Assembly: GCF_947387555.1 (NCBI RefSeq)
Contig: NZ_CANDNZ010000003.1
Coordinates: forward strand, 124,001-188,000
Length of the DNA stretch: 64,000 bases
From: Thalassomonas sp. RHCl1
Lineage (GTDB): Bacteria; Pseudomonadota; Gammaproteobacteria; Enterobacterales; Alteromonadaceae
Direction of reading: 5' to 3'
This document shows positions 1 through 64,000 of the stretch, piece after piece. The notes beneath the pieces were generated by a model, which was given only the letters and a program-made list of their open reading frames with translations, was not told where the DNA came from and ran no database searches. Both the position numbers and the translations under genes were made by a program. Numbering within the stretch: position 1 is the stretch's first letter; every line of letters starts with the position of its first letter.

Positions 1-219
1 ATCCGCCACAAAGTGGCCAACCATAACTTCAAGGTCGATGAAGGTGCGAAAATCAAACCCAAGAAATTGCTGGTCACTATCAGTATCGGCATTATCGAAT
101 GTCCTTTGATAGAAGATACCATAGACTCATCTATCAGTGCCGCAGACAAGGCGTTATACCAGGCCAAACATGAGGGCCGAAATTGCGTAATTTGTGGCGA
201 GCTTCCCCGGGTAATTTAG
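1..219 (+). CDS. Diguanylate cyclase (GGDEF) C-terminus, cut by the window edge
   Basis: The reading frame is open from the first base and ends at a TAG at 217-219, so only about the last 72 codons are present. The fragment carries the end of a GGDEF fold: a VTISIGI strand followed by an AADKALYQAK helix and the EGRN turn, which is the usual terminal signature of diguanylate cyclases that make cyclic di-GMP from two GTP. The GGDEF active-site loop itself lies outside the window, so activity and any sensor domain cannot be judged. Confidence 0.85.
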   Translation: MRHKVANHNFKVDEGAKIKPKKLLVTISIGIIECPLIEDTIDSSISAADKALYQAKHEGRNCVICGELPRVI

Positions 220-370
220 CGCCTTGATACCACTAAAAACAACACAGCATTTTACAATCAAGCCAGCGTTAGCACGCATCAATCCCGGTATTAGCTTTAG
301 GGGGAGAGCCGGGGCTAACCTGTATTAATGTTATTAATTTCAACAAGCTAAAAGCTTAACTTGCATTATC

Positions 371-1192
371 ATGAAACGATATTTTCTTGCCTGTGTTATG
401 GTGTTAACAGCATTTTTAACGGGTTATTTCTTTACCGGTAAGTTCAATGTCGAACTTACCGCTGTAAAACCTGCTCAGCCGGCAACTGCCGTAACCGGGC
501 AGGTGATGGCAGCCGGCGATCTTGCCGGTGGTCAATGCAGTGCAGATAAAGAGCAGCTGGCAAAACTACAACAGCTGCTCAGTGAAAAAGAGCAACAGCT
601 GGACTCGCAGCAGCAAGCGCTCCTGGCAATGCAAACCCTAAACAATCGCTATCAAGTCATGATGGCGGCACTTGGGGATAAGGGCTATTTTCGCGGGCCG
701 CGTATCCAGGAAAATTTTCAGGCAAATGACATGTTTTTCAAGTTTTTTCAATTAACCCCCGAGCAAGAATTGGCAATACAGGAAGTGAGCGCAAATACTT
801 TGCTCAGCATTCAAGACTGGGAAATACTCAATGCTTACCTGCTCACTAAGGACGATAAAAAAGTCGTCTATGAAATCCCTGCCGCAGCAGAAGAGATTCA
901 GGGCATTAAAAATAAGTTTGTTGACGATTTAGTCACCGTGCTCGGGGAAGAGAATCATGAGCTTAGCCATCAGTTTTTGGGGGATTTATTTGAACAATTT
1001 TCCTTTAAAAGAATTATTACCCTACAGGTACTGCGGGCACGAGACCCGGCTTTTAGCTCGCAGAGGTTTAAGTTGCGGGTTAAAATGTTTGACAGCCATG
1101 GCCAAAGGAGGCGCAGTACTGCCAATACCTATGGGCAAATACCCAAGCGGTTTGGCCATCTGTTTACTGAATTCTCATCCGCTCACGAATAA
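371..1192 (+). CDS. Membrane-anchored coiled-coil protein of unknown function
   Basis: Not recognised as a named family. The 273-residue product begins with a short basic stretch and a hydrophobic segment at about residues 4-24 that could be a signal peptide or an N-terminal anchor, so most of the protein is probably periplasmic. Residues about 55-95 are rich in Gln, Leu, Lys and Glu with heptad spacing and should form a coiled coil. The middle is acidic and helical and the last 40 residues are basic. No strong Shine-Dalgarno sequence precedes the ATG. A terminator hairpin lies about 70 bases downstream, which suggests a monocistronic unit. Confidence 0.6.
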   Translation: MKRYFLACVMVLTAFLTGYFFTGKFNVELTAVKPAQPATAVTGQVMAAGDLAGGQCSADKEQLAKLQQLLSEKEQQLDSQQQALLAMQTLNNRYQVMMAALGDKGYFRGPRIQENFQANDMFFKFFQLTPEQELAIQEVSANTLLSIQDWEILNAYLLTKDDKKVVYEIPAAAEEIQGIKNKFVDDLVTVLGEENHELSHQFLGDLFEQFSFKRIITLQVLRARDPAFSSQRFKLRVKMFDSHGQRRRSTANTYGQIPKRFGHLFTEFSSAHE

Positions 1193-1263
1193 CGGACTGA
1201 GAAACGACTAAACAGAAAGTGATGTTTTTTCAGGATTTTTTTGCAGTAATAGCAAAAATAAAT

Positions 1264-1286
1264 AAGCCCCAACAAGATGGGGCTTT
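1264..1286 (+). terminator. Rho-independent terminator-like hairpin
   Basis: A perfect 7-bp stem (AAGCCCC, 1264-1270; GGGGCTT, 1279-1285) encloses an 8-base loop and is followed by only a short T run. It lies between the + strand coiled-coil gene and the - strand Cys-rich gene, so it may serve both. Confidence 0.6.
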
Positions 1287-1363
1287 AAAGATTAGCGATC
1301 TGGCTTTTCCTGTTAAGCAGAAAAATCACTTATCACTAATTTTTATTGTACCCGGGCATTCAA

Positions 1364-1558
1364 TTAATCGGGAACACAAGCCGCAAAACAAGCATTTAAC
1401 CAAACACCGCAAATGCTGCCGCTAAGTTCGCCGGATTCACAGGCAATCAGTCTTTCGAAACAAACATTACAATCTGCCGGTTGTGCCGATATATTGCCGG
1501 CGGCAACACCGACAGCCACTCCTAATGCTAAAATGACTTTTTTAAATTTATTATTCAT
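1364..1558 (-). CDS. Small secreted cysteine-rich peptide
   Basis: A 64-residue product with a clear Sec signal: basic start, an Ala/Val/Gly-rich core and a likely cleavage after residue 25 (NISAQ). The mature part is only about 39 residues and contains six cysteines in the order CxxC, C, C, CxxxC-like, enough for three disulfides. A strong Shine-Dalgarno (AAGGAAG) lies just upstream of the ATG, which supports it as a real gene despite its size. The family is unknown to me; a secreted, disulfide-stabilised mini-protein such as a bacteriocin, inhibitor or surface peptide would fit, but the sequence does not decide between these. Confidence 0.6.
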   Translation of the reverse strand: MNNKFKKVILALGVAVGVAAGNISAQPADCNVCFERLIACESGELSGSICGVWLNACFAACVPD

Positions 1559-1695
1559 TTTTCTTCCTTTTTGTTTTTATTGGCTAATGATGAGGTAAAC
1601 ATCACCTGCTCAATAAATGTACATTATGTTTACTGAATGTACAATGTTATGTAACATTTATTTTACTTGAGCAGGCTGCGCATCCGGATAAAGCA

Positions 1696-3477
1696 TTAAA
1701 ATAGCGGGCCGAGAAGCTCAATTTCCGCCACTTGGGTCATGGAAGAGTTTCCCTGATTTTTTGTGATGTTAACCCGATATGTTTGATATCTGGTTGTGTT
1801 AGTAAACTCAAAGTTTTGTTGTTCAAACCGGCTAAGCCAAAGGATATTTGTCCAACTGCCCAGTTGGTGCCAGCTGGCGCCGTTGTCATTTGAGCCGAGT
1901 ACAGTAAAGTCTTGCGGATCTCTTGCTGCGGCGTCGTTGGCGCTGGTTATGGTGATGCTGTTGACGGTTTGTGCTGTTGGTAAATCAAGCTGTATCCAGG
2001 AAGGTGAACGCCTGCTTGGAGCCCCGGCATTGTCCAGCCATTTGCTGTTAATATCATCATCAAAGGCTTTGCTTTCATCTTCGCCGGAATGAATCCGGGC
2101 TCGTGCCGAAAGCACTGCCCCGGAAGCGGCGGAGTGGTCGATAATATCACCTTGTTGTCCGCCGGTTTCTGTTAAGGTAATTTCCGCAATTTGCGTCATG
2201 GAAATATCGCCTTTATTTTTGCTGATATTAAGCTTGAAGTGACTAAATGGCCGGTTATTGGTAAAAGTCAGGGTTTTACTGTCAAAGCGGGTTGAAAAAC
2301 TGAGCCCGGTCCAGCTCCCCAGCGCTGTCCAATTCTGCCCGTCATCAGAAGCCAGCAGCGTAACATCTTGCGGATCGCGGCCGCTTTCATCATTGGCACT
2401 GGTTAAGGTCAGGCTGCTGATCACTTTTGCCTGCGGATAGCGAATTTGTATCCAGGAAGGGGCGGCTGATGTCGGCGTTCCTGCATTATCCAGCCATTTG
2501 GTTGACAGCTCACCGTCAAAGGCCTTGTCCTGGTTTTCTGCCGAATGGATACTGGCGCGTGCGCTGATTTCAATCCCGCCGGGATTGCCGCTGTTGCCGT
2601 CGAAGACATGATTAATCGCTGCGGCATAGGCGGCAACTTGCGTACTGTTATCAAAATCGTCATAAAGCCACATAAAGCCGCCCCGGATAATGTCTGGACA
2701 GCTATCCTGCCAGCTCTGCATCTGGCTTTGCACTTCAGCCGGCGAGTCATCTCTGGACCATAATCCGGCATATACCGGCAAACCTAAATCCCAGCTACAG
2801 GGATTATTAAATGCCCCTCCGGCATAACCCTGCATATAAAGCAGATCAACCGCCCCCGGATGGGCCTGGTTCACCTGGCTGACAAAAGATTGCCAAAAGC
2901 TTTTATAGGTATAGGGTACTATTGCAGTCTTAAAACCTAAATCTGCCAGCATGATATGAAACTCTGCCGCGGAGCTAAGATCATAGGTGCCTTCATCATC
3001 GTTATTTAAGGCATCGACCGAGGGAAAAGCCGTTTTAAGGGCCAAGAAGTTGCGATAAAGAATGCTTGAAGGACCGGTGCCGCAATGGCTTTGATTGCAG
3101 CTGAGCAGATCCCTGACATTGTCATAAGTCCCTGACCCTGCCCCGCTTAATCCCATTTCAACGCGGCTAATCGAGGTCTGCCCGGTTTTTAGTGAGGCAA
3201 TTTCATTGCGAAAGTTTGGATAAGTATTATCGCCGATATACACCCCGTTGCTTACCAGGGGAAATTCGCCGTTAAAACCTAAACTGCCGTCACTTTCGAT
3301 ATGTATGGTCCAGGCAATAACATGGGTAAATCCCGAGCTTTTTAATTCATCGACAGCATATTCAGGATGCTGGTACAAAGGCCCGCCGGCATAAACCCCG
3401 GAGCCTGCCCGGGCATTAACACTGGTTGCTAAAGAGACGCCCACGAGAAGCAGAGGCAATAGAGCAGATATTTTCAT
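1696..3477 (-). CDS. Secreted GH18-like glycosidase with two discoidin-type domains
   Basis: 593 residues with a signal peptide (about 1-24). The catalytic module covers about residues 26-290 and has GH18-type landmarks: an acidic strand end around DALNNDDE (about 155-162) in the place of the DxxDxDxE motif, a YMQGY strand near 214 and a GGFMWLYDD strand near 266. GH18 enzymes hydrolyse GlcNAc-type linkages, but the acidic motif is not canonical, so substrate and even activity are uncertain. Two tandem repeats of roughly 130 residues (about 303-436 and 456-593) share SARAxIHS, KAFD, KWLDNAG, PSWIQ and SMTQxAEI and look like F5/8 type C (discoidin) carbohydrate-binding domains. An AAGGAT Shine-Dalgarno precedes the ATG. 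It is probably a secreted polysaccharide-degrading enzyme. Confidence 0.75.
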   Translation of the reverse strand: MKISALLPLLLVGVSLATSVNARAGSGVYAGGPLYQHPEYAVDELKSSGFTHVIAWTIHIESDGSLGFNGEFPLVSNGVYIGDNTYPNFRNEIASLKTGQTSISRVEMGLSGAGSGTYDNVRDLLSCNQSHCGTGPSSILYRNFLALKTAFPSVDALNNDDEGTYDLSSAAEFHIMLADLGFKTAIVPYTYKSFWQSFVSQVNQAHPGAVDLLYMQGYAGGAFNNPCSWDLGLPVYAGLWSRDDSPAEVQSQMQSWQDSCPDIIRGGFMWLYDDFDNSTQVAAYAAAINHVFDGNSGNPGGIEISARASIHSAENQDKAFDGELSTKWLDNAGTPTSAAPSWIQIRYPQAKVISSLTLTSANDESGRDPQDVTLLASDDGQNWTALGSWTGLSFSTRFDSKTLTFTNNRPFSHFKLNISKNKGDISMTQIAEITLTETGGQQGDIIDHSAASGAVLSARARIHSGEDESKAFDDDINSKWLDNAGAPSRRSPSWIQLDLPTAQTVNSITITSANDAAARDPQDFTVLGSNDNGASWHQLGSWTNILWLSRFEQQNFEFTNTTRYQTYRVNITKNQGNSSMTQVAEIELLGPLF

Positions 3478-3615
3478 AGTAAATCCTTTTGATGTCAGCC
3501 TTATCCGTTAAGGCTCTAGTGCTAAAACGCGTTGATTCTAAAGTATATTTATTCATTAGACGAACGATTTTTTCATATTACCCGCAGTTAGTCGGGCTGA
3601 TTACTTCTGTCAATA

Positions 3616-5343
3616 TCATACCCGTCGCCAAAGGGCACGGCTGATCATACGTGCCTTGGTTGGCAAAGGCATGCGTTTTAAATTGGTTTTTATGATCCCC
3701 CGGGTAAAACAGGTCTTTTTGGAATAATCGATATTCACATCCAGGACCACGGGAATATTTTCTTTGGCAAGTGCCAGTGCCTGATCTAAACCCCAGCGCA
3801 CCTGACTGTTATTATCAATGCGCAAATACTGGCAACCGCTGGCCTCTACCATGGCTTTTATCTTGATATTCGGCAATTGGCTGCAGGTTTTTTTATTATA
3901 TGGCGTCGTCTGGGCCTGAGAGATTTGCGCCAACTCGCCATCGCTGAACACGGTAAAAATGGCCCCCAGCTCTCTGGCGGCAGCGGTAAAAAGCTCAGTG
4001 TAGCTCATTAAAAAAGCGCCATCGCCGATAATGCCCACCACCTGGCTGTCGGGATTGGCCAACTTAGTCCCTATCACCGCAGGCGTGGCATAACCCATAC
4101 AGTTAAAATCGGTGGGGCTGAAAAAATGTTTTACCCGGTAACAGGGCATCAGTTCGGCGGTTAAAAAAGTATGATTGCCGTCATCGGCGATAACATAGGC
4201 ATCGTCATCAAGACTTGCCCTGAGCTGTTGAAAAAACAGCGCAGGATTAACTTTGTCGCCGCTGTCATGGGCCAACCATTGCTTGATATAGGCAGCCTTA
4301 TCCTGGGCTATTTTCCCTGCAATATCGATGATTTTCGGGCAAATGGCCTGCTTGGCCAGCGCTTGTTCCAGCGCTGCCAGCAACAAACCGGCATCGCCTG
4401 CCAGGGTAACCTTGGCGGGGTAATTGGCACTAAATACCTGAGGGTTGATATCGAGATGAATGAGCTTGTCCGGTACCGTCACGCCAAAGCTGCCGGTGGC
4501 AATTTCAGCAAAGCGCGTACCTACGGCGAGCAAACAGTCACAGTTTTTAAAAGCATTAACCGCTGCCGGTACGGCTGCCGGGCCAAAGCCCATGCCGGTA
4601 TGGAGCGGGTGCCTGGCGTTAAAGGCACTGAGCCCCTGTAAGGTAGTGGCCACCGGGGCATTGAGCATTTCCGCGATTCTTTCACTGTAGTCGCTGGCAT
4701 CCACCGCGCCCCAGCCGAGAAAAATACCCGGATTTTTCGCTTCGGCTAACAGCTTTGCCGCCCGGGTGATGGCTTCGCTTTGCTTTGCCGGTAAATCCGG
4801 CGCCGGTGTAATATATTCGGGCAATTCGCCTACTTCGCCTTTATCGAGCTGCAGGTTAACCGGGATCTCGATAAACACGGGCCCCGGCTCACCTTCATTA
4901 GCCACTTGGTGGGCTTGAAAAATTGTGCTGACCACCTGATCATGGCGGCTGATCTTATAAGTTTTTTTGGTGATCGGCTTCATCAGGGCATGCTGATCCA
5001 TATCATGTAACTGGTAGGCAAACTGGGAGTCTGATCTGACGCCGCCGCTGATCACCAGCATGGGGATACCGTCCAGCGAGGCTTCACCTATGCCGCTGGC
5101 GGCATGTGTTGCCCCGGCTGCGGGCACTATCACCAGGGTGCCTGTGCTGTCACTGCTGCGGGAAACAGCATCCGCCATAAAGGCGCCATAGCCCTCATGG
5201 GTCACCAGCACAGGTTCGATCAACTCAGATTTGTCCAGCTCATCATAAATTTCGGTATTATGTACGCCGGGAATACCAAAGGTATGGCTGACTTTTAATT
5301 GCTCTAAGGCATATCTTACCAGGTAGGCTGCTGTCCTTTTCAT
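3616..5343 (-). CDS. Thiamine diphosphate-dependent enzyme, acetolactate synthase family
   Basis: 575 residues, the usual length of acetolactate synthase-like ThDP enzymes. The N-terminal domain carries the catalytic glutamate at E50 in a THEGYGA context, the central domain a degenerate nucleotide-binding fold, and the C-terminal domain the ThDP/Mg motif beginning GDGAF at 440-442. The usual closing NN of this motif reads SDG here. The family includes acetolactate synthase, benzoylformate decarboxylase and 5-guanidino-2-oxopentanoate decarboxylase; no small regulatory IlvN-like subunit is adjacent, so a catabolic 2-oxoacid decarboxylase or carboligase is more likely than branched-chain biosynthesis. 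It is divergent from the DJ-1 gene and shares a 245-bp promoter region with it. Confidence 0.85.
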   Translation of the reverse strand: MKRTAAYLVRYALEQLKVSHTFGIPGVHNTEIYDELDKSELIEPVLVTHEGYGAFMADAVSRSSDSTGTLVIVPAAGATHAASGIGEASLDGIPMLVISGGVRSDSQFAYQLHDMDQHALMKPITKKTYKISRHDQVVSTIFQAHQVANEGEPGPVFIEIPVNLQLDKGEVGELPEYITPAPDLPAKQSEAITRAAKLLAEAKNPGIFLGWGAVDASDYSERIAEMLNAPVATTLQGLSAFNARHPLHTGMGFGPAAVPAAVNAFKNCDCLLAVGTRFAEIATGSFGVTVPDKLIHLDINPQVFSANYPAKVTLAGDAGLLLAALEQALAKQAICPKIIDIAGKIAQDKAAYIKQWLAHDSGDKVNPALFFQQLRASLDDDAYVIADDGNHTFLTAELMPCYRVKHFFSPTDFNCMGYATPAVIGTKLANPDSQVVGIIGDGAFLMSYTELFTAAARELGAIFTVFSDGELAQISQAQTTPYNKKTCSQLPNIKIKAMVEASGCQYLRIDNNSQVRWGLDQALALAKENIPVVLDVNIDYSKKTCFTRGIIKTNLKRMPLPTKARMISRALWRRV

Positions 5344-5588
5344 GCTGGGATCTCATCATGGGCTATAGGGGGAGTATATTTAATGAGCAATATTAATTGT
5401 TTGATCTTGCACCATATTCTGTTATTAAAATAGACAGGACAATAACAGAAAGCGCCAAGTGCCCAGGCGGAGCTTCGGATAAACTTTCCCCAGGTGTTAG
5501 CTTTTGGCCTTGTTGCCTTAGCTGTTTTCCCGCGAAGGGCAATGATCACTGGCAGCAGTTAACATATGGGAAAATAGGATTAAAAACA

Positions 5589-6350
5589 ATGACAACGAAA
5601 AGGATATTAATACCATTACCCGGATATGGCTGCGATCCGTCAGAAGTGGCGATCCCATGGCGGCTATTGACGGAGCAGCAACATCAAGTCACTTTTATCA
5701 CCCCAAACGGACAAACCGCCCGCTGTGATGACATCATGCTGACGGGCAAAAAATTAGGCCTGCTAAAACCTATGTTAATGGCGCGAGCCGATGCGGTTCA
5801 GGCCTATAAAGCAATGCAAACGCAAGAAAGCTTTCAGCAGCCGTTAACCTATGCCGGGGTAAAGGCCGATGACTTTGATGCACTGTTATTGCCCGGCGGC
5901 CATGACAAAGGGGTGAAGGAATATTTAGAGTCTGATGTACTACAGCAGCTGGTGGTTGATTTTTTTCGTGCCCGTAAACCCGTTGCCGCCATTTGCCACG
6001 GGGTGTTGTTAGCGGCAAGAAGTATAGATCCGGCCACCGGGAAATCGGTTATTTATGATTATAACTGCACCGGGTTATTAAAAACGCAGGAGCTGACGGC
6101 ATATAATTTAACCCGGCTTTGGCTCGGCGATTATTACCTCACTTATCCCGGCACCACCACAGAGGACGAACTGTTAACGGTTTTGGCACGTCCCGGACAA
6201 TTCCTTGAAGGCCCTTTTCCTTTGTTAAGGGATGATACAGAGCATCTAAACAGAGGTTTTTTTGTTAAAGACCGCAATTACCTGTCGGCTCGCTGGCCCG
6301 GTGACTTGTATGGCTTTAGCCTGGCTTTTATCGAGATGCTGACCGAGTGA
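5589..6350 (+). CDS. DJ-1/PfpI family protein
   Basis: 253 residues from the ATG at 5589, chosen because AGGAT lies 9 bases upstream; a longer open frame starting at 5397 reads through sequence with no family resemblance. The fold landmarks are a LLPGGHD loop and the nucleophile elbow AICHG (cysteine near residue 135), typical of DJ-1/PfpI class I glutamine-amidotransferase-like proteins, which include glyoxalase III and chaperone-like enzymes. No signal peptide is seen, so it is cytoplasmic. The exact activity cannot be read from the sequence. A second, exported relative occurs at 58700-59542. Confidence 0.8.
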   Translation: MTTKRILIPLPGYGCDPSEVAIPWRLLTEQQHQVTFITPNGQTARCDDIMLTGKKLGLLKPMLMARADAVQAYKAMQTQESFQQPLTYAGVKADDFDALLLPGGHDKGVKEYLESDVLQQLVVDFFRARKPVAAICHGVLLAARSIDPATGKSVIYDYNCTGLLKTQELTAYNLTRLWLGDYYLTYPGTTTEDELLTVLARPGQFLEGPFPLLRDDTEHLNRGFFVKDRNYLSARWPGDLYGFSLAFIEMLTE

Positions 6351-6482
6351 GTAACAACTTCCCCGGTTATTGTCGGCAACATTGATAATTTGTGCCGGTT
6401 TTGCTTTTTCACCTGAATGTCTCCATACTGGGCAGCGCAGTGTTTAATAATGCATCACTTTGATAATGCAAAGGAAATGAAG

Positions 6483-7802
6483 ATGACTTCTAAGCCGGAT
6501 ACTAAGAATCAGGTTACCAAGCGGGAAATTTTTGGCTGGGCCATGTATGACTTTGCCAATTCCAGCTATACCACAGTGGTCATCACCTATATTTACAGCG
6601 CTTTTTTTGTCAGCCAGATAGTACCGGCGGACTCAGGCCTGCGTGACAGTTACTGGGCTATTGCCATCGTGATCTCGACCCTGCTCTCGGTTATTCTCGC
6701 CCCTGTGCTTGGGGCAATGGCAGACTTAAGCGGACGGAAAAAGAAATACTTAACCGTGCTAACCTTTACCAGTGTGGTATTTACCGCCGCCTTGTTTTTT
6801 GTCGACCCAGGTCAGGTGTGGTTAGGCATAGGGCTGCTGATCTTTAGTAATACCGCCTGGATGTTATCGGAAAACTTTATCGCCAGTTTTTTGCCGGAAA
6901 TTACCACGCCGGAAAATATCGGTAAAATTTCCGGGATCGGCTGGGGCATAGGCTATATCGGCGGCCTGCTTTCTTTGGTGTTAATGATAGGCCTGATCAC
7001 CGCCAGTAGTGATGAAACACCTGAGCTCTATATCAGTCAAAACCAGCTCGCCATGGTTGTGGTGGCAGTCTTTTATCTGTTGGCCGCCCTGCCCACCTAT
7101 GTGCTGTTAAAAGAGCGGGCTGTGGTCAAGGAGCAATACCGGGATGCCGGTATTGCTTTGGTGTTTAAAACCAGTGCTCAAAGAGTTGGCGATATGATGG
7201 CGCTGATCCGGGAATACCCTGTGCTGTTTCGCTTCTTCATTCCTTTTACCGTTTATTCGGCGGGCATCGCGGTGATCGTTAAATTCTTCGGCATTTATGC
7301 CAGTGAAGAGCTCAATATCAGCGGCACTTTTTTGATCATCACCGGGGCGATACTGCAGCTTGCTTCTATGATAGGGGCGATCACCTTTGGCGTGATCCAG
7401 GATAAAAAAGGCGCTTCCTTCACCCTGAAAGCCTCACTGATATGGTGGCTGCTGGGGATCTCCGGGGTGTACTTTCTCGAATATGTCGCCGCTTTTTTTG
7501 CCATGGACATCAAGCATATGTTTATTGTTATTGCCTTTATTGCCGGCTCGGCACTGGGAGCCACCCAAAGTGCCAGCCGGGCGGTTGTCGGGCTGATAAC
7601 CAAAAAAGAAGATGCCTCGTTAAGTTACGGCCTGTGGGGAGTATTCGGTAAATTTGCCATCGTACTTGGCATGATCTTTGGCCCTATTTCCGATGCCGTG
7701 GGACGGCATAATGCCCTCCTGGTGGTGATGGTGTATTTTATCGTCGGTTATCTGTTATTACGTTTGGTCCCCTTTAACACCTTAGCCAACCAGGCAGAAT
7801 AA
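6483..7802 (+). CDS. MFS transporter, UMF1/Atg22-like
   Basis: About 439 residues with the opening EIFGWAMYDFANSSY, which is characteristic of the UMF1 (Atg22-like) branch of the major facilitator superfamily, and about twelve hydrophobic segments. A cytoplasmic loop motif DLSGRKKKY follows the second or third helix as in other MFS carriers. Three ATGs are in frame; 6483 is preferred because AAGGA at 6471-6475 is seven bases away, whereas for 6477 it would be too close. Bacterial members are mostly uncharacterised, and amino acid or nucleoside efflux has been suggested for relatives. No partner gene reveals the substrate. Confidence 0.85.
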   Translation: MTSKPDTKNQVTKREIFGWAMYDFANSSYTTVVITYIYSAFFVSQIVPADSGLRDSYWAIAIVISTLLSVILAPVLGAMADLSGRKKKYLTVLTFTSVVFTAALFFVDPGQVWLGIGLLIFSNTAWMLSENFIASFLPEITTPENIGKISGIGWGIGYIGGLLSLVLMIGLITASSDETPELYISQNQLAMVVVAVFYLLAALPTYVLLKERAVVKEQYRDAGIALVFKTSAQRVGDMMALIREYPVLFRFFIPFTVYSAGIAVIVKFFGIYASEELNISGTFLIITGAILQLASMIGAITFGVIQDKKGASFTLKASLIWWLLGISGVYFLEYVAAFFAMDIKHMFIVIAFIAGSALGATQSASRAVVGLITKKEDASLSYGLWGVFGKFAIVLGMIFGPISDAVGRHNALLVVMVYFIVGYLLLRLVPFNTLANQAE

Positions 7803-8310
7803 TTGTTAAGCCGAAATATCTTCTATCCGTTGCCAACCTTTAATCAGTCATAGGTCTGATCCGGGGAATTATCGGGCGAAAACAGCAGGAAAAGCGGCTT
7901 TCGCCATCGATTGACAAAAGATCTACTAATAACTTCATACTTAGCAACAAAGTTAACAAAATGTTACTTGATCATTTTTTATTCTGTGCTAGCATGCTCT
8001 GGCAATAAGTTGTTATGACCATGGATGGGAACAACACTTTTATACTTTCCTTTGTTATCTATATGATAATCCATGCCTTTTAACTGTTGCAGGGAGTGCA
8101 GGTGAAAGGTGCATGTCGCTGTTGGCCAAGAAAGATCATCAAGCCTTGCCTGGAAATCGTGACGTTAAACGGTTGTTAACCATAAAACTGTCACAATCAC
8201 CCGTTAACTTAGTTTATCAGGCGAAGCATATGCGCATGCGTGCCTCATGCCATCGATAACATACGCCGGCATTTATGCCATACCTTTAGTACTAAACACG
8301 GAGAGTTTAC
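7803..8310. other. 508-bp intergenic region before the YD-repeat genes
   Basis: No convincing coding sequence or structured RNA is seen. The region is AT-rich around 7920-7990 and contains a cluster of GCATGC/CATATG-like short palindromes at about 8225-8260. A GGAGAG Shine-Dalgarno at about 8300-8305 serves the gene starting at 8311. It presumably holds the promoter of the YD/RHS genes. Confidence 0.4.
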
Positions 8311-8643
8311 ATGTTGAAAAAAAATCCGTTCCGGCAATGGCTGCCACAAGCTACTGCCACCCTGGCCATTACCTTAGGCTTAACGCTTAGCAGCAACCTC
8401 TGGGCAACGGCCGTTGATAATAGCCAGGCTCCATCTGCTGCCAAGCAAACAAGTGATAAGGCGTTAACACCGGGCAAGGCAACGGCAAGCTCAGCGTCGC
8501 TGGCGGCATTAACACAAAATAATGCCACTTACAGCTACGACGAGCTTGGTCGTCTGTCCCAGATCACCGTCAACGGTAAGCTGGTGACCGAATACCAGTA
8601 TGACGCCGTGGGCAACCGTACCCAAAAACAGCACCACCAATAA
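8311..8643 (+). CDS. Small exported protein with a lone YD repeat
   Basis: 110 residues: a signal peptide (about 1-33, ending near LWATA), an Ala/Ser/Lys linker, and a C-terminal segment with two YD-type half-repeats (YSYDELGRLSQI and YQYDAVGNRT). This is the repeat unit of RHS proteins, yet there are far too few copies to build an RHS shell. A GGAGAG ribosome-binding site is placed correctly. It sits directly upstream of the giant RHS gene in the same orientation. It may be an accessory to that protein, a minimal repeat-bearing secreted protein, or what remains of a truncated older RHS gene; the intact signal peptide and ribosome-binding site argue against a dead fragment. Confidence 0.65.
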   Translation: MLKKNPFRQWLPQATATLAITLGLTLSSNLWATAVDNSQAPSAAKQTSDKALTPGKATASSASLAALTQNNATYSYDELGRLSQITVNGKLVTEYQYDAVGNRTQKQHHQ

Positions 8644-8804
8644 TGGTTAATTCGTCCGGCATGGCTTAACAGTCAGTGCATGATGACGTCACAGTAACTC
8701 ATATTTAAACGTACGACATTTCTTCTTTCACGGATTAAACCGTCGTTGCTTTCGTTGCGGTCCAATATCGACACTGTCACTCGGGCAAGCCGAGTGGAGT
8801 CAAG

Positions 8805-11800
8805 GTGCCAGCGCTGAACACTGCAAACATGCCGAGTTTTTACTTCGCAACTCATGGAATTGATCTCATGCGAATACTCAGTACAATGAAAGAAAGGTAT
8901 TTTATCAGTAAAAATACCGCTACAAGCAAGCAAACCCGGTTTCACAACCATCTGTTTATCTTAGGCCTGATGCTGTTAGCTGTTATTAATACAGCAACGG
9001 CTTTTGCCAAAAAGCCGGAAAACCCCGGCCAGCCTCAAATCACGCCGGCTGTTGATATCCTGCCGAAATGGCAAAGTGTCGAGATCCCGGACACCTTGAA
9101 TCAGGATGTGTCCAAGCTTGAACCTTTTTACGCAGGCTTTGGCGATGAACTTATGTCACAGCAGCTGCTTTCTGCCCAAAGCATACAAGTGGCCGGCGAC
9201 AGCCCTCAGCAGATCAAGGATCTGGCACAAAGCTTAAAACACGATCCCAGGCTGATTTTTCAGTATGTCTACGATCAAATTGCCCACGAACCCACTTACG
9301 GGGCGTTAAAAGGCAGTTTAGGCACTGTGATTGATAAAAGCGGTAACAGCTTTGATCAGTCGGCATTGCTCGCGGAATTGCTGAACCTCGCGGGTTATAG
9401 CGCCAAAGTGCTTAAGGTGCAGGTAGACAAGCCGGATGCGGAAATTTTTAACTGGCTGCAGGTTGATGCCGGCCGCGCCAATGCTTTCAACGACATGGTG
9501 CAGCTGTTGTCTATGGCCAACGGTTTAAACCAGCTGGCCCGGGTCGGTACTAAGATTCGCTTTACCCATGCGCTGGTGGAAGTGACCATTGACGGTCAGC
9601 TATACCGGTTAGATCCCAGCTTTAAAGCCAACGAACATTTGCCCGCTACCCTGGATATCGCCTCGGCCATGGCGTTTAACAAGTCCTCTTTCTTAAATAC
9701 CGTAGCCCCTTCGGGCAACGTTCAGCCAGCGGCTTTGGCCCAGCAACTGACTGCCATGACCCAAAACCTGCAGACAACGCTGCAGACGAATTATGCCGAT
9801 AAATCCAGCGATGAAACCCTGGGGGGCTGGCAAGTCATTCCGTTTGAAGATACCACCCTGCCCAATACTGCTATTGCCAGCAGCCAAGCATCCTGGACTG
9901 AGATCCCCGACAGTCATGCCGTCACCTTACAAGTGCAATACGCCGGTATTAACGTTACCCTGCAAAGCCGGGATATTTACGGCAAACGCCTGCATATCCT
10001 TTATGACAGCAGCGTACGCCCTTTGCTGTACCTGGACGATACCTTACTGGCCACCGGCAGTGCCCAAAGCAAAGGCGCCAGCGGCAACATCAACTTTACC
10101 GTCAACCAGGCCTATAACTCGGGCTTTGGCGATCAGAGCTGGCAGCAGCAAATTGCCGCAGGCGGCGCCTATAACATCATCAATATCTGGGGGAATGTCG
10201 GCGGCGATATGATCCGCCATTATCAGCAGCAATTAACCGAATTTCAGTTCCAGGGGGCAGATGCAGAAGAGATCAGTATCTCAACCCTGGCGGTGATGGG
10301 CATGAGCTGGCTTTACGATACCAACATCAGCAAACGCCTCAATAACCGCATTTTAACCCATATCACCACAGCGCTGCATAATGTCGGTATTACCGGTACC
10401 CGCGATATTACCGGCGCCACCGGAGGTCCCTACATAGATGTCGGCGGCGGCTATGTTGCCCAAAGCGGCAATGCCGCCAACTTTGTTTCCTCCGGTATGC
10501 TCAGCAGTGCTTTTGAGCACGGGGTTTTACAACATACCCAGGATCTTGACGGCGTTTCCACCGCGCGTTTGATGACCATGGCGGCAGAAAGCGGCCAGCC
10601 CTTTTACCAGGCCAACAGCAGCAACTGGTCATCGGTTCAAGGCCAGTTAGTGGCCTACAGCAGCGGCCAGCTTAACCTGATGCAGCAGTACATCAATGCC
10701 GGCTATACCCTGGTAGCGCCGCAGCGCGGCGATCTCACTTTAGATAACTGGCGCGGTTCCGGTTATTTCACCTTTATTCAGAACGGCAACAGCATGAGCG
10801 CCGGTTACCTGATCAGCGGCGGCCTCAACGGCGGCTTTTCCAGTACCCCGGCGCCGGTTGATGACTCCTTTGCCGGCAGTGTTTTTCAGGCCCTGGACAA
10901 TACCTGGGAGGCGGTAAAAAGCTACGACCCCATCAATATGAACACCGGTGATTTCCTGTTTTACGGCGATGATCTGAGCACAGGCTCAGGCATAGGCGAG
11001 TTAAGTTTCAGCCGCAGCTATAACTCATCTCACCACAGGCAAGATAAAGGTTTGGGTTTGGGCTGGCGTCACAATCACGATATTTCCGTGCGTGCAGACA
11101 CCGATATCAACCGCGCCTTCGGCCAGCGTTCATCCATAGATGCCGCCCCGGCTATCGTGGCGCAATATGTTGCCCGGCAGTTTCTTGATGATATGACCAC
11201 CAATATGGACACCAGTATCGTCGGCGCTGCTGTGACCTATAACTGGTTGATGGACGAGCTGGATCACAATGTGGTGTATTTCAACCGCCCGGATGCCGGT
11301 CAGCAATTTATCAAAATGGCAGACGGCAGTTATCAGCCGCCGCAGGGACAGGCCGATACGTTAATCAAGCACGGCAATGGTTTATTCCAGGTAACTGACA
11401 AACATGGCTTGAACTATCACTTTAACGGCAACGGGCAAATCAGCCAGATCAGCGACCGTAACCAAAATCAGGTTAATTACCAGTACAGCGGCGATGCCTT
11501 AAGCCAAATCAGCAACTCTTTCGGCCGTTATCTTAACCTGGGTTACAGCGGCAACCACCTGACCAGTGTCAGCAATGATGCCGGCCACCAGGCCAGTTTC
11601 GGCTATCAGGGACAACAACTGAGCAGTGCCGTAAACCCGCTGGGGAAAACCACCACTTATCATTACGACGGCCTGGACCGCCTCAATAAGGTGTTCACCC
11701 CCCAGTACCCGAATGATGCCGCGGTTTATAATATTTACAACAGCTTAGGCAAAGTCACCGAGCAGACCTCCAACATCGGCGGCCTGCACTATTATTACCT

Positions 11801-14684
11801 GGTACCGGGATACCGGGCGGAAGAAGTGGGACCGCTCGGCTACGGCTATAGCCTGTATTTTAACAGCGGCGGCCATCCCAGCAGGCGCATTGATGGCCTG
11901 GGCCATATTACCCGATTTGAATATGACGGCCTTAACCGCCGCACCCAGGTGTTATATCCCGAAGGCAACAAGGATGTGATCGCCTATGATGACAGATCCA
12001 ACCCAGTTACCCTGACCCGCCAGGCCAAGCCCGGCAGTGGTCTGGCAGATCTGGTGGCTACCACAGGCTTTAGCCAGGACTTTAATTTACCCCTTTGGAA
12101 GCAAGATCCCGCAGGCAACCGGGTCGATTTTACGTATGACACCAATGGCAACCTGCTCAGCACAAGTTTGCCCGCGGTTGAATTAAACGGCCAGAATGTT
12201 CGCCTGACAGACAGCAGCCAGTACCTGAGCAATGGCCTGGTAAGCCGTAAAACCAACGCACAAGGCATGCATACCGACTTTGCTTATGATGCCAAGGGAC
12301 AACTGTTGACCCAGACTTTGGACAGCAGCGGTAAAAGCTTGAGCACCCGCTTTACCTATAACAATGTTGGCGACATTATCAGCCGTACCAATGCCGCAGG
12401 CCAGCTCAGCCAATACAGCTATGACAATGCCCGCAGGCTGATCAGCGAAACCGGTCCTTTGGGCATACGCACGGATTATGTCTATGACGACAATAACCGC
12501 CTGATACAAAGCCGGAAAAAAAGTGATAACAGTCTGTTGCATCCCGACGGCTGGGCAATATCAAACTTCACTTATACCCGTGACGATCAGTTGCTGAGCA
12601 GCATTGAGCCGTCCGGAGATACTGCCGCTAACAGTTATGATATTCAGGGTAACCTGATCCAGAGCGCCGATGCCGACAACCGCCTGACTCGCTTCAGTTA
12701 TGACGCCTTAGGCCGGGTAAGTAAGGAAGAGAAGTGGCTGGACAACAGCTGGGTGCTGCAAAGCAGTTACGGTTATAGTATCAATGGTCAAAATATCTGG
12801 GTAAAAGACGGCAACAATAATCAAACCAATTATCAATATGATGGTTTTGATCGCCTGGTCTCAACCCTTTACCCGGATAGCAGCAGCACCAGTACCCTGT
12901 TTGCAAGCAATGGTATCGTCAGCAGCACCACAGATCGCAAAGGGGTAACCAGCAGCTATCAATATGACGCGCTAAATCGCTTGACCGAAATGCAGGTAGG
13001 ACAGGAGCAGCGTCTTGCCTATGCATATAATGCCCTGGGCTTACAGACACAGGTTGATCAGTTTATACCTGCCGCCAGCAGTCAGGCACAGCGTTTGACC
13101 CTGACTTATGACAGCCTGGGTCAGTTAACGAGTGCCACCAATGCCAATAACCAGCAACTAAGCTATAGCTATAACAACCTGGGCCATAAATTATCGGTCA
13201 CCTATCCCGATAATCAGCAGGTTGTTTATGATTATGATGGCGCCGCCCGCTTGACCAAAGTCGCTTACGCCAATACTGATCTTGCCACGTTTAGCTATAA
13301 CAGCTTATCGCAGCGCACCGCTTCAGTACGGGGTAATGGCACGCAAACCAGTTACCAATATAATGTTGATGGCGAGCTAAGCGCATTGTCACATCAGCTT
13401 GGCAGCCAGCAGCTGGCATACAATTACAGTTATAACCGCAGCGGCCAAATCACAGGCAAGAGTTATCTTGGCCTCGCCACCCCCTGGGTGCCCGGTATCA
13501 ACCAGCAAACCAACTACACCAGCAATAGCCTCAATCAGTATCAACAGGCTGGCAGTGATGCGTTAAGTTTTGATGGCAACGGCAATCTCAGTCAGCGCGG
13601 ACAAAGTTACAGCTACAGCCATAACGGTCTTAACCAGCTAACCGGTGTTCAACCTATAGGCATGGCAGGGTCTGTCAGTTACCGTTATGATGCCCTGGGC
13701 CGCCGCATCAGCAAAGACAGTTATGGCCAAATCACGCAATATTTGCATGACGGCGATAATATTATTGCCGAGTATGATGCCCAGCTGAACCTGCAGCATA
13801 AGATCATTTATGCCCCGGGAACCGACCAGCCGATAGCATTTATCCAGGGTAATAACACTTATTATTACCACGAAGATGAACGCGGTTCGGTTGTTGGCTT
13901 AAGCGACAATACCGGGCAGCTGGCTGAACAATACAGTTACGGTCCTTTTGGTGAAAGCAGTGATATCAGCGCTATAGGTAATCCGCTACGTTATACTGCC
14001 CGCCGGTTAGACAGCGATGCTAACCTGTATTTTTACCGGGCGCGCTATTATGACCCCGAACAGGGCCGCTTTATTCAATCAGATCCTCTAGGTTATGCCG
14101 ATGGGATGAATAGCTATGCTTATGTCGGCAATGACCCGCTCAATTATGTCGATCCCCAGGGCTTGTATGCCCAAGGGTCGCTGGATGTTTTAGGGGGCGC
14201 AGCCGATGAATTCACCTTTGGGCTCACTTCCGGTATCACAGATTACCTGGGCGTTGACAAAACCTCAGTTGAATATAGTATTGGTGGCGTAGCTGCCCAG
14301 ATTAACCCTAAAGGATTAATTGTTGCCGCAGGTAAGGGACTTGGTAAAGCGGCCGTCAAAAATACCACTAAGAGCGTTAATGGTAATTCCAAGCTAAGCA
14401 CAAAAGCCCAGCATGGCTACGAAATTGTTGATACCTTTACCGGAAAAGTCGCCAAAACAGGTGTCAGTGGCGGTAAGTTAAATAAAAACGGCAGTTCACG
14501 CCGCGCTAATGCCCAGGCGAACAAATGGAACAAAGAGCCCGGCAATGCAGGCAGGTATCAGCCCAATGTTGTAAAACATGTACCGGCAGGGGCCGGTGCC
14601 CGGCAGACAATTCTTAAGTGGGAACAAAAGAATGCTGCGCGGTTAAGGAAAGAATTGGATCCCACAAGGCATTCCAGACCATGA
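8805..14684 (+). CDS. RHS/YD-repeat protein with transglutaminase-like domain and toxin-like C-terminus
   Basis: 1959 residues counted from a GTG at 8805; ATG codons at 8868 and 8886 are alternative starts and would leave a more normal signal peptide (hydrophobic stretch at about 48-66, ending TATAFA). Residues about 140-205 resemble a transglutaminase-like (papain-fold) domain. YD repeats of the form YxYDxxGxL fill about 870-1720, followed by the RHS-associated core (RARYYDPEQGRF, then DPLNYVDPQGL near 1777-1787). The last 172 residues differ from the core and form a polymorphic-toxin-like tail. From about 1873 this tail has the pattern YEIVD...GKVAKTG...RRAN...KWEQKN, reminiscent of GIY-YIG/URI nuclease toxins, but this is tentative. 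The immunity candidate starts in its stop codon. Confidence 0.85.
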   Translation: MPALNTANMPSFYFATHGIDLMRILSTMKERYFISKNTATSKQTRFHNHLFILGLMLLAVINTATAFAKKPENPGQPQITPAVDILPKWQSVEIPDTLNQDVSKLEPFYAGFGDELMSQQLLSAQSIQVAGDSPQQIKDLAQSLKHDPRLIFQYVYDQIAHEPTYGALKGSLGTVIDKSGNSFDQSALLAELLNLAGYSAKVLKVQVDKPDAEIFNWLQVDAGRANAFNDMVQLLSMANGLNQLARVGTKIRFTHALVEVTIDGQLYRLDPSFKANEHLPATLDIASAMAFNKSSFLNTVAPSGNVQPAALAQQLTAMTQNLQTTLQTNYADKSSDETLGGWQVIPFEDTTLPNTAIASSQASWTEIPDSHAVTLQVQYAGINVTLQSRDIYGKRLHILYDSSVRPLLYLDDTLLATGSAQSKGASGNINFTVNQAYNSGFGDQSWQQQIAAGGAYNIINIWGNVGGDMIRHYQQQLTEFQFQGADAEEISISTLAVMGMSWLYDTNISKRLNNRILTHITTALHNVGITGTRDITGATGGPYIDVGGGYVAQSGNAANFVSSGMLSSAFEHGVLQHTQDLDGVSTARLMTMAAESGQPFYQANSSNWSSVQGQLVAYSSGQLNLMQQYINAGYTLVAPQRGDLTLDNWRGSGYFTFIQNGNSMSAGYLISGGLNGGFSSTPAPVDDSFAGSVFQALDNTWEAVKSYDPINMNTGDFLFYGDDLSTGSGIGELSFSRSYNSSHHRQDKGLGLGWRHNHDISVRADTDINRAFGQRSSIDAAPAIVAQYVARQFLDDMTTNMDTSIVGAAVTYNWLMDELDHNVVYFNRPDAGQQFIKMADGSYQPPQGQADTLIKHGNGLFQVTDKHGLNYHFNGNGQISQISDRNQNQVNYQYSGDALSQISNSFGRYLNLGYSGNHLTSVSNDAGHQASFGYQGQQLSSAVNPLGKTTTYHYDGLDRLNKVFTPQYPNDAAVYNIYNSLGKVTEQTSNIGGLHYYYLVPGYRAEEVGPLGYGYSLYFNSGGHPSRRIDGLGHITRFEYDGLNRRTQVLYPEGNKDVIAYDDRSNPVTLTRQAKPGSGLADLVATTGFSQDFNLPLWKQDPAGNRVDFTYDTNGNLLSTSLPAVELNGQNVRLTDSSQYLSNGLVSRKTNAQGMHTDFAYDAKGQLLTQTLDSSGKSLSTRFTYNNVGDIISRTNAAGQLSQYSYDNARRLISETGPLGIRTDYVYDDNNRLIQSRKKSDNSLLHPDGWAISNFTYTRDDQLLSSIEPSGDTAANSYDIQGNLIQSADADNRLTRFSYDALGRVSKEEKWLDNSWVLQSSYGYSINGQNIWVKDGNNNQTNYQYDGFDRLVSTLYPDSSSTSTLFASNGIVSSTTDRKGVTSSYQYDALNRLTEMQVGQEQRLAYAYNALGLQTQVDQFIPAASSQAQRLTLTYDSLGQLTSATNANNQQLSYSYNNLGHKLSVTYPDNQQVVYDYDGAARLTKVAYANTDLATFSYNSLSQRTASVRGNGTQTSYQYNVDGELSALSHQLGSQQLAYNYSYNRSGQITGKSYLGLATPWVPGINQQTNYTSNSLNQYQQAGSDALSFDGNGNLSQRGQSYSYSHNGLNQLTGVQPIGMAGSVSYRYDALGRRISKDSYGQITQYLHDGDNIIAEYDAQLNLQHKIIYAPGTDQPIAFIQGNNTYYYHEDERGSVVGLSDNTGQLAEQYSYGPFGESSDISAIGNPLRYTARRLDSDANLYFYRARYYDPEQGRFIQSDPLGYADGMNSYAYVGNDPLNYVDPQGLYAQGSLDVLGGAADEFTFGLTSGITDYLGVDKTSVEYSIGGVAAQINPKGLIVAAGKGLGKAAVKNTTKSVNGNSKLSTKAQHGYEIVDTFTGKVAKTGVSGGKLNKNGSSRRANAQANKWNKEPGNAGRYQPNVVKHVPAGAGARQTILKWEQKNAARLRKELDPTRHSRP

Positions 14685-15340
14685 TTTTAAAAGAACTTTA
14701 TTTGTATCCGGACTTAGTCGAATACTCTGACAATGTGACAGACCCGTTTAGGGATCAATCCCGGAGTATTTGTAACTTTTTGGAGCGGGAATTAAAACCG
14801 GTGAAATTTAAAACCAGTGGTTTTAAACGGATCTGTTTTATCGGAAAATCTGTTGCCGGCAACAAGTGTTGGGTAAATTCTTCAAACGTCCTCACTGTTG
14901 AGGTTGAGTTTGACGAAAAGCAATACCTGGCACTGGCTAAAGAAGAGCTGAATCCCTATTTCATAACACTGCTGAAAGCGGGGTTAGCGAAATGCCGGGA
15001 ACAGTTTGAAATACCGTTAGAACACTTAATTTCCAGCCTTGAAAGCTTCAGCGCCGGTGGTTATGTCAATAAGTGGTGCTTTAAAACAAAGCAAATAAAA
15101 GAGCTTGGGATAAAGTGTGCTTTAAATGGCCAGTTAACCACGGATAATTTCTTGCTGACGCTTGTTGTATCAAAAAGCAAAGAAGTTATCTATGACAAGG
15201 AAATTTTAAAAACCGTCCCGGATGAAATTGTCTTTGCCCCTATGGTCAAAGATATTTGTTTAGAGGGCGATAAGTTGACTGTCTCGGATAAATTCGGTGA
15301 TCCAACCTTTCAGTTAGCCGTTAACGAGCTAAAGGTCTAG
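14681..15340 (+). CDS. Candidate immunity protein for the RHS toxin tail
   Basis: 219 residues from the ATG at 14681, whose last bases form the TGA of the RHS gene (ATGA overlap); an open frame reaches further back inside the RHS gene but has no independent support. The protein is soluble, acidic and without signal peptide. I do not recognise a named family. Position is the main evidence: in polymorphic toxin systems the gene just after a variable toxin tail usually encodes the cognate immunity protein. Translational coupling by the overlap would ensure co-synthesis. A strong terminator follows about 75 bases later, closing the unit. Confidence 0.65.
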   Translation: MILKELYLYPDLVEYSDNVTDPFRDQSRSICNFLERELKPVKFKTSGFKRICFIGKSVAGNKCWVNSSNVLTVEVEFDEKQYLALAKEELNPYFITLLKAGLAKCREQFEIPLEHLISSLESFSAGGYVNKWCFKTKQIKELGIKCALNGQLTTDNFLLTLVVSKSKEVIYDKEILKTVPDEIVFAPMVKDICLEGDKLTVSDKFGDPTFQLAVNELKV

Positions 15341-15414
15341 TGTACGGATTTAAAGCAAATAAAGCATAAGAGATGCAGGGCGTCAGCTGAGCGGCCTGAA
15401 ATGCATCTCCTGTT

Positions 15415-15441
15415 AAAGCCCCGTTGCTAACGGGGCTTTTT
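15415..15441 (+). terminator. Rho-independent terminator of the RHS unit
   Basis: An 11-bp perfect stem (15415-15425 with 15429-15439, core GCCCCGTT/AACGGGGC) with a 3-base loop runs into five T. A second short inverted repeat (GAGATGCA/TGCATCTC) lies just before it. Confidence 0.85.
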
Positions 15442-15644
15442 AATGAAACAGAGTATGCGACCCCCCCTATTTTTTTGATGAATCAAGCGTGCGGCTTAAT
15501 TACCCTGAAAACCTGTCGGCAATAAATACCTGTTCCTGAAAAATCTGAATTAGTTAAACGAATAAACAACTTAGCCGATAATCTGGCACTTTGTAGCTGT
15601 GCAGGGCATACTAAGTAATTATTTGATGACTTGGAAACCGGACA

Positions 15645-16730
15645 ATGAAAAAATCTCTTATTGCCTGTATGTTGCTCGCTTGTCAATCAGCGGCAGCGAT
15701 CACACTTGATCAATTATCCGTTCCCTCCGGTTTCAAGATCAGCTTCTTTGCCGAAGATGTCGGCAGTGCCAGGCAAATGGCTTTGTCGGACTCAGGAGTG
15801 GTTTATGCCGGTTCAATGAATGCCGGCAAGGTGTATGCCCTTAAAGATACCGATAACGACGGTAAAGCCGATAAGCGCTGGTTAATCGCCAAGGGACTGA
15901 AACGTCCCTCGGGCATCGCCTTTAAAGACGGCGATTTATATGTGGCGGATATTGAACGTATCTTAAGGTTCGGCAATATAGACGCCAACCTGGAAAAGCC
16001 AAAATCCGAAGTGTTTTTCTCCGATCTGCCCGACGACAGGCATCACGGCTGGAAATTCCTGCGCTTTGCCCCCAACGGCGACCTGATTATTCCTGTCGGT
16101 GCGCCTTGTAATATCTGTGAAGCGCCAACAGATAAACATTCCCGTATTTTCTCCCTGAATATGAAAACCAAAGCCCTGACGGAAATCGCCAGCGGCGTGC
16201 GTAACTCCGTCGGTTTCGATTTTCATCCGGTCAGCGGCGAGTTATGGTTCAGTGAAAACGGCGGCGATATGATGGGGGATGATGTTCCGCCGGATGAAAT
16301 TAACCGCCTGGTGAAACCCGGCTCGCACTTTGGCTACCCCTATTTTCATGCCGGCACCATAGCCGACCCTAAGTTTGGCAAAGGAAAAAAGCCTGAAGAT
16401 TATGTACACCCGGTATTAAAGCTCGGTGCCCATGTAGCGCCGCTGGGGATCCACTTTTATCAGGGGAAACAATATCCTGCCTCATACAAACATCAGTTGT
16501 TTGTGGCGGAACATGGCTCCTGGAACCGCAGTAAAAAATCCGGTTATAAGGTCGGCGTGGTGACCTTAGAAGGTTCAAAAGTGATCAAATACGAACCTTT
16601 TGTCACCGGCTTTATGAAAAATGAACAAACCTTTGGCCGTCCGGCGGCGATCACTGAGCTTGATGATGGCAGCTTGCTGATTTCCGATGATTATGCCGAT
16701 GCCATTTATCGGGTAACTTATGGCAATTAA
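15645..16730 (+). CDS. Periplasmic glucose/sorbosone dehydrogenase family quinoprotein
   Basis: 361 residues with a Sec signal (about 1-18, ending SAAA). The body is a six-bladed beta-propeller of the soluble PQQ-dependent glucose/sorbosone dehydrogenase family, recognisable from DTDNDGKAD, GLKRPSGIAF, RNSVGFDFHP, LWFSENGGD and the late blade FVAEHGSWNR. Such enzymes oxidise sugars or sugar lactone precursors in the periplasm with PQQ, although many members have no known substrate. The TonB receptor gene begins six bases after the stop, so the two are probably co-transcribed, which hints at uptake and oxidation of the same compound or of the cofactor itself. Confidence 0.8.
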   Translation: MKKSLIACMLLACQSAAAITLDQLSVPSGFKISFFAEDVGSARQMALSDSGVVYAGSMNAGKVYALKDTDNDGKADKRWLIAKGLKRPSGIAFKDGDLYVADIERILRFGNIDANLEKPKSEVFFSDLPDDRHHGWKFLRFAPNGDLIIPVGAPCNICEAPTDKHSRIFSLNMKTKALTEIASGVRNSVGFDFHPVSGELWFSENGGDMMGDDVPPDEINRLVKPGSHFGYPYFHAGTIADPKFGKGKKPEDYVHPVLKLGAHVAPLGIHFYQGKQYPASYKHQLFVAEHGSWNRSKKSGYKVGVVTLEGSKVIKYEPFVTGFMKNEQTFGRPAAITELDDGSLLISDDYADAIYRVTYGN

Positions 16731-16736
16731 GCTGTT

Positions 16737-18830
16737 TTGAGCGTGCATTTGAAGTTTTTACGCCGTGGTTATACGCTGTTTTCTTTGCTCTTGCCTGCGA
16801 CTGTTTTGCCGATATCTGCCGGGGAAAATGATGCCCGATCACCCGAAAATATCGCCGTTGTCGCAGATCCCCTTGAAGTTATCACCATAAGCGCCAGTCG
16901 CCAGGCGACTGCCCTTAAAAATACCGGCATGAGCCTGAGCGTACTCGGGGAAAATGAGTTGCAGCTGGCGGGGCACCAGCATATCCAGCAGAGCTTGGCT
17001 GCTATTCCCGGCACCTGGATCAGCCGGGGCAATGGCCAGGAACACCTTACCGCCCTGCGCTCCCCGGTATTAACCGGCGCCGGGGCCTGCGGCGCATTTT
17101 TTATGGCAGAAGACGGCATCAGCTTACGTGCCCCCGGGTTTTGCAATGTCAATCAGCTGTTTGATGCCAACACCGAGCAGGCAGGACAGATCGAAGTGAT
17201 CCGGGGACCGGGCAGCGTGCTTTACGGCGCCAATGCCGTGCACGGTATGATCAACATCATCAGTCCGGATTTGTTTGCTGATCCAATGGATTATATCAGC
17301 CAGGAAGTCGGCCCCGATGACTATTACCGCAGCAATTTCAGGGTTTCTGGCGTAGGACAAAACCATGCCGTTGGCATCTACGGCAATCTTAGCCATGACG
17401 GCGGATACCAGGCGCAAAGCGGTTTTGAACAGCAAAAAGCCAATCTGCTGCACCAGTATCAAGTCGATAATTTTTCTGCCAAAACCATGCTCAGTGCCAG
17501 CCATATCAACCAGCAAACGGCAGGTTTTATCCGCGGGCAAGATGCCTACAAAGATGACACGTTAAGACGCAGCAACCCCAACCCGGAAGCCTTTCGCGAC
17601 AGCCAGTCCGTGCGCCTGTACAGCCGCTTGCACTGGACCTTAGACAGCGGCTCTCAACTAAAGGTTACGCCGTATCTCAGGTATACCCGGATGAAGTTTT
17701 TGCAGCATTACCTGCCGTGGCAACCTTTAGAAAAAAATAACCATCAAAGCCTGGGGGTGAAAACCCTTTACTCCCGTCATGGTGAAAATTTCAGCTGGCA
17801 TAGCGGCCTGGATACGGAAGTTACCCGGGGGGATTTAAGCGAAATCCAGTCCGATGACTTTTCGCCAACCATCCCAAGTGGCAGCCACTATGATTATCAG
17901 GTAAAAAGCACCAGTGTTTCCCCCTTTATGGATCTTAACTGGCTGGTATTCCCGGAGCTGACGGTGAATGCCGGTGTGCGTTATGATCATATCCGCTATG
18001 ACTATGATAACCTGCTAAGCGACGGCTCAGCCTGTGCTGCATCTGTGGTCAATTGCCGCTTTATGCGCCCGTCAGATCAAGTTCGCAGTTTCGGCCACTG
18101 GTCGCCGCGCCTGGGCCTGGTTTACCGGGCAAAGAAACAGCTGACCTTATACGGCGAACTGAGTCAGGGCTTTCGGGCCCCGCATACCAGTGAGCTGTTT
18201 CGTTTGCAGGCGGGCCAGCAAAGTGCCGATCTGGATACGGAAAAATTAAACAGTGGCCAGTTTGGCATCCGGGGAGGGATTAAAAAGCTCAGTTATGATC
18301 TTAGCCTGTACCAGATGGAGAAAAGCCGGTTTATCTTCCTCGATACCAACCGCCAGTATGTCGGCAGCGGTAAAACCCGGCACCGGGGGCTTGAGCTTTC
18401 ACTGACTTATCCCTTTAATAAACAATGGCGTTTATCGGCGACCGGTACAATTGCCAGGCACAAATATGCCAGGGATCTTACGCTGAGCAACAGCAGCATT
18501 AAGGATAACGAGATAGATACCGCGCCGAAACATATGGCCAATGCCAAGCTAAACTGGACCCCAACCGGCGCTATAAACTGGCAGCTGGAATGGTTGCATT
18601 TGGGGGAGTATTACCTTAACCCGGAAAATACCGCTACCTACCCCGGTCATGATTTATTCCATTTGCGCGGACAAATGCGCCTGAGCGAAAAATTCGAACT
18701 TTCGCTGCGCTTACTCAACCTGTTAAACAAGGATTATGCCGAACGGGCGGATTATGCCTTTGGTTCATACCGCTATTTTGTCGGTCATCCCCGCTCGCTT
18801 TATTTAACGCTGCGCTACCAATTGGATTAA
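16737..18830 (+). CDS. TonB-dependent outer-membrane receptor
   Basis: Up to 697 residues. The start is ambiguous: a TTG at 16737 lies six bases after the preceding stop and a GTG occurs at 16743; both lead into a plausible signal peptide (FSLLLPATVLPISAG). A plug domain follows (EVITISASR, then IEVIRGPGSVLYGANAVHG), and the remainder has alternating aromatic beta-barrel strands ending in a C-terminal barrel strand (LYLTLRYQLD). The plug has an unusual pair of cysteines (GACGAFF and FCNVNQLF) seen in a minority of receptors. The ligand is unknown; linkage to the quinoprotein suggests a sugar or PQQ-type ligand. Confidence 0.88.
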   Translation: MSVHLKFLRRGYTLFSLLLPATVLPISAGENDARSPENIAVVADPLEVITISASRQATALKNTGMSLSVLGENELQLAGHQHIQQSLAAIPGTWISRGNGQEHLTALRSPVLTGAGACGAFFMAEDGISLRAPGFCNVNQLFDANTEQAGQIEVIRGPGSVLYGANAVHGMINIISPDLFADPMDYISQEVGPDDYYRSNFRVSGVGQNHAVGIYGNLSHDGGYQAQSGFEQQKANLLHQYQVDNFSAKTMLSASHINQQTAGFIRGQDAYKDDTLRRSNPNPEAFRDSQSVRLYSRLHWTLDSGSQLKVTPYLRYTRMKFLQHYLPWQPLEKNNHQSLGVKTLYSRHGENFSWHSGLDTEVTRGDLSEIQSDDFSPTIPSGSHYDYQVKSTSVSPFMDLNWLVFPELTVNAGVRYDHIRYDYDNLLSDGSACAASVVNCRFMRPSDQVRSFGHWSPRLGLVYRAKKQLTLYGELSQGFRAPHTSELFRLQAGQQSADLDTEKLNSGQFGIRGGIKKLSYDLSLYQMEKSRFIFLDTNRQYVGSGKTRHRGLELSLTYPFNKQWRLSATGTIARHKYARDLTLSNSSIKDNEIDTAPKHMANAKLNWTPTGAINWQLEWLHLGEYYLNPENTATYPGHDLFHLRGQMRLSEKFELSLRLLNLLNKDYAERADYAFGSYRYFVGHPRSLYLTLRYQLD

Positions 18831-18894
18831 TTCCAGGCTGCCGGCTTGATATTCTTCCTATACTTACCGGCAACGGCCTGGTTGGAGCAATATC

Positions 18895-19647
18895 ATGTTC
18901 AAGGCGATCTTCTTTGATTTAAGCGGCGTGCTTTATGATGGTACTCAGGTGATACCCGGCGCAATAGCGGCGATTAACAGGGCACAACAAAGCCATTTGC
19001 AGGTAAGGTTTGTCACCAATACCTCGAGAATGACCGGCCAAAAAGTATTACTCGGACTGCAAACAATGGGCTTTGCACTTGATGCCGGGCAACTGTTTTC
19101 CGCCCCCATTGCCGCCAAGGCCCTGGCGCTTGCCAATAACTGGCGTCCCTATTGCCTGGTGCACCGCAACCTTAAGCAGGAATTTGCCGACATTGATCAG
19201 GAAAATCCCGATGCTGTCATTATTGGCGATGCCGAACGGGACTTTTGCTACGAAAAATTAGATTATGCCTTCCAGCTTTGCCGGGCGGGTGCCCCCTTAA
19301 TCGGCATAGGGCGCAACCGTTATTTTAAACTCGATGGTAAGTTACACCTTGATGCCGGCCCCTTTATTACCGCCATAGAATATGCCGCTTCGGTTACCGC
19401 TATCATTATGGGCAAACCGTCGGCAGCTTTCTTCAATCAGGTCGCCGCCTCTGCCGGGGTAGAAAACAATGAGATCTTAATGGTTGGCGATGATGTCTTT
19501 GGTGATATTGAAGGGGCGCTCAAATCGGGCATGCACGCCTGCCTGGTAAGAACCGGCAAGTATCAAAGCGGCGATGAAACTTTAGTAAGCGGGAAATTCT
19601 CCTGTGTAGATTCTGTGGTACAGGCCGTTGAACTGGCACTGGGGTAA
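18895..19647 (+). CDS. HAD phosphatase of the LHPP/HDHD2-like type
   Basis: 250 residues of HAD subclass IIA. Motif I reads FFDLSGVLYDG with D8 as nucleophile but Ser in place of the usual second Asp at position 10, exactly the arrangement found in animal LHPP (phospholysine phosphohistidine inorganic pyrophosphate phosphatase). Motif II is FVTNTSR, motif III lies around MGKPS, and motif IV is VGDDVFGDIEGA. Subclass IIA cap sequences lie between motifs II and III. Substrates could be pyrophosphate, phosphohistidine or small sugar phosphates. It stands alone between the TonB receptor and the GDPD gene and shows no signal peptide. Confidence 0.82.
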   Translation: MFKAIFFDLSGVLYDGTQVIPGAIAAINRAQQSHLQVRFVTNTSRMTGQKVLLGLQTMGFALDAGQLFSAPIAAKALALANNWRPYCLVHRNLKQEFADIDQENPDAVIIGDAERDFCYEKLDYAFQLCRAGAPLIGIGRNRYFKLDGKLHLDAGPFITAIEYAASVTAIIMGKPSAAFFNQVAASAGVENNEILMVGDDVFGDIEGALKSGMHACLVRTGKYQSGDETLVSGKFSCVDSVVQAVELALG

Positions 19648-19780
19648 TTTGTTAGTTGTCTAACAAAGAGTCTGGCAAAGACCCTTACAAACAGTCTTAA
19701 AAGGCTTATGTTATATTTACCGGAACAATGAAATAGCGTCCAATAGGGTTTTTCCCTCAATAGCCAAGGCAAAAGCAGAG

Positions 19781-20512
19781 ATGAGTACCGATAAAGAAAA
19801 AGTCACATGGATCAGTCACCGGGGCCTGTGTCAGCAGGCCGATGAAAATACCCGGGCATCTTTTGAGGCGGCGGTACAAGCCGGTTTTCATTATTTAGAG
19901 ACAGATCTGCGGGCCAGCCAGGACGGGCATATAGTACTGAGCCATGATGAAGTTTTACACCCGGATACTCCGGCAGAGATCAATGTCTCCAACAGCAGCC
20001 GTGAAGCCCTTAGCCAGGTGAAACTGAGCAAAGGCAGCCCGCTGCTTTTTTTTGATGAATTTTTTGCACAATTTCATCAACAAGGACATGTTTTAGATAT
20101 AAAATCGGAAACGGCGATGCCAGTTATCGCCTTATTGCCCCGCTATAAAATCAACCTGGAAAAAACCATTTTTTTACTCTGGTCCGATGCCCATCAAAAG
20201 GCGCTGCTGAAAGCTTTTCCCGGCGCCAATTGTTTTGCCCGGGAAAATGAATGCCGCAGGGCCGGCTTTGCTATTTTATTTGGTATGCCGTTTTTCGGTG
20301 GCCTCAAGGCCGGCAAAATTTACTCTATCATTCCTTCAATTGCCGGACGTTCCCTGTTCAGGGAAAAAATTGTTAACCGTTACCATCAATACGGCGCCGG
20401 GGTATTAGCCTATCTGCCAGATACCCGGGAGCAGGCACAAATGGCCATAGAGGCCAATGTGCAATATATCTTGAGTAATGATGATTTTAACTTGATCCCA
20501 AAGAAGCTGTGA
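19781..20512 (+). CDS. Glycerophosphodiester phosphodiesterase
   Basis: 243 residues of the GDPD TIM-barrel family. The catalytic set is visible: HRG at 13-15, the metal-binding pair E40/D42 in LETDLRASQDG, and H55 in LSHDE. The enzyme hydrolyses glycerophosphodiesters from phospholipid turnover to glycerol 3-phosphate and an alcohol. There is no signal peptide, so it is cytoplasmic like UgpQ. It converges with the ABC permease gene; a GTGAGC/GCTCAC hairpin at about 20510-20539 lies between the two genes. Confidence 0.88.
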   Translation: MSTDKEKVTWISHRGLCQQADENTRASFEAAVQAGFHYLETDLRASQDGHIVLSHDEVLHPDTPAEINVSNSSREALSQVKLSKGSPLLFFDEFFAQFHQQGHVLDIKSETAMPVIALLPRYKINLEKTIFLLWSDAHQKALLKAFPGANCFARENECRRAGFAILFGMPFFGGLKAGKIYSIIPSIAGRSLFREKIVNRYHQYGAGVLAYLPDTREQAQMAIEANVQYILSNDDFNLIPKKL

Positions 20513-20574
20513 GCAGTGGTGTAAATTTAACCGCTCACATATCAGCCTTCGCTAATATTATGCCTGCCCTGGTT

Positions 20575-23500
20575 CTAGTGCATTTCGTTAAGCTCAAGCC
20601 CGGCAATATTATTCTCCCGCCGGTGATCTATGCTTTGGTAATAAGGATCCAGCACCACATATGCAGGCTTTTCATTTAACAGGTAACGGCGACAGCTTGC
20701 CTGCTGGTTGACTTTGAGCGAGCTTTTTAACAAGGTACGGTGATCCGGCGCCTTATGGTAAAAGCTTGCAGGTGCTTGCGTGAAGATGCCGATATCGACA
20801 CTTTCAAACTCAGTGATCGCTGATTGCCCTGCCCCGCCCTCTTCTATATATCCCTGGTTTGATAAACACAGCTCAAGCTCAAAGCGTTTATCCGGCGTTT
20901 GTCTTAGCCGGGTGCTTTCAATAACCCAGTCATCAATCACCACCTGCTTGAGCCATTTATTGATAAAACCTGTGTGCTCTTTGCCGGCAAGCTTGCTCAG
21001 GGCAGCAATAAAATCCAGTGAGGTAGCCGGATTATCCGGGTAGCTATGATGTTTTATCACCTGCTGTAGCGCCCGGTTGACGGTATCGGCGCCCAGCCTT
21101 GCCTGCAAAGCGTTCATTGCCATGGTGCCCTTGGAATAGATTAAATGGTTTTCTTCCGCCCGGTACAGGGGCTTTTCTTCAAGCTGGCTTTGTCCGCGGC
21201 CGAATAAATACCTGTCATGGGCATATTGCTGCAAGGTATGTAGATACTCCTTGCCGTATTTTTGCTCCAGCAATCTTGCCTGGGTATAAACTGCCAGGGT
21301 TTCCACCAGCATCAAATTGCCTTCTTCCAGTGCGCTGTCCAGGCCGTGTCCCCACCACTGGTGGGCGGTTTCGTGTGCCGTGCGCCGGTATAAATGATCA
21401 AAGGCGTCGGCATTGTTGCGGTCAACCGAAAATGCCAGGTTTTCATCTAACAGCATCATTTGTGGCATGGCATAACCTGAGTAACCTAAGCTACTGGGAA
21501 CTTCAAACAGGCGTAGCTGTTTTGCCCGGTAGCGGGAAAAATGCCGGTTGCCGTAACTTAAGGTGGCGGCCATGGCATCAAGGTGCTCCCGGGCAATCTC
21601 ACGATGCGCCGGGCTGTGATAAACCTCCAGCGAAGTCCCCTCTACCTGGCGTGAAGACTTGTCCAGTTTGGCGGAAATAATCACCGAAACCTTACGGATA
21701 GGCTCTTGGGTTCGGTAATGGAAATAATTACGGTTATTTTTACTGGATTGGGACAACAACTCACCCGGCGCTACGGCAACATGCTGTGCCGAGGTGGATA
21801 TCTTTGTCTCGACCCTGGCCCAGAAATAATCATCGGAAAAATCCCCTTGGTTTGCCGCTATTGCTTCTTCAAGCTGAGGCTCCCGGGGTAAGGGCGCAAG
21901 ATCGTACTCTTCCCGCTCGTCGTCATCTTTAAGGGTGTAATGCTCAGTAAAGCCGAAAAAGGGCATATAGCGCAAATCGCGGAAATAGATAAAATCCGGG
22001 GTAAAGAAACTGTCGATAAGCACGCCGTTATAACCATTGTGGCTACGCTCGGCCTCAAAAGAAAAACGGATCTTATCCCCCGGCTGTAGCGGTGTCTCTA
22101 AGGTGTAAAGGTATTGACCATATTTAGCATCATGATTGGTCAGTGTTGCATTTTCCAATACCAGATTGCTGTAGCCGACATCCTTGTGGGTACTGATCAA
22201 TACTTGCGAGATCACTTCCCGGGTCTGGTTCTGCAGTTGATAACTGGCGGATAAGGCAAAGCGCCTTTGCTCCGGGTATAGGGCCAGCTCGGTCGAAGTT
22301 GCAATCACTTTCGGCACAGGCAAGTCCTGATAGCGGGCATAAGCCTTTTCATAACCTGCACGCCATTTGCTGCGCGCTTCACTGGAGGCATAATGGCCGA
22401 TAATATTGCTTTGATAGTAAACATAACCGGCATTTATCACCGTGGACAGGCTTGCCAGCAGCAATAAAGCCAACCCCGGTTTGCCCAGTGTTTGTTTTAA
22501 TGCCTGTATCTGCTGGGAGATACGGCCAATCCCGGCTTGCTGTCTTAGTCCCTGCCCGTTGGTGCGTGTTCTCAGGGCAAAACTCAACATTGCCATCACC
22601 AGGGATAAACTCAACCACACTCTGATATAACCGTTAAAGGCATCGGAAACGGCACTAAAACCTATCAGTTCGGAATGCTGTAATTTCACGGTATTGGCAA
22701 ATTTAAACAGGCCATGTTCGATGCCGACATAGTATCCCAGTGACGACTGCGACAAGACTACTACCGCTAGAGTGATCAACATGGCGATAAGTTTATTGGT
22801 GCAGAGCGTGTGCACAAACAGGCATAAGGTGGCAAGGCATAAAAACGGCAAGCCGAGATAATAAAATAACGATAAATACAGTGGTATATCCGGGGTGGAG
22901 CCATAACTTATTTCCACCAGCATCGAAATCAATATTGCCAGCGAAATAAAGGTTAACGGGATAAAGGTTAATGCCAGCCATTTTGCCAAAAAGCGCTGGC
23001 CATTACTGATCGGCGTGGCCTGGAGCAGATCTGAAATATTCAGCTGCTTGTCGCGCCATGCCATTTCTGCGCTGAAGAACACCAGGAACAGCGCGGTAAA
23101 ATTGGGCAAGATGTCTGAGATAAAACGGTTAATGGCCACGGAAGTTGTCGGCAAAGGGGTTACATTTAAACTTTCCAGGTAGCGAAAACCCGAGATCACT
23201 TCACCGGCCAGCAGCACAGACCATATCAGGGTGATCAGCAAAAAAGCTTTACTGGCCAGGGTCGCCATATATTCCCGGTGGCACAAGGCCCAACATGCCG
23301 TTACCCAGGCTTGTCTTGTACTGTTGGGGGAGATACCGGTATAGCTGAGCTCCATTGTACTTTCGGCAGCTGCTTTCCCTTTTTTCCCGGTGAAAAAAGT
23401 GCGCCATGAGCGGACTTTTCCCTCCGTGCTTAACCTCAGCTGATAGCGATAAAAAATAGCAAGCATCAGGGTAAATACGCCACCAATGACCAGGGTACGA

Positions 23501-24273
23501 TTAAGGATTAAAGCTTGAGTGAAAGAGATGTGCTGATGATTCCGCTCCGCTACCGTCCAAAATTTTACCTGTTCAAAAAAACCGGCGCCGGCCACGGGAT
23601 CCAACAAGTCAAACAGCCATTTCAACGTCTCGTTTAAAATAAAAGGATTGGCCATCACCGGAGAGCCGGTTACCGATTTAAGCAGGGCATAAATAAAAAA
23701 CATTATGGCCGCCACCAGGTAAACCAGCAATGAAGAGCCACTGAAAAGACCTGCGGCAAATAACACTAAACTTGACAGCAGCATTGCCGGCAAAATAAAA
23801 ATCAGGCTGGAGAAAGCCAGGTTTGCCACCAGTTGTATTAAGGAAGTCTCTGGCTCCCGGTTTAGATATAACTCACCGATAATACCGGCTAAAAAGCAGC
23901 AATAGATTAAGGTCGAGGTTACTACCACTGCCAAGTAGCGCGACAGCAACAGATCCGCTTTACCGACACCCGAGGTAAACACCAGCTCTTGAGTACGGTA
24001 TTGGGCATCTCGGGTGCTGGCCCGGGTAATAAAAAAAGCCTGGATAAAAGGGATCACAAAAGCTACGGTCAGCAAGGTCTTGGTTAAATAGTAAGGGCCG
24101 CTTAGCAAAACCCCTTTCTCTGCTGACAGGTTCTGGACAATAAAATAGCCAAACAAAGTCGCCAGCACACACACCACAGGGAAAAACCAGTGATACACTT
24201 GATACCGGCACTCGCTCAGGGTCAGTAAGGGTAACATGCCGCTTGGTAAGGACTTGCGGAAATCAGCAGACAT
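20575..24273 (-). CDS. ABC-2 type permease fused to M1-family metallopeptidase
   Basis: 1232 residues. The first half holds about twelve membrane segments in two ABC-2-like blocks. The C-terminal third, from about residue 800, is an M1-type aminopeptidase with the zinc motif HETAHQWWG and a downstream glutamate in LVETLA; the permease-linked M1 subfamily has this same spacing. Known relatives are annotated as ABC transporter permease/M1 aminopeptidase, but their substrates are unresolved; peptide export coupled to trimming is an attractive guess. The start overlaps the stop of the ATPase gene (TAATG), so the two are translationally coupled. The divergent LytS/LytTR pair is the likely regulator. 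Confidence 0.85.
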   Translation of the reverse strand: MSADFRKSLPSGMLPLLTLSECRYQVYHWFFPVVCVLATLFGYFIVQNLSAEKGVLLSGPYYLTKTLLTVAFVIPFIQAFFITRASTRDAQYRTQELVFTSGVGKADLLLSRYLAVVVTSTLIYCCFLAGIIGELYLNREPETSLIQLVANLAFSSLIFILPAMLLSSLVLFAAGLFSGSSLLVYLVAAIMFFIYALLKSVTGSPVMANPFILNETLKWLFDLLDPVAGAGFFEQVKFWTVAERNHQHISFTQALILNRTLVIGGVFTLMLAIFYRYQLRLSTEGKVRSWRTFFTGKKGKAAAESTMELSYTGISPNSTRQAWVTACWALCHREYMATLASKAFLLITLIWSVLLAGEVISGFRYLESLNVTPLPTTSVAINRFISDILPNFTALFLVFFSAEMAWRDKQLNISDLLQATPISNGQRFLAKWLALTFIPLTFISLAILISMLVEISYGSTPDIPLYLSLFYYLGLPFLCLATLCLFVHTLCTNKLIAMLITLAVVVLSQSSLGYYVGIEHGLFKFANTVKLQHSELIGFSAVSDAFNGYIRVWLSLSLVMAMLSFALRTRTNGQGLRQQAGIGRISQQIQALKQTLGKPGLALLLLASLSTVINAGYVYYQSNIIGHYASSEARSKWRAGYEKAYARYQDLPVPKVIATSTELALYPEQRRFALSASYQLQNQTREVISQVLISTHKDVGYSNLVLENATLTNHDAKYGQYLYTLETPLQPGDKIRFSFEAERSHNGYNGVLIDSFFTPDFIYFRDLRYMPFFGFTEHYTLKDDDEREEYDLAPLPREPQLEEAIAANQGDFSDDYFWARVETKISTSAQHVAVAPGELLSQSSKNNRNYFHYRTQEPIRKVSVIISAKLDKSSRQVEGTSLEVYHSPAHREIAREHLDAMAATLSYGNRHFSRYRAKQLRLFEVPSSLGYSGYAMPQMMLLDENLAFSVDRNNADAFDHLYRRTAHETAHQWWGHGLDSALEEGNLMLVETLAVYTQARLLEQKYGKEYLHTLQQYAHDRYLFGRGQSQLEEKPLYRAEENHLIYSKGTMAMNALQARLGADTVNRALQQVIKHHSYPDNPATSLDFIAALSKLAGKEHTGFINKWLKQVVIDDWVIESTRLRQTPDKRFELELCLSNQGYIEEGGAGQSAITEFESVDIGIFTQAPASFYHKAPDHRTLLKSSLKVNQQASCRRYLLNEKPAYVVLDPYYQSIDHRRENNIAGLELNEMH

Positions 24274-25205
24274 TATTTTGCCTCCATCGGGGTAAATGTT
24301 GCCAAACCTTGGTTTTGCGTTTGCCCGGGAGTTTGTTGGCCGTGCTCTGCCAGCAGGGTGAAATAGGCATCTTCAAGTTCGCCCTCAACCGGGTTAAAAC
24401 CGCTTTGCGGGCACGTCTCAGCCAGCACCCTGACTTCCACCTGACCGGCCACTAAACGATGGCTGATCACCCTATGTTGCGCCTGACAGGTCTTAAGTTG
24501 TTTTTTCTCTATCAGGCTATGCCATAACCGGCCGTTAAGTTTGGCGCTAAGTTCACCCGGGGCGCCGCGGGCAATGATTTGTCCCTGTGCCAGAATCGCC
24601 ATATCGGGACAAAGGTTATTGATATCTTCAACAATATGGGTGGATAAGATCACCACGGTATTTTCACTGAGATCGCTCAGCAGGTTATGAAAGCGGTTGC
24701 GTTCTTCGGGATCGAGACCGGCGGTGGGTTCGTCGAGGATCAATAATTTCGGCGACCCCAGCAAGGCTTGGGCAATACCAAACCTTTGCCTCATGCCGCC
24801 GGAAAAACCACTGACGGCTTTATCCCTGACCCGGGTTAAATTGGTTAACTCCAGCAAAATGTCAATCTGGCGGCGGCGTGATTTTTTATCGCTTAACCCT
24901 TTTAGCAGGGCAAAATGCTCAAGCAGGGCAAATGCCGACATCCCTGGATAAACACCAAAGTCTTGCGGTAAATAACCGAGCATGGGCCGTAATAACTGCG
25001 GCTGCTGCAAAATATTATTACCGGCAAAATAGATTTCCCCTTTGTCCGCTGGTTGCAAGGTGGCCAGGGTCCGCATTAACGACGACTTGCCGGCACCGTT
25101 TGGCCCCAATAAACCAAACATGCCCGCCGGTATCTTTAAATCTATGCCCTTTAATGCCTGGACACCATTGGGGTAACATTTTGCCAAATCATGAATTTCT
25201 AACAT
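24273..25205 (-). CDS. ABC transporter ATP-binding protein
   Basis: 310 residues. Walker A is GPNGAGKSS, the signature is FSGGMRQR, Walker B is LLILDEPTAGLD, and the switch histidine is in LSTH. The last 90 residues form a non-catalytic extension as in ABC-2 drug and peptide exporters. It is the energising subunit for the permease/peptidase encoded immediately downstream with overlapping stop and start codons. Transcription starts in the 218-bp region shared with the divergent sensor kinase gene. Confidence 0.92.
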   Translation of the reverse strand: MLEIHDLAKCYPNGVQALKGIDLKIPAGMFGLLGPNGAGKSSLMRTLATLQPADKGEIYFAGNNILQQPQLLRPMLGYLPQDFGVYPGMSAFALLEHFALLKGLSDKKSRRRQIDILLELTNLTRVRDKAVSGFSGGMRQRFGIAQALLGSPKLLILDEPTAGLDPEERNRFHNLLSDLSENTVVILSTHIVEDINNLCPDMAILAQGQIIARGAPGELSAKLNGRLWHSLIEKKQLKTCQAQHRVISHRLVAGQVEVRVLAETCPQSGFNPVEGELEDAYFTLLAEHGQQTPGQTQNQGLATFTPMEAK

Positions 25206-25423
25206 AACGCTGCTCTTTCAAAAGTGTTGATAGCGGCATTTGAACAGCTTGTACGCGGGAAAAATAATGCTTAATGACCAAGCCCATAATTTTCATGACC
25301 AACAGATAAAAAAGCCCTGTCGAACTTTCATCATGAAAAAAGGCATGTTTGTCATTTTTCTGGTGACATTTTCCTTAATTGCGGTAAATTCACCCCTTAT
25401 TTTCCTAAAGAATTTTTGTTGCT

Positions 25424-27073
25424 GTGAATGTGTTTGCTTCCCTATTCATGAAAATGTCTGCCAGAGCTAGCTCCGACAGGTTTTTATCCGATAAACAGCT
25501 TGATGCAATAGTGACCAGCTCGCTGCTGCCACTGACGATTGCGCTATTTGCTACCGCGCTTTTTCATATGCAAGAGCAGCAATTAACGGCCTGGGGGGAA
25601 TATTTTTCGGCCTTGTTGCGTCTGGCCATAGAGCTGAGCCCGGTTTTTCTGTGCAAGTTTTTCAGCGTGAATAACAGCGGCATTAAAAAGCTGGCCTGGT
25701 GGCTGACAGGCTTTGTCTTGTTACCGGTGAGTGTGATACTGGTTGGCGATGCTTTTGCCGGTTTTGGCTACCACTTACTCAGCACTTACCAGACCTGGCT
25801 GATGCTGTTAGTGATAGAACTGGCCGCCCTGAGCAATTACGCCCTGGCACAAAAAAGGATAAAGGGGATCAAATTCAAGGCCAGCCTGGATAATGTTTTG
25901 TTTATTATTATCATGGCTTTAAGCCTTGCCTGGGCCCTGCTGCTGACCTCCCATCATGATCCTTTAAATAATCAGCCCATTCCGCTGGTGCTGGATGTTA
26001 AGCGTATCGTCTCCTATCCGCTTGAGTTGCTCAGCTACTGGCTGCAAACCGTGATTTTATATAGCTGCTTATATGCCATTTACCTGGTTAACCATCACCT
26101 CCTGATCAAACGTGTGCTCAGTCAATACGGTGTTTATGCCTATATCACCCTCACCGGTCTGCTGCTGTTGGTGTGTTATCCCCTGCTGGCGCAAATAGCC
26201 TTATGGTTGCCGATGAATGATATTGCCCAGCCGCTAAATGCCAGCGGCAATCAAAATCCTTTTGATTTTTGGAACATTTATATTGCCACTTTAGTGGTCG
26301 GTATCAGCCTGCCGGTGATCATGGCCTTTCAGTTGCAAAAAGATCACCGCAAACTGGCTGAGCTGCAACAGGAAAAACTACAAACAGAATTAAAATGGCT
26401 GCAACAGCAAATCAATCCGCACTTTTTATTTAATACCCTAAATAACCTCTATGCCCTGTGCCTGTCTAAATCACCAAGGGCGCCGGATGCCATTTTACAG
26501 CTGGCAAACCTGCTCAGGTTTGTGGTCTATAAAGGAAGTTGTGATCGGGTATCATTATCAGAAGAAATCACTTATTTGCATGACTATCTGGCCCTGCAAC
26601 AACTCAGGGTGGAAAATAAATGTCATTTCGAAATTCAATTGCCCGATGCAGCTGAAACCGGGCCTTTAATGATCTGTCCTTTATTGCTGGTGATGTTTCT
26701 GGAAAATGCCTTTAAACATGGCATAGAACCCAGCGCAGAGCAGTCCCGGTTGCAGGTGTCATTGACAGTGCAAGGAAACCACCTGATATTTAGTTGCCGG
26801 AACACTATACCTGAAAGCAGTCAAATTCATGACCCCAGACCGGGTGTGGTGTCGGGAGAAGATGATTTTCAGGGCATAGGACTTAAAAATGTACAACGTC
26901 GCTTAGCCTTGATGTACCCTGACGCCCATCAGTTAGCCGTTTCGACACAGGCACAAGGCACAAGCAAAATCTACTCGGTTGAACTGAGTTTGGAACTTGA
27001 AGCAAAAGTTTATGATGCCAGCGGTGCGCGGGGCAAGCCGGTGATGAGCCGCCAGGTAACGGAGAACAGCTAA
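25424..27073 (+). CDS. LytS-type membrane sensor histidine kinase
   Basis: About 549 residues from a GTG at 25424; an ATG at 25448 is equally possible because neither has a clear Shine-Dalgarno. Six to seven hydrophobic segments occupy residues about 20-300. The cytoplasmic part has the His_kinase signature NPHFLFNTLNNL with the phosphoacceptor histidine near 332, and a HATPase part with FLENAFKHG and GIGLKNVQRRL. This is the LytS/YehU class, which pairs with LytTR regulators. The LytTR gene starts immediately after the stop codon. Confidence 0.88.
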   Translation: MNVFASLFMKMSARASSDRFLSDKQLDAIVTSSLLPLTIALFATALFHMQEQQLTAWGEYFSALLRLAIELSPVFLCKFFSVNNSGIKKLAWWLTGFVLLPVSVILVGDAFAGFGYHLLSTYQTWLMLLVIELAALSNYALAQKRIKGIKFKASLDNVLFIIIMALSLAWALLLTSHHDPLNNQPIPLVLDVKRIVSYPLELLSYWLQTVILYSCLYAIYLVNHHLLIKRVLSQYGVYAYITLTGLLLLVCYPLLAQIALWLPMNDIAQPLNASGNQNPFDFWNIYIATLVVGISLPVIMAFQLQKDHRKLAELQQEKLQTELKWLQQQINPHFLFNTLNNLYALCLSKSPRAPDAILQLANLLRFVVYKGSCDRVSLSEEITYLHDYLALQQLRVENKCHFEIQLPDAAETGPLMICPLLLVMFLENAFKHGIEPSAEQSRLQVSLTVQGNHLIFSCRNTIPESSQIHDPRPGVVSGEDDFQGIGLKNVQRRLALMYPDAHQLAVSTQAQGTSKIYSVELSLELEAKVYDASGARGKPVMSRQVTENS

Positions 27074-27772
27074 ATGTTACGTATTTTGATAGTCGACGAT
27101 GAGCCCTTGGCCCACGAAGTAGTGATCACCTACATCAATGAATGTCCGGGGTTGCAGCTGGTCGGCCAGTGTTATTCGGGCACAGAAGCCTTGGCTTTTG
27201 TAAAAGAAAACCCCGTTGATTTGATTATGCTGGACATAGAAATGCCGGTCTTAACCGGGTTTGATTTCTTGAGCCTGTTGCCGGAAAAACCCCAGGTGGT
27301 GATCACCTCGGCCTATCAGGAATATGCCCTTGAAGGTTTTAATATGGATGTGAGCGATTACCTGCTCAAACCCTTTCGCTTTGACCGCTTTAAACAGGCA
27401 ATTGATAAGGTAAAACAACGTATTCATCAAGCAAAAATAAAAGAACCTGAGGTCAATGACCAGGCCGGCAATCAAAACATTTTTATTAAAGTTGACCGCA
27501 AGCAAGTGCAAATAAACCTGGCAGAGATCAGCTGCTTTGAAGCCTATGGCAATTATGTCAAAGTCTGGCGTGACCGGCAGGCGCTCTTGACCCCGAAAAC
27601 CTTAACCAGCTTTGAGCAGAGTTTGCCGCCATCACAATTTGTCCGGGTGCATAAGTCGGCAATCGTAAATTATCATATGATCGATTATGTTGAAGGCGAC
27701 AGCTTAAAGTTAACCGACGGGAAAATGGTTGCTATTGGCAAGCAGTATAAGGCAAACCTGGTGTTGGATTAA
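27074..27772 (+). CDS. LytTR-family response regulator
   Basis: 232 residues. The receiver domain (1-120) has the acidic pair D8/D9, the phosphoacceptor D54 in MLDIEMP, and the conserved LLKPF lysine. The LytTR DNA-binding domain covers about 135-232 (EISCFEAYGNYV, FVRVHKSAIVN). The ATG follows the kinase stop directly, so they form one operon. The probable target is the divergent ABC exporter/peptidase operon, as in other LytTR-linked transporter systems; this is inferred from position. Confidence 0.9.
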   Translation: MLRILIVDDEPLAHEVVITYINECPGLQLVGQCYSGTEALAFVKENPVDLIMLDIEMPVLTGFDFLSLLPEKPQVVITSAYQEYALEGFNMDVSDYLLKPFRFDRFKQAIDKVKQRIHQAKIKEPEVNDQAGNQNIFIKVDRKQVQINLAEISCFEAYGNYVKVWRDRQALLTPKTLTSFEQSLPPSQFVRVHKSAIVNYHMIDYVEGDSLKLTDGKMVAIGKQYKANLVLD

Positions 27773-27887
27773 TATCTTCTTGTGTTTTCTTTACCGGAAA
27801 ATGAGGTGAACTGTTATTTGCCGCAAAACTTGGCAACCCAGAAAAAACTGGCTAAGCTGTCGGCGGTTTATTAACAGGACGGACAAG

Positions 27888-28733
27888 ATGAGCATCAAGG
27901 AACAATTACAACGACAAGTGCAATTTTTTCATCCGGAAAAAAAATATTCGTTTCTGCGCGGTGGATTCTCCAGTGCCGCCCATGCCGCGCTTTTTGGCCT
28001 GCGCGAGCAGTTTTATAACAGTATCAAAGAAACGTTTGCTAACCGGGTTAACGAGGTTGCCGAAGTACTCTGCCAGGACAGCGACTATGTTGAAGCGATA
28101 AAAGCTATGCCCCTCATCCCCAAGGGAAAAACAAAAGCCAGGGTTGTGGTGATCGGCGACAGTTTAACCGACGACAGCCAGTCCTGGTTTGCCATCATAG
28201 CACGCTCCTTTGCCATTATCCGGCCGAGTGATAACATCCGCTTTACCAATCTTGCCGTATCGGGCGACACCACCACCCAATTGCTGGGCTCGGTGATCCC
28301 CGCCGCGCAAATGAAAGCGGATCTGTATTTGTGCTTTAGCGGCACCAATGATGCCCGTATCCAGGGAGGCAGCCGTTATAAGCCTTGCACCAGTATTGAT
28401 GAAGTCGGCCGCAATCTCGCCAGCGTAATCGACTTTGGCCAGGAACATACCAAAGCCCCCTGGATTTGGCTCACCCCGGTAGGGGTTGATCCTGCCCGGG
28501 TCGCAGAGCACGAGTTTCTAAAACCCTTGATGGCCAGCTGGTGTAACGATCATATCAACCAGGTAGCAGATGTTATTAAACAGCAGGCAGAAAAGGTGAT
28601 TGACTTGCGGCCGCACTTCGGCGATTTACAGGACAGTCCTTTGCTTGACGAAGATGGTCTGCACTGGAGCATAGACGGCCATCAACTGGCAGCTAAAGTG
28701 ATTATTAAGCAATTGGCCACCCTTCTCGGCTGA
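27888..28733 (+). CDS. SGNH/GDSL-family hydrolase
   Basis: 281 residues. The SGNH blocks are present in order: GDSLTDD with nucleophile S92, SGDTTT (block II), SGTNDAR (block III) and DGLHWSIDGH carrying the catalytic Asp/His (block V). Family members are esterases, lipases or carbohydrate deacetylases. About 85 residues of helical sequence precede the domain and no signal peptide is evident, so the enzyme is probably cytoplasmic. It lies 115 bases after the LytTR gene with its own leader, and may be a separate unit. Confidence 0.85.
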   Translation: MSIKEQLQRQVQFFHPEKKYSFLRGGFSSAAHAALFGLREQFYNSIKETFANRVNEVAEVLCQDSDYVEAIKAMPLIPKGKTKARVVVIGDSLTDDSQSWFAIIARSFAIIRPSDNIRFTNLAVSGDTTTQLLGSVIPAAQMKADLYLCFSGTNDARIQGGSRYKPCTSIDEVGRNLASVIDFGQEHTKAPWIWLTPVGVDPARVAEHEFLKPLMASWCNDHINQVADVIKQQAEKVIDLRPHFGDLQDSPLLDEDGLHWSIDGHQLAAKVIIKQLATLLG

Positions 28734-29255
28734 TTCATTTTATCTACAAAAACAACTCCCGGTTGTCTAAAAGTGCAATCGGGAAAGCAAAGCGCACCAA
28801 TAAAGCACAAAAAGTAAGCGGCTATCGGCGGTAAAGAAGGCTAAACCTTCATTTGCAATCGTTTTCCTACCGCTGTCTGTCAACAAATTTTGCACTTTTT
28901 TCAAATGAAACATTTTGTTAACAATTGACAAGGTTTTTCCTCCTGAGTCCTTTCAGCGTCAGAATTTGAATACTCGGCGAAAATAGCGAAAATACGGCTT
29001 TTTCCAACTTGTAATCAATTTGTATTCTTGTGTTACTAAATGTAAATTTTTCCTTACTAAGAGCAGTTTTTTGTTAATAAATCGTCTCTTTATGATCAAA
29101 AACAAGACTAATTTGTTAAAAAAAGTACAGTGAAATGCTTGTTTTCTTGATTTGTCTCCAATAAAGTGGTCGGTCCAAGTGGTATGACAAGGTCGTCGGC
29201 GTTGAGTATTTAACCGGCGTTTGTTATGAAGTTTCATTCAAGGAAAGATAAGATC
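28734..29255. other. 522-bp AT-rich leader of the biosynthetic locus
   Basis: No credible gene is seen. An imperfect hairpin at about 28756-28781 (CCCGGTTG/CAATCGGG) may end the GDSL unit. The stretch 28900-29150 is strongly AT-rich with many A and T tracts, as expected for a regulated promoter region. An AAGGAAAG Shine-Dalgarno at 29240-29247 fixes the start of the first gene of the locus at 29256. No regulator gene is embedded here or anywhere in the locus. Confidence 0.45.
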
Positions 29256-30737
29256 ATGTTATTTTCTCTTAGCGATATCCAGGTAAAATTACAACAAAAA
29301 AACTGGCGCGGACAGATTAACTTTTATCCGTCAGGCCGGACCTTAACCTATGAGTCGATGACCGAGCACCAAAACTATCTGGAGCAAAATCTCCAGTTTG
29401 CTTTTGGTGATAAGATCATTGTTGTGACCACGCCAACACCAGAAACCGTCTCTACGCTGTTATGGCTGTGGCACAAAGGTGCGGTCGTGGTGCCGGTAAA
29501 ACATGATATGGAAGCGGATGCGATTGCAAAAATTGCCGACGATTGCCATGCCCATGCCATGATCAAAGATCACATCATCACCGAACTTGAGCCCTCGCCG
29601 CAGCCCCAGTTGCTGTTTCGGGAAAAAAGCGCCCGTCAGGTATGCGGCACCGACCTGGCACTGTTGATTTATACTTCCGGCAGTACCGGCAAGCCCAAGG
29701 GCATCATGCTCAGCCACAGCAATGTCATCACCGCGATGAATTCTATTGCCACTTACCTGAAAATTGACGGCGACGAACATATTCTTGGCCTTTCTCCGCT
29801 CTCTTTTGATTATGGCCTTTACCAGTTACTGTTCAGCCTGGCGTTTGACTGCCAGTTCACCCTGTTTGAAGAAAATTTTCACCCGATCAAGGTGCTCAAG
29901 GCCCTCGACGAACAGCAAATTACCCTGCTGCCGGTTGTGCCTGCCATGGCCATCTCGCTGGCGAAAATTATCCGGGCATTAAAGCGCCAGTTGCCGCATT
30001 TGCGTAAGTTAACCAATACCGGCGGCCACTTGGGTGAAACCGTGATTGATGATCTGATCAGCCTGGTGCCGCAGCTGGACGTTTATGCCATGTATGGTTT
30101 AACCGAGTGCAAACGCGCCCTGTACCTGCCGCCGGAACAAACCCGCAACAAACGTGGCTCAGTCGGTATCGCCATCCCGGGTCTGGAAGCCAAGTTATTT
30201 AACAATGTCCAGTGTGAAACCGGCCCCCATTACCAGGAGGTCGCCACCGGCGAAGTCGGTGAATTATTTGTCCGCGGCGCCACTGTCATGCAGGGCTATT
30301 ACGGCCAGGCCAATGCCGGGGCAAATTTGATTTCGGGTAATTACCGTGACGATAACTGGCTCGCCACCGGCGATCTCTTCTGCCAGGACCAAGACGGTTA
30401 TTTCTACTTTAAGGGCCGCACCAAGGAGCTGATCAAACAAGCCGGTTTCTGTATTTACCCTACCGAAAGCGAGGCGCTGATAGAGAAATGTCATTTGGTG
30501 CATCTGGCAGCCATTATCCAGTCGGAAGACAAGTTCGGCGATGAAATTGCCTGCTTGTGTGTGCAATTACACGACAACAGTAAAGAAGATCAGGACGCGT
30601 TTAAAACCTGGCTCAAAGCCAATACCGATGCCGACTACCGCCCGCGTGAAGTGCGTTTTATCGAACAAATGCAACTGACCGCCAATTCCAAGGTCGACAA
30701 AAAGTCCCTGGTCGCCAAGTTAGAACCGGAGAAGTAA
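29256..30737 (+). CDS. Stand-alone adenylation enzyme (amino acid or acyl:ACP ligase)
   Basis: 493 residues from the ATG at 29256, selected by AAGGAAAG eight bases upstream. All adenylation motifs are visible: YTSGSTGKPKG (139-149), YGLTE (280-284), TGDL (371-374) and a C-terminal SKVDKKS with the catalytic lysine. The A4 region reads PLSFDYGLYQ (FD at 184-185); in amino-acid-activating domains the Asp of this FD holds the substrate amino group, so an amino acid substrate is plausible. The nearest style of protein I know is the AMP-forming ligase associated with exosortase A clusters, with proline adenylases such as PltF as more distant analogues. It probably loads the carrier protein encoded at 39827. 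Confidence 0.82.
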   Translation: MLFSLSDIQVKLQQKNWRGQINFYPSGRTLTYESMTEHQNYLEQNLQFAFGDKIIVVTTPTPETVSTLLWLWHKGAVVVPVKHDMEADAIAKIADDCHAHAMIKDHIITELEPSPQPQLLFREKSARQVCGTDLALLIYTSGSTGKPKGIMLSHSNVITAMNSIATYLKIDGDEHILGLSPLSFDYGLYQLLFSLAFDCQFTLFEENFHPIKVLKALDEQQITLLPVVPAMAISLAKIIRALKRQLPHLRKLTNTGGHLGETVIDDLISLVPQLDVYAMYGLTECKRALYLPPEQTRNKRGSVGIAIPGLEAKLFNNVQCETGPHYQEVATGEVGELFVRGATVMQGYYGQANAGANLISGNYRDDNWLATGDLFCQDQDGYFYFKGRTKELIKQAGFCIYPTESEALIEKCHLVHLAAIIQSEDKFGDEIACLCVQLHDNSKEDQDAFKTWLKANTDADYRPREVRFIEQMQLTANSKVDKKSLVAKLEPEK

Positions 30738-30738
30738 A

Positions 30739-31878
30739 GTGGAACAGATCAAAAGCATGCTGGAACAGAACCCGGCAGAGATTTCTACACCCTGTTATTT
30801 TTACAGCGTCAGCCAATTGCAGCAAAATTTTCAGACATTAAAGGCGGCGCTGGGCACGCAAGTGATCCTTTCGGTCAAAGCCAACAGCAATACCGATCTG
30901 CTGATCCGTGCCAGCCACTTCCTTACCGACGGTGTTGAAGTAGCCTCCATCAAGGAGCTGCAAAATATCGTTGGCGGCGACCGTGCCCGCTACGTCAATA
31001 ACCCCTCTGCCGATAAAACCTTTTTACGGGCGGCGGTATCCGGCAAAGCCCGGGTGATCGTCGACAGCCTGGCCCAGCTTGAAATCGTCGCCGAGCTCGC
31101 GAAAAAACGCCCGCCGGCAGGCATTATCCTGCGCCTGAACCCTGTGGTATTAAAACAGTTTAACGATGCCCACCCGAAAGTTCGCCCGGATCAATTCGGC
31201 ATGGACTGGGACAGTGCCTGTATTGCCATCGACATCTGTAAAGCAAACAACTTGCCGCTGATGGGATTCCATTTATTTAAAGGCTCCTACAGTTTTGAAA
31301 AAAGCGCCATGGCCACCGTGGACTCGGCTAAGGGCATTATCGCACAAATGGAAAGCCGCTTCGGCCAGCCGTTATCCTTTGCCAACCTCGGCGGCGGTTT
31401 TGGCGAGCAATGGCAGCAAAGCCAATTCGACTTTGCCGCCTACCGCAAAAAGCTGGCAGAGTTGCCGCAGCACATCACGCTGGCGCACGAGTCCGGGCGT
31501 GGCCTGATGGCCAGCATAGGTCACTTTGCCGTGCGGGTGCGTTATGTCAAACAAATTGAAAATCAATACTACGCCATTTGCGACGGCGGTATTGCACAAA
31601 ACTTCCTGTTGGCAAAAACGGAAAATACCCTGCGTAAACTGAAAACCCCGGCCTTATGGCAGTCTCAGGGCGGACAGGAAAATGAGCAAAAAGCCGCCTG
31701 TAGCTTTGTCGGCAGTTCCTGCAGCAAAGACGATGTCATAGGTAAACAGTCCGACGAGTATATTTTGCCTCAGCCGGGGGATATCTGCATTTTCGATCAC
31801 TGCGGCGCCTATAACGCCAGCTATACGGTAGCGCCGTTTTTGCAGCTGCCCCAAGCCACAACTTATATTGTCGAATAG
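30739..31878 (+). CDS. Fold-III PLP-dependent amino acid decarboxylase
   Basis: 379 residues starting at a GTG one base after the ligase stop, with GGAGAAG upstream. It has the alanine racemase/DAP-ornithine decarboxylase architecture: Schiff-base lysine K47 in SVKANS, GGGFG (218-222) for the phosphate, ESGR (251-254), the catalytic cysteine C328 in GSSCSKDD, and GAYNASY near 356-362. This group removes the carboxylate of basic amino acids or diaminopimelate. A ligase plus PLP-decarboxylase pair of this sort is a recurring companion of exosortase A loci, where its chemistry is unresolved. Here it may make an amine precursor or act on a carrier-linked amino acid. Confidence 0.85.
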   Translation: MEQIKSMLEQNPAEISTPCYFYSVSQLQQNFQTLKAALGTQVILSVKANSNTDLLIRASHFLTDGVEVASIKELQNIVGGDRARYVNNPSADKTFLRAAVSGKARVIVDSLAQLEIVAELAKKRPPAGIILRLNPVVLKQFNDAHPKVRPDQFGMDWDSACIAIDICKANNLPLMGFHLFKGSYSFEKSAMATVDSAKGIIAQMESRFGQPLSFANLGGGFGEQWQQSQFDFAAYRKKLAELPQHITLAHESGRGLMASIGHFAVRVRYVKQIENQYYAICDGGIAQNFLLAKTENTLRKLKTPALWQSQGGQENEQKAACSFVGSSCSKDDVIGKQSDEYILPQPGDICIFDHCGAYNASYTVAPFLQLPQATTYIVE

Positions 31879-32961
31879 GTGACCCCCTTGTCTAATAACG
31901 TATCTAATAATAAAAACAATCAAGTACATGATATTTTTGGCCGCTGCATCACCTCCCATTTAGAACAAAGCGGCGCTTTGCCGCCAAAACTTGAGGTCCT
32001 GGTCAACAATGCCGTGATCACCCTGATGGGCAGCGACATGATCATCGAGGACAACTTCACTCCGATGGCTAAGTTGCAGCAGCCGCGCATTTCACAGCCG
32101 CTGGAAAGTTTTGCCCAGACCGAATTCATTGATGAGCTGACCGACAAAGTCAAACATCAAGGTTTCGGTGCGCATTTTCATCAGATTATCGGGCTTTTCG
32201 GCTCTATTATGCTGGGCTTATGCGCCACCGAGGCCCAGCAAGCATTAGTAAACGAATGGCTGGAGCAGGGACATTTCGGCAACTTTTTGATGACAGACGG
32301 CGGCGGCCCGACACTGGCCTACTGGAATACCACTTTGACCCCGCTAGATGACGGCAACTTTACCTTAAATGTCGATAAAAAATGGGGCATCGAAGGACAA
32401 AACGTTGGTTTCGGCATGGTGGTATGCCAACAAAAAGGCAAACCGTTCCCGGTAACGGTATTGTTGTCCCCGGAAAAATCACAAGCATTGCAGCAACAAG
32501 TCTGCGGCGGCACTTTCCTTGACGGCAGACTGCAACTGGGCAATGTCAAAGGCCAGGTGCAGGTCAGCAAAGATGATTTTCTCGCCAAAGGCGGTCTCGG
32601 CAGCGTCAACCGCTTTTTAACTTTAGTGCGTCCGCGTTTTGTTAAATCGCTGATGCATCATCTGTTATGGCTGCAGCAACAAGACCGCCTGATGCTGGAG
32701 CAGGACGATCTCAGCGCCATCGACTTTATTATCAATATGGCCAACTGGTGCTCCGCCAAAGATACTTTCTCCATCCATTCGGTGGACCAGGTACTGGCGC
32801 TGAAATTCACCAGCAATGAGTTGTTGCTCTCCCTGGTACGCAAAGGGGCTCTCAAGCACCTTAGCGATCAAAGGGATCTGCTCGGCTTCACTAAAATGGA
32901 AGGCAGTTCATACCGCTGTCTGTTTGAAGTTTACAGCAAATTTAAACGGGGCCGGGTATGA
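31879..32961 (+). CDS. Divergent acyl-CoA dehydrogenase-like flavoprotein
   Basis: 360 residues from a GTG directly after the preceding stop; there is no good Shine-Dalgarno and later starts are possible. The fold is suggested by an N-terminal helical region, GHFGNFLMTDGGGP in place of the FAD-contacting MTEP motif, the strand KKWGIEG, and a C-terminal helical bundle. The normal catalytic glutamate region is not recognisable. Family members oxidise acyl thioesters; carrier-linked homologues turn prolyl-ACP into pyrrolyl-ACP. Being next to an adenylation enzyme and ACP, oxidation of a carrier-bound acyl group is the likely role, but the substrate is unknown and the protein could be catalytically altered. 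Confidence 0.6.
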   Translation: MTPLSNNVSNNKNNQVHDIFGRCITSHLEQSGALPPKLEVLVNNAVITLMGSDMIIEDNFTPMAKLQQPRISQPLESFAQTEFIDELTDKVKHQGFGAHFHQIIGLFGSIMLGLCATEAQQALVNEWLEQGHFGNFLMTDGGGPTLAYWNTTLTPLDDGNFTLNVDKKWGIEGQNVGFGMVVCQQKGKPFPVTVLLSPEKSQALQQQVCGGTFLDGRLQLGNVKGQVQVSKDDFLAKGGLGSVNRFLTLVRPRFVKSLMHHLLWLQQQDRLMLEQDDLSAIDFIINMANWCSAKDTFSIHSVDQVLALKFTSNELLLSLVRKGALKHLSDQRDLLGFTKMEGSSYRCLFEVYSKFKRGRV

Positions 32962-33872
32962 GCACAGCAGTATCAGAGCAGGTTGTTAGCGAACAGCCCG
33001 GTTTAACGGTAAAAGGCATAGCTTTTACACCACTACCGCAACCGTTATTTAAACAGTTGCCGCCAATTGACGAGGTGATGTCTTTGCTGGTGAAAACCCT
33101 GGGTAAACAGGTTAACGGATTGATCGAACAAACGGGGATCCCGGCGGATGAATTTAGCCGGCATTTCTTATGTTCGACCATGATCGAGATGGCATTCACC
33201 ACCCAATCGGTGAAATGGCCGGACATCGCCGAGCAACTTAAAGCCTACGGCGATCATCAGCCTGATACCTTTGTCAACGCCTATGAATGTGCCTCCTGGG
33301 GTTATTCGCTGCGGCACTACCTGAAGGAAGAAAGTCTTAAGGAAGAGAGGTTTAAGCAAGAAAAACAAAGCCGCTATATGATTGTCAGTATCCTGGATGC
33401 CAATGTCTATAACTTTGATTTTTGGTGTTATAACGATCACTGGGAGCACTCGGGTTTTGGTATTAGTACTGTGATTTTAGAAATCACCGCCCCTTTAACC
33501 GACGAGCTGACCATAGGCTCTGCCGTCACCCACAACAGTGTTGCCGAATTTGCCACTGTAGTGCGCCGTACCATGATGAAAAAGCCCGGCGCCGTAGTCG
33601 CACTGCCGTTTTTCCCGGTAAATGTGCAACAGATGTTTGAAAAATTATTACGCGGCCAGCCTCAGCTGCCGGACTTACATGCCGAACACGGACACTGTTT
33701 CGGCTCAGATCCCTGGTTATCCCTGCTAACCCATGGCCTGAGCAATAAGATTGAACAGCCGGAGCGCTTTATGGCCTGCTCGGTGGCTCTTAACGGTTAT
33801 TATGCCATTGCCGATCTGATGCTGACGCCGGATACCGTTTTCATCAAAAATGAGGAGTGGCAGCATGGTTAA
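32958..33872 (+). CDS. KS III-like (thiolase-fold) protein, divergent
   Basis: 304 residues whose ATG overlaps the previous stop (ATGA). It resembles beta-ketoacyl-ACP synthase III in outline: a presumed nucleophile C111 in YECASWGYSL at the N-terminus of a helix, a strand with HSGFGISTVILEI where FabH has its GDGA motif, and a C-terminal half with a helix-rich thiolase pattern. The canonical FabH His and Asn motifs are not clearly present. A Lys/Glu-rich loop at about 122-138 is unusual. It may start a chain from an unusual acyl thioester or act as an acyltransferase. The assignment rests on pattern reading and is moderate. Confidence 0.5.
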   Translation: MSTAVSEQVVSEQPGLTVKGIAFTPLPQPLFKQLPPIDEVMSLLVKTLGKQVNGLIEQTGIPADEFSRHFLCSTMIEMAFTTQSVKWPDIAEQLKAYGDHQPDTFVNAYECASWGYSLRHYLKEESLKEERFKQEKQSRYMIVSILDANVYNFDFWCYNDHWEHSGFGISTVILEITAPLTDELTIGSAVTHNSVAEFATVVRRTMMKKPGAVVALPFFPVNVQQMFEKLLRGQPQLPDLHAEHGHCFGSDPWLSLLTHGLSNKIEQPERFMACSVALNGYYAIADLMLTPDTVFIKNEEWQHG

Positions 33873-34413
33873 GCAGATTCAAGGTGTAAGCGAAGCGCCA
33901 AATCAGGCCAGGATGAAACAGTTTACCGGCACCCTCACCCGCAGGCCGTTTCCAAATAAACCTTCAATTGCCGAAGCCCAGATGTTGCCGTTAACCAGTG
34001 ACAGCGATTTTGAAGTCTTTACCAGCTTTAACAGCGCAACTTGCCCGGTATTGTTGAATGTGCGCGAGCATTACCAGTTGCTGTCGGATTTAGTGGATGA
34101 GGCCCAGGCACGCTGGCCGGATATTTTTATCCTGATCAGGCTTTCCATGCCCGGGGGGATGCGTATTCCCGCCAAGCTGCTGGCCGACAATGTTTTGTTG
34201 CTCGAAGACATCAGCTTTGAGGAGCAAAAGCTTATCGATATTGCCAAGGCGCTACTGGTGGTCGAAGACAGGTTCAGCCGCGTTGAAATAGACAATAACG
34301 ACAACAGCATTCATTTGCGCCTTTACTTAGGTGAAAAGCTAAGTAAAGAGCCAGCTGATGACGCCCTGCAACCTTTAATTGAATGTTTAGCGCAAAGAGG
34401 AGTCGCCGGCTAA
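33865..34413 (+). CDS. Hypothetical protein of the biosynthetic locus
   Basis: 182 residues from the ATG at 33865, supported by GAGGAG at 33852-33857; it overlaps the KS III-like gene by eight bases. I do not recognise the family. The N-terminal 40 residues are basic, followed by an alpha/beta pattern with several LxLxxD and VLLLEDISF strands; there is no signal peptide or membrane segment. Being translationally wedged between two ketosynthase-like genes with overlaps on both sides, it is probably a partner or structural subunit of that complex rather than an independent enzyme. Confidence 0.6.
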   Translation: MVKQIQGVSEAPNQARMKQFTGTLTRRPFPNKPSIAEAQMLPLTSDSDFEVFTSFNSATCPVLLNVREHYQLLSDLVDEAQARWPDIFILIRLSMPGGMRIPAKLLADNVLLLEDISFEEQKLIDIAKALLVVEDRFSRVEIDNNDNSIHLRLYLGEKLSKEPADDALQPLIECLAQRGVAG

Positions 34414-35423
34414 TGGCTGCCCCTGTGGTCATTTCGCAATATTGGGCCGGAGATGCCACAGATCCCGGTCCGGCTATTGCCGAACTGAAGCAGCGGCTAA
34501 TGGCACTGGATAAATTACCAAGCCATGCCACCTTGATCAGTGCCGGTGAAGTCGGCATATTGCGCGATCCTCAGGTGGCAGAGTTCCACCAATGGTTAAG
34601 CCAGTACTGCCAAGTGACTTTTATCAGCGCCGCCTGTACCAGTATGCATGCCGGTATTTTGGACTTTTATCACAGCACCTTAAACAACACTGTGGTGATC
34701 TCGCTGGAGCTGGACAAAAGATTTCAGCAGGCCTGCCTGAATTCATTGGGCATAGGCAATGAACAAGATCAGGATGGCCTGGATGTCGTGCCCGGGGTGG
34801 GTTTTATCGCGCTAAACCGATTGAAAGATGGTTTGGAAAAAAATGAACAGACAAGACGGCAAGTCGTGGTGGAAAAATGCCAGCTCTTTAGCCAGCAAAG
34901 CGGGATGACAGGTACACAGGCGCTTATCGGCAGATTAGCCCAGCAGCTGCAGGCCCTGCCGCAAGAGATATTACCGGTGTCGTTTGATATTTGCTCTAAC
35001 TGGGGCAGATCCTTATTGATGGGAGTGAATATCCGCCTGGCAAGCAAACGCCAGTCGGTTCAGTGGTTAGACAGCATTGAAACCTGTCAACGCCATTATT
35101 TGAGCCTCAAGCCCTTATTTGAACTGCAGCTGTATAAAGAAAAACTAGTGCAGCACAGTTTAATGTTATTGACCCTGGGGGGCGGCGGCCGGGTCGGCCT
35201 GTTGCAACTGGGCAGTAATAACAATAACAAGGCAGGTGCTGCGATCGAACTGCCACAGGCCAGTTTTGAGCAACATTCACTGGCGGATGATATACGGGGT
35301 TATGAGCGAGCGCTGGATCTGCTCGGGGATAACAAGCTAGCCGGCTACCAGCAGATCAGAGACACGCTGAAATATCCTCACAGCCGCTACCGCGGTATGG
35401 ATAACCATTACTTTAAATGGTAG
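34413..35423 (+). CDS. Ketosynthase-like (thiolase-fold) protein
   Basis: 336 residues from the ATG at 34413, which overlaps the preceding stop (TAATG) and has AAAGAGG nine bases upstream; an in-frame ATG at 34383 has no such support. A ketosynthase nucleophile elbow is visible at C75 in ISAACTSMHAG, and the C-terminal part has a LTLGGGGRVGLLQL strand-turn resembling the closing glycine-rich motif of ketosynthases. The two catalytic histidines cannot be placed with confidence, so it may be a condensing enzyme with altered chemistry or a chain-length-factor-like partner. The gene ends inside a short tandem repeat. Confidence 0.55.
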   Translation: MAAPVVISQYWAGDATDPGPAIAELKQRLMALDKLPSHATLISAGEVGILRDPQVAEFHQWLSQYCQVTFISAACTSMHAGILDFYHSTLNNTVVISLELDKRFQQACLNSLGIGNEQDQDGLDVVPGVGFIALNRLKDGLEKNEQTRRQVVVEKCQLFSQQSGMTGTQALIGRLAQQLQALPQEILPVSFDICSNWGRSLLMGVNIRLASKRQSVQWLDSIETCQRHYLSLKPLFELQLYKEKLVQHSLMLLTLGGGGRVGLLQLGSNNNNKAGAAIELPQASFEQHSLADDIRGYERALDLLGDNKLAGYQQIRDTLKYPHSRYRGMDNHYFKW

Positions 35424-35477
35424 AGAGCTTAAATGGTAGAGAGCTTTAAATAGTAAAAAGTTTTAAATAGCAAACAC
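35412..35477 (+). repeat. Degenerate 16-17 bp tandem repeat at the end of the KS-like gene
   Basis: Four consecutive units begin TTTAAAT or TTAAAT: 35412-35428, 35429-35444 (nearly identical, ending GGTAGAGAGC), 35445-35460 and 35461-35477 (degenerate). The stop codon of the KS-like gene lies in unit 1, and the repeats fill much of the gap to the flavoprotein gene. Confidence 0.7.
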
Positions 35478-35525
35478 CCAAAACCTTAGGCAAAGGATAA
35501 GAAAAAGAATAACAGGGACAATGGC

Positions 35526-37463
35526 ATGATAAACAAGCAAGAAATATTTCAGGAATACGACGTCGTTATCATCGGCGCCGGTTGGGCGGGGCTGGCGTTG
35601 GCGCGCCAGCTAAAAAGAGAAAATGGCGATCTGCGTATCATCCAGCTCGAAGCCGAGACTGAATATAAAGCCAAAATCGGCGAAGCCACGGTAGAAATTA
35701 CCGGCCATTACTTTTTGAAAAAACTGGGACTGGCCAATTATTTATACCGTCACCAGCTGCCTAAAAATGCCCTGCGCTTTTTCTTCGACAATAAGGAACA
35801 CAGCCTGCCGATTGAGCAAATGAGCGAACAAGGCACGGTTTATATTCCGCCCCACCCTGCTTTTCAGCTTGAGCGCGCCACCTTTGAATCCGCCCTGACC
35901 GAGATGAACCGCGAAGACGACATCACCATTTTACAAGGGGCCAGGATGACCGGCTTTGAACTGGACCATGAGGACGGACACACAGTGAACTTCAGGTACC
36001 AGGATCAAGCCCATCAAATCAGCGGTAAATGGCTGGTAGATGCCAGCGGCCGCGCCGGGGTGATCACCAAAAAAATGAAATGCCGCAGCCGGGAAAACAT
36101 CCCCCGCCACAGCTCGGCCTGGGGCCGTTTTCGCGGTGTGAAAGACTTTGACAGTGTCGGCACTAAACCCTGGCGTGACCGGGCATCAAGCCGCTTCCTG
36201 TCCACCAACCATTTTACCGGCCACGGTTACTGGATCTGGTTTATCCCGTTAAAAAGCGGCCTGACCAGCATAGGCATAGTGTGCGATAAAACCAAGGTCG
36301 AAAATCCGCCGTTAAAGCAGGCGGACTTTATTGCCAAGCTGAAAGAGCATGCCGCCATTGCCGACTTGATTGAAGACGCCGAAATAGAAGACTTTGAAGC
36401 CTGGGGCCAGCTGGCGTACCGCGGCAACACAGTTGTCAACCGCGAGCGCTGGGGCGCGACGGGGTTTGCCGCCATGTTCCTCGACCCTTTGCTTAGCGGC
36501 GGCGGTGATGTGATTGCCATGGCCAATGACAATCTCAGCAAAGTGATCTTGGCGGATCTGCAAAACAGCGATAAGGAAGCGGCGCAAACGGCGCTGGACC
36601 AGGCGGTGCCATTTGCCAACGGCGTGCTCAAGTATTATTACCAGTTCCTCTATGCCCAGTTGATGAACCTTTACCCTGTGCTCGATTGTGCCCGGTTGTG
36701 CTCGCCGGTAATGGCGTATATTAATGCCACCTACTTTATTACCAATGCCTGGGACTATATCGAAGGCAATCTTGCAGATCCGCAGCATTTTGAAAAGCAC
36801 TGCTACCTGCGCCGTGGCCACTATGCCCTGGAATTGCTGTTGCAGCGTCAGATCCTGGAAAGCCTGGAAGTGCTGCGCAGCGAAAACCGTGCTTTTGACC
36901 GCAACGATGAAAGCTTTTTTGAAACCGGCGGCGATCTGTACAAATACTACATCTACCAGATGGGACAAAAAGGCCAGGACGGTTACCGCATTGACTTTAG
37001 GGTGAAATTATTCAGCCAGTGTTTCGCCCAGGTCACCGGCGCCAAACTTGGCCTGGCCAACTTTGGCAACCGCCGCATGGTGCAAAGCGCCCTGAACCTG
37101 CCGACAATACTGAAAAACCCGACCTTTGGCCGTGAGCAGTTACCGGCCTTGCTAACTACCATGAGTGAAAATCTCACCCGCGAGTTGCAGCAAAGTACGG
37201 AGCACACGGTTTTGGTGGAGATCACCGAAGCTTCTTTCGAGGATGAAAAGGTCAATGTCACGGTTGCCGGCGATACTGCAGATGCCAAGCAGTTAAAACA
37301 GCTGCAAAGAACCGCCAACAGTATCTGGATGCGCCAGCAGGAATATATCGACCAGGACAGCTATGTGCCTGAATTCCTGCGCTATGCCCGCCAGCAACCG
37401 CAAGATCTGATGGACCCGCGCTACCCTGTGTGTCTTGAAAACACCGAGATGTTGGAAGCTTAA
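35526..37463 (+). CDS. FAD-dependent halogenase-family oxidoreductase with long C-terminal extension
   Basis: 645 residues. It has the flavin-dependent halogenase hallmarks: the dinucleotide fold GAGWAG (17-22), GEAT (52-55), the WxWxIP motif as WIWFIP (236-241), and DPLLSGG (320-326) at the flavin site. WxWxIP is taken as typical of halogenases because it shields the flavin from acting as a monooxygenase, though it does not prove halogenation. About 250-300 residues after the catalytic core match nothing I know; the usual length is 430-550. Substrate halogenation or hydroxylation on the carrier protein is plausible. A flavin reductase is not encoded nearby. AGGGA upstream of the ATG supports the start. 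Confidence 0.8.
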   Translation: MINKQEIFQEYDVVIIGAGWAGLALARQLKRENGDLRIIQLEAETEYKAKIGEATVEITGHYFLKKLGLANYLYRHQLPKNALRFFFDNKEHSLPIEQMSEQGTVYIPPHPAFQLERATFESALTEMNREDDITILQGARMTGFELDHEDGHTVNFRYQDQAHQISGKWLVDASGRAGVITKKMKCRSRENIPRHSSAWGRFRGVKDFDSVGTKPWRDRASSRFLSTNHFTGHGYWIWFIPLKSGLTSIGIVCDKTKVENPPLKQADFIAKLKEHAAIADLIEDAEIEDFEAWGQLAYRGNTVVNRERWGATGFAAMFLDPLLSGGGDVIAMANDNLSKVILADLQNSDKEAAQTALDQAVPFANGVLKYYYQFLYAQLMNLYPVLDCARLCSPVMAYINATYFITNAWDYIEGNLADPQHFEKHCYLRRGHYALELLLQRQILESLEVLRSENRAFDRNDESFFETGGDLYKYYIYQMGQKGQDGYRIDFRVKLFSQCFAQVTGAKLGLANFGNRRMVQSALNLPTILKNPTFGREQLPALLTTMSENLTRELQQSTEHTVLVEITEASFEDEKVNVTVAGDTADAKQLKQLQRTANSIWMRQQEYIDQDSYVPEFLRYARQQPQDLMDPRYPVCLENTEMLEA

Positions 37464-38452
37464 TGGAAAAGGCAGTAGAAACCCTGATGATCCCGGCCCG
37501 TGACGGCACTAAGCTCGCCTGTCACCGCTATACTGTGCCGACAAGTGCTGAGACCACTTGCTATGGCCGGGTGCTGCTGCTTCATGGCAGCACCTTTAAC
37601 AGCCGCCGTTACGCCAACATTGCCAAGGCCTGCGTAAAAAGTGGTTTTGAAGTGGTGCTGTGTGATTGGCGCGGCCACGGCGAGTCAGGGGGCAAGCCGG
37701 GCACCTGCGATTATATCGGCCAGTTAGAAGATGATATCAGCGATATTATCGCCTGGTTTGAAAAAGAGATGCCATTGCCGCTGATCCTCGGCGGCCATTC
37801 GGCCGGCTCCGTGGTCTGCCTGCGTTATCTGGAAAAATACGGCCAGAAAAAAGTCGACGCCTGCTATTTTATCGCGCCGACTTTTAACAATACCCAGGAG
37901 CCGCTGCGCTTTGATAAACCCGGCGCTCAAAGAAGCTTTTTGCTGCGTCATATGCGTAAAAAACACGGCTCCCAGGAGGCGCCGGAAAGTGCTGCCAAGC
38001 ATATGCCGGTGATGGATAACCGCATGTTTTACCTGGCCACTGTCTTGCCGTTTTTACGTCACAGTACCGTGATCACCTTTCCCGGCTCAGAAAAAATGGC
38101 GGCACTTGAAGGCCGGGTACTCAATTACTCCTTTAACCTGATGGCCTCAGTTTCTATCCCGTATTACAGCAAGGCGTTTCGCAAGCTGAAAATACCCGTG
38201 GTGTTTATCTGCGGCGAAAACGACGAAGGCCTGCACCCCGAATTTTTGCCTATGTTGTGCCAGTGGCATTTAGCCCCTCAACTGGATAAAGAAGTTGTAA
38301 TGCTGCCCAAGCTTAACCATATGTCGGTGCTTGGCGGTGCGGCGCGGGTATTGCCGCACTGGTTGGTGCAACGTTGGGGAGAAAATAACGGCGCTGTTGA
38401 GCAGCAATTGAGGCCACAAGCCATGCAACAGGCAGTGGAGCAGGCATCATGA
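37463..38452 (+). CDS. Alpha/beta hydrolase (serine hydrolase S33-like)
   Basis: 329 residues, ATG overlapping the flavoprotein stop (TAATG). The alpha/beta hydrolase marks are an oxyanion region HGSTF near 41, WRGHGESGG at about 69-77, the nucleophile S113 in GGHSAGS, an acidic residue in GENDEGLHP and a late histidine in LNHMSVLGG. It resembles monoacylglycerol lipase or lysophospholipase-type enzymes. In the biosynthetic context it could release the product from the carrier as a thioesterase, form an ester, or edit stalled chains. Confidence 0.85.
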   Translation: MEKAVETLMIPARDGTKLACHRYTVPTSAETTCYGRVLLLHGSTFNSRRYANIAKACVKSGFEVVLCDWRGHGESGGKPGTCDYIGQLEDDISDIIAWFEKEMPLPLILGGHSAGSVVCLRYLEKYGQKKVDACYFIAPTFNNTQEPLRFDKPGAQRSFLLRHMRKKHGSQEAPESAAKHMPVMDNRMFYLATVLPFLRHSTVITFPGSEKMAALEGRVLNYSFNLMASVSIPYYSKAFRKLKIPVVFICGENDEGLHPEFLPMLCQWHLAPQLDKEVVMLPKLNHMSVLGGAARVLPHWLVQRWGENNGAVEQQLRPQAMQQAVEQAS

Positions 38453-39756
38453 ACCAGACCGGCTTAAACTCCCTTTATCAAGGCAACTTCTTCTGGCAAA
38501 GGTTGCCGGGTCAGCAAACCTTGCGCGGGCTTGAACCCGGCCAGTGTTACCTTATGGGTTACCTGAGCAATGAACAAGCACTTTACCGTCAATTAAATAT
38601 TGAAAATGACGATCAACAGGCCCTGCTTAATGCTGCAGTAAAAAAATGGCGTCACGAACTCAACCGCCACCTTTTCGGTGACTATCTGCTGATAAACTTT
38701 GATGGCGAGCAGCTGCAGCTAACCAGCAGTGCCCGCGCCAGCTTTACCCTGTTTTATCGGCAAAGCCAAAACGAGCAAGGGCAATACGGCCTAGCCCTGG
38801 CCAGCAACTTAAAGCAGTTAACGCAAGTCTTTGATGCAAAAATAAACCCGGTACAGCTGATGCAAACCTTGGCCTTGGGGTCGCTGGCAGACGAGCATAC
38901 CTGCTTCAAGCAAATCAAGCAGCTGCAAAGCGGGGAAACCCTGATCTGGCAGCTAGCGGGAGAGACTCGTTTAAGCCACAGCTCAAACTTGCCCGTTGCA
39001 CAGCAGTTAACTTTGGCGCAAAACAGCGCACTGCCGCAAGCCGAGTTGATAGCCCCCCGGCGCACAGACGATATTGAATTAACCGAGCTGTTTAACCGCC
39101 TGCCAAGCCTGGCCCATGGCTTAGGCCAGCCACTTGTTGATGCCAGCCTGGCCCATTTTGATGCCCAGGTACAGGCAACTGACAGCGATACTTTGCTGCT
39201 GGATATCAGCTGGCTCAGTGCCCGCCATATCACCTGCGAGCAAGGCATTCACAGCAGCCATAACTGGTGTAAGAGCATTTTAAAACGTCCGCTGCTGGCG
39301 CAGCGCAGCCAGTTGCAGTACAGGCAACAGCAGCTGGTTTCAGCGTATCAAACGGCAAAACAGGAGCAGAATGAAAAGCTCTCTTTTAGCCAATGGCTGG
39401 ATTTGCATTATGTGATCCCCGCCTGGTGCCAGTTATTACAAGGTATTTGCCGCCTGCACGGCAAAATCCTGGTTAATCCCTATATGCACGCACAGCAGTT
39501 GATACCTTTGGTAACACAGGCTTACCAGGCACCTGCGGCATATTTTTCATTGCAGCAAGTCAGCCTGGCCAATGTCTATGACGCCATGCAGCGCCTGTTT
39601 TATAGCGGCGAGGTAGAGACGCGCAAGCTGTTTGATCTCAACCCGCTGGATACCTCGCGACTGATCCGCCGCGAACAAGACAGGCACAGGGTTGAACAAT
39701 TATCCGTGCTGCTGCTGACCATGGATTACCTGACCCGGTTTCATCCGGGTCACTGA
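38449..39756 (+). CDS. Degenerate asparagine-synthetase-like protein
   Basis: 435 residues, ATGA overlap with the hydrolase gene. The first 170 residues follow the N-terminal domain of class B asparagine synthetases and beta-lactam synthetases (GDYLLINFDGEQLQL, LALASNLKQL, a TCFKQIKQLQSGE strand), but there is no N-terminal catalytic cysteine, so no glutaminase activity is expected. In the C-terminal part a clear SGGxDS ATP-pyrophosphatase loop is missing (LLLDISWLSARH occupies roughly that place), while the late helix before LVNPYMHAQ resembles the family. It may be an amide-forming enzyme with drifted motifs or a non-catalytic scaffold. Confidence in family is moderate, in activity low. Confidence 0.55.
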   Translation: MNQTGLNSLYQGNFFWQRLPGQQTLRGLEPGQCYLMGYLSNEQALYRQLNIENDDQQALLNAAVKKWRHELNRHLFGDYLLINFDGEQLQLTSSARASFTLFYRQSQNEQGQYGLALASNLKQLTQVFDAKINPVQLMQTLALGSLADEHTCFKQIKQLQSGETLIWQLAGETRLSHSSNLPVAQQLTLAQNSALPQAELIAPRRTDDIELTELFNRLPSLAHGLGQPLVDASLAHFDAQVQATDSDTLLLDISWLSARHITCEQGIHSSHNWCKSILKRPLLAQRSQLQYRQQQLVSAYQTAKQEQNEKLSFSQWLDLHYVIPAWCQLLQGICRLHGKILVNPYMHAQQLIPLVTQAYQAPAAYFSLQQVSLANVYDAMQRLFYSGEVETRKLFDLNPLDTSRLIRREQDRHRVEQLSVLLLTMDYLTRFHPGH

Positions 39757-39826
39757 AACTGATTTCACCGTTACTTGAAACTAAAACAAAAATATAACCA
39801 TAACGATAAAAGTCGAGGAAATAAAA

Positions 39827-40078
39827 ATGGAACTAGGCCAAACCTTACCGGAGTTAAAAGAACAGGTCGCAGAAATGCTTAACATCGAAGCTGCTGATGT
39901 CGATGTTGAAGCGCCCCTGGGGGAACTTGGGGTTGATTCACTCAATATCGTAGAGCTGATCCTGATTGTTGAGCAGCTTTACCCTAATGTCATGGATCCG
40001 GATGCCCTGACATTTGACGAGCACACCACGTTGGCGCAAATGGATGAGCAACTGGTGGAGTCTTCGGTAGAAGTCTGA
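39827..40078 (+). CDS. Acyl carrier protein
   Basis: 83 residues, strongly acidic, with the phosphopantetheine attachment serine S38 in GVDSLNIVEL. GAGGAAATAAAA places the start. The helix I and II sequences (ELKEQVAEMLNIEAADVD) are typical of type II acyl or peptidyl carrier proteins. No phosphopantetheinyl transferase is encoded nearby, so a housekeeping enzyme must activate it. It is the only carrier in the locus and so is the expected partner of the adenylation enzyme, both KS-like proteins, the dehydrogenases and the flavoprotein. Confidence 0.92.
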   Translation: MELGQTLPELKEQVAEMLNIEAADVDVEAPLGELGVDSLNIVELILIVEQLYPNVMDPDALTFDEHTTLAQMDEQLVESSVEV

Positions 40079-40088
40079 TCCCTGGTTT

Positions 40089-40147
40089 CGCCTGGCAATT
40101 TTTCTTTGGTTAACTGCGGTTAATCACGGGTTTGCCAGGCGGGACTT
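40089..40147 (+). terminator. Long inverted repeat with T run between ACP and export genes
   Basis: CGCCTGGCAA (40089-40098) pairs perfectly with TTGCCAGGCG (40132-40141), followed by GGAC and six T. The 33-base loop is long. It could be a partial terminator or attenuator that lowers expression of the export genes relative to the biosynthetic genes. Confidence 0.5.
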
Positions 40148-40180
40148 TTTTACCCTAACACAGCGTATTTGAGTGACGTT

Positions 40181-40903
40181 ATGAAAAAACTGTTGATTTT
40201 ACTTTCGATAAATCTGCTGATCGGCAATGTTGTCGCCTGGTTTATGGGCGCGGCGCCGATTGATTTTGAACCAGTGCCTTATTCTCAACAAGAGCAGGAG
40301 CTGATCACTGAACTCAAATCTGAGCTGGCACAAAGTGGCGATGATATCGCCCTGCAGACCCAGCTTGGCTCCTTGTATTCGCTGCACAATCATCTTGATG
40401 ATGCTGAACCCTTGCTGGCAGCTGCCGCTTCGGGGCAAGATGCTACTGCGCTGGCGTGGCTAAGCGGCACCCGGGCCAAACAGGCGGGGGCCATGTTCGA
40501 CCCCCTGATGGGCTTGCGCAAACTCTACCTTTTGCACTCTGCCTGCAGCGATATGGACCGGGCGGTAGCAATGGAGCCGGAAAATTTTGAAATTCGCATG
40601 GTGCGTCTGGCAACCTATTCGCCCACGGCGGTAATGAATTGCAGCCTGGAAACCGCCTTTAGCGACGAAGCCTGGTTTAAACAATATTTTCAGCGTCAGG
40701 GAGCCATGGCGCCATTGGAGCTGAAACAGCAGTTTTACCTGACCATGAGCATCGCCTACGCCAAAGCCGGCGGCAGCGAAAACCAGCAAGAAGCCAACCG
40801 CTATATGGCGCAATATCAGGAATTATCCGCTGGCCGCGAACAACCGCCGCTGGTATTACAACAATTGGCGGCGGCCAATGAACTGCTGACGGAGGGCTCT
40901 TGA
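40181..40903 (+). CDS. TPR-like membrane-anchored protein of the export module
   Basis: 240 residues from the ATG at 40181 (MKKLLILLSINLL), preferred over an upstream TTG because it gives a standard N-terminal hydrophobic anchor or signal. The rest is helical with TPR-like spacing (LGSLYSLHNHLDDAEPLLAAAA and later helices), without clear catalytic residues. The next gene's ATG overlaps its stop, so it belongs to the transporter operon. TPR proteins often scaffold envelope complexes; a periplasmic adaptor for the Lol-like transporter is a reasonable guess. Confidence 0.6.
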   Translation: MKKLLILLSINLLIGNVVAWFMGAAPIDFEPVPYSQQEQELITELKSELAQSGDDIALQTQLGSLYSLHNHLDDAEPLLAAAASGQDATALAWLSGTRAKQAGAMFDPLMGLRKLYLLHSACSDMDRAVAMEPENFEIRMVRLATYSPTAVMNCSLETAFSDEAWFKQYFQRQGAMAPLELKQQFYLTMSIAYAKAGGSENQQEANRYMAQYQELSAGREQPPLVLQQLAAANELLTEGS

Positions 40904-41631
40904 TGGCAGTCGTTGAACTACAGGCAATATCCCGCTCTTTTGAGCTTGGCAACACACGCGTGACCGCCCTGGACAAGCTGGATCTGACTCTGGAAAAAGG
41001 CGAATTCGTGGTGCTTCGGGGAGTGAGCGGCAGCGGTAAAAGTACCCTGCTTAACCTCATCGGCGCCATGGACGCGCCCGATGCCGGGGAAGTGTTTATT
41101 CACGGCCAGGCATTAAGCTCGCTTTCGGATAAGCAAAAGTCACAATTGCGCAGCCGCTACATAGGTTTTATTTTTCAGGCATTTAACCTGATCCCGGTGT
41201 TAACCGCACTGGAAAACGTACAGTACCCGCTGTCGCTGCAAAAAGTGCCCGATCGCGAAGCCAAAGCTCGCGCTGCCAAGGCACTGGCCCAGGTGGGACT
41301 GGCAGACTTTGTTGATCGCCGCCCCAACCAGCTTTCCGGCGGACAAATGCAGCGGGTGGCCATTGCCCGCGCCCTGGTGACCAATCCGGATATTATTCTG
41401 GCGGACGAACCCACCGCCAACCTGGACTCGGAAACTTCAAAACAAATTATGGACCTGCTCGGCAGTCTGAACCGCGAAACCGGCGTGACCTTTTTATTCG
41501 CCACCCATCACGACTTTGTCTTAAGCCGGGCGTCGAGAGTATTGGAATTAAAAGACGGCCATATCGTCAAAGACGAGCAAGCGCACAACTTAACACTGGT
41601 GGAGAATTCCCCGGGAGAGAAACTTGGCTAA
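40903..41631 (+). CDS. LolD/MacB-type ABC ATPase
   Basis: 242 residues from the ATG at 40903 (TGATG overlap, GGAGGG upstream). Walker A GVSGSGKST (40-48), signature LSGGQMQR, Walker B IILADEPTANLD and the H-loop FATHH are all intact. The FIFQAFNLIPVLTALENV Q-loop region and the short length match the LolD/MacB/FtsE class that works with FtsX-type permeases. Its permease is encoded two genes downstream. Such ATPases drive mechanotransmission, extracting a lipid or lipoprotein from the inner membrane rather than pumping through a channel. Confidence 0.92.
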   Translation: MAVVELQAISRSFELGNTRVTALDKLDLTLEKGEFVVLRGVSGSGKSTLLNLIGAMDAPDAGEVFIHGQALSSLSDKQKSQLRSRYIGFIFQAFNLIPVLTALENVQYPLSLQKVPDREAKARAAKALAQVGLADFVDRRPNQLSGGQMQRVAIARALVTNPDIILADEPTANLDSETSKQIMDLLGSLNRETGVTFLFATHHDFVLSRASRVLELKDGHIVKDEQAHNLTLVENSPGEKLG

Positions 41632-42454
41632 TACTTACCTAATAAAAAATATCGGTTTCTTACTGCTGGCAACCGTCCTTGGCGGCTGTTCGGAACAAGC
41701 AGAGCAGACACCGCAAATAAGCGGAAGCCAAGCGGCTACCGCCACGAAAACAGACAAAACGATCAATACCGGCGAGCAGCTTTCGGCGGACTCAGAGCAG
41801 CCGACACAAGTGCCGACTACCAACGGTGAGCGCCGGGCGTTATTGGAATCTCTCAACATCAATGGCGGCAGCTCTATCGATGATCGCCGCCTGGCGCTGT
41901 TTGTACGCTATACCTATTTTGCCGATAACCCTCAGCGTCAGCTGGAAACGTTAGAGCAGCTGATTACTGAGATCGCCGAAATGCGCCAAACCCGCCCGGA
42001 CGATCATGAACTGACCGCGTTATACGGCAGCGCCATCAGCCTGCAAACGGTATTTTTCCTCGACAATCTCGGCAAAACCAATCTGTTGTCGAAAAAAGGC
42101 AGCCGCTATCTCGATCGCGCAGTAAAAAGTGCCCCCAACCACCTGGGAGTGCGCTTATACCGTGGCATCACCTATGCCGAAATGCCGGCGTTTTTGGGTA
42201 AAGCCCGCCAGGCGGTGGCGGACTTTAAACTGATCAAACATGCCAGCACAGCCTTTCCAAGCAAACAAAGTGCAGACCAGGTTAACGAGCAAGCGAATAA
42301 AAAGTTTGCTGCGATGATCGACTATTACTACGCCATGGCCTTGATTAAAAACCAGCAGCAGGACCGCGGCATCAAACAGCTGATGTCGCTGGTAGGCAAA
42401 AACATAGCCCCCTGGTCAGAGCGGGCGGCAGTGTTAAAACAAGAGCAGGGTTAA
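41624..42454 (+). CDS. Lipoprotein of the export module
   Basis: 276 residues starting at TTG 41624, inside the end of the ATPase gene, with GGGAGAG upstream. The signal peptide ends in a lipobox LGGC at about residues 19-22, so the mature protein is acylated. A Ser/Thr/Gln-rich linker precedes a helical domain (about 70-276) with TPR-like helices. It carries no enzyme motif. Its place between ATPase and permease genes suggests a periplasm-facing or outer-membrane component that works with the transporter. Confidence 0.75.
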   Translation: MANTYLIKNIGFLLLATVLGGCSEQAEQTPQISGSQAATATKTDKTINTGEQLSADSEQPTQVPTTNGERRALLESLNINGGSSIDDRRLALFVRYTYFADNPQRQLETLEQLITEIAEMRQTRPDDHELTALYGSAISLQTVFFLDNLGKTNLLSKKGSRYLDRAVKSAPNHLGVRLYRGITYAEMPAFLGKARQAVADFKLIKHASTAFPSKQSADQVNEQANKKFAAMIDYYYAMALIKNQQQDRGIKQLMSLVGKNIAPWSERAAVLKQEQG

Positions 42455-42458
42455 CGGT

Positions 42459-43685
42459 ATGTTGCGATTAAAACTGGCGTTATTAAACGTACTGCGTAAC
42501 GGCAGGCGCAGCTTTATCACCTTGCTGGCGATCCAGTTTGGTGTTATCAGCCTGATTTTAATGGGCGGCTTTTTTGCCTCCATGTATGAAGGCATGCGTG
42601 AAGGGGTGATCCGCTCGCAGCTTGGCCATATCCAGATTTACCAAAAAGGCTTTAACCAGTTTGGCAACCAGGAGCCGGAAAAATACCTGATAGATGCCGA
42701 AGTGCTGCAACAGGTAACCGGGCAAATTGAAGCCCTTGAACAGGTGGAGCTGGTGACGCCAAGATTAAACCTCACCGGCCTGTTAACCGACGGCAGCAAA
42801 TCGCTGGCGGTTGTGGTTGAAGGCATAGACCCGGAAAAAGAGGCGCTGCTGAGCTCGGCGGTAAAATTAACCGCGGGTGAAGACCTGTTCGAGGAAGACA
42901 TTGACGGCGCCTTAATTGGCGACGGTTTATTTAAATCCCTGAACCTGGAAGTCGGCGCCTCCCTGACCCTGATGGCAACCACGGCTGACGGCAGCTTTGA
43001 TGCCCGCGATATCACCGCCACCGGCGCCATATCCACCGGCACCCGTGAAGTGGATAATCGCTTTATGCGCATTAACCTCAAACATGCCCAGGAGTTGATG
43101 TATACCCAGGGGGTAACCCGTTTGGTGGTGCTGCTTAAAGAAACCCAGGATACCGATGCGGTGATGGCCCAGTTAAATCGGGCCTTTAAAGAGCAAGGGC
43201 TGGCACTGGAGCTGCGCAGCTGGAGCGATTTGGCGGACTATTATCACGAAGTGGTAAACCTGTTTGACGGCATATTCTCTATCGTGCAGCTGATTGTTTT
43301 GGCCATAGTCCTGCTTGGCATCGTTAATACTATGGTGATGGCGGTGATGGAACGTACCCCGGAAATCGGCACCATACGCGCCATCGGCGGCACCCGCGGC
43401 GAAGTGATGAAGCTATTTATCAGCGAAGCCTTTATTTTGGGTCTGATAGGCAGTGTGCTCGGGGTGGTTTTTGCCGTCTTGTTGGCACAAGGCATTACCG
43501 GCGCTGGCATCATGATGCCGACCCCGCCGGGCAGTTCGCAAACCTACCCTATCCGTATTTTTACCGATGCAGATCTGCTGTGGAAAAACGGCCTGTTCGG
43601 TTTGTTGATAGCCGTGATATCCAGCATCTACCCGGCGGTAAAAGCCTCACGCATGGTGATCATCCAGGCCCTGAGATTTGCCTGA
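42459..43685 (+). CDS. FtsX/LolE-type ABC permease
   Basis: 408 residues with the four-helix MacB/LolE topology: one N-terminal transmembrane segment (about 18-42), a large periplasmic domain, and three C-terminal segments. The FtsX core is visible in IVLLGIVNTMVMAVMERTPEIGTIRAIG, where the coupling helix contacts the ATPase. LolCE pairs move lipoproteins from inner to outer membrane, and MacB exports toxins and peptides. Only one permease is present, so a homodimer is expected, as in LolF-like systems. Confidence 0.9.
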   Translation: MLRLKLALLNVLRNGRRSFITLLAIQFGVISLILMGGFFASMYEGMREGVIRSQLGHIQIYQKGFNQFGNQEPEKYLIDAEVLQQVTGQIEALEQVELVTPRLNLTGLLTDGSKSLAVVVEGIDPEKEALLSSAVKLTAGEDLFEEDIDGALIGDGLFKSLNLEVGASLTLMATTADGSFDARDITATGAISTGTREVDNRFMRINLKHAQELMYTQGVTRLVVLLKETQDTDAVMAQLNRAFKEQGLALELRSWSDLADYYHEVVNLFDGIFSIVQLIVLAIVLLGIVNTMVMAVMERTPEIGTIRAIGGTRGEVMKLFISEAFILGLIGSVLGVVFAVLLAQGITGAGIMMPTPPGSSQTYPIRIFTDADLLWKNGLFGLLIAVISSIYPAVKASRMVIIQALRFA

Positions 43686-43702
43686 TGGCCTGAAATGGAG
43701 TA

Positions 43703-44683
43703 ATGCAAATGAATAAATTAACCATAATTTTGTTGCCGCTTGGGCTGGGTTTTATCAACCCTGCCCTGTGCGCCGAAGCAACCCAGCCAACGGTAGTGAA
43801 TGGACAAATTACCGATGCGGTAGCACAACAGCCAATGGCAGATGACAGTAAAACCACAAAAGCTGAACAACAGGAAGAGCAAAAACCAGCAAAGCAAGCG
43901 CCGGTAAGCAACTTAATTGTAAGCGAAGCAATCACGCCTGCGCCTGAGCAAACTGAGGTTGCTAACACTGATGACCAGCTAAATTCTCAGTTAAGTGCCC
44001 TGCCTGATGCACCCTTACCTGATGCTCAGCAGCTGCTGGAATTTATCGACAGCCTGCGCGGTTATCAGGATCAAAGCTTTACCTTTGACTTATCCAATAT
44101 CAGCTTTAAAGAAAATGAGCAAAAGCACCGCAACAAGCTGGCGGTAAAAGTACTGAGCGATGCCTCCCTCGTGGAATTTACCGCCCCGGCCCGCTCTAAA
44201 GGGCGCAAAATTTTAAAGCAGGCGCAAAACATGTGGATCCGTTTTCCCGGCACCCGCAATGTCTTGCGCATCTCACCGGCCCAGCGTTTGCTCGGGGAAG
44301 CGAGTAACGGCGATGTTACCGGCACCAACTTTTCTGAGGATTATACTGCCAGCTATCAAGGCACTGAAATGCTAAATGACAAGCAGGTGATCAAACTTGA
44401 GCTTAACGCTAAACATGACAAAACCACCTACAAGCAAGTGATGTTTTATCTCGACAGCGAAAACAACTTGCCGCTGCGCAGTGATTTTTATGCCCGCTCC
44501 GGCAAGCTGGCCAAGCAGGCTTATTACACCAAATTCAAAGAGTTTGATGGCGAGCTGAAACTGCACCGCATGAAACTGGTAGACCCGATAGTGGCAGGCA
44601 GCTACACCTGGATGATGTTTGACAACTATCAGAAACAGGATCTCGACAGTGCCATTTTCCACAAAGACGCCCTGACGAGGTAG
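43703..44683 (+). CDS. LolA-like periplasmic lipid-sorting protein
   Basis: About 326 residues (an ATG at 43709, just after TGGAGTAA, is an alternative start). A signal peptide (ending ALCA) leads to a Thr/Gln/Lys-rich spacer to about residue 110, then a domain of about 210 residues with the outer membrane lipoprotein-sorting pattern: FTFDLSNISF, VEFTAPARSKGRKIL, MWIRFPGT, and a long set of amphipathic strands. LolA-type half-barrels carry lipid-modified cargo across the periplasm. With the upstream LolD/LolE-type genes and the downstream barrel, this completes a shuttle route to the outer membrane. Confidence 0.8.
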   Translation: MQMNKLTIILLPLGLGFINPALCAEATQPTVVNGQITDAVAQQPMADDSKTTKAEQQEEQKPAKQAPVSNLIVSEAITPAPEQTEVANTDDQLNSQLSALPDAPLPDAQQLLEFIDSLRGYQDQSFTFDLSNISFKENEQKHRNKLAVKVLSDASLVEFTAPARSKGRKILKQAQNMWIRFPGTRNVLRISPAQRLLGEASNGDVTGTNFSEDYTASYQGTEMLNDKQVIKLELNAKHDKTTYKQVMFYLDSENNLPLRSDFYARSGKLAKQAYYTKFKEFDGELKLHRMKLVDPIVAGSYTWMMFDNYQKQDLDSAIFHKDALTR

Positions 44684-44687
44684 CACC

Positions 44688-46022
44688 ATGACGTTAAAAC
44701 TCTGGCCGCTGCTTGCCCTGTTTTCTAGCCCGGTAACCTTTGGTTTTACCGGGAATAGCCTGGGAGAAGATCCCTTTGCCGATGATCCTTTCGCCGCAGA
44801 TCCCTTTAATAACGATCCCTTTGTTAATGAGCCGGTGGCAGAAAACAGTGTTCACCAAAGCAGGATAGAGCTGAAAAGTTATTATCAGGATAACAAGCTG
44901 CGTAACAGTCATCCTTTCAACCCTGGAGAAGTAAAGTTTGCCGATGGCATTACCCAGGTATCACTGGATGTTGAATTGGAAAGCCAGTGGCAAAGCCAGT
45001 GGAAAACCCGCGCCAGAATCTATCAGCGCTACCTTCAGGAAAACCTGTCGGGCAAAAATCAGGACAGCAGCGACAGCCACCTGCTGGAAGGGCTTGTACA
45101 ATGGCAAAGCGATAACCGTGACCTGGTGATAGAAGCGGGCCGCAGCAAACCTCAGTGGAGTAACGGTTACAGCTATGACATTGCCAACATGCTGCAACCC
45201 CAACGCACCCTGCCCTATATCGATCAGGACAATGCGCTGCAAAGCAAAGGCTGGGATATGATATCCGGTCAGTACTTTTCCGGCCCCTGGTCGTTTGCCA
45301 CTTATTTGGTGGCGAGCGACAGCCGCTATCTCGATGCCGATACCGAAGCGGTATTACGCCTGGGTTATCAGCAAGATGACGCCTTTTCCCTGCTATTACA
45401 CAAGATAGACGGCCAGGACCTGTCATTCGGCGCTACCTACTCCAGCCTGCTGAGCGACGCCATCACTTTTCGGGCCGAATGGACCCGCCACAGCTATCGG
45501 CAAATAGAACCTTTGCAGGTAAATAGCTGGCAAACAAAAGATAAGTCTAACTACCAGCGTTTTGTGGTTGGCTCCACCTATACCGCAGACACAGGATGGT
45601 CGCTGACCGGCGAGTATTTTTACAACGGACACGGCGCCGGTGAAAAGGAATGGCAAAACCTGACCGATGACGCCAAAGCCTCTGCCGAGCGCATCAAGCA
45701 AAACCAGTCGAGCGATCCGGCAACCGACTACAACAATGCCTTTGCCGGCCTGGCATTTATGGGTCAGGGCTGGCTGCGTGAGCGTTATCTTTCTGTGATG
45801 TTTATGTCGGCAGAAAGCGACAACCTGTGGCAATTACGCCTGAGCTCGCAAATAAGCCTGGACGATGACAGCCAGCTGCACCGCTTTGAACTGCTTAAAT
45901 CATTCACCGACAACCTGTCGGCAAGGCTGCAATGGCAAGTCTTTAACGGCTGCGAGCTGTGCGAATACGGCCTCAATCCCAGCAAGAACAATATCCGTTT
46001 GACCGCCAGCTACCTGTTTTAA
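44688..46022 (+). CDS. Outer-membrane beta-barrel protein of the export module
   Basis: 444 residues with a signal peptide (about 1-20) and then four DPF repeats in the span 29-45 (DPFADDPFAADPFNNDPF). The remainder has alternating amphipathic strands rich in Trp, Tyr and Gln and ends in a phenylalanine-terminated strand (LTASYLF), the usual BAM recognition signal. It looks like a porin-like or DUF1302-like barrel that commonly travels with FtsX permeases and LolA-like proteins. It could be the acceptor or outlet for the product. It begins four bases after the LolA-like gene. Confidence 0.75.
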   Translation: MTLKLWPLLALFSSPVTFGFTGNSLGEDPFADDPFAADPFNNDPFVNEPVAENSVHQSRIELKSYYQDNKLRNSHPFNPGEVKFADGITQVSLDVELESQWQSQWKTRARIYQRYLQENLSGKNQDSSDSHLLEGLVQWQSDNRDLVIEAGRSKPQWSNGYSYDIANMLQPQRTLPYIDQDNALQSKGWDMISGQYFSGPWSFATYLVASDSRYLDADTEAVLRLGYQQDDAFSLLLHKIDGQDLSFGATYSSLLSDAITFRAEWTRHSYRQIEPLQVNSWQTKDKSNYQRFVVGSTYTADTGWSLTGEYFYNGHGAGEKEWQNLTDDAKASAERIKQNQSSDPATDYNNAFAGLAFMGQGWLRERYLSVMFMSAESDNLWQLRLSSQISLDDDSQLHRFELLKSFTDNLSARLQWQVFNGCELCEYGLNPSKNNIRLTASYLF

Positions 46023-46083
46023 GCGCTCTGGCGCAATAACTTCAAAATTATAAAAACGATAATAAAAAATCGAGAGGTAAAAG

Positions 46084-47970
46084 ATGGACTTTAACAATAA
46101 CTACCGTGTTGATCTGCGAGACCTCAACTTCCTGTTGTGGGAGCAATTCGACATTGAAAACACTCTGCTTGACCCGTCCATAAATGCCGAATACAGCAAA
46201 GACTTTATCCAGCAGCTGTTATTTCATGCCCGCGACTTTGCCTATAACGAGCTGGGCGCTAACTACCAAAGAGCCGATCGCGAAGGCTGTAAATTACTTG
46301 AAGACGGCACGGTACAATTGCCGTCGAAATACCCGGAAATCTGGCAAAAATACACAGACGCCCAATGGGGCCGGTTAAGCTCGCCGCCGAAATATGATGG
46401 CCTGGGCTCCCCCTATATGGTGGCGCAAATGGTTTACGAAATCTTCCAGGGCGCCGACGCCTCGTTTATGGTGTACCCGGGCTTTTGCAGTCCGGCCATG
46501 CACCTGATCGAAAGATTTGCCACCGAAGACGTAAAACAGCGTTTCAGCCAAAAACTGGCCACCAACGAATGGGCCGCCTGTTTATGCATGACTGAGCCAC
46601 AAGCAGGCAGCGACGTAGGTGCGATAACCACCAAGGCCATCCCGCAAGAGGACGGCAGCTACCATATTGAAGGCGGTAAGATATTCATCTCCGGCGGTAT
46701 GCACGACTTAACCGATAACATCGTCTACATGCTGCTGGCCCGGGTAGAAGGCGCACGCGGCGGCACCACAGGTTTATCCTGTTTTGTCGTGCCCCGTTTT
46801 GAACAGCAAGAAGGCGGCACCCTAACCGACAACCACGTACGCTGCATCCGCCTGGAAGATAAAATGGGTATCCACGGCTGCGCCACCGCCCAACTAAGCT
46901 TTGGTGACAACGGCCCCTGTAAGGCCTATTTACTCGGCGAGCGGGAAAACGTTGGCTTGCGCCAGCTATCTACTATGATGCACATGGCACGGATCTCCAC
47001 CGGCATCTACGCCTTAGGTTTAGCCGGACGCGCCTACATGAACGCCGCCGAATACGCCGCTGAGCGCATACAGGGCACCAGCTTTAAAGAAGCCTTTAAC
47101 CCCAAAGCGGAAAAAGTTTCAATCATGGCTCACGTAGACGTGCGCCGTATGCTGCTGGAAATGAAGTCCAAGGTAGAAGGCTGCCGGGCACTGATCCACA
47201 AACTGACTTTTCATCAAAGCTGGGTAACCAACCTGCAAACACTGCAAGAGATGCACCCTGAAAAAACCGAAGAATATAAGGCACAAAGCAAACACCACGA
47301 ATCCCTGGTAAGCTTGCTGACCCCGATAGTAAAAGCCTACACCTCAGATCAGGCATGGCGGGTAGCAGAGCTAGCTATACAAGTATACGGTGGCCACGGT
47401 TACGTAAAGGATCACCCGGTAGAGCAAGTAGCGCGGGACGTGAAGATACTGTCAATTTGGGAAGGCACTTCATTTATCCAGTCGGCAGATCTGATGAAAG
47501 ACAAGCTGGGTATGGGCCTGACTTCAAAGCTGCTGAGTATTTACCAAGAACAGGTAGAAGCTAGCATAACCCGCAACCGTAATGCCGGTGTTCTACTGGC
47601 AGAAACCGATGCTCTAGAATTGTCACTAGCAAGCTTTATCGAAACCCATGCCCTGATGGGGCGGTGGGTAAAAGAGCGTAAAGTGGAGCTGATATTTTCG
47701 GTATCGACCCGCTTTTTGGAAATGATGGCGGAAGTGACCTTATCATGGTTGCTGCTCGATGGTGCTGTGATAGCATCGAAAAAGCTAGAAAATCTTGAAG
47801 ACCCGCAAGATGAAGTTTTCTACCAAGGTAAGATCGCAAGCGCTCAGTTCTATACCAATAATATATTACCGGGAGTTAAATCTAAGGCTGAAATTATCGC
47901 CAAAGAAGATACTTCAGCACTGGAAGCTACTGAGGGGATTTTCTTACAACGTACCGATTTATATGGTTAA
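46084..47970 (+). CDS. FadE/DmdC-type long acyl-CoA dehydrogenase
   Basis: 628 residues, the length of the large acyl-CoA dehydrogenases. Clear motifs are MTEPQAGSDVG (FAD contact), GGKIFISGG, a substrate-binding segment MGIHGCATAQL, and VYGGHGY followed by ILSIWEGTSFIQ carrying the catalytic glutamate. The extra C-terminal 150-residue domain matches DmdC-type enzymes. CGAGAGG upstream of the ATG marks the start. It has 62 bases between it and the barrel gene and is the last gene of the run. It could desaturate the acyl chain of the product precursor, or be a beta-oxidation enzyme that merely adjoins the locus. Confidence 0.88.
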   Translation: MDFNNNYRVDLRDLNFLLWEQFDIENTLLDPSINAEYSKDFIQQLLFHARDFAYNELGANYQRADREGCKLLEDGTVQLPSKYPEIWQKYTDAQWGRLSSPPKYDGLGSPYMVAQMVYEIFQGADASFMVYPGFCSPAMHLIERFATEDVKQRFSQKLATNEWAACLCMTEPQAGSDVGAITTKAIPQEDGSYHIEGGKIFISGGMHDLTDNIVYMLLARVEGARGGTTGLSCFVVPRFEQQEGGTLTDNHVRCIRLEDKMGIHGCATAQLSFGDNGPCKAYLLGERENVGLRQLSTMMHMARISTGIYALGLAGRAYMNAAEYAAERIQGTSFKEAFNPKAEKVSIMAHVDVRRMLLEMKSKVEGCRALIHKLTFHQSWVTNLQTLQEMHPEKTEEYKAQSKHHESLVSLLTPIVKAYTSDQAWRVAELAIQVYGGHGYVKDHPVEQVARDVKILSIWEGTSFIQSADLMKDKLGMGLTSKLLSIYQEQVEASITRNRNAGVLLAETDALELSLASFIETHALMGRWVKERKVELIFSVSTRFLEMMAEVTLSWLLLDGAVIASKKLENLEDPQDEVFYQGKIASAQFYTNNILPGVKSKAEIIAKEDTSALEATEGIFLQRTDLYG

Positions 47971-48086
47971 TGATGATTAGGTAACCCAAACACTTTTAAG
48001 TTCGGTTTTAAGCCGCGAACGTCGTAGATACCAGGAGCAGTAAGCCCCTTGATTTAAGCTAGACCCTGTAACAGTAGTATCAGAGT

Positions 48087-48136
48087 CTCTTTTCAAGGGG
48101 TTAATAAGTGAATTTTAAGCTATTGTAAAATGAAAA
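48087..48136 (+). repeat. Dispersed repeat, copy 1
   Basis: Shares CTCTT, CAAGGGGT and a 30-base stretch (48107-48136) with 60597-60626 at 26 of 30 positions. Both copies are intergenic, and both are followed by a GACTTGACCC or GACCTGCTCCC-like tail. Confidence 0.6.
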
Positions 48137-48186
48137 GGGACTTGACCCTCCCAGCCTTATTGGTTTATCAAAAGAAAAGTTATATA

Positions 48187-49212
48187 TTAGTGATATGAAT
48201 TAGTTTTTTCTGAGTTTAGAAAGTTAACGATATCATTGATACTATGAAGAGGAGTTCCTTGCTCCCAGTAATGAAAGAACCTTTGAGATAGACTTTTAGC
48301 TTCTTCAGCACAAACTAGTCGGATCTTGGCTAAATCTGATCCGTTCTCATTATCAAAAATAAAACCACAAATGGGTTTGCTCTCCATAGAAATATCTCCC
48401 TCTTTAGGGATTTGATAGATTACTGAAATATCCTCTGGTTGTTTTGGAGTAACTAATATTTTTAGCTCCAAATTGTGCTCTAAATCAGATTCAAAAACAG
48501 GCTTCATACTCTCCACATTTTCTAAGTTTGGAAACCAGTAAAGTCGCTTTACTTTCATTTTCTCTGTTTTACTCTTTCTATGAATCCTATTTCGAAATTC
48601 ATCAAATTCTTCAGTTTTATTTGCCCAAGCCTTTGGATTATTTAGAGCGCTGATTCCAGCCCAATACATATTATCAGGAATTCGTTTTCCAATTTCTTGT
48701 AAGATGCCATCAATTAATGGGTATTCTTCGATACTTGGACTCCCTCCACCTTCTAAATCACGAAGATAGGTTTCAAGTTTTGGCAATCGTTCCGACATTA
48801 AGTTAACTAATGCTGCTCCAAAGGCCTTAGCAGGAAGAGCTGCTGCATCTGTAGGTAAGTTTAATTCTGCGCTTTTACTTCGAAGCTCCAAAATTTCAGT
48901 ATAATGAGTAACTTTGCTGACTTTTTTCTTTATATCTTGAAGTTCTATAGAAACTTTTTCGTCAATATGCTTATTTTGTTCTTGAACCAGTGCTCTAATT
49001 TCACTAATTTCTTCATACAATTTATATAAGGTTAATACTACACCTGTTAGAAATGTACCTATTCCCAATATTGTTACTACACCTTTTAGTTCTTCTGTAA
49101 CTGGATAGCTATCTTCAATAGGAAATGAGATTAGAATCAAGCCTATAATCGTCGCAAATGCTCCTACACCCACAATTATTGGCTCTATTTTCTTCATATG
49201 CCTCTTCGCCAC
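48187..49212 (-). CDS. Membrane-anchored protein of unknown function
   Basis: 341 residues from a GTG at 49212; an ATG at 49197, with AAGAGG just upstream, is an alternative. Two hydrophobic segments lie at about 11-29 and 41-61, then a coiled coil (about 64-105), then a soluble alpha/beta region with no motif I recognise. The coding sequence is markedly AT-richer than the neighbouring biosynthetic genes, which suggests acquisition by transfer. It stands alone between dispersed repeats and the lipase cassette. Two membrane helices plus a cytoplasmic domain recall membrane-associated defence effectors, but there is no direct evidence for that. Confidence 0.65.
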   Translation of the reverse strand: MAKRHMKKIEPIIVGVGAFATIIGLILISFPIEDSYPVTEELKGVVTILGIGTFLTGVVLTLYKLYEEISEIRALVQEQNKHIDEKVSIELQDIKKKVSKVTHYTEILELRSKSAELNLPTDAAALPAKAFGAALVNLMSERLPKLETYLRDLEGGGSPSIEEYPLIDGILQEIGKRIPDNMYWAGISALNNPKAWANKTEEFDEFRNRIHRKSKTEKMKVKRLYWFPNLENVESMKPVFESDLEHNLELKILVTPKQPEDISVIYQIPKEGDISMESKPICGFIFDNENGSDLAKIRLVCAEEAKSLSQRFFHYWEQGTPLHSINDIVNFLNSEKTNSYH

Positions 49213-49352
49213 TCAAGTTAAGGTAAAAATATTGATAACTAATGAAAAACTAATAGTCCCACAGTTTAAAGTTTATTATAGCTTCAGAAATGAATAAAAA
49301 GGCTGTTTTTCTTCAGTATGCTTATCTTTAGTGGCAGATGCTGAGCCTGTAT

Positions 49353-49853
49353 CTAAAGTACTTTATCTATCGCATTTTTCGCGGTCTTATAGAGTGTATT
49401 TATCATCAATTCCAGCACCCAGCGAATGAACTTCGTAGTAAGCGCTTCGACTTTTTGCTCTGCCCTACCAACGAAAACCAAGATATGCCCCAATATGCCT
49501 TTGAGTTGCTCACCTGCTTTTATGGAAACTTGGGCGATACCATTAAGGCAGCGAGCTAATATATCGTAAAACGTTAAACCTACGGGCAATGACGCTTGTG
49601 TCAAAATAGCACTATACTGCCCGGTAATTTTAAGAAGGGTGATAAGTGCATTAGTGATACGGCGTTGCCAGCGCTGGCTAAAGTTTGCCTGATGACGGTT
49701 TTCATAACGCAGTGCCACAGGCTCAATATTTATGGCTTGGAGTCTACTAGCCATACTGTTAAAGTCTTGATGTTCCCCTACTGTATTTATATAGTCTGGG
49801 GCATCATTTTCCATAAGATGAGCTGAAGCGCTTAACCTTGCACTATGACTCAT
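49353..49853 (-). CDS. Hypothetical protein following the lipase gene
   Basis: 166 residues beginning seven bases after the lipase stop. It is not recognised. The C-terminal 90 residues are predicted as amphipathic or weakly hydrophobic helices (ITNALITLLKITGQ, GILGHILVFVG, VLELMINTLYK), the N-terminus is polar. Position suggests an immunity or accessory protein for the lipase, but it has no signal peptide as usually seen in immunity proteins against periplasmic lipases. It could also be a second part of the effector. Confidence 0.55.
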   Translation of the reverse strand: MSHSARLSASAHLMENDAPDYINTVGEHQDFNSMASRLQAINIEPVALRYENRHQANFSQRWQRRITNALITLLKITGQYSAILTQASLPVGLTFYDILARCLNGIAQVSIKAGEQLKGILGHILVFVGRAEQKVEALTTKFIRWVLELMINTLYKTAKNAIDKVL

Positions 49854-49859
49854 CGCTAA

Positions 49860-50501
49860 CTAATATTTGCCTGCCGTATGGGCAAAAGGCCAAGTTGGCA
49901 CATAAGGTACGGGATCTGCGCCATGTACCATACGGTGGTGTTCAATGTTTAACGCAGCTTTGGGAGAAAAATGGCCTAGCACAACTCTTGGGGAGCCAAA
50001 TGTATAGAGCTTAGCGGGAATACTGCGCTCACTTGCCCATATAGCGGTCAGTTGTGCCAGTGCGCCTCCTAAACTATGACCAACACAGTGCATACATTTA
50101 GGTCGGTGTTCTGTCACGTACCTGTCAAATGCCGGTCGCATACTGCGGAATGTTTTTTGAAAGCCTGCATGCACCCCGATGTTTTTGGGTCCATTAGTGA
50201 TTCCTATATGAAAGTTTGTTAGCCGGTCGGAGGCTGAACTAAATTCTGTGCCGCGAATGGCAATAACATGGTGATCTTTAAATTGCGGGTTTTTACCTTT
50301 GGCTGTGATGGCAAAACCTGTGCTTCTGTAGAGCAATTGATTAATCAAGCCGCCGCTGGTGCCTTTTATTTGGGCGTTGGTGAGTTTGAAATTTTGTACA
50401 AAGTTACTGTGCAGTGGCAGTTTAAAGTTATCAGCATATTTAATATCGTAAATCTGTGCAGTAACACTTGCCGCTACAGCGGGAGAGAGCGTTCCTTCCA
50501 T
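49860..50501 (-). CDS. Class 3 lipase, possible T6SS-type effector
   Basis: 213 residues. The lipase_3 pattern is clear: IAIRGTE strand, the nucleophile S143 in CVGHSLGGALAQL, FGSPRV, and a late HRMVHGADPVPYVP with candidate Asp and His. No signal peptide is present, which fits an effector delivered by another route. The usual lipase_3 effectors are longer, so this is a compact member. It is followed by an unknown gene and preceded by the frameshifted gene at 50505-51024; similar cassettes accompany VgrG or PAAR genes elsewhere, but none is visible here. GGAG upstream of the ATG supports the start. Confidence 0.8.
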   Translation of the reverse strand: MEGTLSPAVAASVTAQIYDIKYADNFKLPLHSNFVQNFKLTNAQIKGTSGGLINQLLYRSTGFAITAKGKNPQFKDHHVIAIRGTEFSSASDRLTNFHIGITNGPKNIGVHAGFQKTFRSMRPAFDRYVTEHRPKCMHCVGHSLGGALAQLTAIWASERSIPAKLYTFGSPRVVLGHFSPKAALNIEHHRMVHGADPVPYVPTWPFAHTAGKY

Positions 50502-50504
50502 TGG

Positions 50505-51024
50505 TTAATACTCCGTTAACTTATTGATATTTCCGTTATTGACTACATACTCTTTATCGCCGTCGTAAAGCATATTGGGGGTGAAATCTTCTTCCCTGCG
50601 GCAGATGCTGGTGGCAATATTTTTTCGGTTGGCGTTGTAGTGGGTAAATTCAAAATCAACGCGCTTATTGGTGAGTTCACAGTTTAAAAATGACAGTTTT
50701 TTGCTGTATTCAGGTACTTCTTTAAAAGCTGTTTGGGCAGCGCCCCAAAGGCGGTATATTTCTTCATCTCGTTCAATATAAATATTTTGAGTTACCCGCT
50801 GCTCAGAAAAGCGGGTTGCGGGCAATTCTGGATTGAATAATGATCTCAGGAAAGGTAAAGAGGCCGCTACTATCGGTTATTACATGATTCAGCCGTTTTT
50901 TATCGTCCATGTAAATGAGTTGACGTGACACTTGGATATTGGCGACAGGTATTCCATTTTCTTTGACGACACCTTTAACTTCAGGGCATAAGTAGGCATC
51001 TTTTTTCTTTAACCAGCCAAACAT
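50505..51024 (-). pseudogene. Frameshifted protein with carboxypeptidase-regulatory-like fold (DUF6795-like)
   Basis: The start at 51024 (MFGWLKKK) has AGGAG five bases upstream. The first frame gives a beta-sandwich-like segment (VKGVVKENGIPVANIQVSRQ, VITDSSGLFTFPE) and then stops near 50803. The -1/+2 shifted frame continues with SEQRVTQNIYIERDEEIYRLWGAA to a stop at 50505, which is what relatives of this family carry next. The two halves therefore look like one gene broken by an indel somewhere around 50825-50865. It may be a true pseudogene or a sequencing error. It would belong to the lipase cassette. Confidence 0.6.
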
Positions 51025-51310
51025 ATCGGCTCCTATACTAAATATAGATAAAGAAAGTAGACAAGGCAGAATAAGCAAGTGCACGGAGCGAAAACGGAAA
51101 TACGAAGAACGGCGCTCCTTACTGTCAGACATTAGCTTTCCTTGCTACTGGTAGTTTTTAACGTTGTGCTATTAAGTTTATCTAAGCAATTCTTTTCGTC
51201 TATTAAATAAACGGCTCAAAACAGACTTAGAAACCTAAAAATTATAATTGGTCTTCTTTTAGCCACTTAATTATTGTGTTTGACACCAAACAACATTTGA
51301 ATAGCTTTAA

Positions 51311-51544
51311 TCAATTACTGATACCTATCAAACTCAAATTGATTCTTTCATGGTGCTTAGTGTCTATTTTTTGCGGGTAACACCAACCTAGCTGGCTTTT
51401 TAAATATCTAATAAGGTGGGGTTGAGCGCTAAAACCAAATTGATAGGAGGTTTCTACCCAATCAATATCACCTATATCTCTTTGATACAAATGCTCAAGC
51501 AATGCCTCTAGTTTATTAATTGGCTGGCATTGCTTTAGTGTCAT
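51311..51544 (-). pseudogene. Remnant of an AraC-family regulator
   Basis: A 77-codon open frame whose middle (YQFGFSAQPHLIRYLKSQLG) matches the second helix-turn-helix of AraC proteins, where GFSxxxxFxRxFKxxxG is conserved. The ligand domain and first helix-turn-helix are absent and nothing upstream on this strand restores them. It is most likely a decayed fragment. Confidence 0.55.
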
Positions 51545-51628
51545 TCCTATAACCTTGTTAAATGCCCTTTCAAGTGTTCTTCAGGTGCAGTGTAATTTAT
51601 TTCCCAGGTCATGGCGATAACTTGTAAA

Positions 51629-51660
51629 AATCCCCCTAACTTACACAAGCTTGAGGGATT
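51629..51660 (-). terminator. Terminator-like hairpin after the PEP-CTERM gene
   Basis: On the - strand AATCCCTCA pairs with AGGGGGATT (one bulge or mismatch) with a 14-base loop, followed by a TTTTTAC run. It lies 110 bases beyond the PEP-CTERM stop. Confidence 0.5.
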
Positions 51661-51769
51661 CGTCAGTGGCCGGCCTTTTTTATATCAGCTAAGACCGAGT
51701 GATTAATGAAAACAAAATCTGGCTCTACCGGTAGGTGAAAGCCTGCTTTGTTTCTTTATATAGTAACGA

Positions 51770-52522
51770 TTAATTAAATCGTTTTCTCCGGCTGTAAAGG
51801 CCCATTAGTGCCAATGCCAATAAACTTGCACTTGCAGGCTCAGGAACTTCTCCGACAATAGTCTCCGCGGTAGCAGATATCAGTTTAAAATCCCCCGATA
51901 TTGCACTAACATCAAATTCTAACAGACCATTTGTGCTATTGGCATCAACCAGGCTCTTGGGGATCACAGCTTCGAAGGAAAAAAAGCCGGTATATCCAGC
52001 AGTATCGATACTGTGTCTGACATAGTAGCCATCTGCACAAGTTGTACCACAGTCTTGTCCAAAAGACTGCCATGTGTGTCCCGGCTCATAATGCTCATGA
52101 ACAACTTCATGGCGATCCATATGGCTTGCACTTGCATTTCCCGACGCTATATTTGCAATATTGATATTGGCGGTTTCCATAATATCTTGGTAGTAATAAT
52201 AGATATGCTCGGAATATTTAGGAAACCTTGAGTAACCCCAACTATCGGATCGGTACTCGAACTGTCCAATAGTGCTATCCCATTCGCCATCCTCCCAGGG
52301 ATCGTCATCATCTGCCATATAAGTCTCATCAACAAATGAAAAAGTCACGACGAGATTGTCATAAACTTGTCCGCTTAAATCAAATTGCCCGGAAATACTG
52401 TTATTACTGCCATTTGAATTAAGAAAATGATTATCGGTCAGATTATCTTGGATTAAACTCGCACCGGCAGTACCCGTAAACAAAAGAGCAGAGAGTAAAG
52501 TGCAGAGAGTTTTATTATTCAT
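51770..52522 (-). CDS. PEP-CTERM protein (exosortase substrate)
   Basis: 250 residues with a signal peptide (ending TGTAGA) and a C-terminal sorting signal: VPEP near residue 225, a hydrophobic helix and the basic end SRRKRFN. This is the PEP-CTERM signature recognised by exosortases, which cleave it and anchor or release the protein at the surface, often in exopolysaccharide producers. The mature part is acidic, rich in Asp, Ser and Tyr, and not recognised. Its presence indicates that the genome elsewhere should carry an exosortase. AGGGAC upstream of the ATG is a good ribosome-binding site. Confidence 0.88.
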   Translation of the reverse strand: MNNKTLCTLLSALLFTGTAGASLIQDNLTDNHFLNSNGSNNSISGQFDLSGQVYDNLVVTFSFVDETYMADDDDPWEDGEWDSTIGQFEYRSDSWGYSRFPKYSEHIYYYYQDIMETANINIANIASGNASASHMDRHEVVHEHYEPGHTWQSFGQDCGTTCADGYYVRHSIDTAGYTGFFSFEAVIPKSLVDANSTNGLLEFDVSAISGDFKLISATAETIVGEVPEPASASLLALALMGLYSRRKRFN

Positions 52523-53320
52523 AGTTTTGTCCCTAAAGTTGTGTGTTTTAAATAAAGCAAACGGTTGAGTGAAGAATAGTCAAATGTTGACCCAGAAAAG
52601 CATTCAATTTGTGGGGGCCTTGTTTGCTTCCCGATTTGCTCTTTGTGTTTTGGTATAAAAAAATAAAAATAGATTAGAAGGCATATATAAAATTGTTACC
52701 CTCCTTTTATTACAACGATTTATACCTGAACAATTATAATTTTTAGGCTTAAACAAATGTATTACACCGATATTACACCTAGGTAATATGCAATTCTTGC
52801 GTATTTTGGTTTGTGCTGTTCTAGTTTATGGATGTTCGGTTTTGTTACTGATGAATTTGAAGGTTTTATTCGCAGGTTTTATCGTGAGAAAAGTTTTATC
52901 GGCATTGGTTTGGGCCGTCAGCTGCCAGCCAGGAGATTAGGAGGACAAGTACAATGTTCCGACAAGGCCATGAAATAACAATAGAAAGCCTCATATAATA
53001 TTTTTTAGGTGCTCACATGTAAGCGTGTGTACTGTAGGCGTGGACACCCAAAAATTGTATAAGCCAAACACTGAACCTACGTTCAAGCTGGATATCCTGC
53101 CAGTAACAATAAGGTATACCACAGTTTGCGGATGTCCAGCCTTGTTAACCTTGTCTTGTGTTGACTAGCTGATGTTGTCGTAGGCATATTTTAAGTTCGG
53201 TTGTCCATGTCTCTCTCCTGGCCCATTCAATAAGAGGTGCATCAATATATTATTTTCCCACTCTTATAGATTAACTATAGTTACATATGAAAAGTCTCTA
53301 TGTTGGTAAAGGAGCAAGGC
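52523..53320. other. 800-bp intergenic region
   Basis: AT-rich at 52640-52760 and with no intact gene. A reading frame of about 45 codons on the - strand around 53010-53150 might be a decayed coding fragment, but it matches nothing I recognise. GGAG at about 53311 serves the following gene. Confidence 0.4.
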
Positions 53321-54088
53321 ATGTTTGAGTTACAGAAGAAAGGCAAAAGCAGCTTTCACAAGCTAACTAATCGTACTCTGGGCAGAGTAAATGCTATTCC
53401 GCATATCAGTAAAAGCCGTATTGCGATTCAAAATATTCTCAATGATAGCCATTTGCCAATGGATGGGGAGAAGAACGTAGCAAGACATCGAACCCGCGGT
53501 GTTAAAGAGCCTGCCAAGGCTGGTTCAATGGCTCAGTCTTTCGGCGGGCCGATGCTGACTAGCGCCGATAAAATTGGCAGGGAAGAGCCTGACGGGCAAG
53601 ATCAAAATACATCAGTGACCAGCATGACAAAATTTACCAAATCGCCAACTCAAAAAGGATTGTCGATAGAGGTAGAAGGAGAAAATCTTTTTTCATCCAC
53701 TGATTACCCGGGAGGTTTTCGTTGGACGCAAACCATTGATACCAATGCGCCGTTAGGTGGTACATCAACCCCTTATGTAGACCCACGGCCAAATGATGAT
53801 AGCAAACCCTTTTATTGGACCGATGCGGAGCATGCCAGCAGCCCTTCTACCTTTACAGATAAACCATGGCGACCTGTACCGGCATCCGGGACAACTTGGT
53901 GGACTGCAACTCTAGCTTTAAATGGCGTAGATGATGCTAAAAAGAAAGTGACGGCATTTGATGCGATCTCTTATGGCTTTAAACTCGATAGTGCTGGTAC
54001 CGTCACCCTTGTTCAGCCTACATCCGTGACCTTGACGAGTCACCAAAGTGTTTTATCTTCTGAGTTTTCATCATGGACCTTTAGCTAG
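53321..54088 (+). CDS. Orphan protein, possible secreted or eCIS-type cargo
   Basis: 255 residues from the ATG at 53321, chosen for GGAG seven bases upstream. Residues 1-95 are basic, polar and apparently disordered (SFHKLTNRTLGRVN, RHRTRGVKEPAKAG). The C-terminal 140 residues contain a distinctive Trp-rich block: GFRWTQTIDTN, TPYVDPRPNDDSKPFYWTDAEH, then a TWWTATLAL strand and a Val/Thr-rich tail. I associate this block with uncharacterised proteins near extracellular contractile injection or polymorphic toxin genes, but cannot verify that here. There is no Sec signal. It stands alone between a long spacer and a REP-like palindrome. Confidence 0.55.
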   Translation: MFELQKKGKSSFHKLTNRTLGRVNAIPHISKSRIAIQNILNDSHLPMDGEKNVARHRTRGVKEPAKAGSMAQSFGGPMLTSADKIGREEPDGQDQNTSVTSMTKFTKSPTQKGLSIEVEGENLFSSTDYPGGFRWTQTIDTNAPLGGTSTPYVDPRPNDDSKPFYWTDAEHASSPSTFTDKPWRPVPASGTTWWTATLALNGVDDAKKKVTAFDAISYGFKLDSAGTVTLVQPTSVTLTSHQSVLSSEFSSWTFS

Positions 54089-54186
54089 CGAAAGGGGACT
54101 ATGGCTATTAGCAAGGCTTACTTCGGCACTGGTTGCTAAAATCGATCATATGCTAATTAAAACATTGGATTAAAAATGAGGTCAGA

Positions 54187-54259
54187 AGAGTCAGGCCCTG
54201 CTCTTTGCAATGCTGAAAGCCTTTAGAAACTGACAGTGCAACAAACAAGACCTGACCCC
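54187..54259. repeat. REP/RAYT-like imperfect palindrome
   Basis: The left arm 54187-54209 (starts AGAGTCAGG) and right arm 54237-54259 (ends CTGACCCC) are inverted copies over 23 bases with several mismatches, separated by 27 bases. GTCAGG/CCTGAC arms of this type occur in REP elements mobilised by RAYT transposases. Confidence 0.5.
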
Positions 54260-54300
54260 GTAAGTGATTGTGTTATAAAGCTAACCTGAGCCCAAAGTTT

Positions 54301-55980
54301 TTAAACTTTAAATTTCGAAATAGAAGCATTAAGCGTATTCGAAATGTCGGTAATTTCACTTGAGTGTTGGTTCAGCTCTTGGCTCAGTGAATTAACGTCA
54401 TCCACTTTAATAACCAGTTCATTAACCTGTTTGCTAATATCCAGAGAGACTACCGACTGCTCTTGTGCGGCAGTCGCTATCTGTGTTGTGACATCGTTCA
54501 CCGCGACAAAACCGTCGCTGATACTGCTAATAGAGCTTCCTACTTTATCAGAGTTGTCCATCAAACAAGTAAATTCACCTTTTGTTTCTTCCATGCCTGA
54601 TGATACTTCCTGAGCTTTTGATTTGAGCGTTTCTATGGTCTGTGAAATTTCTTTGGTGGATAACTGAGTGCGTTGAGCGAGAGAGCGGACTTCATCGGCC
54701 ACTACAGCAAACCCCCTGCCCTGCTCGCCCGCCCTGGCAGCTTCAATGGCCGCATTTAAAGCGAGTAAATTGGTTTGTTCCGCAATGCCGTTAATCACGT
54801 CAACAACCTGGTTAACACTGGTTACTGTTTCACTCAGCTCAGCTATGGCTGTATCTGCTGTTTCTAAATTATTACGAATATTGCCAACCGAGTTGTCGGC
54901 TTGCTCCATGGCGTGACGCCCATTTTCAATTTCTTTTTTGGCTTTAGAAACTATGCCAATGGCATTTTCACACACCCCTGCTACTTCACTGGCACTGTGC
55001 GACAATTCTTCAATGGCGGTGGCTATTAAGTCGGTGGATTGTTTTTGAGAGTCCACCAATTCCATGCCCAAAGATGCACTGCCGGATAACTGGTGTGACG
55101 CTTTAGAAGTTGACTCTGAGCTATGTTTGACGTCAGAAATAATCTTACTTAATGAATCAACCATCACATCCAGAGCATCATTTAGCTGGCCTAATTCATT
55201 GTCAGATTGAATGGTTCTGTTGCCGCTACTTGTTAAATCTCCTTTAGCCACAACCAGCGCCGCCTGCCTTAACCTTTCGATTGGCTTAACCACTTTTGCA
55301 ATGATAAAGGTGTAACACGCCATGAAAAAGATTAATAAAATGACCACAAAGGCAATGGCAATCGTTACCTTTGAACTGACTTGATCAGAAACCAGGTTAA
55401 ACTCTTCTAGTTTTCTCTTGCTAAGCATTGTCATGAACTTATCAACCGGGGCAAAAATCTTGTTGCGCTCTTGATGATAGCTATGGTCAAACAGTAAATT
55501 TATCGCTTTTTTCCATTGCTTTATTTCTTCCCCGGTGAGCTGTTCCGGTACTTTGTTTTCAAATGGCTCTATTAAATTAAATGCTTCTTCTTCCGTGGTA
55601 ATTAATTTGAAAGACAAATCGACGGATTTATCCAGTAATTGCAGTTCCTGTTTTGTAAACTCATTCTCTACCAATAGTTCCCTAAATGGAATTTTTCGGC
55701 CGTCCGGGCGAGGAGCTTTACCTTCGATTTTGTCTACAATTGAAAAATATTCATCTTTGAATTTAGGGTCTAAGGTTGCCACGTAAGTTCGCGCTAATCG
55801 CGTTAGCGCGTCTGAATCGAGCTGAACTTCTTGGGCTAATTTGTATGAGTTAAGCCGTTCGTTGGCACTGGTAACCGACGCTTCTTGAGAAGACGATAAC
55901 ATGAAGGTTAAAGTAAGGATGCCGAATAATATGACGCCGGCGCTGGTAAACATGATTTGAAGGAGTTTTCTGATGGTCAT
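54301..55980 (-). CDS. Methyl-accepting chemotaxis protein
   Basis: 559 residues: transmembrane segment 1 (about 7-28), a helical periplasmic sensor of about 180 residues, transmembrane segment 2 (about 205-230), a HAMP domain, and the cytoplasmic signalling domain with the hairpin tip [32 protein letters not shown]. The sensor resembles a four-helix bundle and its ligand is unknown. The protein signals to CheA/CheW elsewhere in the genome. It is monocistronic. Confidence 0.93.
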
Positions 55981-56346
55981 AGAAAGGTAACTGCCTGAAT
56001 AATACTTACCTAAAGTTAGAAGATAATTTGCTACTTTTCATTTAATTATTTTAAAAATTATCTTTAACATTCCTTCTCTTTTTTATGCGCAGGTGAGTGC
56101 CGTGAAGGATCCATCCATTGGATTCTACTGACAAATCTCTTTTGTGCGTAATGAAAGACCTGGCTCTCCAAGTGCCTGATAAACGGCCCCTGGTGCAATT
56201 TGAAAGTACTCCACACATTTAATTCTGGAGCTTAACAGGTGTTTTATAAGTAAGGCACTTTCTCTGAGGCCCGAACAGAATTAAAGTTATTCTATTGATA
56301 CTTAAGTGATTTGGCGCCAGTTGCCGATACCTAAAACATTTGAACC
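55981..56346. other. 366-bp intergenic region with repeat fragment
   Basis: No gene is seen. The short segment 56150-56166 (AATGAAAGACCTGGCTC) nearly repeats 60619-60635, and so is probably a fragment of the same dispersed element seen at 48087 and 60575. Confidence 0.4.
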
Positions 56347-56763
56347 CTATGAGCTAACCCTGTCGTCATAGATTTTACGACAATGCTTAATATCGTCATG
56401 ATGTTCGCCCGCCCAAGATACTAATTGATACAAAGGTTTAACGATGCCACTGCCCATTTCAGTGAGCTCGTATTCAACTCTTACGGGGACTTCTGGAAAG
56501 ACGGTTCTTTTCACATAACCTTCTCGTTCTAAGTCTCGCAGCGTTTGCGTTAACATCCGCTGGGAGATGCCTATGATTCTTGATTTAAGTGAGTTAAACC
56601 TGTCAGAACCATCCACCAAGGCAAATAGAATTAACATAGACCACTTATCTCCTATTTGAGCGACAACATTACGAATGGGACACTCATCATCGTTGTAGAA
56701 CTTTCGCCTTTCTGTTTTGTTTTTTTCTGCCACTACACACCTCTTCTTTTCTTCTTTTCTCAT
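56347..56763 (-). CDS. HxlR-family transcriptional regulator
   Basis: 138 residues from the ATG at 56763 (AAGG six bases upstream; a GTG at 56778 is less likely). The HxlR pattern is complete: CPIRNVVAQIGDKWSMLILFAL, the wing-helix segment GISQRMLTQTLRDLEREGYV and VRVEYELTEMG. A cysteine precedes the domain, as in redox- or electrophile-sensing members such as HypR and QorR. It is divergent from the SnoaL-like gene, and a palindrome lies between them, so it probably controls that gene and itself. Confidence 0.9.
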   Translation of the reverse strand: MRKEEKKRCVVAEKNKTERRKFYNDDECPIRNVVAQIGDKWSMLILFALVDGSDRFNSLKSRIIGISQRMLTQTLRDLEREGYVKRTVFPEVPVRVEYELTEMGSGIVKPLYQLVSWAGEHHDDIKHCRKIYDDRVSS

Positions 56764-56820
56764 TATCCGCCTTTGCACAGGTTACCTTTTTGTGCCTAGA
56801 GCAGGTTTTGGTACCTAATT

Positions 56821-56834
56821 GTAACCTTGGTTAC
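56821..56834. promoter_or_regulatory. Candidate HxlR operator
   Basis: Perfect palindrome GTAACCTTGGTTAC in the divergent promoter. Further half-sites GGTTAC occur near 56780 and 56858, giving three spaced copies of the motif in about 80 bases. Confidence 0.55.
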
Positions 56835-56889
56835 TTTTAATTACTATGGTGCACACTGGTTACTTATTAAAAATTTTCAGGAGTTATCT

Positions 56890-57432
56890 ATGTGGAAAAC
56901 CATTACATTTTCATTACTATTTTTGGTCAGTGTTACGTCATTTGCGCAAAGTGTTGATAAGCCAACGATTGATTTTCAGTCACTGAAAAAGTCAAGCTGG
57001 TCACAGCAAGAGTTAAAAAATGCAAAACAGATCACTGATTTTGTACAAAACCTAATGAACGATCATAACTTCGGCTATGTTTTGGAGCACTTTAACGACA
57101 GCTCCTACATTCAGCACAACAGAAACATCCCTGATAAAATAATTGGTTTGGTTGGTTTTTTGCAAGAGTTTGTCGATAGTTATCCAGAATACTCTTATGA
57201 CGTGAAGCATATCTATGTAGATGGCGATTTCGTTATCTTCCATTCTCACGCCACCTTAAAAAAAGAAGATAGAGGAAATGACCAAAAAGGCTTGAATATT
57301 ATTGATACCTGGCGGATTGAAAATGGAAAAATTGTTGAACATTGGGACTCCATTCAAGCGCTTGATTTTTTTATGCGATCCTATTCCCTGGTCAGTGGCG
57401 GCAATATCCGAAACTCAAACGGCGTATTTTAG
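56890..57432 (+). CDS. Exported SnoaL/NTF2-like protein
   Basis: 180 residues from the ATG at 56890 with CAGGAGT upstream. A signal peptide (about 1-19, ending TSFAQ) is followed by an NTF2-like fold typical of SnoaL-related proteins: FVQNLMNDHNFGYVLEHF, YIQHNRNIPD, FHSHATLKKEDRG, and the closing IIDTWRIENGKIVEHWDSIQ. Relatives are annotated as nuclear transport factor 2 family or polyketide-cyclase-like proteins, mostly of unknown substrate, and frequently sit beside HxlR regulators and quinone or electrophile detoxification genes. Confidence 0.8.
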   Translation: MWKTITFSLLFLVSVTSFAQSVDKPTIDFQSLKKSSWSQQELKNAKQITDFVQNLMNDHNFGYVLEHFNDSSYIQHNRNIPDKIIGLVGFLQEFVDSYPEYSYDVKHIYVDGDFVIFHSHATLKKEDRGNDQKGLNIIDTWRIENGKIVEHWDSIQALDFFMRSYSLVSGGNIRNSNGVF

Positions 57433-57451
57433 CATCTGGCAATAAAGTATC

Positions 57452-57485
57452 TTGGTGGTTAGGGTTCTTTCGTCCTGACCACCAA
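57452..57485. terminator. Bidirectional hairpin between convergent genes
   Basis: TTGGTGGTTAGG (57452-57463) pairs with CCTGACCACCAA (57474-57485), 11 of 12 Watson-Crick plus one G-U. T runs are weak on both sides. Confidence 0.5.
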
Positions 57486-57645
57486 CACCTTTAAAGTTAG
57501 CCGTATCGTCAAGGGGTAAGTCTTGTTTTGCCTTGGCATAACGCTGCCTGCCTTTCTCCTGCAAACACTATCCTGCAGAGTGTGAATAACGGGCATCAGG
57601 ATAAACTCATAATGCCATATTAATTGAAAGCTATTGTCGAAATAC

Positions 57646-58572
57646 TCAAAACACCAGCATATGCTCTTCATCACGAGCTATTTGAACAATTTGTTCCCGT
57701 AACCATCGGTTGCTTTGATCATCTTTATTTTTAACATGCCAATATAGCTTCATGGAAAAACTCGTTAAGCTGACAGGTGTTTTAAAGGCTGTGATATCGA
57801 ATCTATCCGCGATGACCTCCATAAATTTTCGTGGTGCCGTCAGTATGGCGTCACTCGATTCCAGAATATGGGGAGCGCTTGAGAAGTTAGCTACTTTAAA
57901 CTGTACATCCCTGGATAAGCCCATTTTTTCTAACGCGTCATCAACCATGCCGCGGTTGTCTTTCCCGGTTCCCGCTAAAATATGGGGGTATTGACAAAAA
58001 CTATGTGCATCACGTTTCGTGCCTAAAAAGGGATGCTCATTTCTTGTTGCTGAGAGGAAATCGTCACGATACAGGGTTGTTACCATCAAGCTCGGGTGAC
58101 TCGACTCTACCACACTAATGGTAAAATCAACCTCACCGCTCTCAATTTGACTGGCGAGACTGTGTTTATCCAATTTATTGAAAATCAGATGAATATTGGG
58201 AGCTACTTTACTAAGGTGCTTTATCAAAGGTGCCGCGATAACCTGCTCAACCAGATCACTGGTCGCAATATAAAAAGTACGGCTGGAATGTAATGGTTCA
58301 AATTCCTCCTGGAGCAATATATTGCGTTCAAAATCATTTAACCAGCGATTTAAACGGGTTTGCATCGACTCTGCTCTGGGCGTCAATACTAATTTATTCC
58401 CCTGACGGATCACTAATGAGTCATTGAAACTGTGACGAAGTTTTTTCAAGGTATGACTGACCGCTGATTGCGTCAACCCGGCACGCTCACCGGCACGCGT
58501 TAGATTTTTTGTTTCGAATATCAGTTGCAGCAGCCTTAGCTGGTTCAACTCTATGTCAGAAATATTACTCAT
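57646..58572 (-). CDS. LysR-family transcriptional regulator
   Basis: 308 residues. The N-terminal winged helix-turn-helix (NLTRAGERAGLTQSAVSHTLKKLR) is typical of LysR regulators, followed by a linker helix and the two-lobed ligand domain with the strand FYIATSDLVEQVIAAPLIKHL. It is divergent from the exported DJ-1 gene, which with the SDR gene is its likely target. A perfect 12-bp palindrome lies in the shared promoter. Confidence 0.93.
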   Translation of the reverse strand: MSNISDIELNQLRLLQLIFETKNLTRAGERAGLTQSAVSHTLKKLRHSFNDSLVIRQGNKLVLTPRAESMQTRLNRWLNDFERNILLQEEFEPLHSSRTFYIATSDLVEQVIAAPLIKHLSKVAPNIHLIFNKLDKHSLASQIESGEVDFTISVVESSHPSLMVTTLYRDDFLSATRNEHPFLGTKRDAHSFCQYPHILAGTGKDNRGMVDDALEKMGLSRDVQFKVANFSSAPHILESSDAILTAPRKFMEVIADRFDITAFKTPVSLTSFSMKLYWHVKNKDDQSNRWLREQIVQIARDEEHMLVF

Positions 58573-58625
58573 GATGACAAACCTAGGTCATTAATCTTGT
58601 TCATGGCTATATTAGCTCAATTAAT

Positions 58626-58637
58626 TTCATTAATGAA
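58626..58637. promoter_or_regulatory. Candidate LysR operator
   Basis: Perfect palindrome TTCATTAATGAA between the divergent LysR and DJ-1 genes. A related half-site TCATTAAT occurs nearby at about 58590. Confidence 0.45.
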
Positions 58638-58699
58638 CATGCAAGCCTTATTCTGTTTGTGAATCGAACACAATCACAATCAATTTTAAGGTAATGATA

Positions 58700-59542
58700 A
58701 TGAAACTGAAAAAACTCCTTGCTGTCGCGGCTTTAGTGATCAGCCCGGTAACCATGGCAGACAACATCTTAGTTGTAATGTCTGATATCTCAGAAATGAA
58801 GCTCAAGAATGGTTATAACTACAAAACCGGCTTTTACCTGAATGAGCTTATGGAGCCAGTTAAGCTGTTTATGGATGCAGGGCATACACTGACCTTTGCT
58901 ACGCCAACCGGCTTGGCGCCAACCTTAGATCCTGTTTCTGATACACCAGAGCACTTCCTTGACGTAAGTAAAGCAAACTACAAGGCCCATAAAATGCTTT
59001 TCAATAAGTTAAAGCTGACCGACAAAACACACAGCCCGGTATTAAGTTTTTCCCGTATTGAACAAGTCGGTATTGAGCACTTTGATGCCGTGTTTGTGCC
59101 GGGCGGTCACGCACCATTAGGCGATTTAGTGGCTAATGACCAATTGGGTAACTTTTTACGTCACTTTAACGCCGAGTCCAAGCCGACGGGACTGGTGTGC
59201 CACGGCCCGGTTGCTCTGCTTTCTGCACTGGCAAACAACGCTGATTTTGAAGTGCAAATGAAAGCAGGTAAAAAGGCCAAACCGGCGAAGGATTGGATTT
59301 ACGACGGCTACAACATGACCACCTTCAGCAACGCAGAAGAAACCGTTGCCACAAAATACTACTTAGGCGAGGACGAATTATTCTACTGGCCGCAAGCGGC
59401 ATTAACCAACGCCGGTGGTAACTACTCTCGCAGCCAGGAAGATTGGCAGCCGCACATAGTTGTCGACCGTGAATTAATCACAGGGCAAAACAACAAATCC
59501 TCAGTGGGGGTTGCTCAGGCATTGCTAACCCTATTGAACTGA
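58700..59542 (+). CDS. Exported DJ-1/PfpI family protein
   Basis: 280 residues from the ATG at 58700 (AAGG eight bases upstream). A signal peptide (about 1-19, ending VTMA) is unusual for this mostly cytoplasmic family. The fold motifs are VFVPGGHAPLGD and the nucleophile elbow LVCHGPVALL. Overall it resembles Hsp31-type members with glyoxalase III or chaperone activity. It is followed 87 bases later by an SDR gene, suggesting an aldehyde or dicarbonyl detoxification unit under the LysR regulator. Confidence 0.85.
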   Translation: MKLKKLLAVAALVISPVTMADNILVVMSDISEMKLKNGYNYKTGFYLNELMEPVKLFMDAGHTLTFATPTGLAPTLDPVSDTPEHFLDVSKANYKAHKMLFNKLKLTDKTHSPVLSFSRIEQVGIEHFDAVFVPGGHAPLGDLVANDQLGNFLRHFNAESKPTGLVCHGPVALLSALANNADFEVQMKAGKKAKPAKDWIYDGYNMTTFSNAEETVATKYYLGEDELFYWPQAALTNAGGNYSRSQEDWQPHIVVDRELITGQNNKSSVGVAQALLTLLN

Positions 59543-59629
59543 TAAGTCTTTGCTTAAGCATCAAACACATAGCAACAACCTGTTCAGACAAAATTTAACA
59601 TAAACACATTTACCAATTAGGAAACCATC

Positions 59630-60505
59630 ATGACTAAATCAGTTCTTATTACCGGTTCAAACAGTGGCTTTGGCTACCTTATCGCCAATACCTTGGCAAC
59701 CAATGGCTACAAGGTGATTGGCTCAATGCGCGATCCTCAAGGACGTAATGCCTCTATCGCCAATGAGTTAAAAGCCAAAGGCATTATTGTTGTCGATATA
59801 GACGTAACGGATGATGAAAGTGTTGCCAAGGGAGTCGCTAAAGCAACCGAAGCCGCAGGTGCAATTGATGTATTAATAAACAATGCCGGCGTGGGCACAC
59901 TCGGTTGGCAGGAAAGCTTTAACATTGAAGATTTTAAAAAGGTTTTTGACATCAATGTTTTTGGGGTTCAGCGGTTAACACGCGCGGTGTTGCCACAAAT
60001 GAAGCAGCGGGGTCATGGCACCTTAATCCAGATCTCGAGCATATTAGGTAAGTTTGTTTTGCCTTTCTTAGGCTCTTACAATGCCACCAAACATGCTGTA
60101 GAAGGGCTGGCAGAAAATTATCGTGTAGAGCTTTCACAGTTTGGCGTGCAGTCTTTAATTATTCAGCCTGGCGGGTTTGGCACGGACTTTGGCGCAAACC
60201 TGTTAAAAGCCAGTGATAAGGCTGTGGCCCAGAGCTATGGAGAATATGCCGATGCCCCTGAACAAATGTGGGCTGGCACCGAGCAAAGCCATGACGCCGA
60301 AGATGCGCCGGATCCGCAGATGGTTGCGGATGCAGTGCTAAAGCTATTGAAGACAGCGCCTGAAGAGCGCCCTTTTAGAACCACTGTTGATGGCACTGGC
60401 TTGAATCCGGCTATAGAGGGCGTTAACCAAGCCACTGAAAATGCAATGCAAGAAATTTATGCCACTTACTCAATGGATAATTTGTTTCAACTTAAACAGA
60501 GCTAA
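59630..60505 (+). CDS. Short-chain dehydrogenase/reductase
   Basis: 291 residues. The Rossmann motif TGSNSGFG (about 8-15), NNAGVGTLG, and catalytic Ser (ISSILGKF) with YNATK are intact. The family is classical SDR; relatives reduce aldehydes and ketones with NAD(P)H. TTAGGAAACC precedes the ATG. It belongs with the exported DJ-1 gene by direction and spacing. Confidence 0.92.
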   Translation: MTKSVLITGSNSGFGYLIANTLATNGYKVIGSMRDPQGRNASIANELKAKGIIVVDIDVTDDESVAKGVAKATEAAGAIDVLINNAGVGTLGWQESFNIEDFKKVFDINVFGVQRLTRAVLPQMKQRGHGTLIQISSILGKFVLPFLGSYNATKHAVEGLAENYRVELSQFGVQSLIIQPGGFGTDFGANLLKASDKAVAQSYGEYADAPEQMWAGTEQSHDAEDAPDPQMVADAVLKLLKTAPEERPFRTTVDGTGLNPAIEGVNQATENAMQEIYATYSMDNLFQLKQS

Positions 60506-60574
60506 GTTGCACTATTAACTCTTTAAGGCGCACCTTTTAATTTTATTGTAATTTCACATTAGGTTATCGGGTGC

Positions 60575-60626
60575 CTCTTAACCAAGGGGTCTACGAAGTG
60601 AACTTTAAGTGATTGCAAAATGAAAG
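60575..60626 (+). repeat. Dispersed repeat, copy 2
   Basis: Matches copy 1 at 48087-48136 (26 of 30 in the best block, 60597-60626) and continues into AATGAAAGACCTGCTCC, also seen in part at 56150. Confidence 0.6.
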
Positions 60627-60873
60627 ACCTGCTCCCTTCTGATTCTACAAAGCTTATGCAAATTAAAGGGATTAGCTCTGAGAGCTTTGATTTTGGAGGA
60701 ACTGTTCACAACCGCGAGGTATTTCTTCTTTGGATTGTGCGGTGTGGAGCTTGACCGAAAATTTCCGATAAGAGTAATTTGGGACAACCATGTTTTAAGG
60801 ACTATCTTTGCTATTTTCATTTGCCCTGTTAATCTAGTAAATACATGAAGGTTAGCAACAAAAAAGGATTTTT

Positions 60874-61374
60874 ATGCTTACATTCAAAAAACTCTGGGAT
60901 AATCACCCCACCATATCCGGAAATGAATATCCATGCTCAACAAACGGTGTCATCCATTTCTCAGATCAATGCGCTATCCGGCTCGGAGTTGCACTGGCTA
61001 AATGTGGCGTAAATACTGCCTATATAGCGGGTGCTCGTCATTGTTGGCATCATAAAAAAATACAGGGCCATATTTTAGCGGCGCAAGAACTCGCTCTAGG
61101 GTTAAGTAATCAGCCATTAGGTGGTATGGAACAACGACAGAATGTTGATCCAAAAAATTTTAAAAACATTATCAAAGATAAAAGAGGCATTATCTTTTTT
61201 AAAAATTTCTGGGTCCGATCTGATGGTAATAGAACGGGTGATCACATTGATTTATGGAATGGTACTAGATTAACTGACTGGAAGTCATGGCTTCGGATCC
61301 AGCTTGGTCTTAGTTGGGATGGCACATTCAGTGATTTTGGCCGCTCAGCTGAAGTTTGGTTTTGGGAAGTGTAA
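60874..61374 (+). CDS. Tae4-type peptidoglycan amidase effector
   Basis: 166 residues with the Tae4 (type VI amidase effector 4) plan: a catalytic cysteine C33 in SDQCAIRLGVAL and a catalytic histidine H124 in GDHIDLWNG, with a nearby Asp. Tae4 enzymes cleave the D-Glu-mDAP peptide bond in the murein of competing cells after T6SS delivery. No signal peptide is present, as expected for an injected toxin. No T6SS structural gene lies in the window, so it is an orphan effector. The following gene begins two bases after the stop and is the likely immunity gene. Confidence 0.88.
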   Translation: MLTFKKLWDNHPTISGNEYPCSTNGVIHFSDQCAIRLGVALAKCGVNTAYIAGARHCWHHKKIQGHILAAQELALGLSNQPLGGMEQRQNVDPKNFKNIIKDKRGIIFFKNFWVRSDGNRTGDHIDLWNGTRLTDWKSWLRIQLGLSWDGTFSDFGRSAEVWFWEV

Positions 61375-61376
61375 GC

Positions 61377-61886
61377 ATGCTTAAGAAATTTATCTTAATT
61401 TTATTGATCACGTTAGGGGTGGCAACAGGGTTGTTTTATAACTCTAAAAGCTGGACCAACAATCAGCAGCAAAGAATAACGGTTCATGAGCAGGATTACT
61501 TTGAGCTAAATTCAAAATCCCGGATTTTAGCGTTCGTCACCCAGGTTGACTATGCCGCAGTTGTTTATCCACAGGCAAGCTTAGCCTACCCTAATAGTTT
61601 GTTTCACAGGTACATTTTAGGAAATCCAGTTGAAAGTACTTTTTATAAAATAAGAGCGGATGTGGAACAAACAATAATGGGGGAGCACCATAACTCGATT
61701 ATTTATTATTCAGCCAGTTCTTCGTTACCCGCCTACCCTGTTTTTGTTGCCTTATGTCGATCTGAAAATGGTTATTATGCGCCTGATAATGGCTTTGAAA
61801 TTCCGGCCACGGAGGAAGCCATAGCATTTTTAAAGCATATTGATCTTCAAAATATCAATAGATCAGCGACCGCTTGCCAAAACTAA
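61377..61886 (+). CDS. Candidate periplasmic immunity protein for the Tae4 effector
   Basis: 169 residues from the ATG at 61377, two bases after the effector stop. An N-terminal hydrophobic segment (about 4-22) would place the rest in the periplasm, where a Tae4 inhibitor must act. Two cysteines near the end (LCRSEN and TACQN) could form a disulfide. I cannot match it to the known Tai4 sequence pattern, and it is longer than typical Tai4, so the claim rests on position and predicted location. Confidence 0.6.
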   Translation: MLKKFILILLITLGVATGLFYNSKSWTNNQQQRITVHEQDYFELNSKSRILAFVTQVDYAAVVYPQASLAYPNSLFHRYILGNPVESTFYKIRADVEQTIMGEHHNSIIYYSASSSLPAYPVFVALCRSENGYYAPDNGFEIPATEEAIAFLKHIDLQNINRSATACQN

Positions 61887-61948
61887 TCGTACTGAATTTT
61901 ATTGATGTCCGTAGAGCGGGATAAAACCTTGTTGGTAGGAAGCGCCTA

Positions 61949-61976
61949 GCTCCCGGGATTATCCTTAACCGGGAGC
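61949..61976. terminator. Hairpin between convergent genes
   Basis: An 8-bp perfect stem GCTCCCGG/CCGGGAGC with a 12-base loop, flanked by an outer AACCTTG/CAAGGTT pair (61925-61931 and 61980-61986). No clear T run; probably a bidirectional terminator. Confidence 0.5.
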
Positions 61977-61984
61977 AGCCAAGG

Positions 61985-62341
61985 TTAATTGTTAAAGCCC
62001 TTATGAACCTCATGTATTCTGTGTTTAAAACCTGCCACCTGTTCTTTCAGCCAAATGCTGTAATGGCTAAAGCCGGCGATGGTGGCCTGGTCCAGGGCTT
62101 CTGGTTCCCTGACTATGGCGGCAAAGGCGTCGCAGATGAAGGCGCATTCTTCATTGAATTGGGAGAATTCATCGCACAGCAGTAGCATATCGGCTTTGAG
62201 CTGCTTTGCTGTGTGCTGTTCTTTGCTTGGCTCTTTGCCCAGCTCTTTACTTGGTTCTTCGCTCGTTTTTTCGGCCATTGTCCCGGAAGGTTTGGCTTTT
62301 TGGGCCGGTGCGGAGCCGGTTTTTGGGTTTGATTCAGACAT
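61985..62341 (-). CDS. Small hypothetical protein
   Basis: 118 residues from the ATG at 62341, seven bases after GGAGGG. The first 50 residues are Lys/Glu/Ser/Pro-rich with repeated EPSKE units and look disordered; residues about 52-115 are helical with three cysteine/aromatic helices (LCDEFSQFNEEC, FICDAFAAIV, FSHYSIWLKEQVAGF). No family is recognised. A short open frame upstream overlaps its start, so the two might be coupled. Confidence 0.5.
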   Translation of the reverse strand: MSESNPKTGSAPAQKAKPSGTMAEKTSEEPSKELGKEPSKEQHTAKQLKADMLLLCDEFSQFNEECAFICDAFAAIVREPEALDQATIAGFSHYSIWLKEQVAGFKHRIHEVHKGFNN

Positions 62342-62534
62342 CACACTGCCCTCCTGTGGCCACTGCTGATAAATATTTTGCTGCTTGTTGGTGGCTGGAA
62401 TATGGGGGCGTATGCTTGGGGTGGTGGTTAGTGCTGCGTGTTTTTAACATCTGGTGACAGGCGGTGCTGTCACTTTTAGTTGTTAAAAAAACTTTAACCG
62501 AGAAAAACTCTGGCTTATCATTAACTTTAGCCAT
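62334..62534 (-). CDS. Short open frame overlapping the next gene, doubtful
   Basis: 66 codons starting at an ATG with AAGG eight bases upstream and ending just inside the next gene. The product (MAKVNDKPEFF...) has no recognisable motif. The good ribosome-binding site is the only support; it could be a translated leader for the downstream gene. Confidence 0.3.
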   Translation of the reverse strand: MAKVNDKPEFFSVKVFLTTKSDSTACHQMLKTRSTNHHPKHTPPYSSHQQAAKYLSAVATGGQCDV

Positions 62535-63001
62535 AATGGATACCTTGTATATCGGTTGTGGTTAGCTGCCTCTGTGTGTTACAGCACTCAGGGGTAGCGC
62601 TCATGTTGTTTATTTAAAATATGCTTTTTTCGTTGCTCCTATGATTGTAATTCCCCTTAATTTATAGACTGAAAAACTGGATAAATCTACAGTTTTGTTG
62701 ACTTATTGATGATAAAAAACCGCTATTTTTTTGCCTTGTTCTCCCCTGCCTACCGGGTTCTTTTCTACCTGCTGTCCGGGAGGGGGCAGCGAATGGAAAT
62801 ATCACCGTAACTCGCTGATAAATTAAATGATAAACCGATTTCTGGTAAGAAATCTTGGCATTATTAGCCGGGTTTCCTGCTGCTGAAACCCGGCTAGGGT
62901 TTTTATCGTTAGTGATGTGTTGCCCGCCCGTTATTTATGAACAGATGAAAACGAAACAATCGTTGTGGACGTGTCAGCGAAAATAGTGTCGCCAAAGGGG
63001 G
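62535..63001. other. 467-bp intergenic region with orphan + strand terminator
   Basis: No protein gene is seen. A strong terminator oriented to the + strand ends at 62904 although both flanking genes are on the - strand. A possible promoter (TTGACT at 62698-62703, weak CGCTAT 17 bases later) lies upstream, so a small RNA of about 170 bases is possible. Confidence 0.35.
62865..62904 (+). terminator. Strong rho-independent terminator
   Basis: A 12-bp perfect stem (TAGCCGGGTTTC, 62865-62876; GAAACCCGGCTA, 62885-62896) with an 8-base loop runs through GGG into five T. No + strand gene lies upstream. Confidence 0.75.
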
Positions 63002-63670
63002 CTAAGCATTTAATTCAAACTGGCGATGGTATTGCTCGCGGGCAATTTCTGTCGACATAGACCACAGCAGCATAAAGGCACAGCCGGTTAGGAAACTTTT
63101 CAACTCCAGGTAATGGTAAAAAACCCAGTTCCAATGGCTAAATAGTTGCGCGATTTCCACGCTGAAACCGATTTCGTCCAGGTGGCGGATAAAGTTTTCT
63201 GCCAGCGCCAGCAAGTCGATAAACATAAACACTGAAAACAAACTGGCAAAGGCGACTTCTGCTTTATACAAACGCACCTTGTCAACGGGTTTGTTCCGGG
63301 CGGCCAACCTTGCCCGGGTAAAGGGTGCCCTGAGCAGCACCATATAAAACAGCATCAGATCGGCAATAAAGTGGGTGGTGAACATGGCCGCGCCAAGCCA
63401 AACCGTGCTTTTGGTTTCGTCGGTATAAACATCACTGAAACCGGGTTCAATGGCAAATACAAAAATGGCTCTTTCTATGATTTTTATGAGAATAAAACCG
63501 GCGCATAAATAAACGATATTGATATCGTGACGGTTAACAAACATCACCGCTAATATGCTGACACAAAAAACAATAGTGATCAGTAAGGTATTTTTGCTGA
63601 CAATAGCAAAAGCTATGATGGCAAAGATCAGTGCCAGCTTGAGGATACTCTCATTTTTTATCGCACTCAC
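63002..63670 (-). CDS. Multi-pass membrane protein of unknown function
   Basis: 222 residues from a GTG at 63670, eight bases after GGAGGG. About five to six hydrophobic segments are visible, including a first pair at about 9-44 and a long one at 53-74; charged loops contain ARLAARNKPVDKVR. No family is recognised. Its start overlaps the stop of a 43-codon open frame (GTGA), so expression may be translationally coupled. Confidence 0.65.
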   Translation of the reverse strand: MSAIKNESILKLALIFAIIAFAIVSKNTLLITIVFCVSILAVMFVNRHDINIVYLCAGFILIKIIERAIFVFAIEPGFSDVYTDETKSTVWLGAAMFTTHFIADLMLFYMVLLRAPFTRARLAARNKPVDKVRLYKAEVAFASLFSVFMFIDLLALAENFIRHLDEIGFSVEIAQLFSHWNWVFYHYLELKSFLTGCAFMLLWSMSTEIAREQYHRQFELNA

Positions 63671-63798
63671 AGCAAGCGCCCTCCCCTGGTGGGATTTGTC
63701 ACTTGTTTGCCTGGCAGACAGGGTTGCCGGGTTAAGTACGGGGGCTGGTGTTGCTGCGGGTAATGGTTCACCCGGAAAAAAACAGCTTGCGTCTTCAT
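63667..63798 (-). CDS. Possible 43-residue leader or small protein coupled to the membrane protein
   Basis: A 43-codon frame starts at an ATG preceded by AAAGGATC at good spacing, and its TGA overlaps the GTG of the membrane protein. The product (MKTQAVFFRVNHYPQQHQ...) is basic, Pro/Gln-rich and unrecognised. The ribosome-binding site and the precise overlap suggest real translation; it may be a regulatory leader. Confidence 0.35.
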   Translation of the reverse strand: MKTQAVFFRVNHYPQQHQPPYLTRQPCLPGKQVTNPTRGGRLL

Positions 63799-64000
63799 AA
63801 TGATCCTTTTATTTCATTTGGATTTATTCGACTAACGGCCTGGCGGCAGTTGTTGCTGTTTTCTCCGGACAAGTCTGCGGCAGGTACACTGTTTCAGTGA
63901 ATCCTGGCAAAACTTGTTTAAGGCGGGCTTATATCAACTGCTTTGTAAAACAGTTGGCCTGCATACGGTTAAATCAGCTTTAGTTGCCGGTGGCCGATAA

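Follow-up and report, generated by a model that had tools for sequence, protein, structure and literature searches.

What does a cluster of seventeen genes make when it joins carrier-bound biosynthesis to a Lol-type export set, and does it belong to any described pathway? The cluster lies in the 64,000-nucleotide stretch of Thalassomonas sp. RHCl1 DNA analysed here (the window), and the initial annotation, which proposed an amino-acid-primed lipid or pigment placed in the outer membrane, knew of no characterised pathway with this gene set. That statement holds in so far as no close match was found, but the core of the cluster is homologous, at a distance, to the afc locus of Burkholderia, the product of which, AFC-BC11, was described in 2025 as a fatty-acyl dehydro-beta-alanine peptide (PMC12186527, available text). 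None of the open-access matches listed in our literature search describes, in its title or the start of its abstract, this cluster or afc in marine bacteria. Our reading, held with a probability of roughly 0.7, is that marine-type gammaproteobacteria here carry their own branch of the carrier-based lipopeptide assembly known from afc (AFC-BC11). This reading would extend afc peptide assembly, which uses no condensation domains, to gammaproteobacteria far from Burkholderia, in a marine version that includes a conserved member of the halogenase family and acylates by a different logic.

Locus organization and conservation

The region 29226-47970 contains 17 open reading frames (ORFs) on the + strand, all co-directional and several overlapping, here labelled A to Q in order. 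Junction lengths from A to Q are 1, 0, -4, -23, -31, 102, -1, -4, 70, 90, -4, -8, 4, 17, 4 and 61 bp, in agreement with the overlapping or near-abutting arrangement reported initially. For gene A, a start at 29256 (MLFSL...) agrees better with the consensus of its relatives than the longest-ORF start at 29226. Family searches returned the families first proposed for the adenylation enzyme, PLP decarboxylase, halogenase-family flavoprotein, hydrolase, ACP, LolD-like ATPase, LolCE-like permease, LolA_like protein and 628-aa acyl-CoA dehydrogenase.

All 17 genes are present in 18 of the 20 relatives; in the other two, the unseen genes fall beyond the sequence compared, so that none is missing within the DNA compared and the genes do stay together across strains. 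These counts were obtained by tblastn with the window proteins as queries and by profile searches; the profiles were built from the same relative loci, and tblastn with the window proteins alone gives the same genes. Gene order is kept in the relatives except for G and Q, and the co-occurrence of the 17 genes far exceeds chance. That the cluster is conserved as a unit in other bacteria supports the initial view of a carrier-bound synthesis primed by an amino acid and coupled to its own Lol-type exporter genes; nothing was found in favour of a pigment as its product.

The gene set is rare among the bacteria searched. Three of the four genus genomes carry it, as do 2 of 398 in the phylum sample, and the genome collection yields 19 loci for C. 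In the genus genome that is without C, the flanking gene 20575-24273 is matched at merely 27% identity, and hence no empty site can be read. Viral or phage carriage was rejected, as C has no relative in viral_contigs and D no match in phage records. A plasmid copy of the same cluster was likewise rejected: G matches 27 plasmid records, all below 60% identity and none over more than 80% of its length, and D matches 2 of 72,556, both being the Burkholderia afc locus. Since the relatives include named species, such as Microbulbifer variabilis and Pseudoalteromonas denitrificans, the product can be sought directly.

Comparison with the afc locus

The afc gene names were assigned on the Burkholderia locus from gene order and the descriptions in the papers, the record being without annotation there. 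Ten genes of the window match afc, at 30-703 bits: the counterparts of AfcQ, P, J, L, M, K and E, and three export genes of LolD, LolC and LolA-like type. In the reverse search, Burkholderia proteins against the window, nine of these ten counterparts match, the exception being E/AfcM. The ten pairs share 23-55% identity, with E/AfcM and O weak, and specificity may therefore have shifted. Compared with afc, G, H, I, K and M are extra, F has no detectable afc counterpart, P has no significant one, and gene order is changed. AfcA, the fatty-acyl-AMP ligase, aligns in the window with A alone, partially and at 44 bits, and the citrate synthase AfcS (MMFA tail) has no match there at E 1e-3; with both lacking a counterpart, the acyl part must differ from that of afc. 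AfcQ, P, K, J, L, M and E with a Lol-like exporter are thus separable from the afc genes unmatched here, a split that offers hints on AfcJ and AfcM.

Three proteins would load the starter. Protein A (29256..30737, + strand) is a stand-alone adenylation enzyme predicted to be an L-Asp (beta-carboxyl) ligase. Its best PDB match, at 146 bits, is 3wvn, which we take to be VinN, and it matches AfcQ at 172-197 bits. D195 and R297, which correspond to the L-Asp-binding Asp and Arg of VinN-type enzymes, are invariant (19/19), and both are present in AfcQ. A is thereby of the VinN/AfcQ type, predicted to act on the L-Asp side chain, and not of the pyrrolyl type, so the pyrrolyl-starter analogy of the initial annotation is not supported. 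Protein B (30739..31878, + strand; PF02784/PF00278) is an AfcP-like PLP-dependent decarboxylase with 6knh and BtrK as PDB matches, 299-303 bits against AfcP, and K47, C328 and D332 present in 21/21 members and in AfcP; homology assigns it to the carrier-acting decarboxylases, with Asp-S-carrier as its predicted substrate. The stand-alone AfcK-like carrier (ACP) J (39827..40078, + strand; PF00550) is the only carrier of the cluster, as in afc; it matches AfcK at 85 bits and 55% identity, with S38 invariant in 19/19. In the available text on afc, AfcQ activates L-Asp and AfcP decarboxylates it on AfcK (PMC12186527).

The two acyl-CoA dehydrogenases of the initial annotation are both upheld, Q by family search and C as a divergent member. 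Protein Q (46084..47970, + strand; PF00441/PF12806; 628 aa) is of AfcE type, at 700-703 bits and 44% identity over 600 residues, with the catalytic-type Glu in both (E460 in 19/19 and in AfcE), and is predicted to desaturate beta-alanyl to dehydro-beta-alanine. Protein C (31879..32961, + strand) is AfcJ-like, at 291 bits; Acyl-CoA_dh_M (PF02770) is detected in 4/20 members (best E 7.2e-5), and E341, within a KMEGSS motif, is invariant in 20/20. The role of AfcE within afc is itself a proposal, and those of AfcJ and AfcM are not worked out in the available text (PMC12186527). In bolagladin biosynthesis, deletion of BolQ is described as giving beta-Ala instead of dehydro-beta-alanine (PMC7756342, available text).

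Of the two thiolase-fold proteins claimed initially, F (34383..35423, + strand) has a thiolase/ketosynthase (KS-like) fold by structure prediction and nothing significant by sequence against the afc KS-like proteins AfcO and AfcR. D (32958..33872, + strand) is placed only through its homologue AfcL, at 162-163 bits, itself modelled as KAS III-like in the available text (PMC12186527), which makes D a putative KAS III-like acyltransferase. C111, H246, D251 and N279 of D are invariant in 21/21 and in AfcL, so that the Cys, the His and an Asp are kept; Pfam gives no relevant match. An hhalign comparison of D and F with KAS III sequences returned no match, and because F fails it too despite its modelled thiolase fold, this test is uninformative about D. 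Protein E (33850..34413, + strand) is AfcM-like by profile comparison (hhalign probability 94.9, E 4.5e-8; 30-33 bits), the single-sequence match being weak (E 0.023).

Accessory enzymes

Protein G (35526..37463, + strand; PF04820) is a flavoprotein of the carrier-dependent halogenase family, with PDB profile matches to PltA (7e-25, the closest) and CmlS (7.7e-21) and no match within the afc locus. K80, WxWxIP, D320 and S324 are found in 20/20 members; we take WxWxIP to be the halogenase signature and K80 the active-site Lys, as in PltA/CmlS-like halogenases, and with these signature residues kept throughout, halogenation by G is possible. The alpha/beta hydrolase H (37463..38452, + strand; PF12146/PF00561), with S113, D254 and H286 in 20/20, is a possible thioesterase for product release. 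Protein I (38449..39756, + strand) retains the asparagine-synthetase/amidotransferase likeness first noted, through GATase_7 in 9/19 members at E up to 1, but is degenerate: SGGxDS occurs in 0/20 and a Cys following the predicted initiator Met in 0/19, among relatives 17-60% identical to it. A catalytic asparagine synthetase was rejected for want of the SGGxDS motif, and I is probably not catalytic.

Proposed pathway and alternatives

From the observed gene content, homology, conserved residues and synteny we infer a scheme in which the substrate, the order of steps, the number of beta-alanines, the N-acylation, the chain length, the halogenation, and the product and its place are all conditional. 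A would activate L-Asp via its side-chain carboxyl and load the sole carrier J, and B would take off the alpha-carboxyl to give beta-alanyl-J, a cycle that may run more than once. The amine would next receive a fatty acyl group; since the cluster holds no fatty-acyl-AMP ligase, the KAS III-like D or F would be the likeliest catalyst, as a KAS III homologue has been proposed to be for bolagladin of Burkholderia gladioli. By description, that pathway also shares beta-Ala on a carrier and a dehydrogenase making dehydro-beta-alanine, and it differs in its four-module NRPS and citrate-derived fatty acid (PMC7756342, available text). Q, with or without C, would desaturate the N-acyl-beta-alanyl-J to dehydro-beta-alanine (an enamide), G might then halogenate or oxidise the electron-rich carbon, the chain would leave J via D and/or H, and K to P would deliver the lipid to the outer membrane or through it. 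A more specific version can be offered only tentatively and is, in our estimate, unlikely to hold in full: a distinct marine family of N-acyl-oligo(dehydro-beta-alanine) lipids that are halogenated and photosensitive, in which G halogenates the alpha-carbon of the enamide made by Q, a KAS III-like protein replaces the AMP ligase in N-acylation, and the product reaches the outer membrane by a dedicated Lol-type system.

A halogenated pyrrolyl-type starter, with A loading proline, C oxidising it to pyrrolyl on J and G halogenating it as in pyoluteorin or bmp-like routes, would fit a set of adenylation enzyme, dehydrogenase, carrier and halogenase, and PltA, the nearest PDB relative of G, is the pyrrolyl-carrier halogenase of pyoluteorin. 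It was set aside as the leading interpretation since A resembles VinN/AfcQ and has the Arg binding the alpha-carboxylate of L-Asp; moreover, the prolyl-carrier dehydrogenase model gives Q just 70 bits (cut-off 650), C matches AfcJ, and B, D, E and Q have afc counterparts and are not known to belong to pyrrole routes. These points leave a pyrrolyl starter very improbable. The use of a beta-alanyl starter for polyketide-like extension by D and F, to an amino-polyketide or macrolactam in place of a lipopeptide, has a precedent in vicenistatin, where an Asp-type residue is loaded and decarboxylated on a stand-alone carrier and VinN/VinO/VinL feed a polyketide (PMC11284099, available text), and the modelled ketosynthase-like fold of F would suit it. 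Vicenistatin assembly goes on to a polyketide synthase, however, and the cluster has no such genes: family searches of the 17 genes matched no acyltransferase, ketoreductase or dehydratase family. D resembles AfcL, which is described as taking (beta-Ala)n as a thioester and forming an amide (PMC12186527, available text); with the strong match of Q to AfcE, this makes extension to a polyketide improbable.

The cassette could, alternatively, attach beta-alanyl or dehydro-beta-alanyl groups to an envelope polymer or lipid, with the Lol-type part moving the modified lipid, by analogy with the exosortase-A-associated ligase/decarboxylase pair, where the same might hold. The exosortase-A models TIGR03098 and TIGR03099 are indeed the best NCBIfam models for A and B, yet at 270 bits (cut-off 592) and 127 bits (cut-off 478), respectively, both scores lie far under the curated values. 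No glycosyltransferase family was matched in the family searches of the 17 genes, an argument weakened by the afc counterpart of E, AfcM, being called UDP-glycosyltransferase-type (PMC12186527, available text). AFC-BC11 itself, an antifungal from the Burkholderia cepacia complex, is a free small molecule. We give envelope modification a slim chance.

Export genes and product placement

Under the afc-type reading, the six genes K to P would serve export. L (40900..41631, + strand) is a LolD-like ABC ATPase (TIGR02211, 233 bits) matching the afc ATPase at 200-203 bits, and N (42459..43685, + strand; PF02687, PF12704) is a LolC/E-like permease (TIGR02212, 125 bits) matching the afc permease at 245-249 bits. 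Both fall short of the curated LolD and LolC/E cut-offs (308 and 362 bits, respectively), and a housekeeping LolCDE was rejected on this ground; the two are Lol-like only. O (43703..44683, + strand; PF17131, 2.4e-39) is a LolA-like periplasmic carrier with 63-66 bits against its afc counterpart. Neither K (40169..40903, + strand), whose alignment of 13 sequences is conserved and whose N-terminus looks hydrophobic by eye, nor M (41624..42454, + strand), a predicted lipoprotein with a lipobox by eye, has a Pfam match or a match in the afc locus. P (44688..46022, + strand), by eye a predicted outer-membrane barrel protein, is found in 14/14 cluster genomes searched; it has no Pfam match, and its comparison with the protein at the same place in afc, beside the LolA-like gene, is weak and not significant (probability 3.6, E 0.012). 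Tracing the weak Microbulbifer homologues of P as possible parts of a different exporter reached nothing beyond a LytS/LytTR neighbourhood. The outer membrane is a plausible destination for the product. Not general among the relatives compared, a terminator-like hairpin at 40084..40146 on the + strand (MFE -34.6 kcal/mol, z -4.9) lies between the carrier gene J and the export genes of the window.

Layout and conservation of the cluster

The window holds a real, conserved and rare cluster of seventeen consecutive forward-strand genes, lettered A to Q in gene order and spanning 29226-47970, with 29256 as the better start. Gaps between genes do not exceed 102 bp and eight junctions overlap or abut exactly, bearing out the same-direction arrangement with tight junctions described in the initial annotation. 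The genes encode, in order, an adenylation enzyme (A), a PLP decarboxylase (B), a divergent acyl-CoA dehydrogenase (C), a KAS III-like protein (D), the fifth gene product E, a thiolase-fold protein (F), a halogenase-family flavoprotein (G), a hydrolase (H), an asparagine-synthetase-like protein (I), a carrier (J), K, an ATPase (L), a predicted lipoprotein (M), a permease (N), a LolA-like protein (O), a predicted barrel (P; like M, read by eye) and, last in this arrangement, an acyl-CoA dehydrogenase (Q). G+C is 0.513 in the cluster versus 0.476 in the window; in 4-kb steps it drops from 0.49-0.53 over the cluster to 0.39-0.42 just 3' of it (48001-60000). Carrier gene J is separated from export gene K by a strong hairpin of terminator type that has a T run (40084-40146, z -4.9); at its place, J-K spacing is only 10-28 bp in 10 of 18 relatives.

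A profile of gene C detected at least 19 loci among 84,980 species genomes, a lower bound because the scan was pattern-limited. Their hosts include two Colwellia, one Algicola, three Alteromonadaceae genomes, Pseudoalteromonas denitrificans and one other Pseudoalteromonas; further loci belong to two Marinomonas, two Pleionea, four Microbulbifer, Bermanella, Saccharospirillaceae and gammaproteobacterial MAGs. Within the stretches covered, the genes are collinear in 19/19 loci except for G and Q: G follows F and Q is last in the window-type arrangement, G-Q precedes A in Pleionea, and Q-G follows F in Microbulbifer, Bermanella and Saccharospirillaceae. With downstream stretches included, all 17 genes are present in 18 of 20 relatives (the 19 C loci together with a further genome from the window's genus), so that the genes stay together across strains, as the initial annotation had proposed to check. 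In relative L013 the 17 genes are divided between two contigs, with the break within G, and in L017 and L024 N-Q and M-P, respectively, fall outside the stretches covered. Barrel gene P occurs in all 14 cluster genomes searched, a set that leaves out L017, L024 and three others. In samples that each contain the window's own genome, gene F was found in 3/295 genomes of the order, gene D in 1/369 of the class, and gene C in 2/398 of the phylum and 3/4 of the genus. The remaining genus genome, G662, has no match for gene C, and the cluster therefore seems to have been gained or lost within the genus.

Relationship to the afc locus

Searching 72,556 plasmid records with protein D yielded two matches, in Burkholderia cenocepacia and B. 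arboris. The B. cenocepacia region encodes an AMP-binding protein, ABC ATPase, permease, LolA-like protein and 442-aa frame, then homologues of C, J, D and E and a KAS III-family protein, and finally homologues of B and A, a 357-aa frame, a Q homologue and a citrate synthase. This fits the afc locus, which makes the fatty-acyl dehydro-beta-alanine peptide AFC-BC11. Because the record carries no annotation there, afc names are our own assignment from gene order and from what PMC12186527 and PMC6301696 describe, the latter equating afcE with BCAS0208 and a citrate synthase with BCAS0207.

Profiles of cluster genes against the two Burkholderia loci matched Q to AfcE (700-703 bits), B to AfcP (299-303), C to AfcJ (291), N to the permease (245-249), L to the ATPase (200-203), A to AfcQ (172-197), D to AfcL (162-163), J to AfcK (85), O to the LolA-like protein (63-66) and E to AfcM (30-33; hhalign probability 94.9), with 23-55% identity. 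Conversely, 13 of 108 long Burkholderia frames match the window at E 1e-6, 12 of them on cluster genes or the opposite strand of one; the other falls on an upstream ABC ATPase (24531-25121). A D195/R297, B K47/C328/D332, C E341, D C111/H246/D251/N279 and J S38 are kept in 21/21 cluster-type sequences and the afc counterparts, and Q E460 in 19/19 sequences and AfcE.

For F, G, H, I, K, M and P, the Burkholderia loci gave no significant match. The afc cluster also includes a fatty-acyl-AMP ligase (AfcA) and a citrate synthase, whereas Burkholderia frames for both lack a match in the window; we thus confine afc membership to the shared core. Judged by sequence, the cluster is afc-related with differing content rather than the unrecognised class initially annotated.

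Predicted pathway

The best solved relatives of A are 3wvn (146 bits) and 3wv4 (131 bits), with non-ribosomal peptide synthetase in the molecule field, which we take to be the vicenistatin adenylation enzyme VinN. A D195 and R297, invariant in 19/19 sequences, align in 3wvn with what are presumably VinN D230 and R331. For B, the solved structures that match best are 6knh and BtrK, the latter an L-glutamyl-carrier decarboxylase.

According to PMC12186527, which names VinN R331, AfcQ activates L-Asp (at the side chain, by argument) and AfcP decarboxylates Asp on AfcK in a repeating cycle. In the same account, myristate is attached to (beta-Ala)3-AfcK by AfcA, AfcL couples the thioester-bound (beta-Ala)3 to Lys-CoA, AfcE is the proposed maker of the dehydro-beta-alanines, and outer-membrane protein AfcI is dispensable for production. 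For the B. gladioli bolagladins, PMC7756342 proposes that a KAS III homologue acylates the beta-alanyl-carrier and reports that BolQ deletion leaves beta-Ala in place of dehydro-beta-alanine.

By homology, A, B and J would form beta-alanyl-J, and Q, perhaps with C, would desaturate its N-acylated form. Since no AfcA-type ligase or citrate synthase is matched in the window, acylation must proceed by another route, possibly through D or F. As an enamide, a dehydro-beta-alanine unit offers an electron-rich alpha-carbon that would be a suitable target for G; G may halogenate this carbon, oxygenation being possible. The halogenase residues of G and the Ser/Asp/His triad of H are kept in 20/20 sequences, and H may release the product. 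L, N and O are relatives of both Lol and afc genes and have K, M and P as neighbours, an arrangement that argues for export of the predicted product to the outer membrane.

Flanking genes and related systems

A GDSL lipase-like gene (27888-28733) lies upstream of A, as in relatives L010-L013 and genus genome G661, and was not seen there in other loci (coverage in L015 reaches 481 bp upstream of A). Further upstream, a LytS-type histidine kinase and LytTR response regulator (25424-27772) are kept in G661 and absent from the covered upstream stretches of L010-L013. The reverse strand at 20575-25205 encodes an ABC ATPase together with a protein of 1232 aa in which ABC-2 and M1-peptidase-like parts are combined. 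Elsewhere in the genome, a large NRPS region (G000:C3:563299-607325) shows adenylation-domain matches in frames of 2252-5731 aa.

Exosortase-A-associated ligases at five of 12 TIGR03098 loci (L064, L068, L070, L071, L073) contain MYGLTEAFR and share its Arg and an FD motif with AfcQ; the other seven were read in a frame without the motif, probably the wrong one. This ligase/decarboxylase pair may also make a beta-alanyl-carrier.
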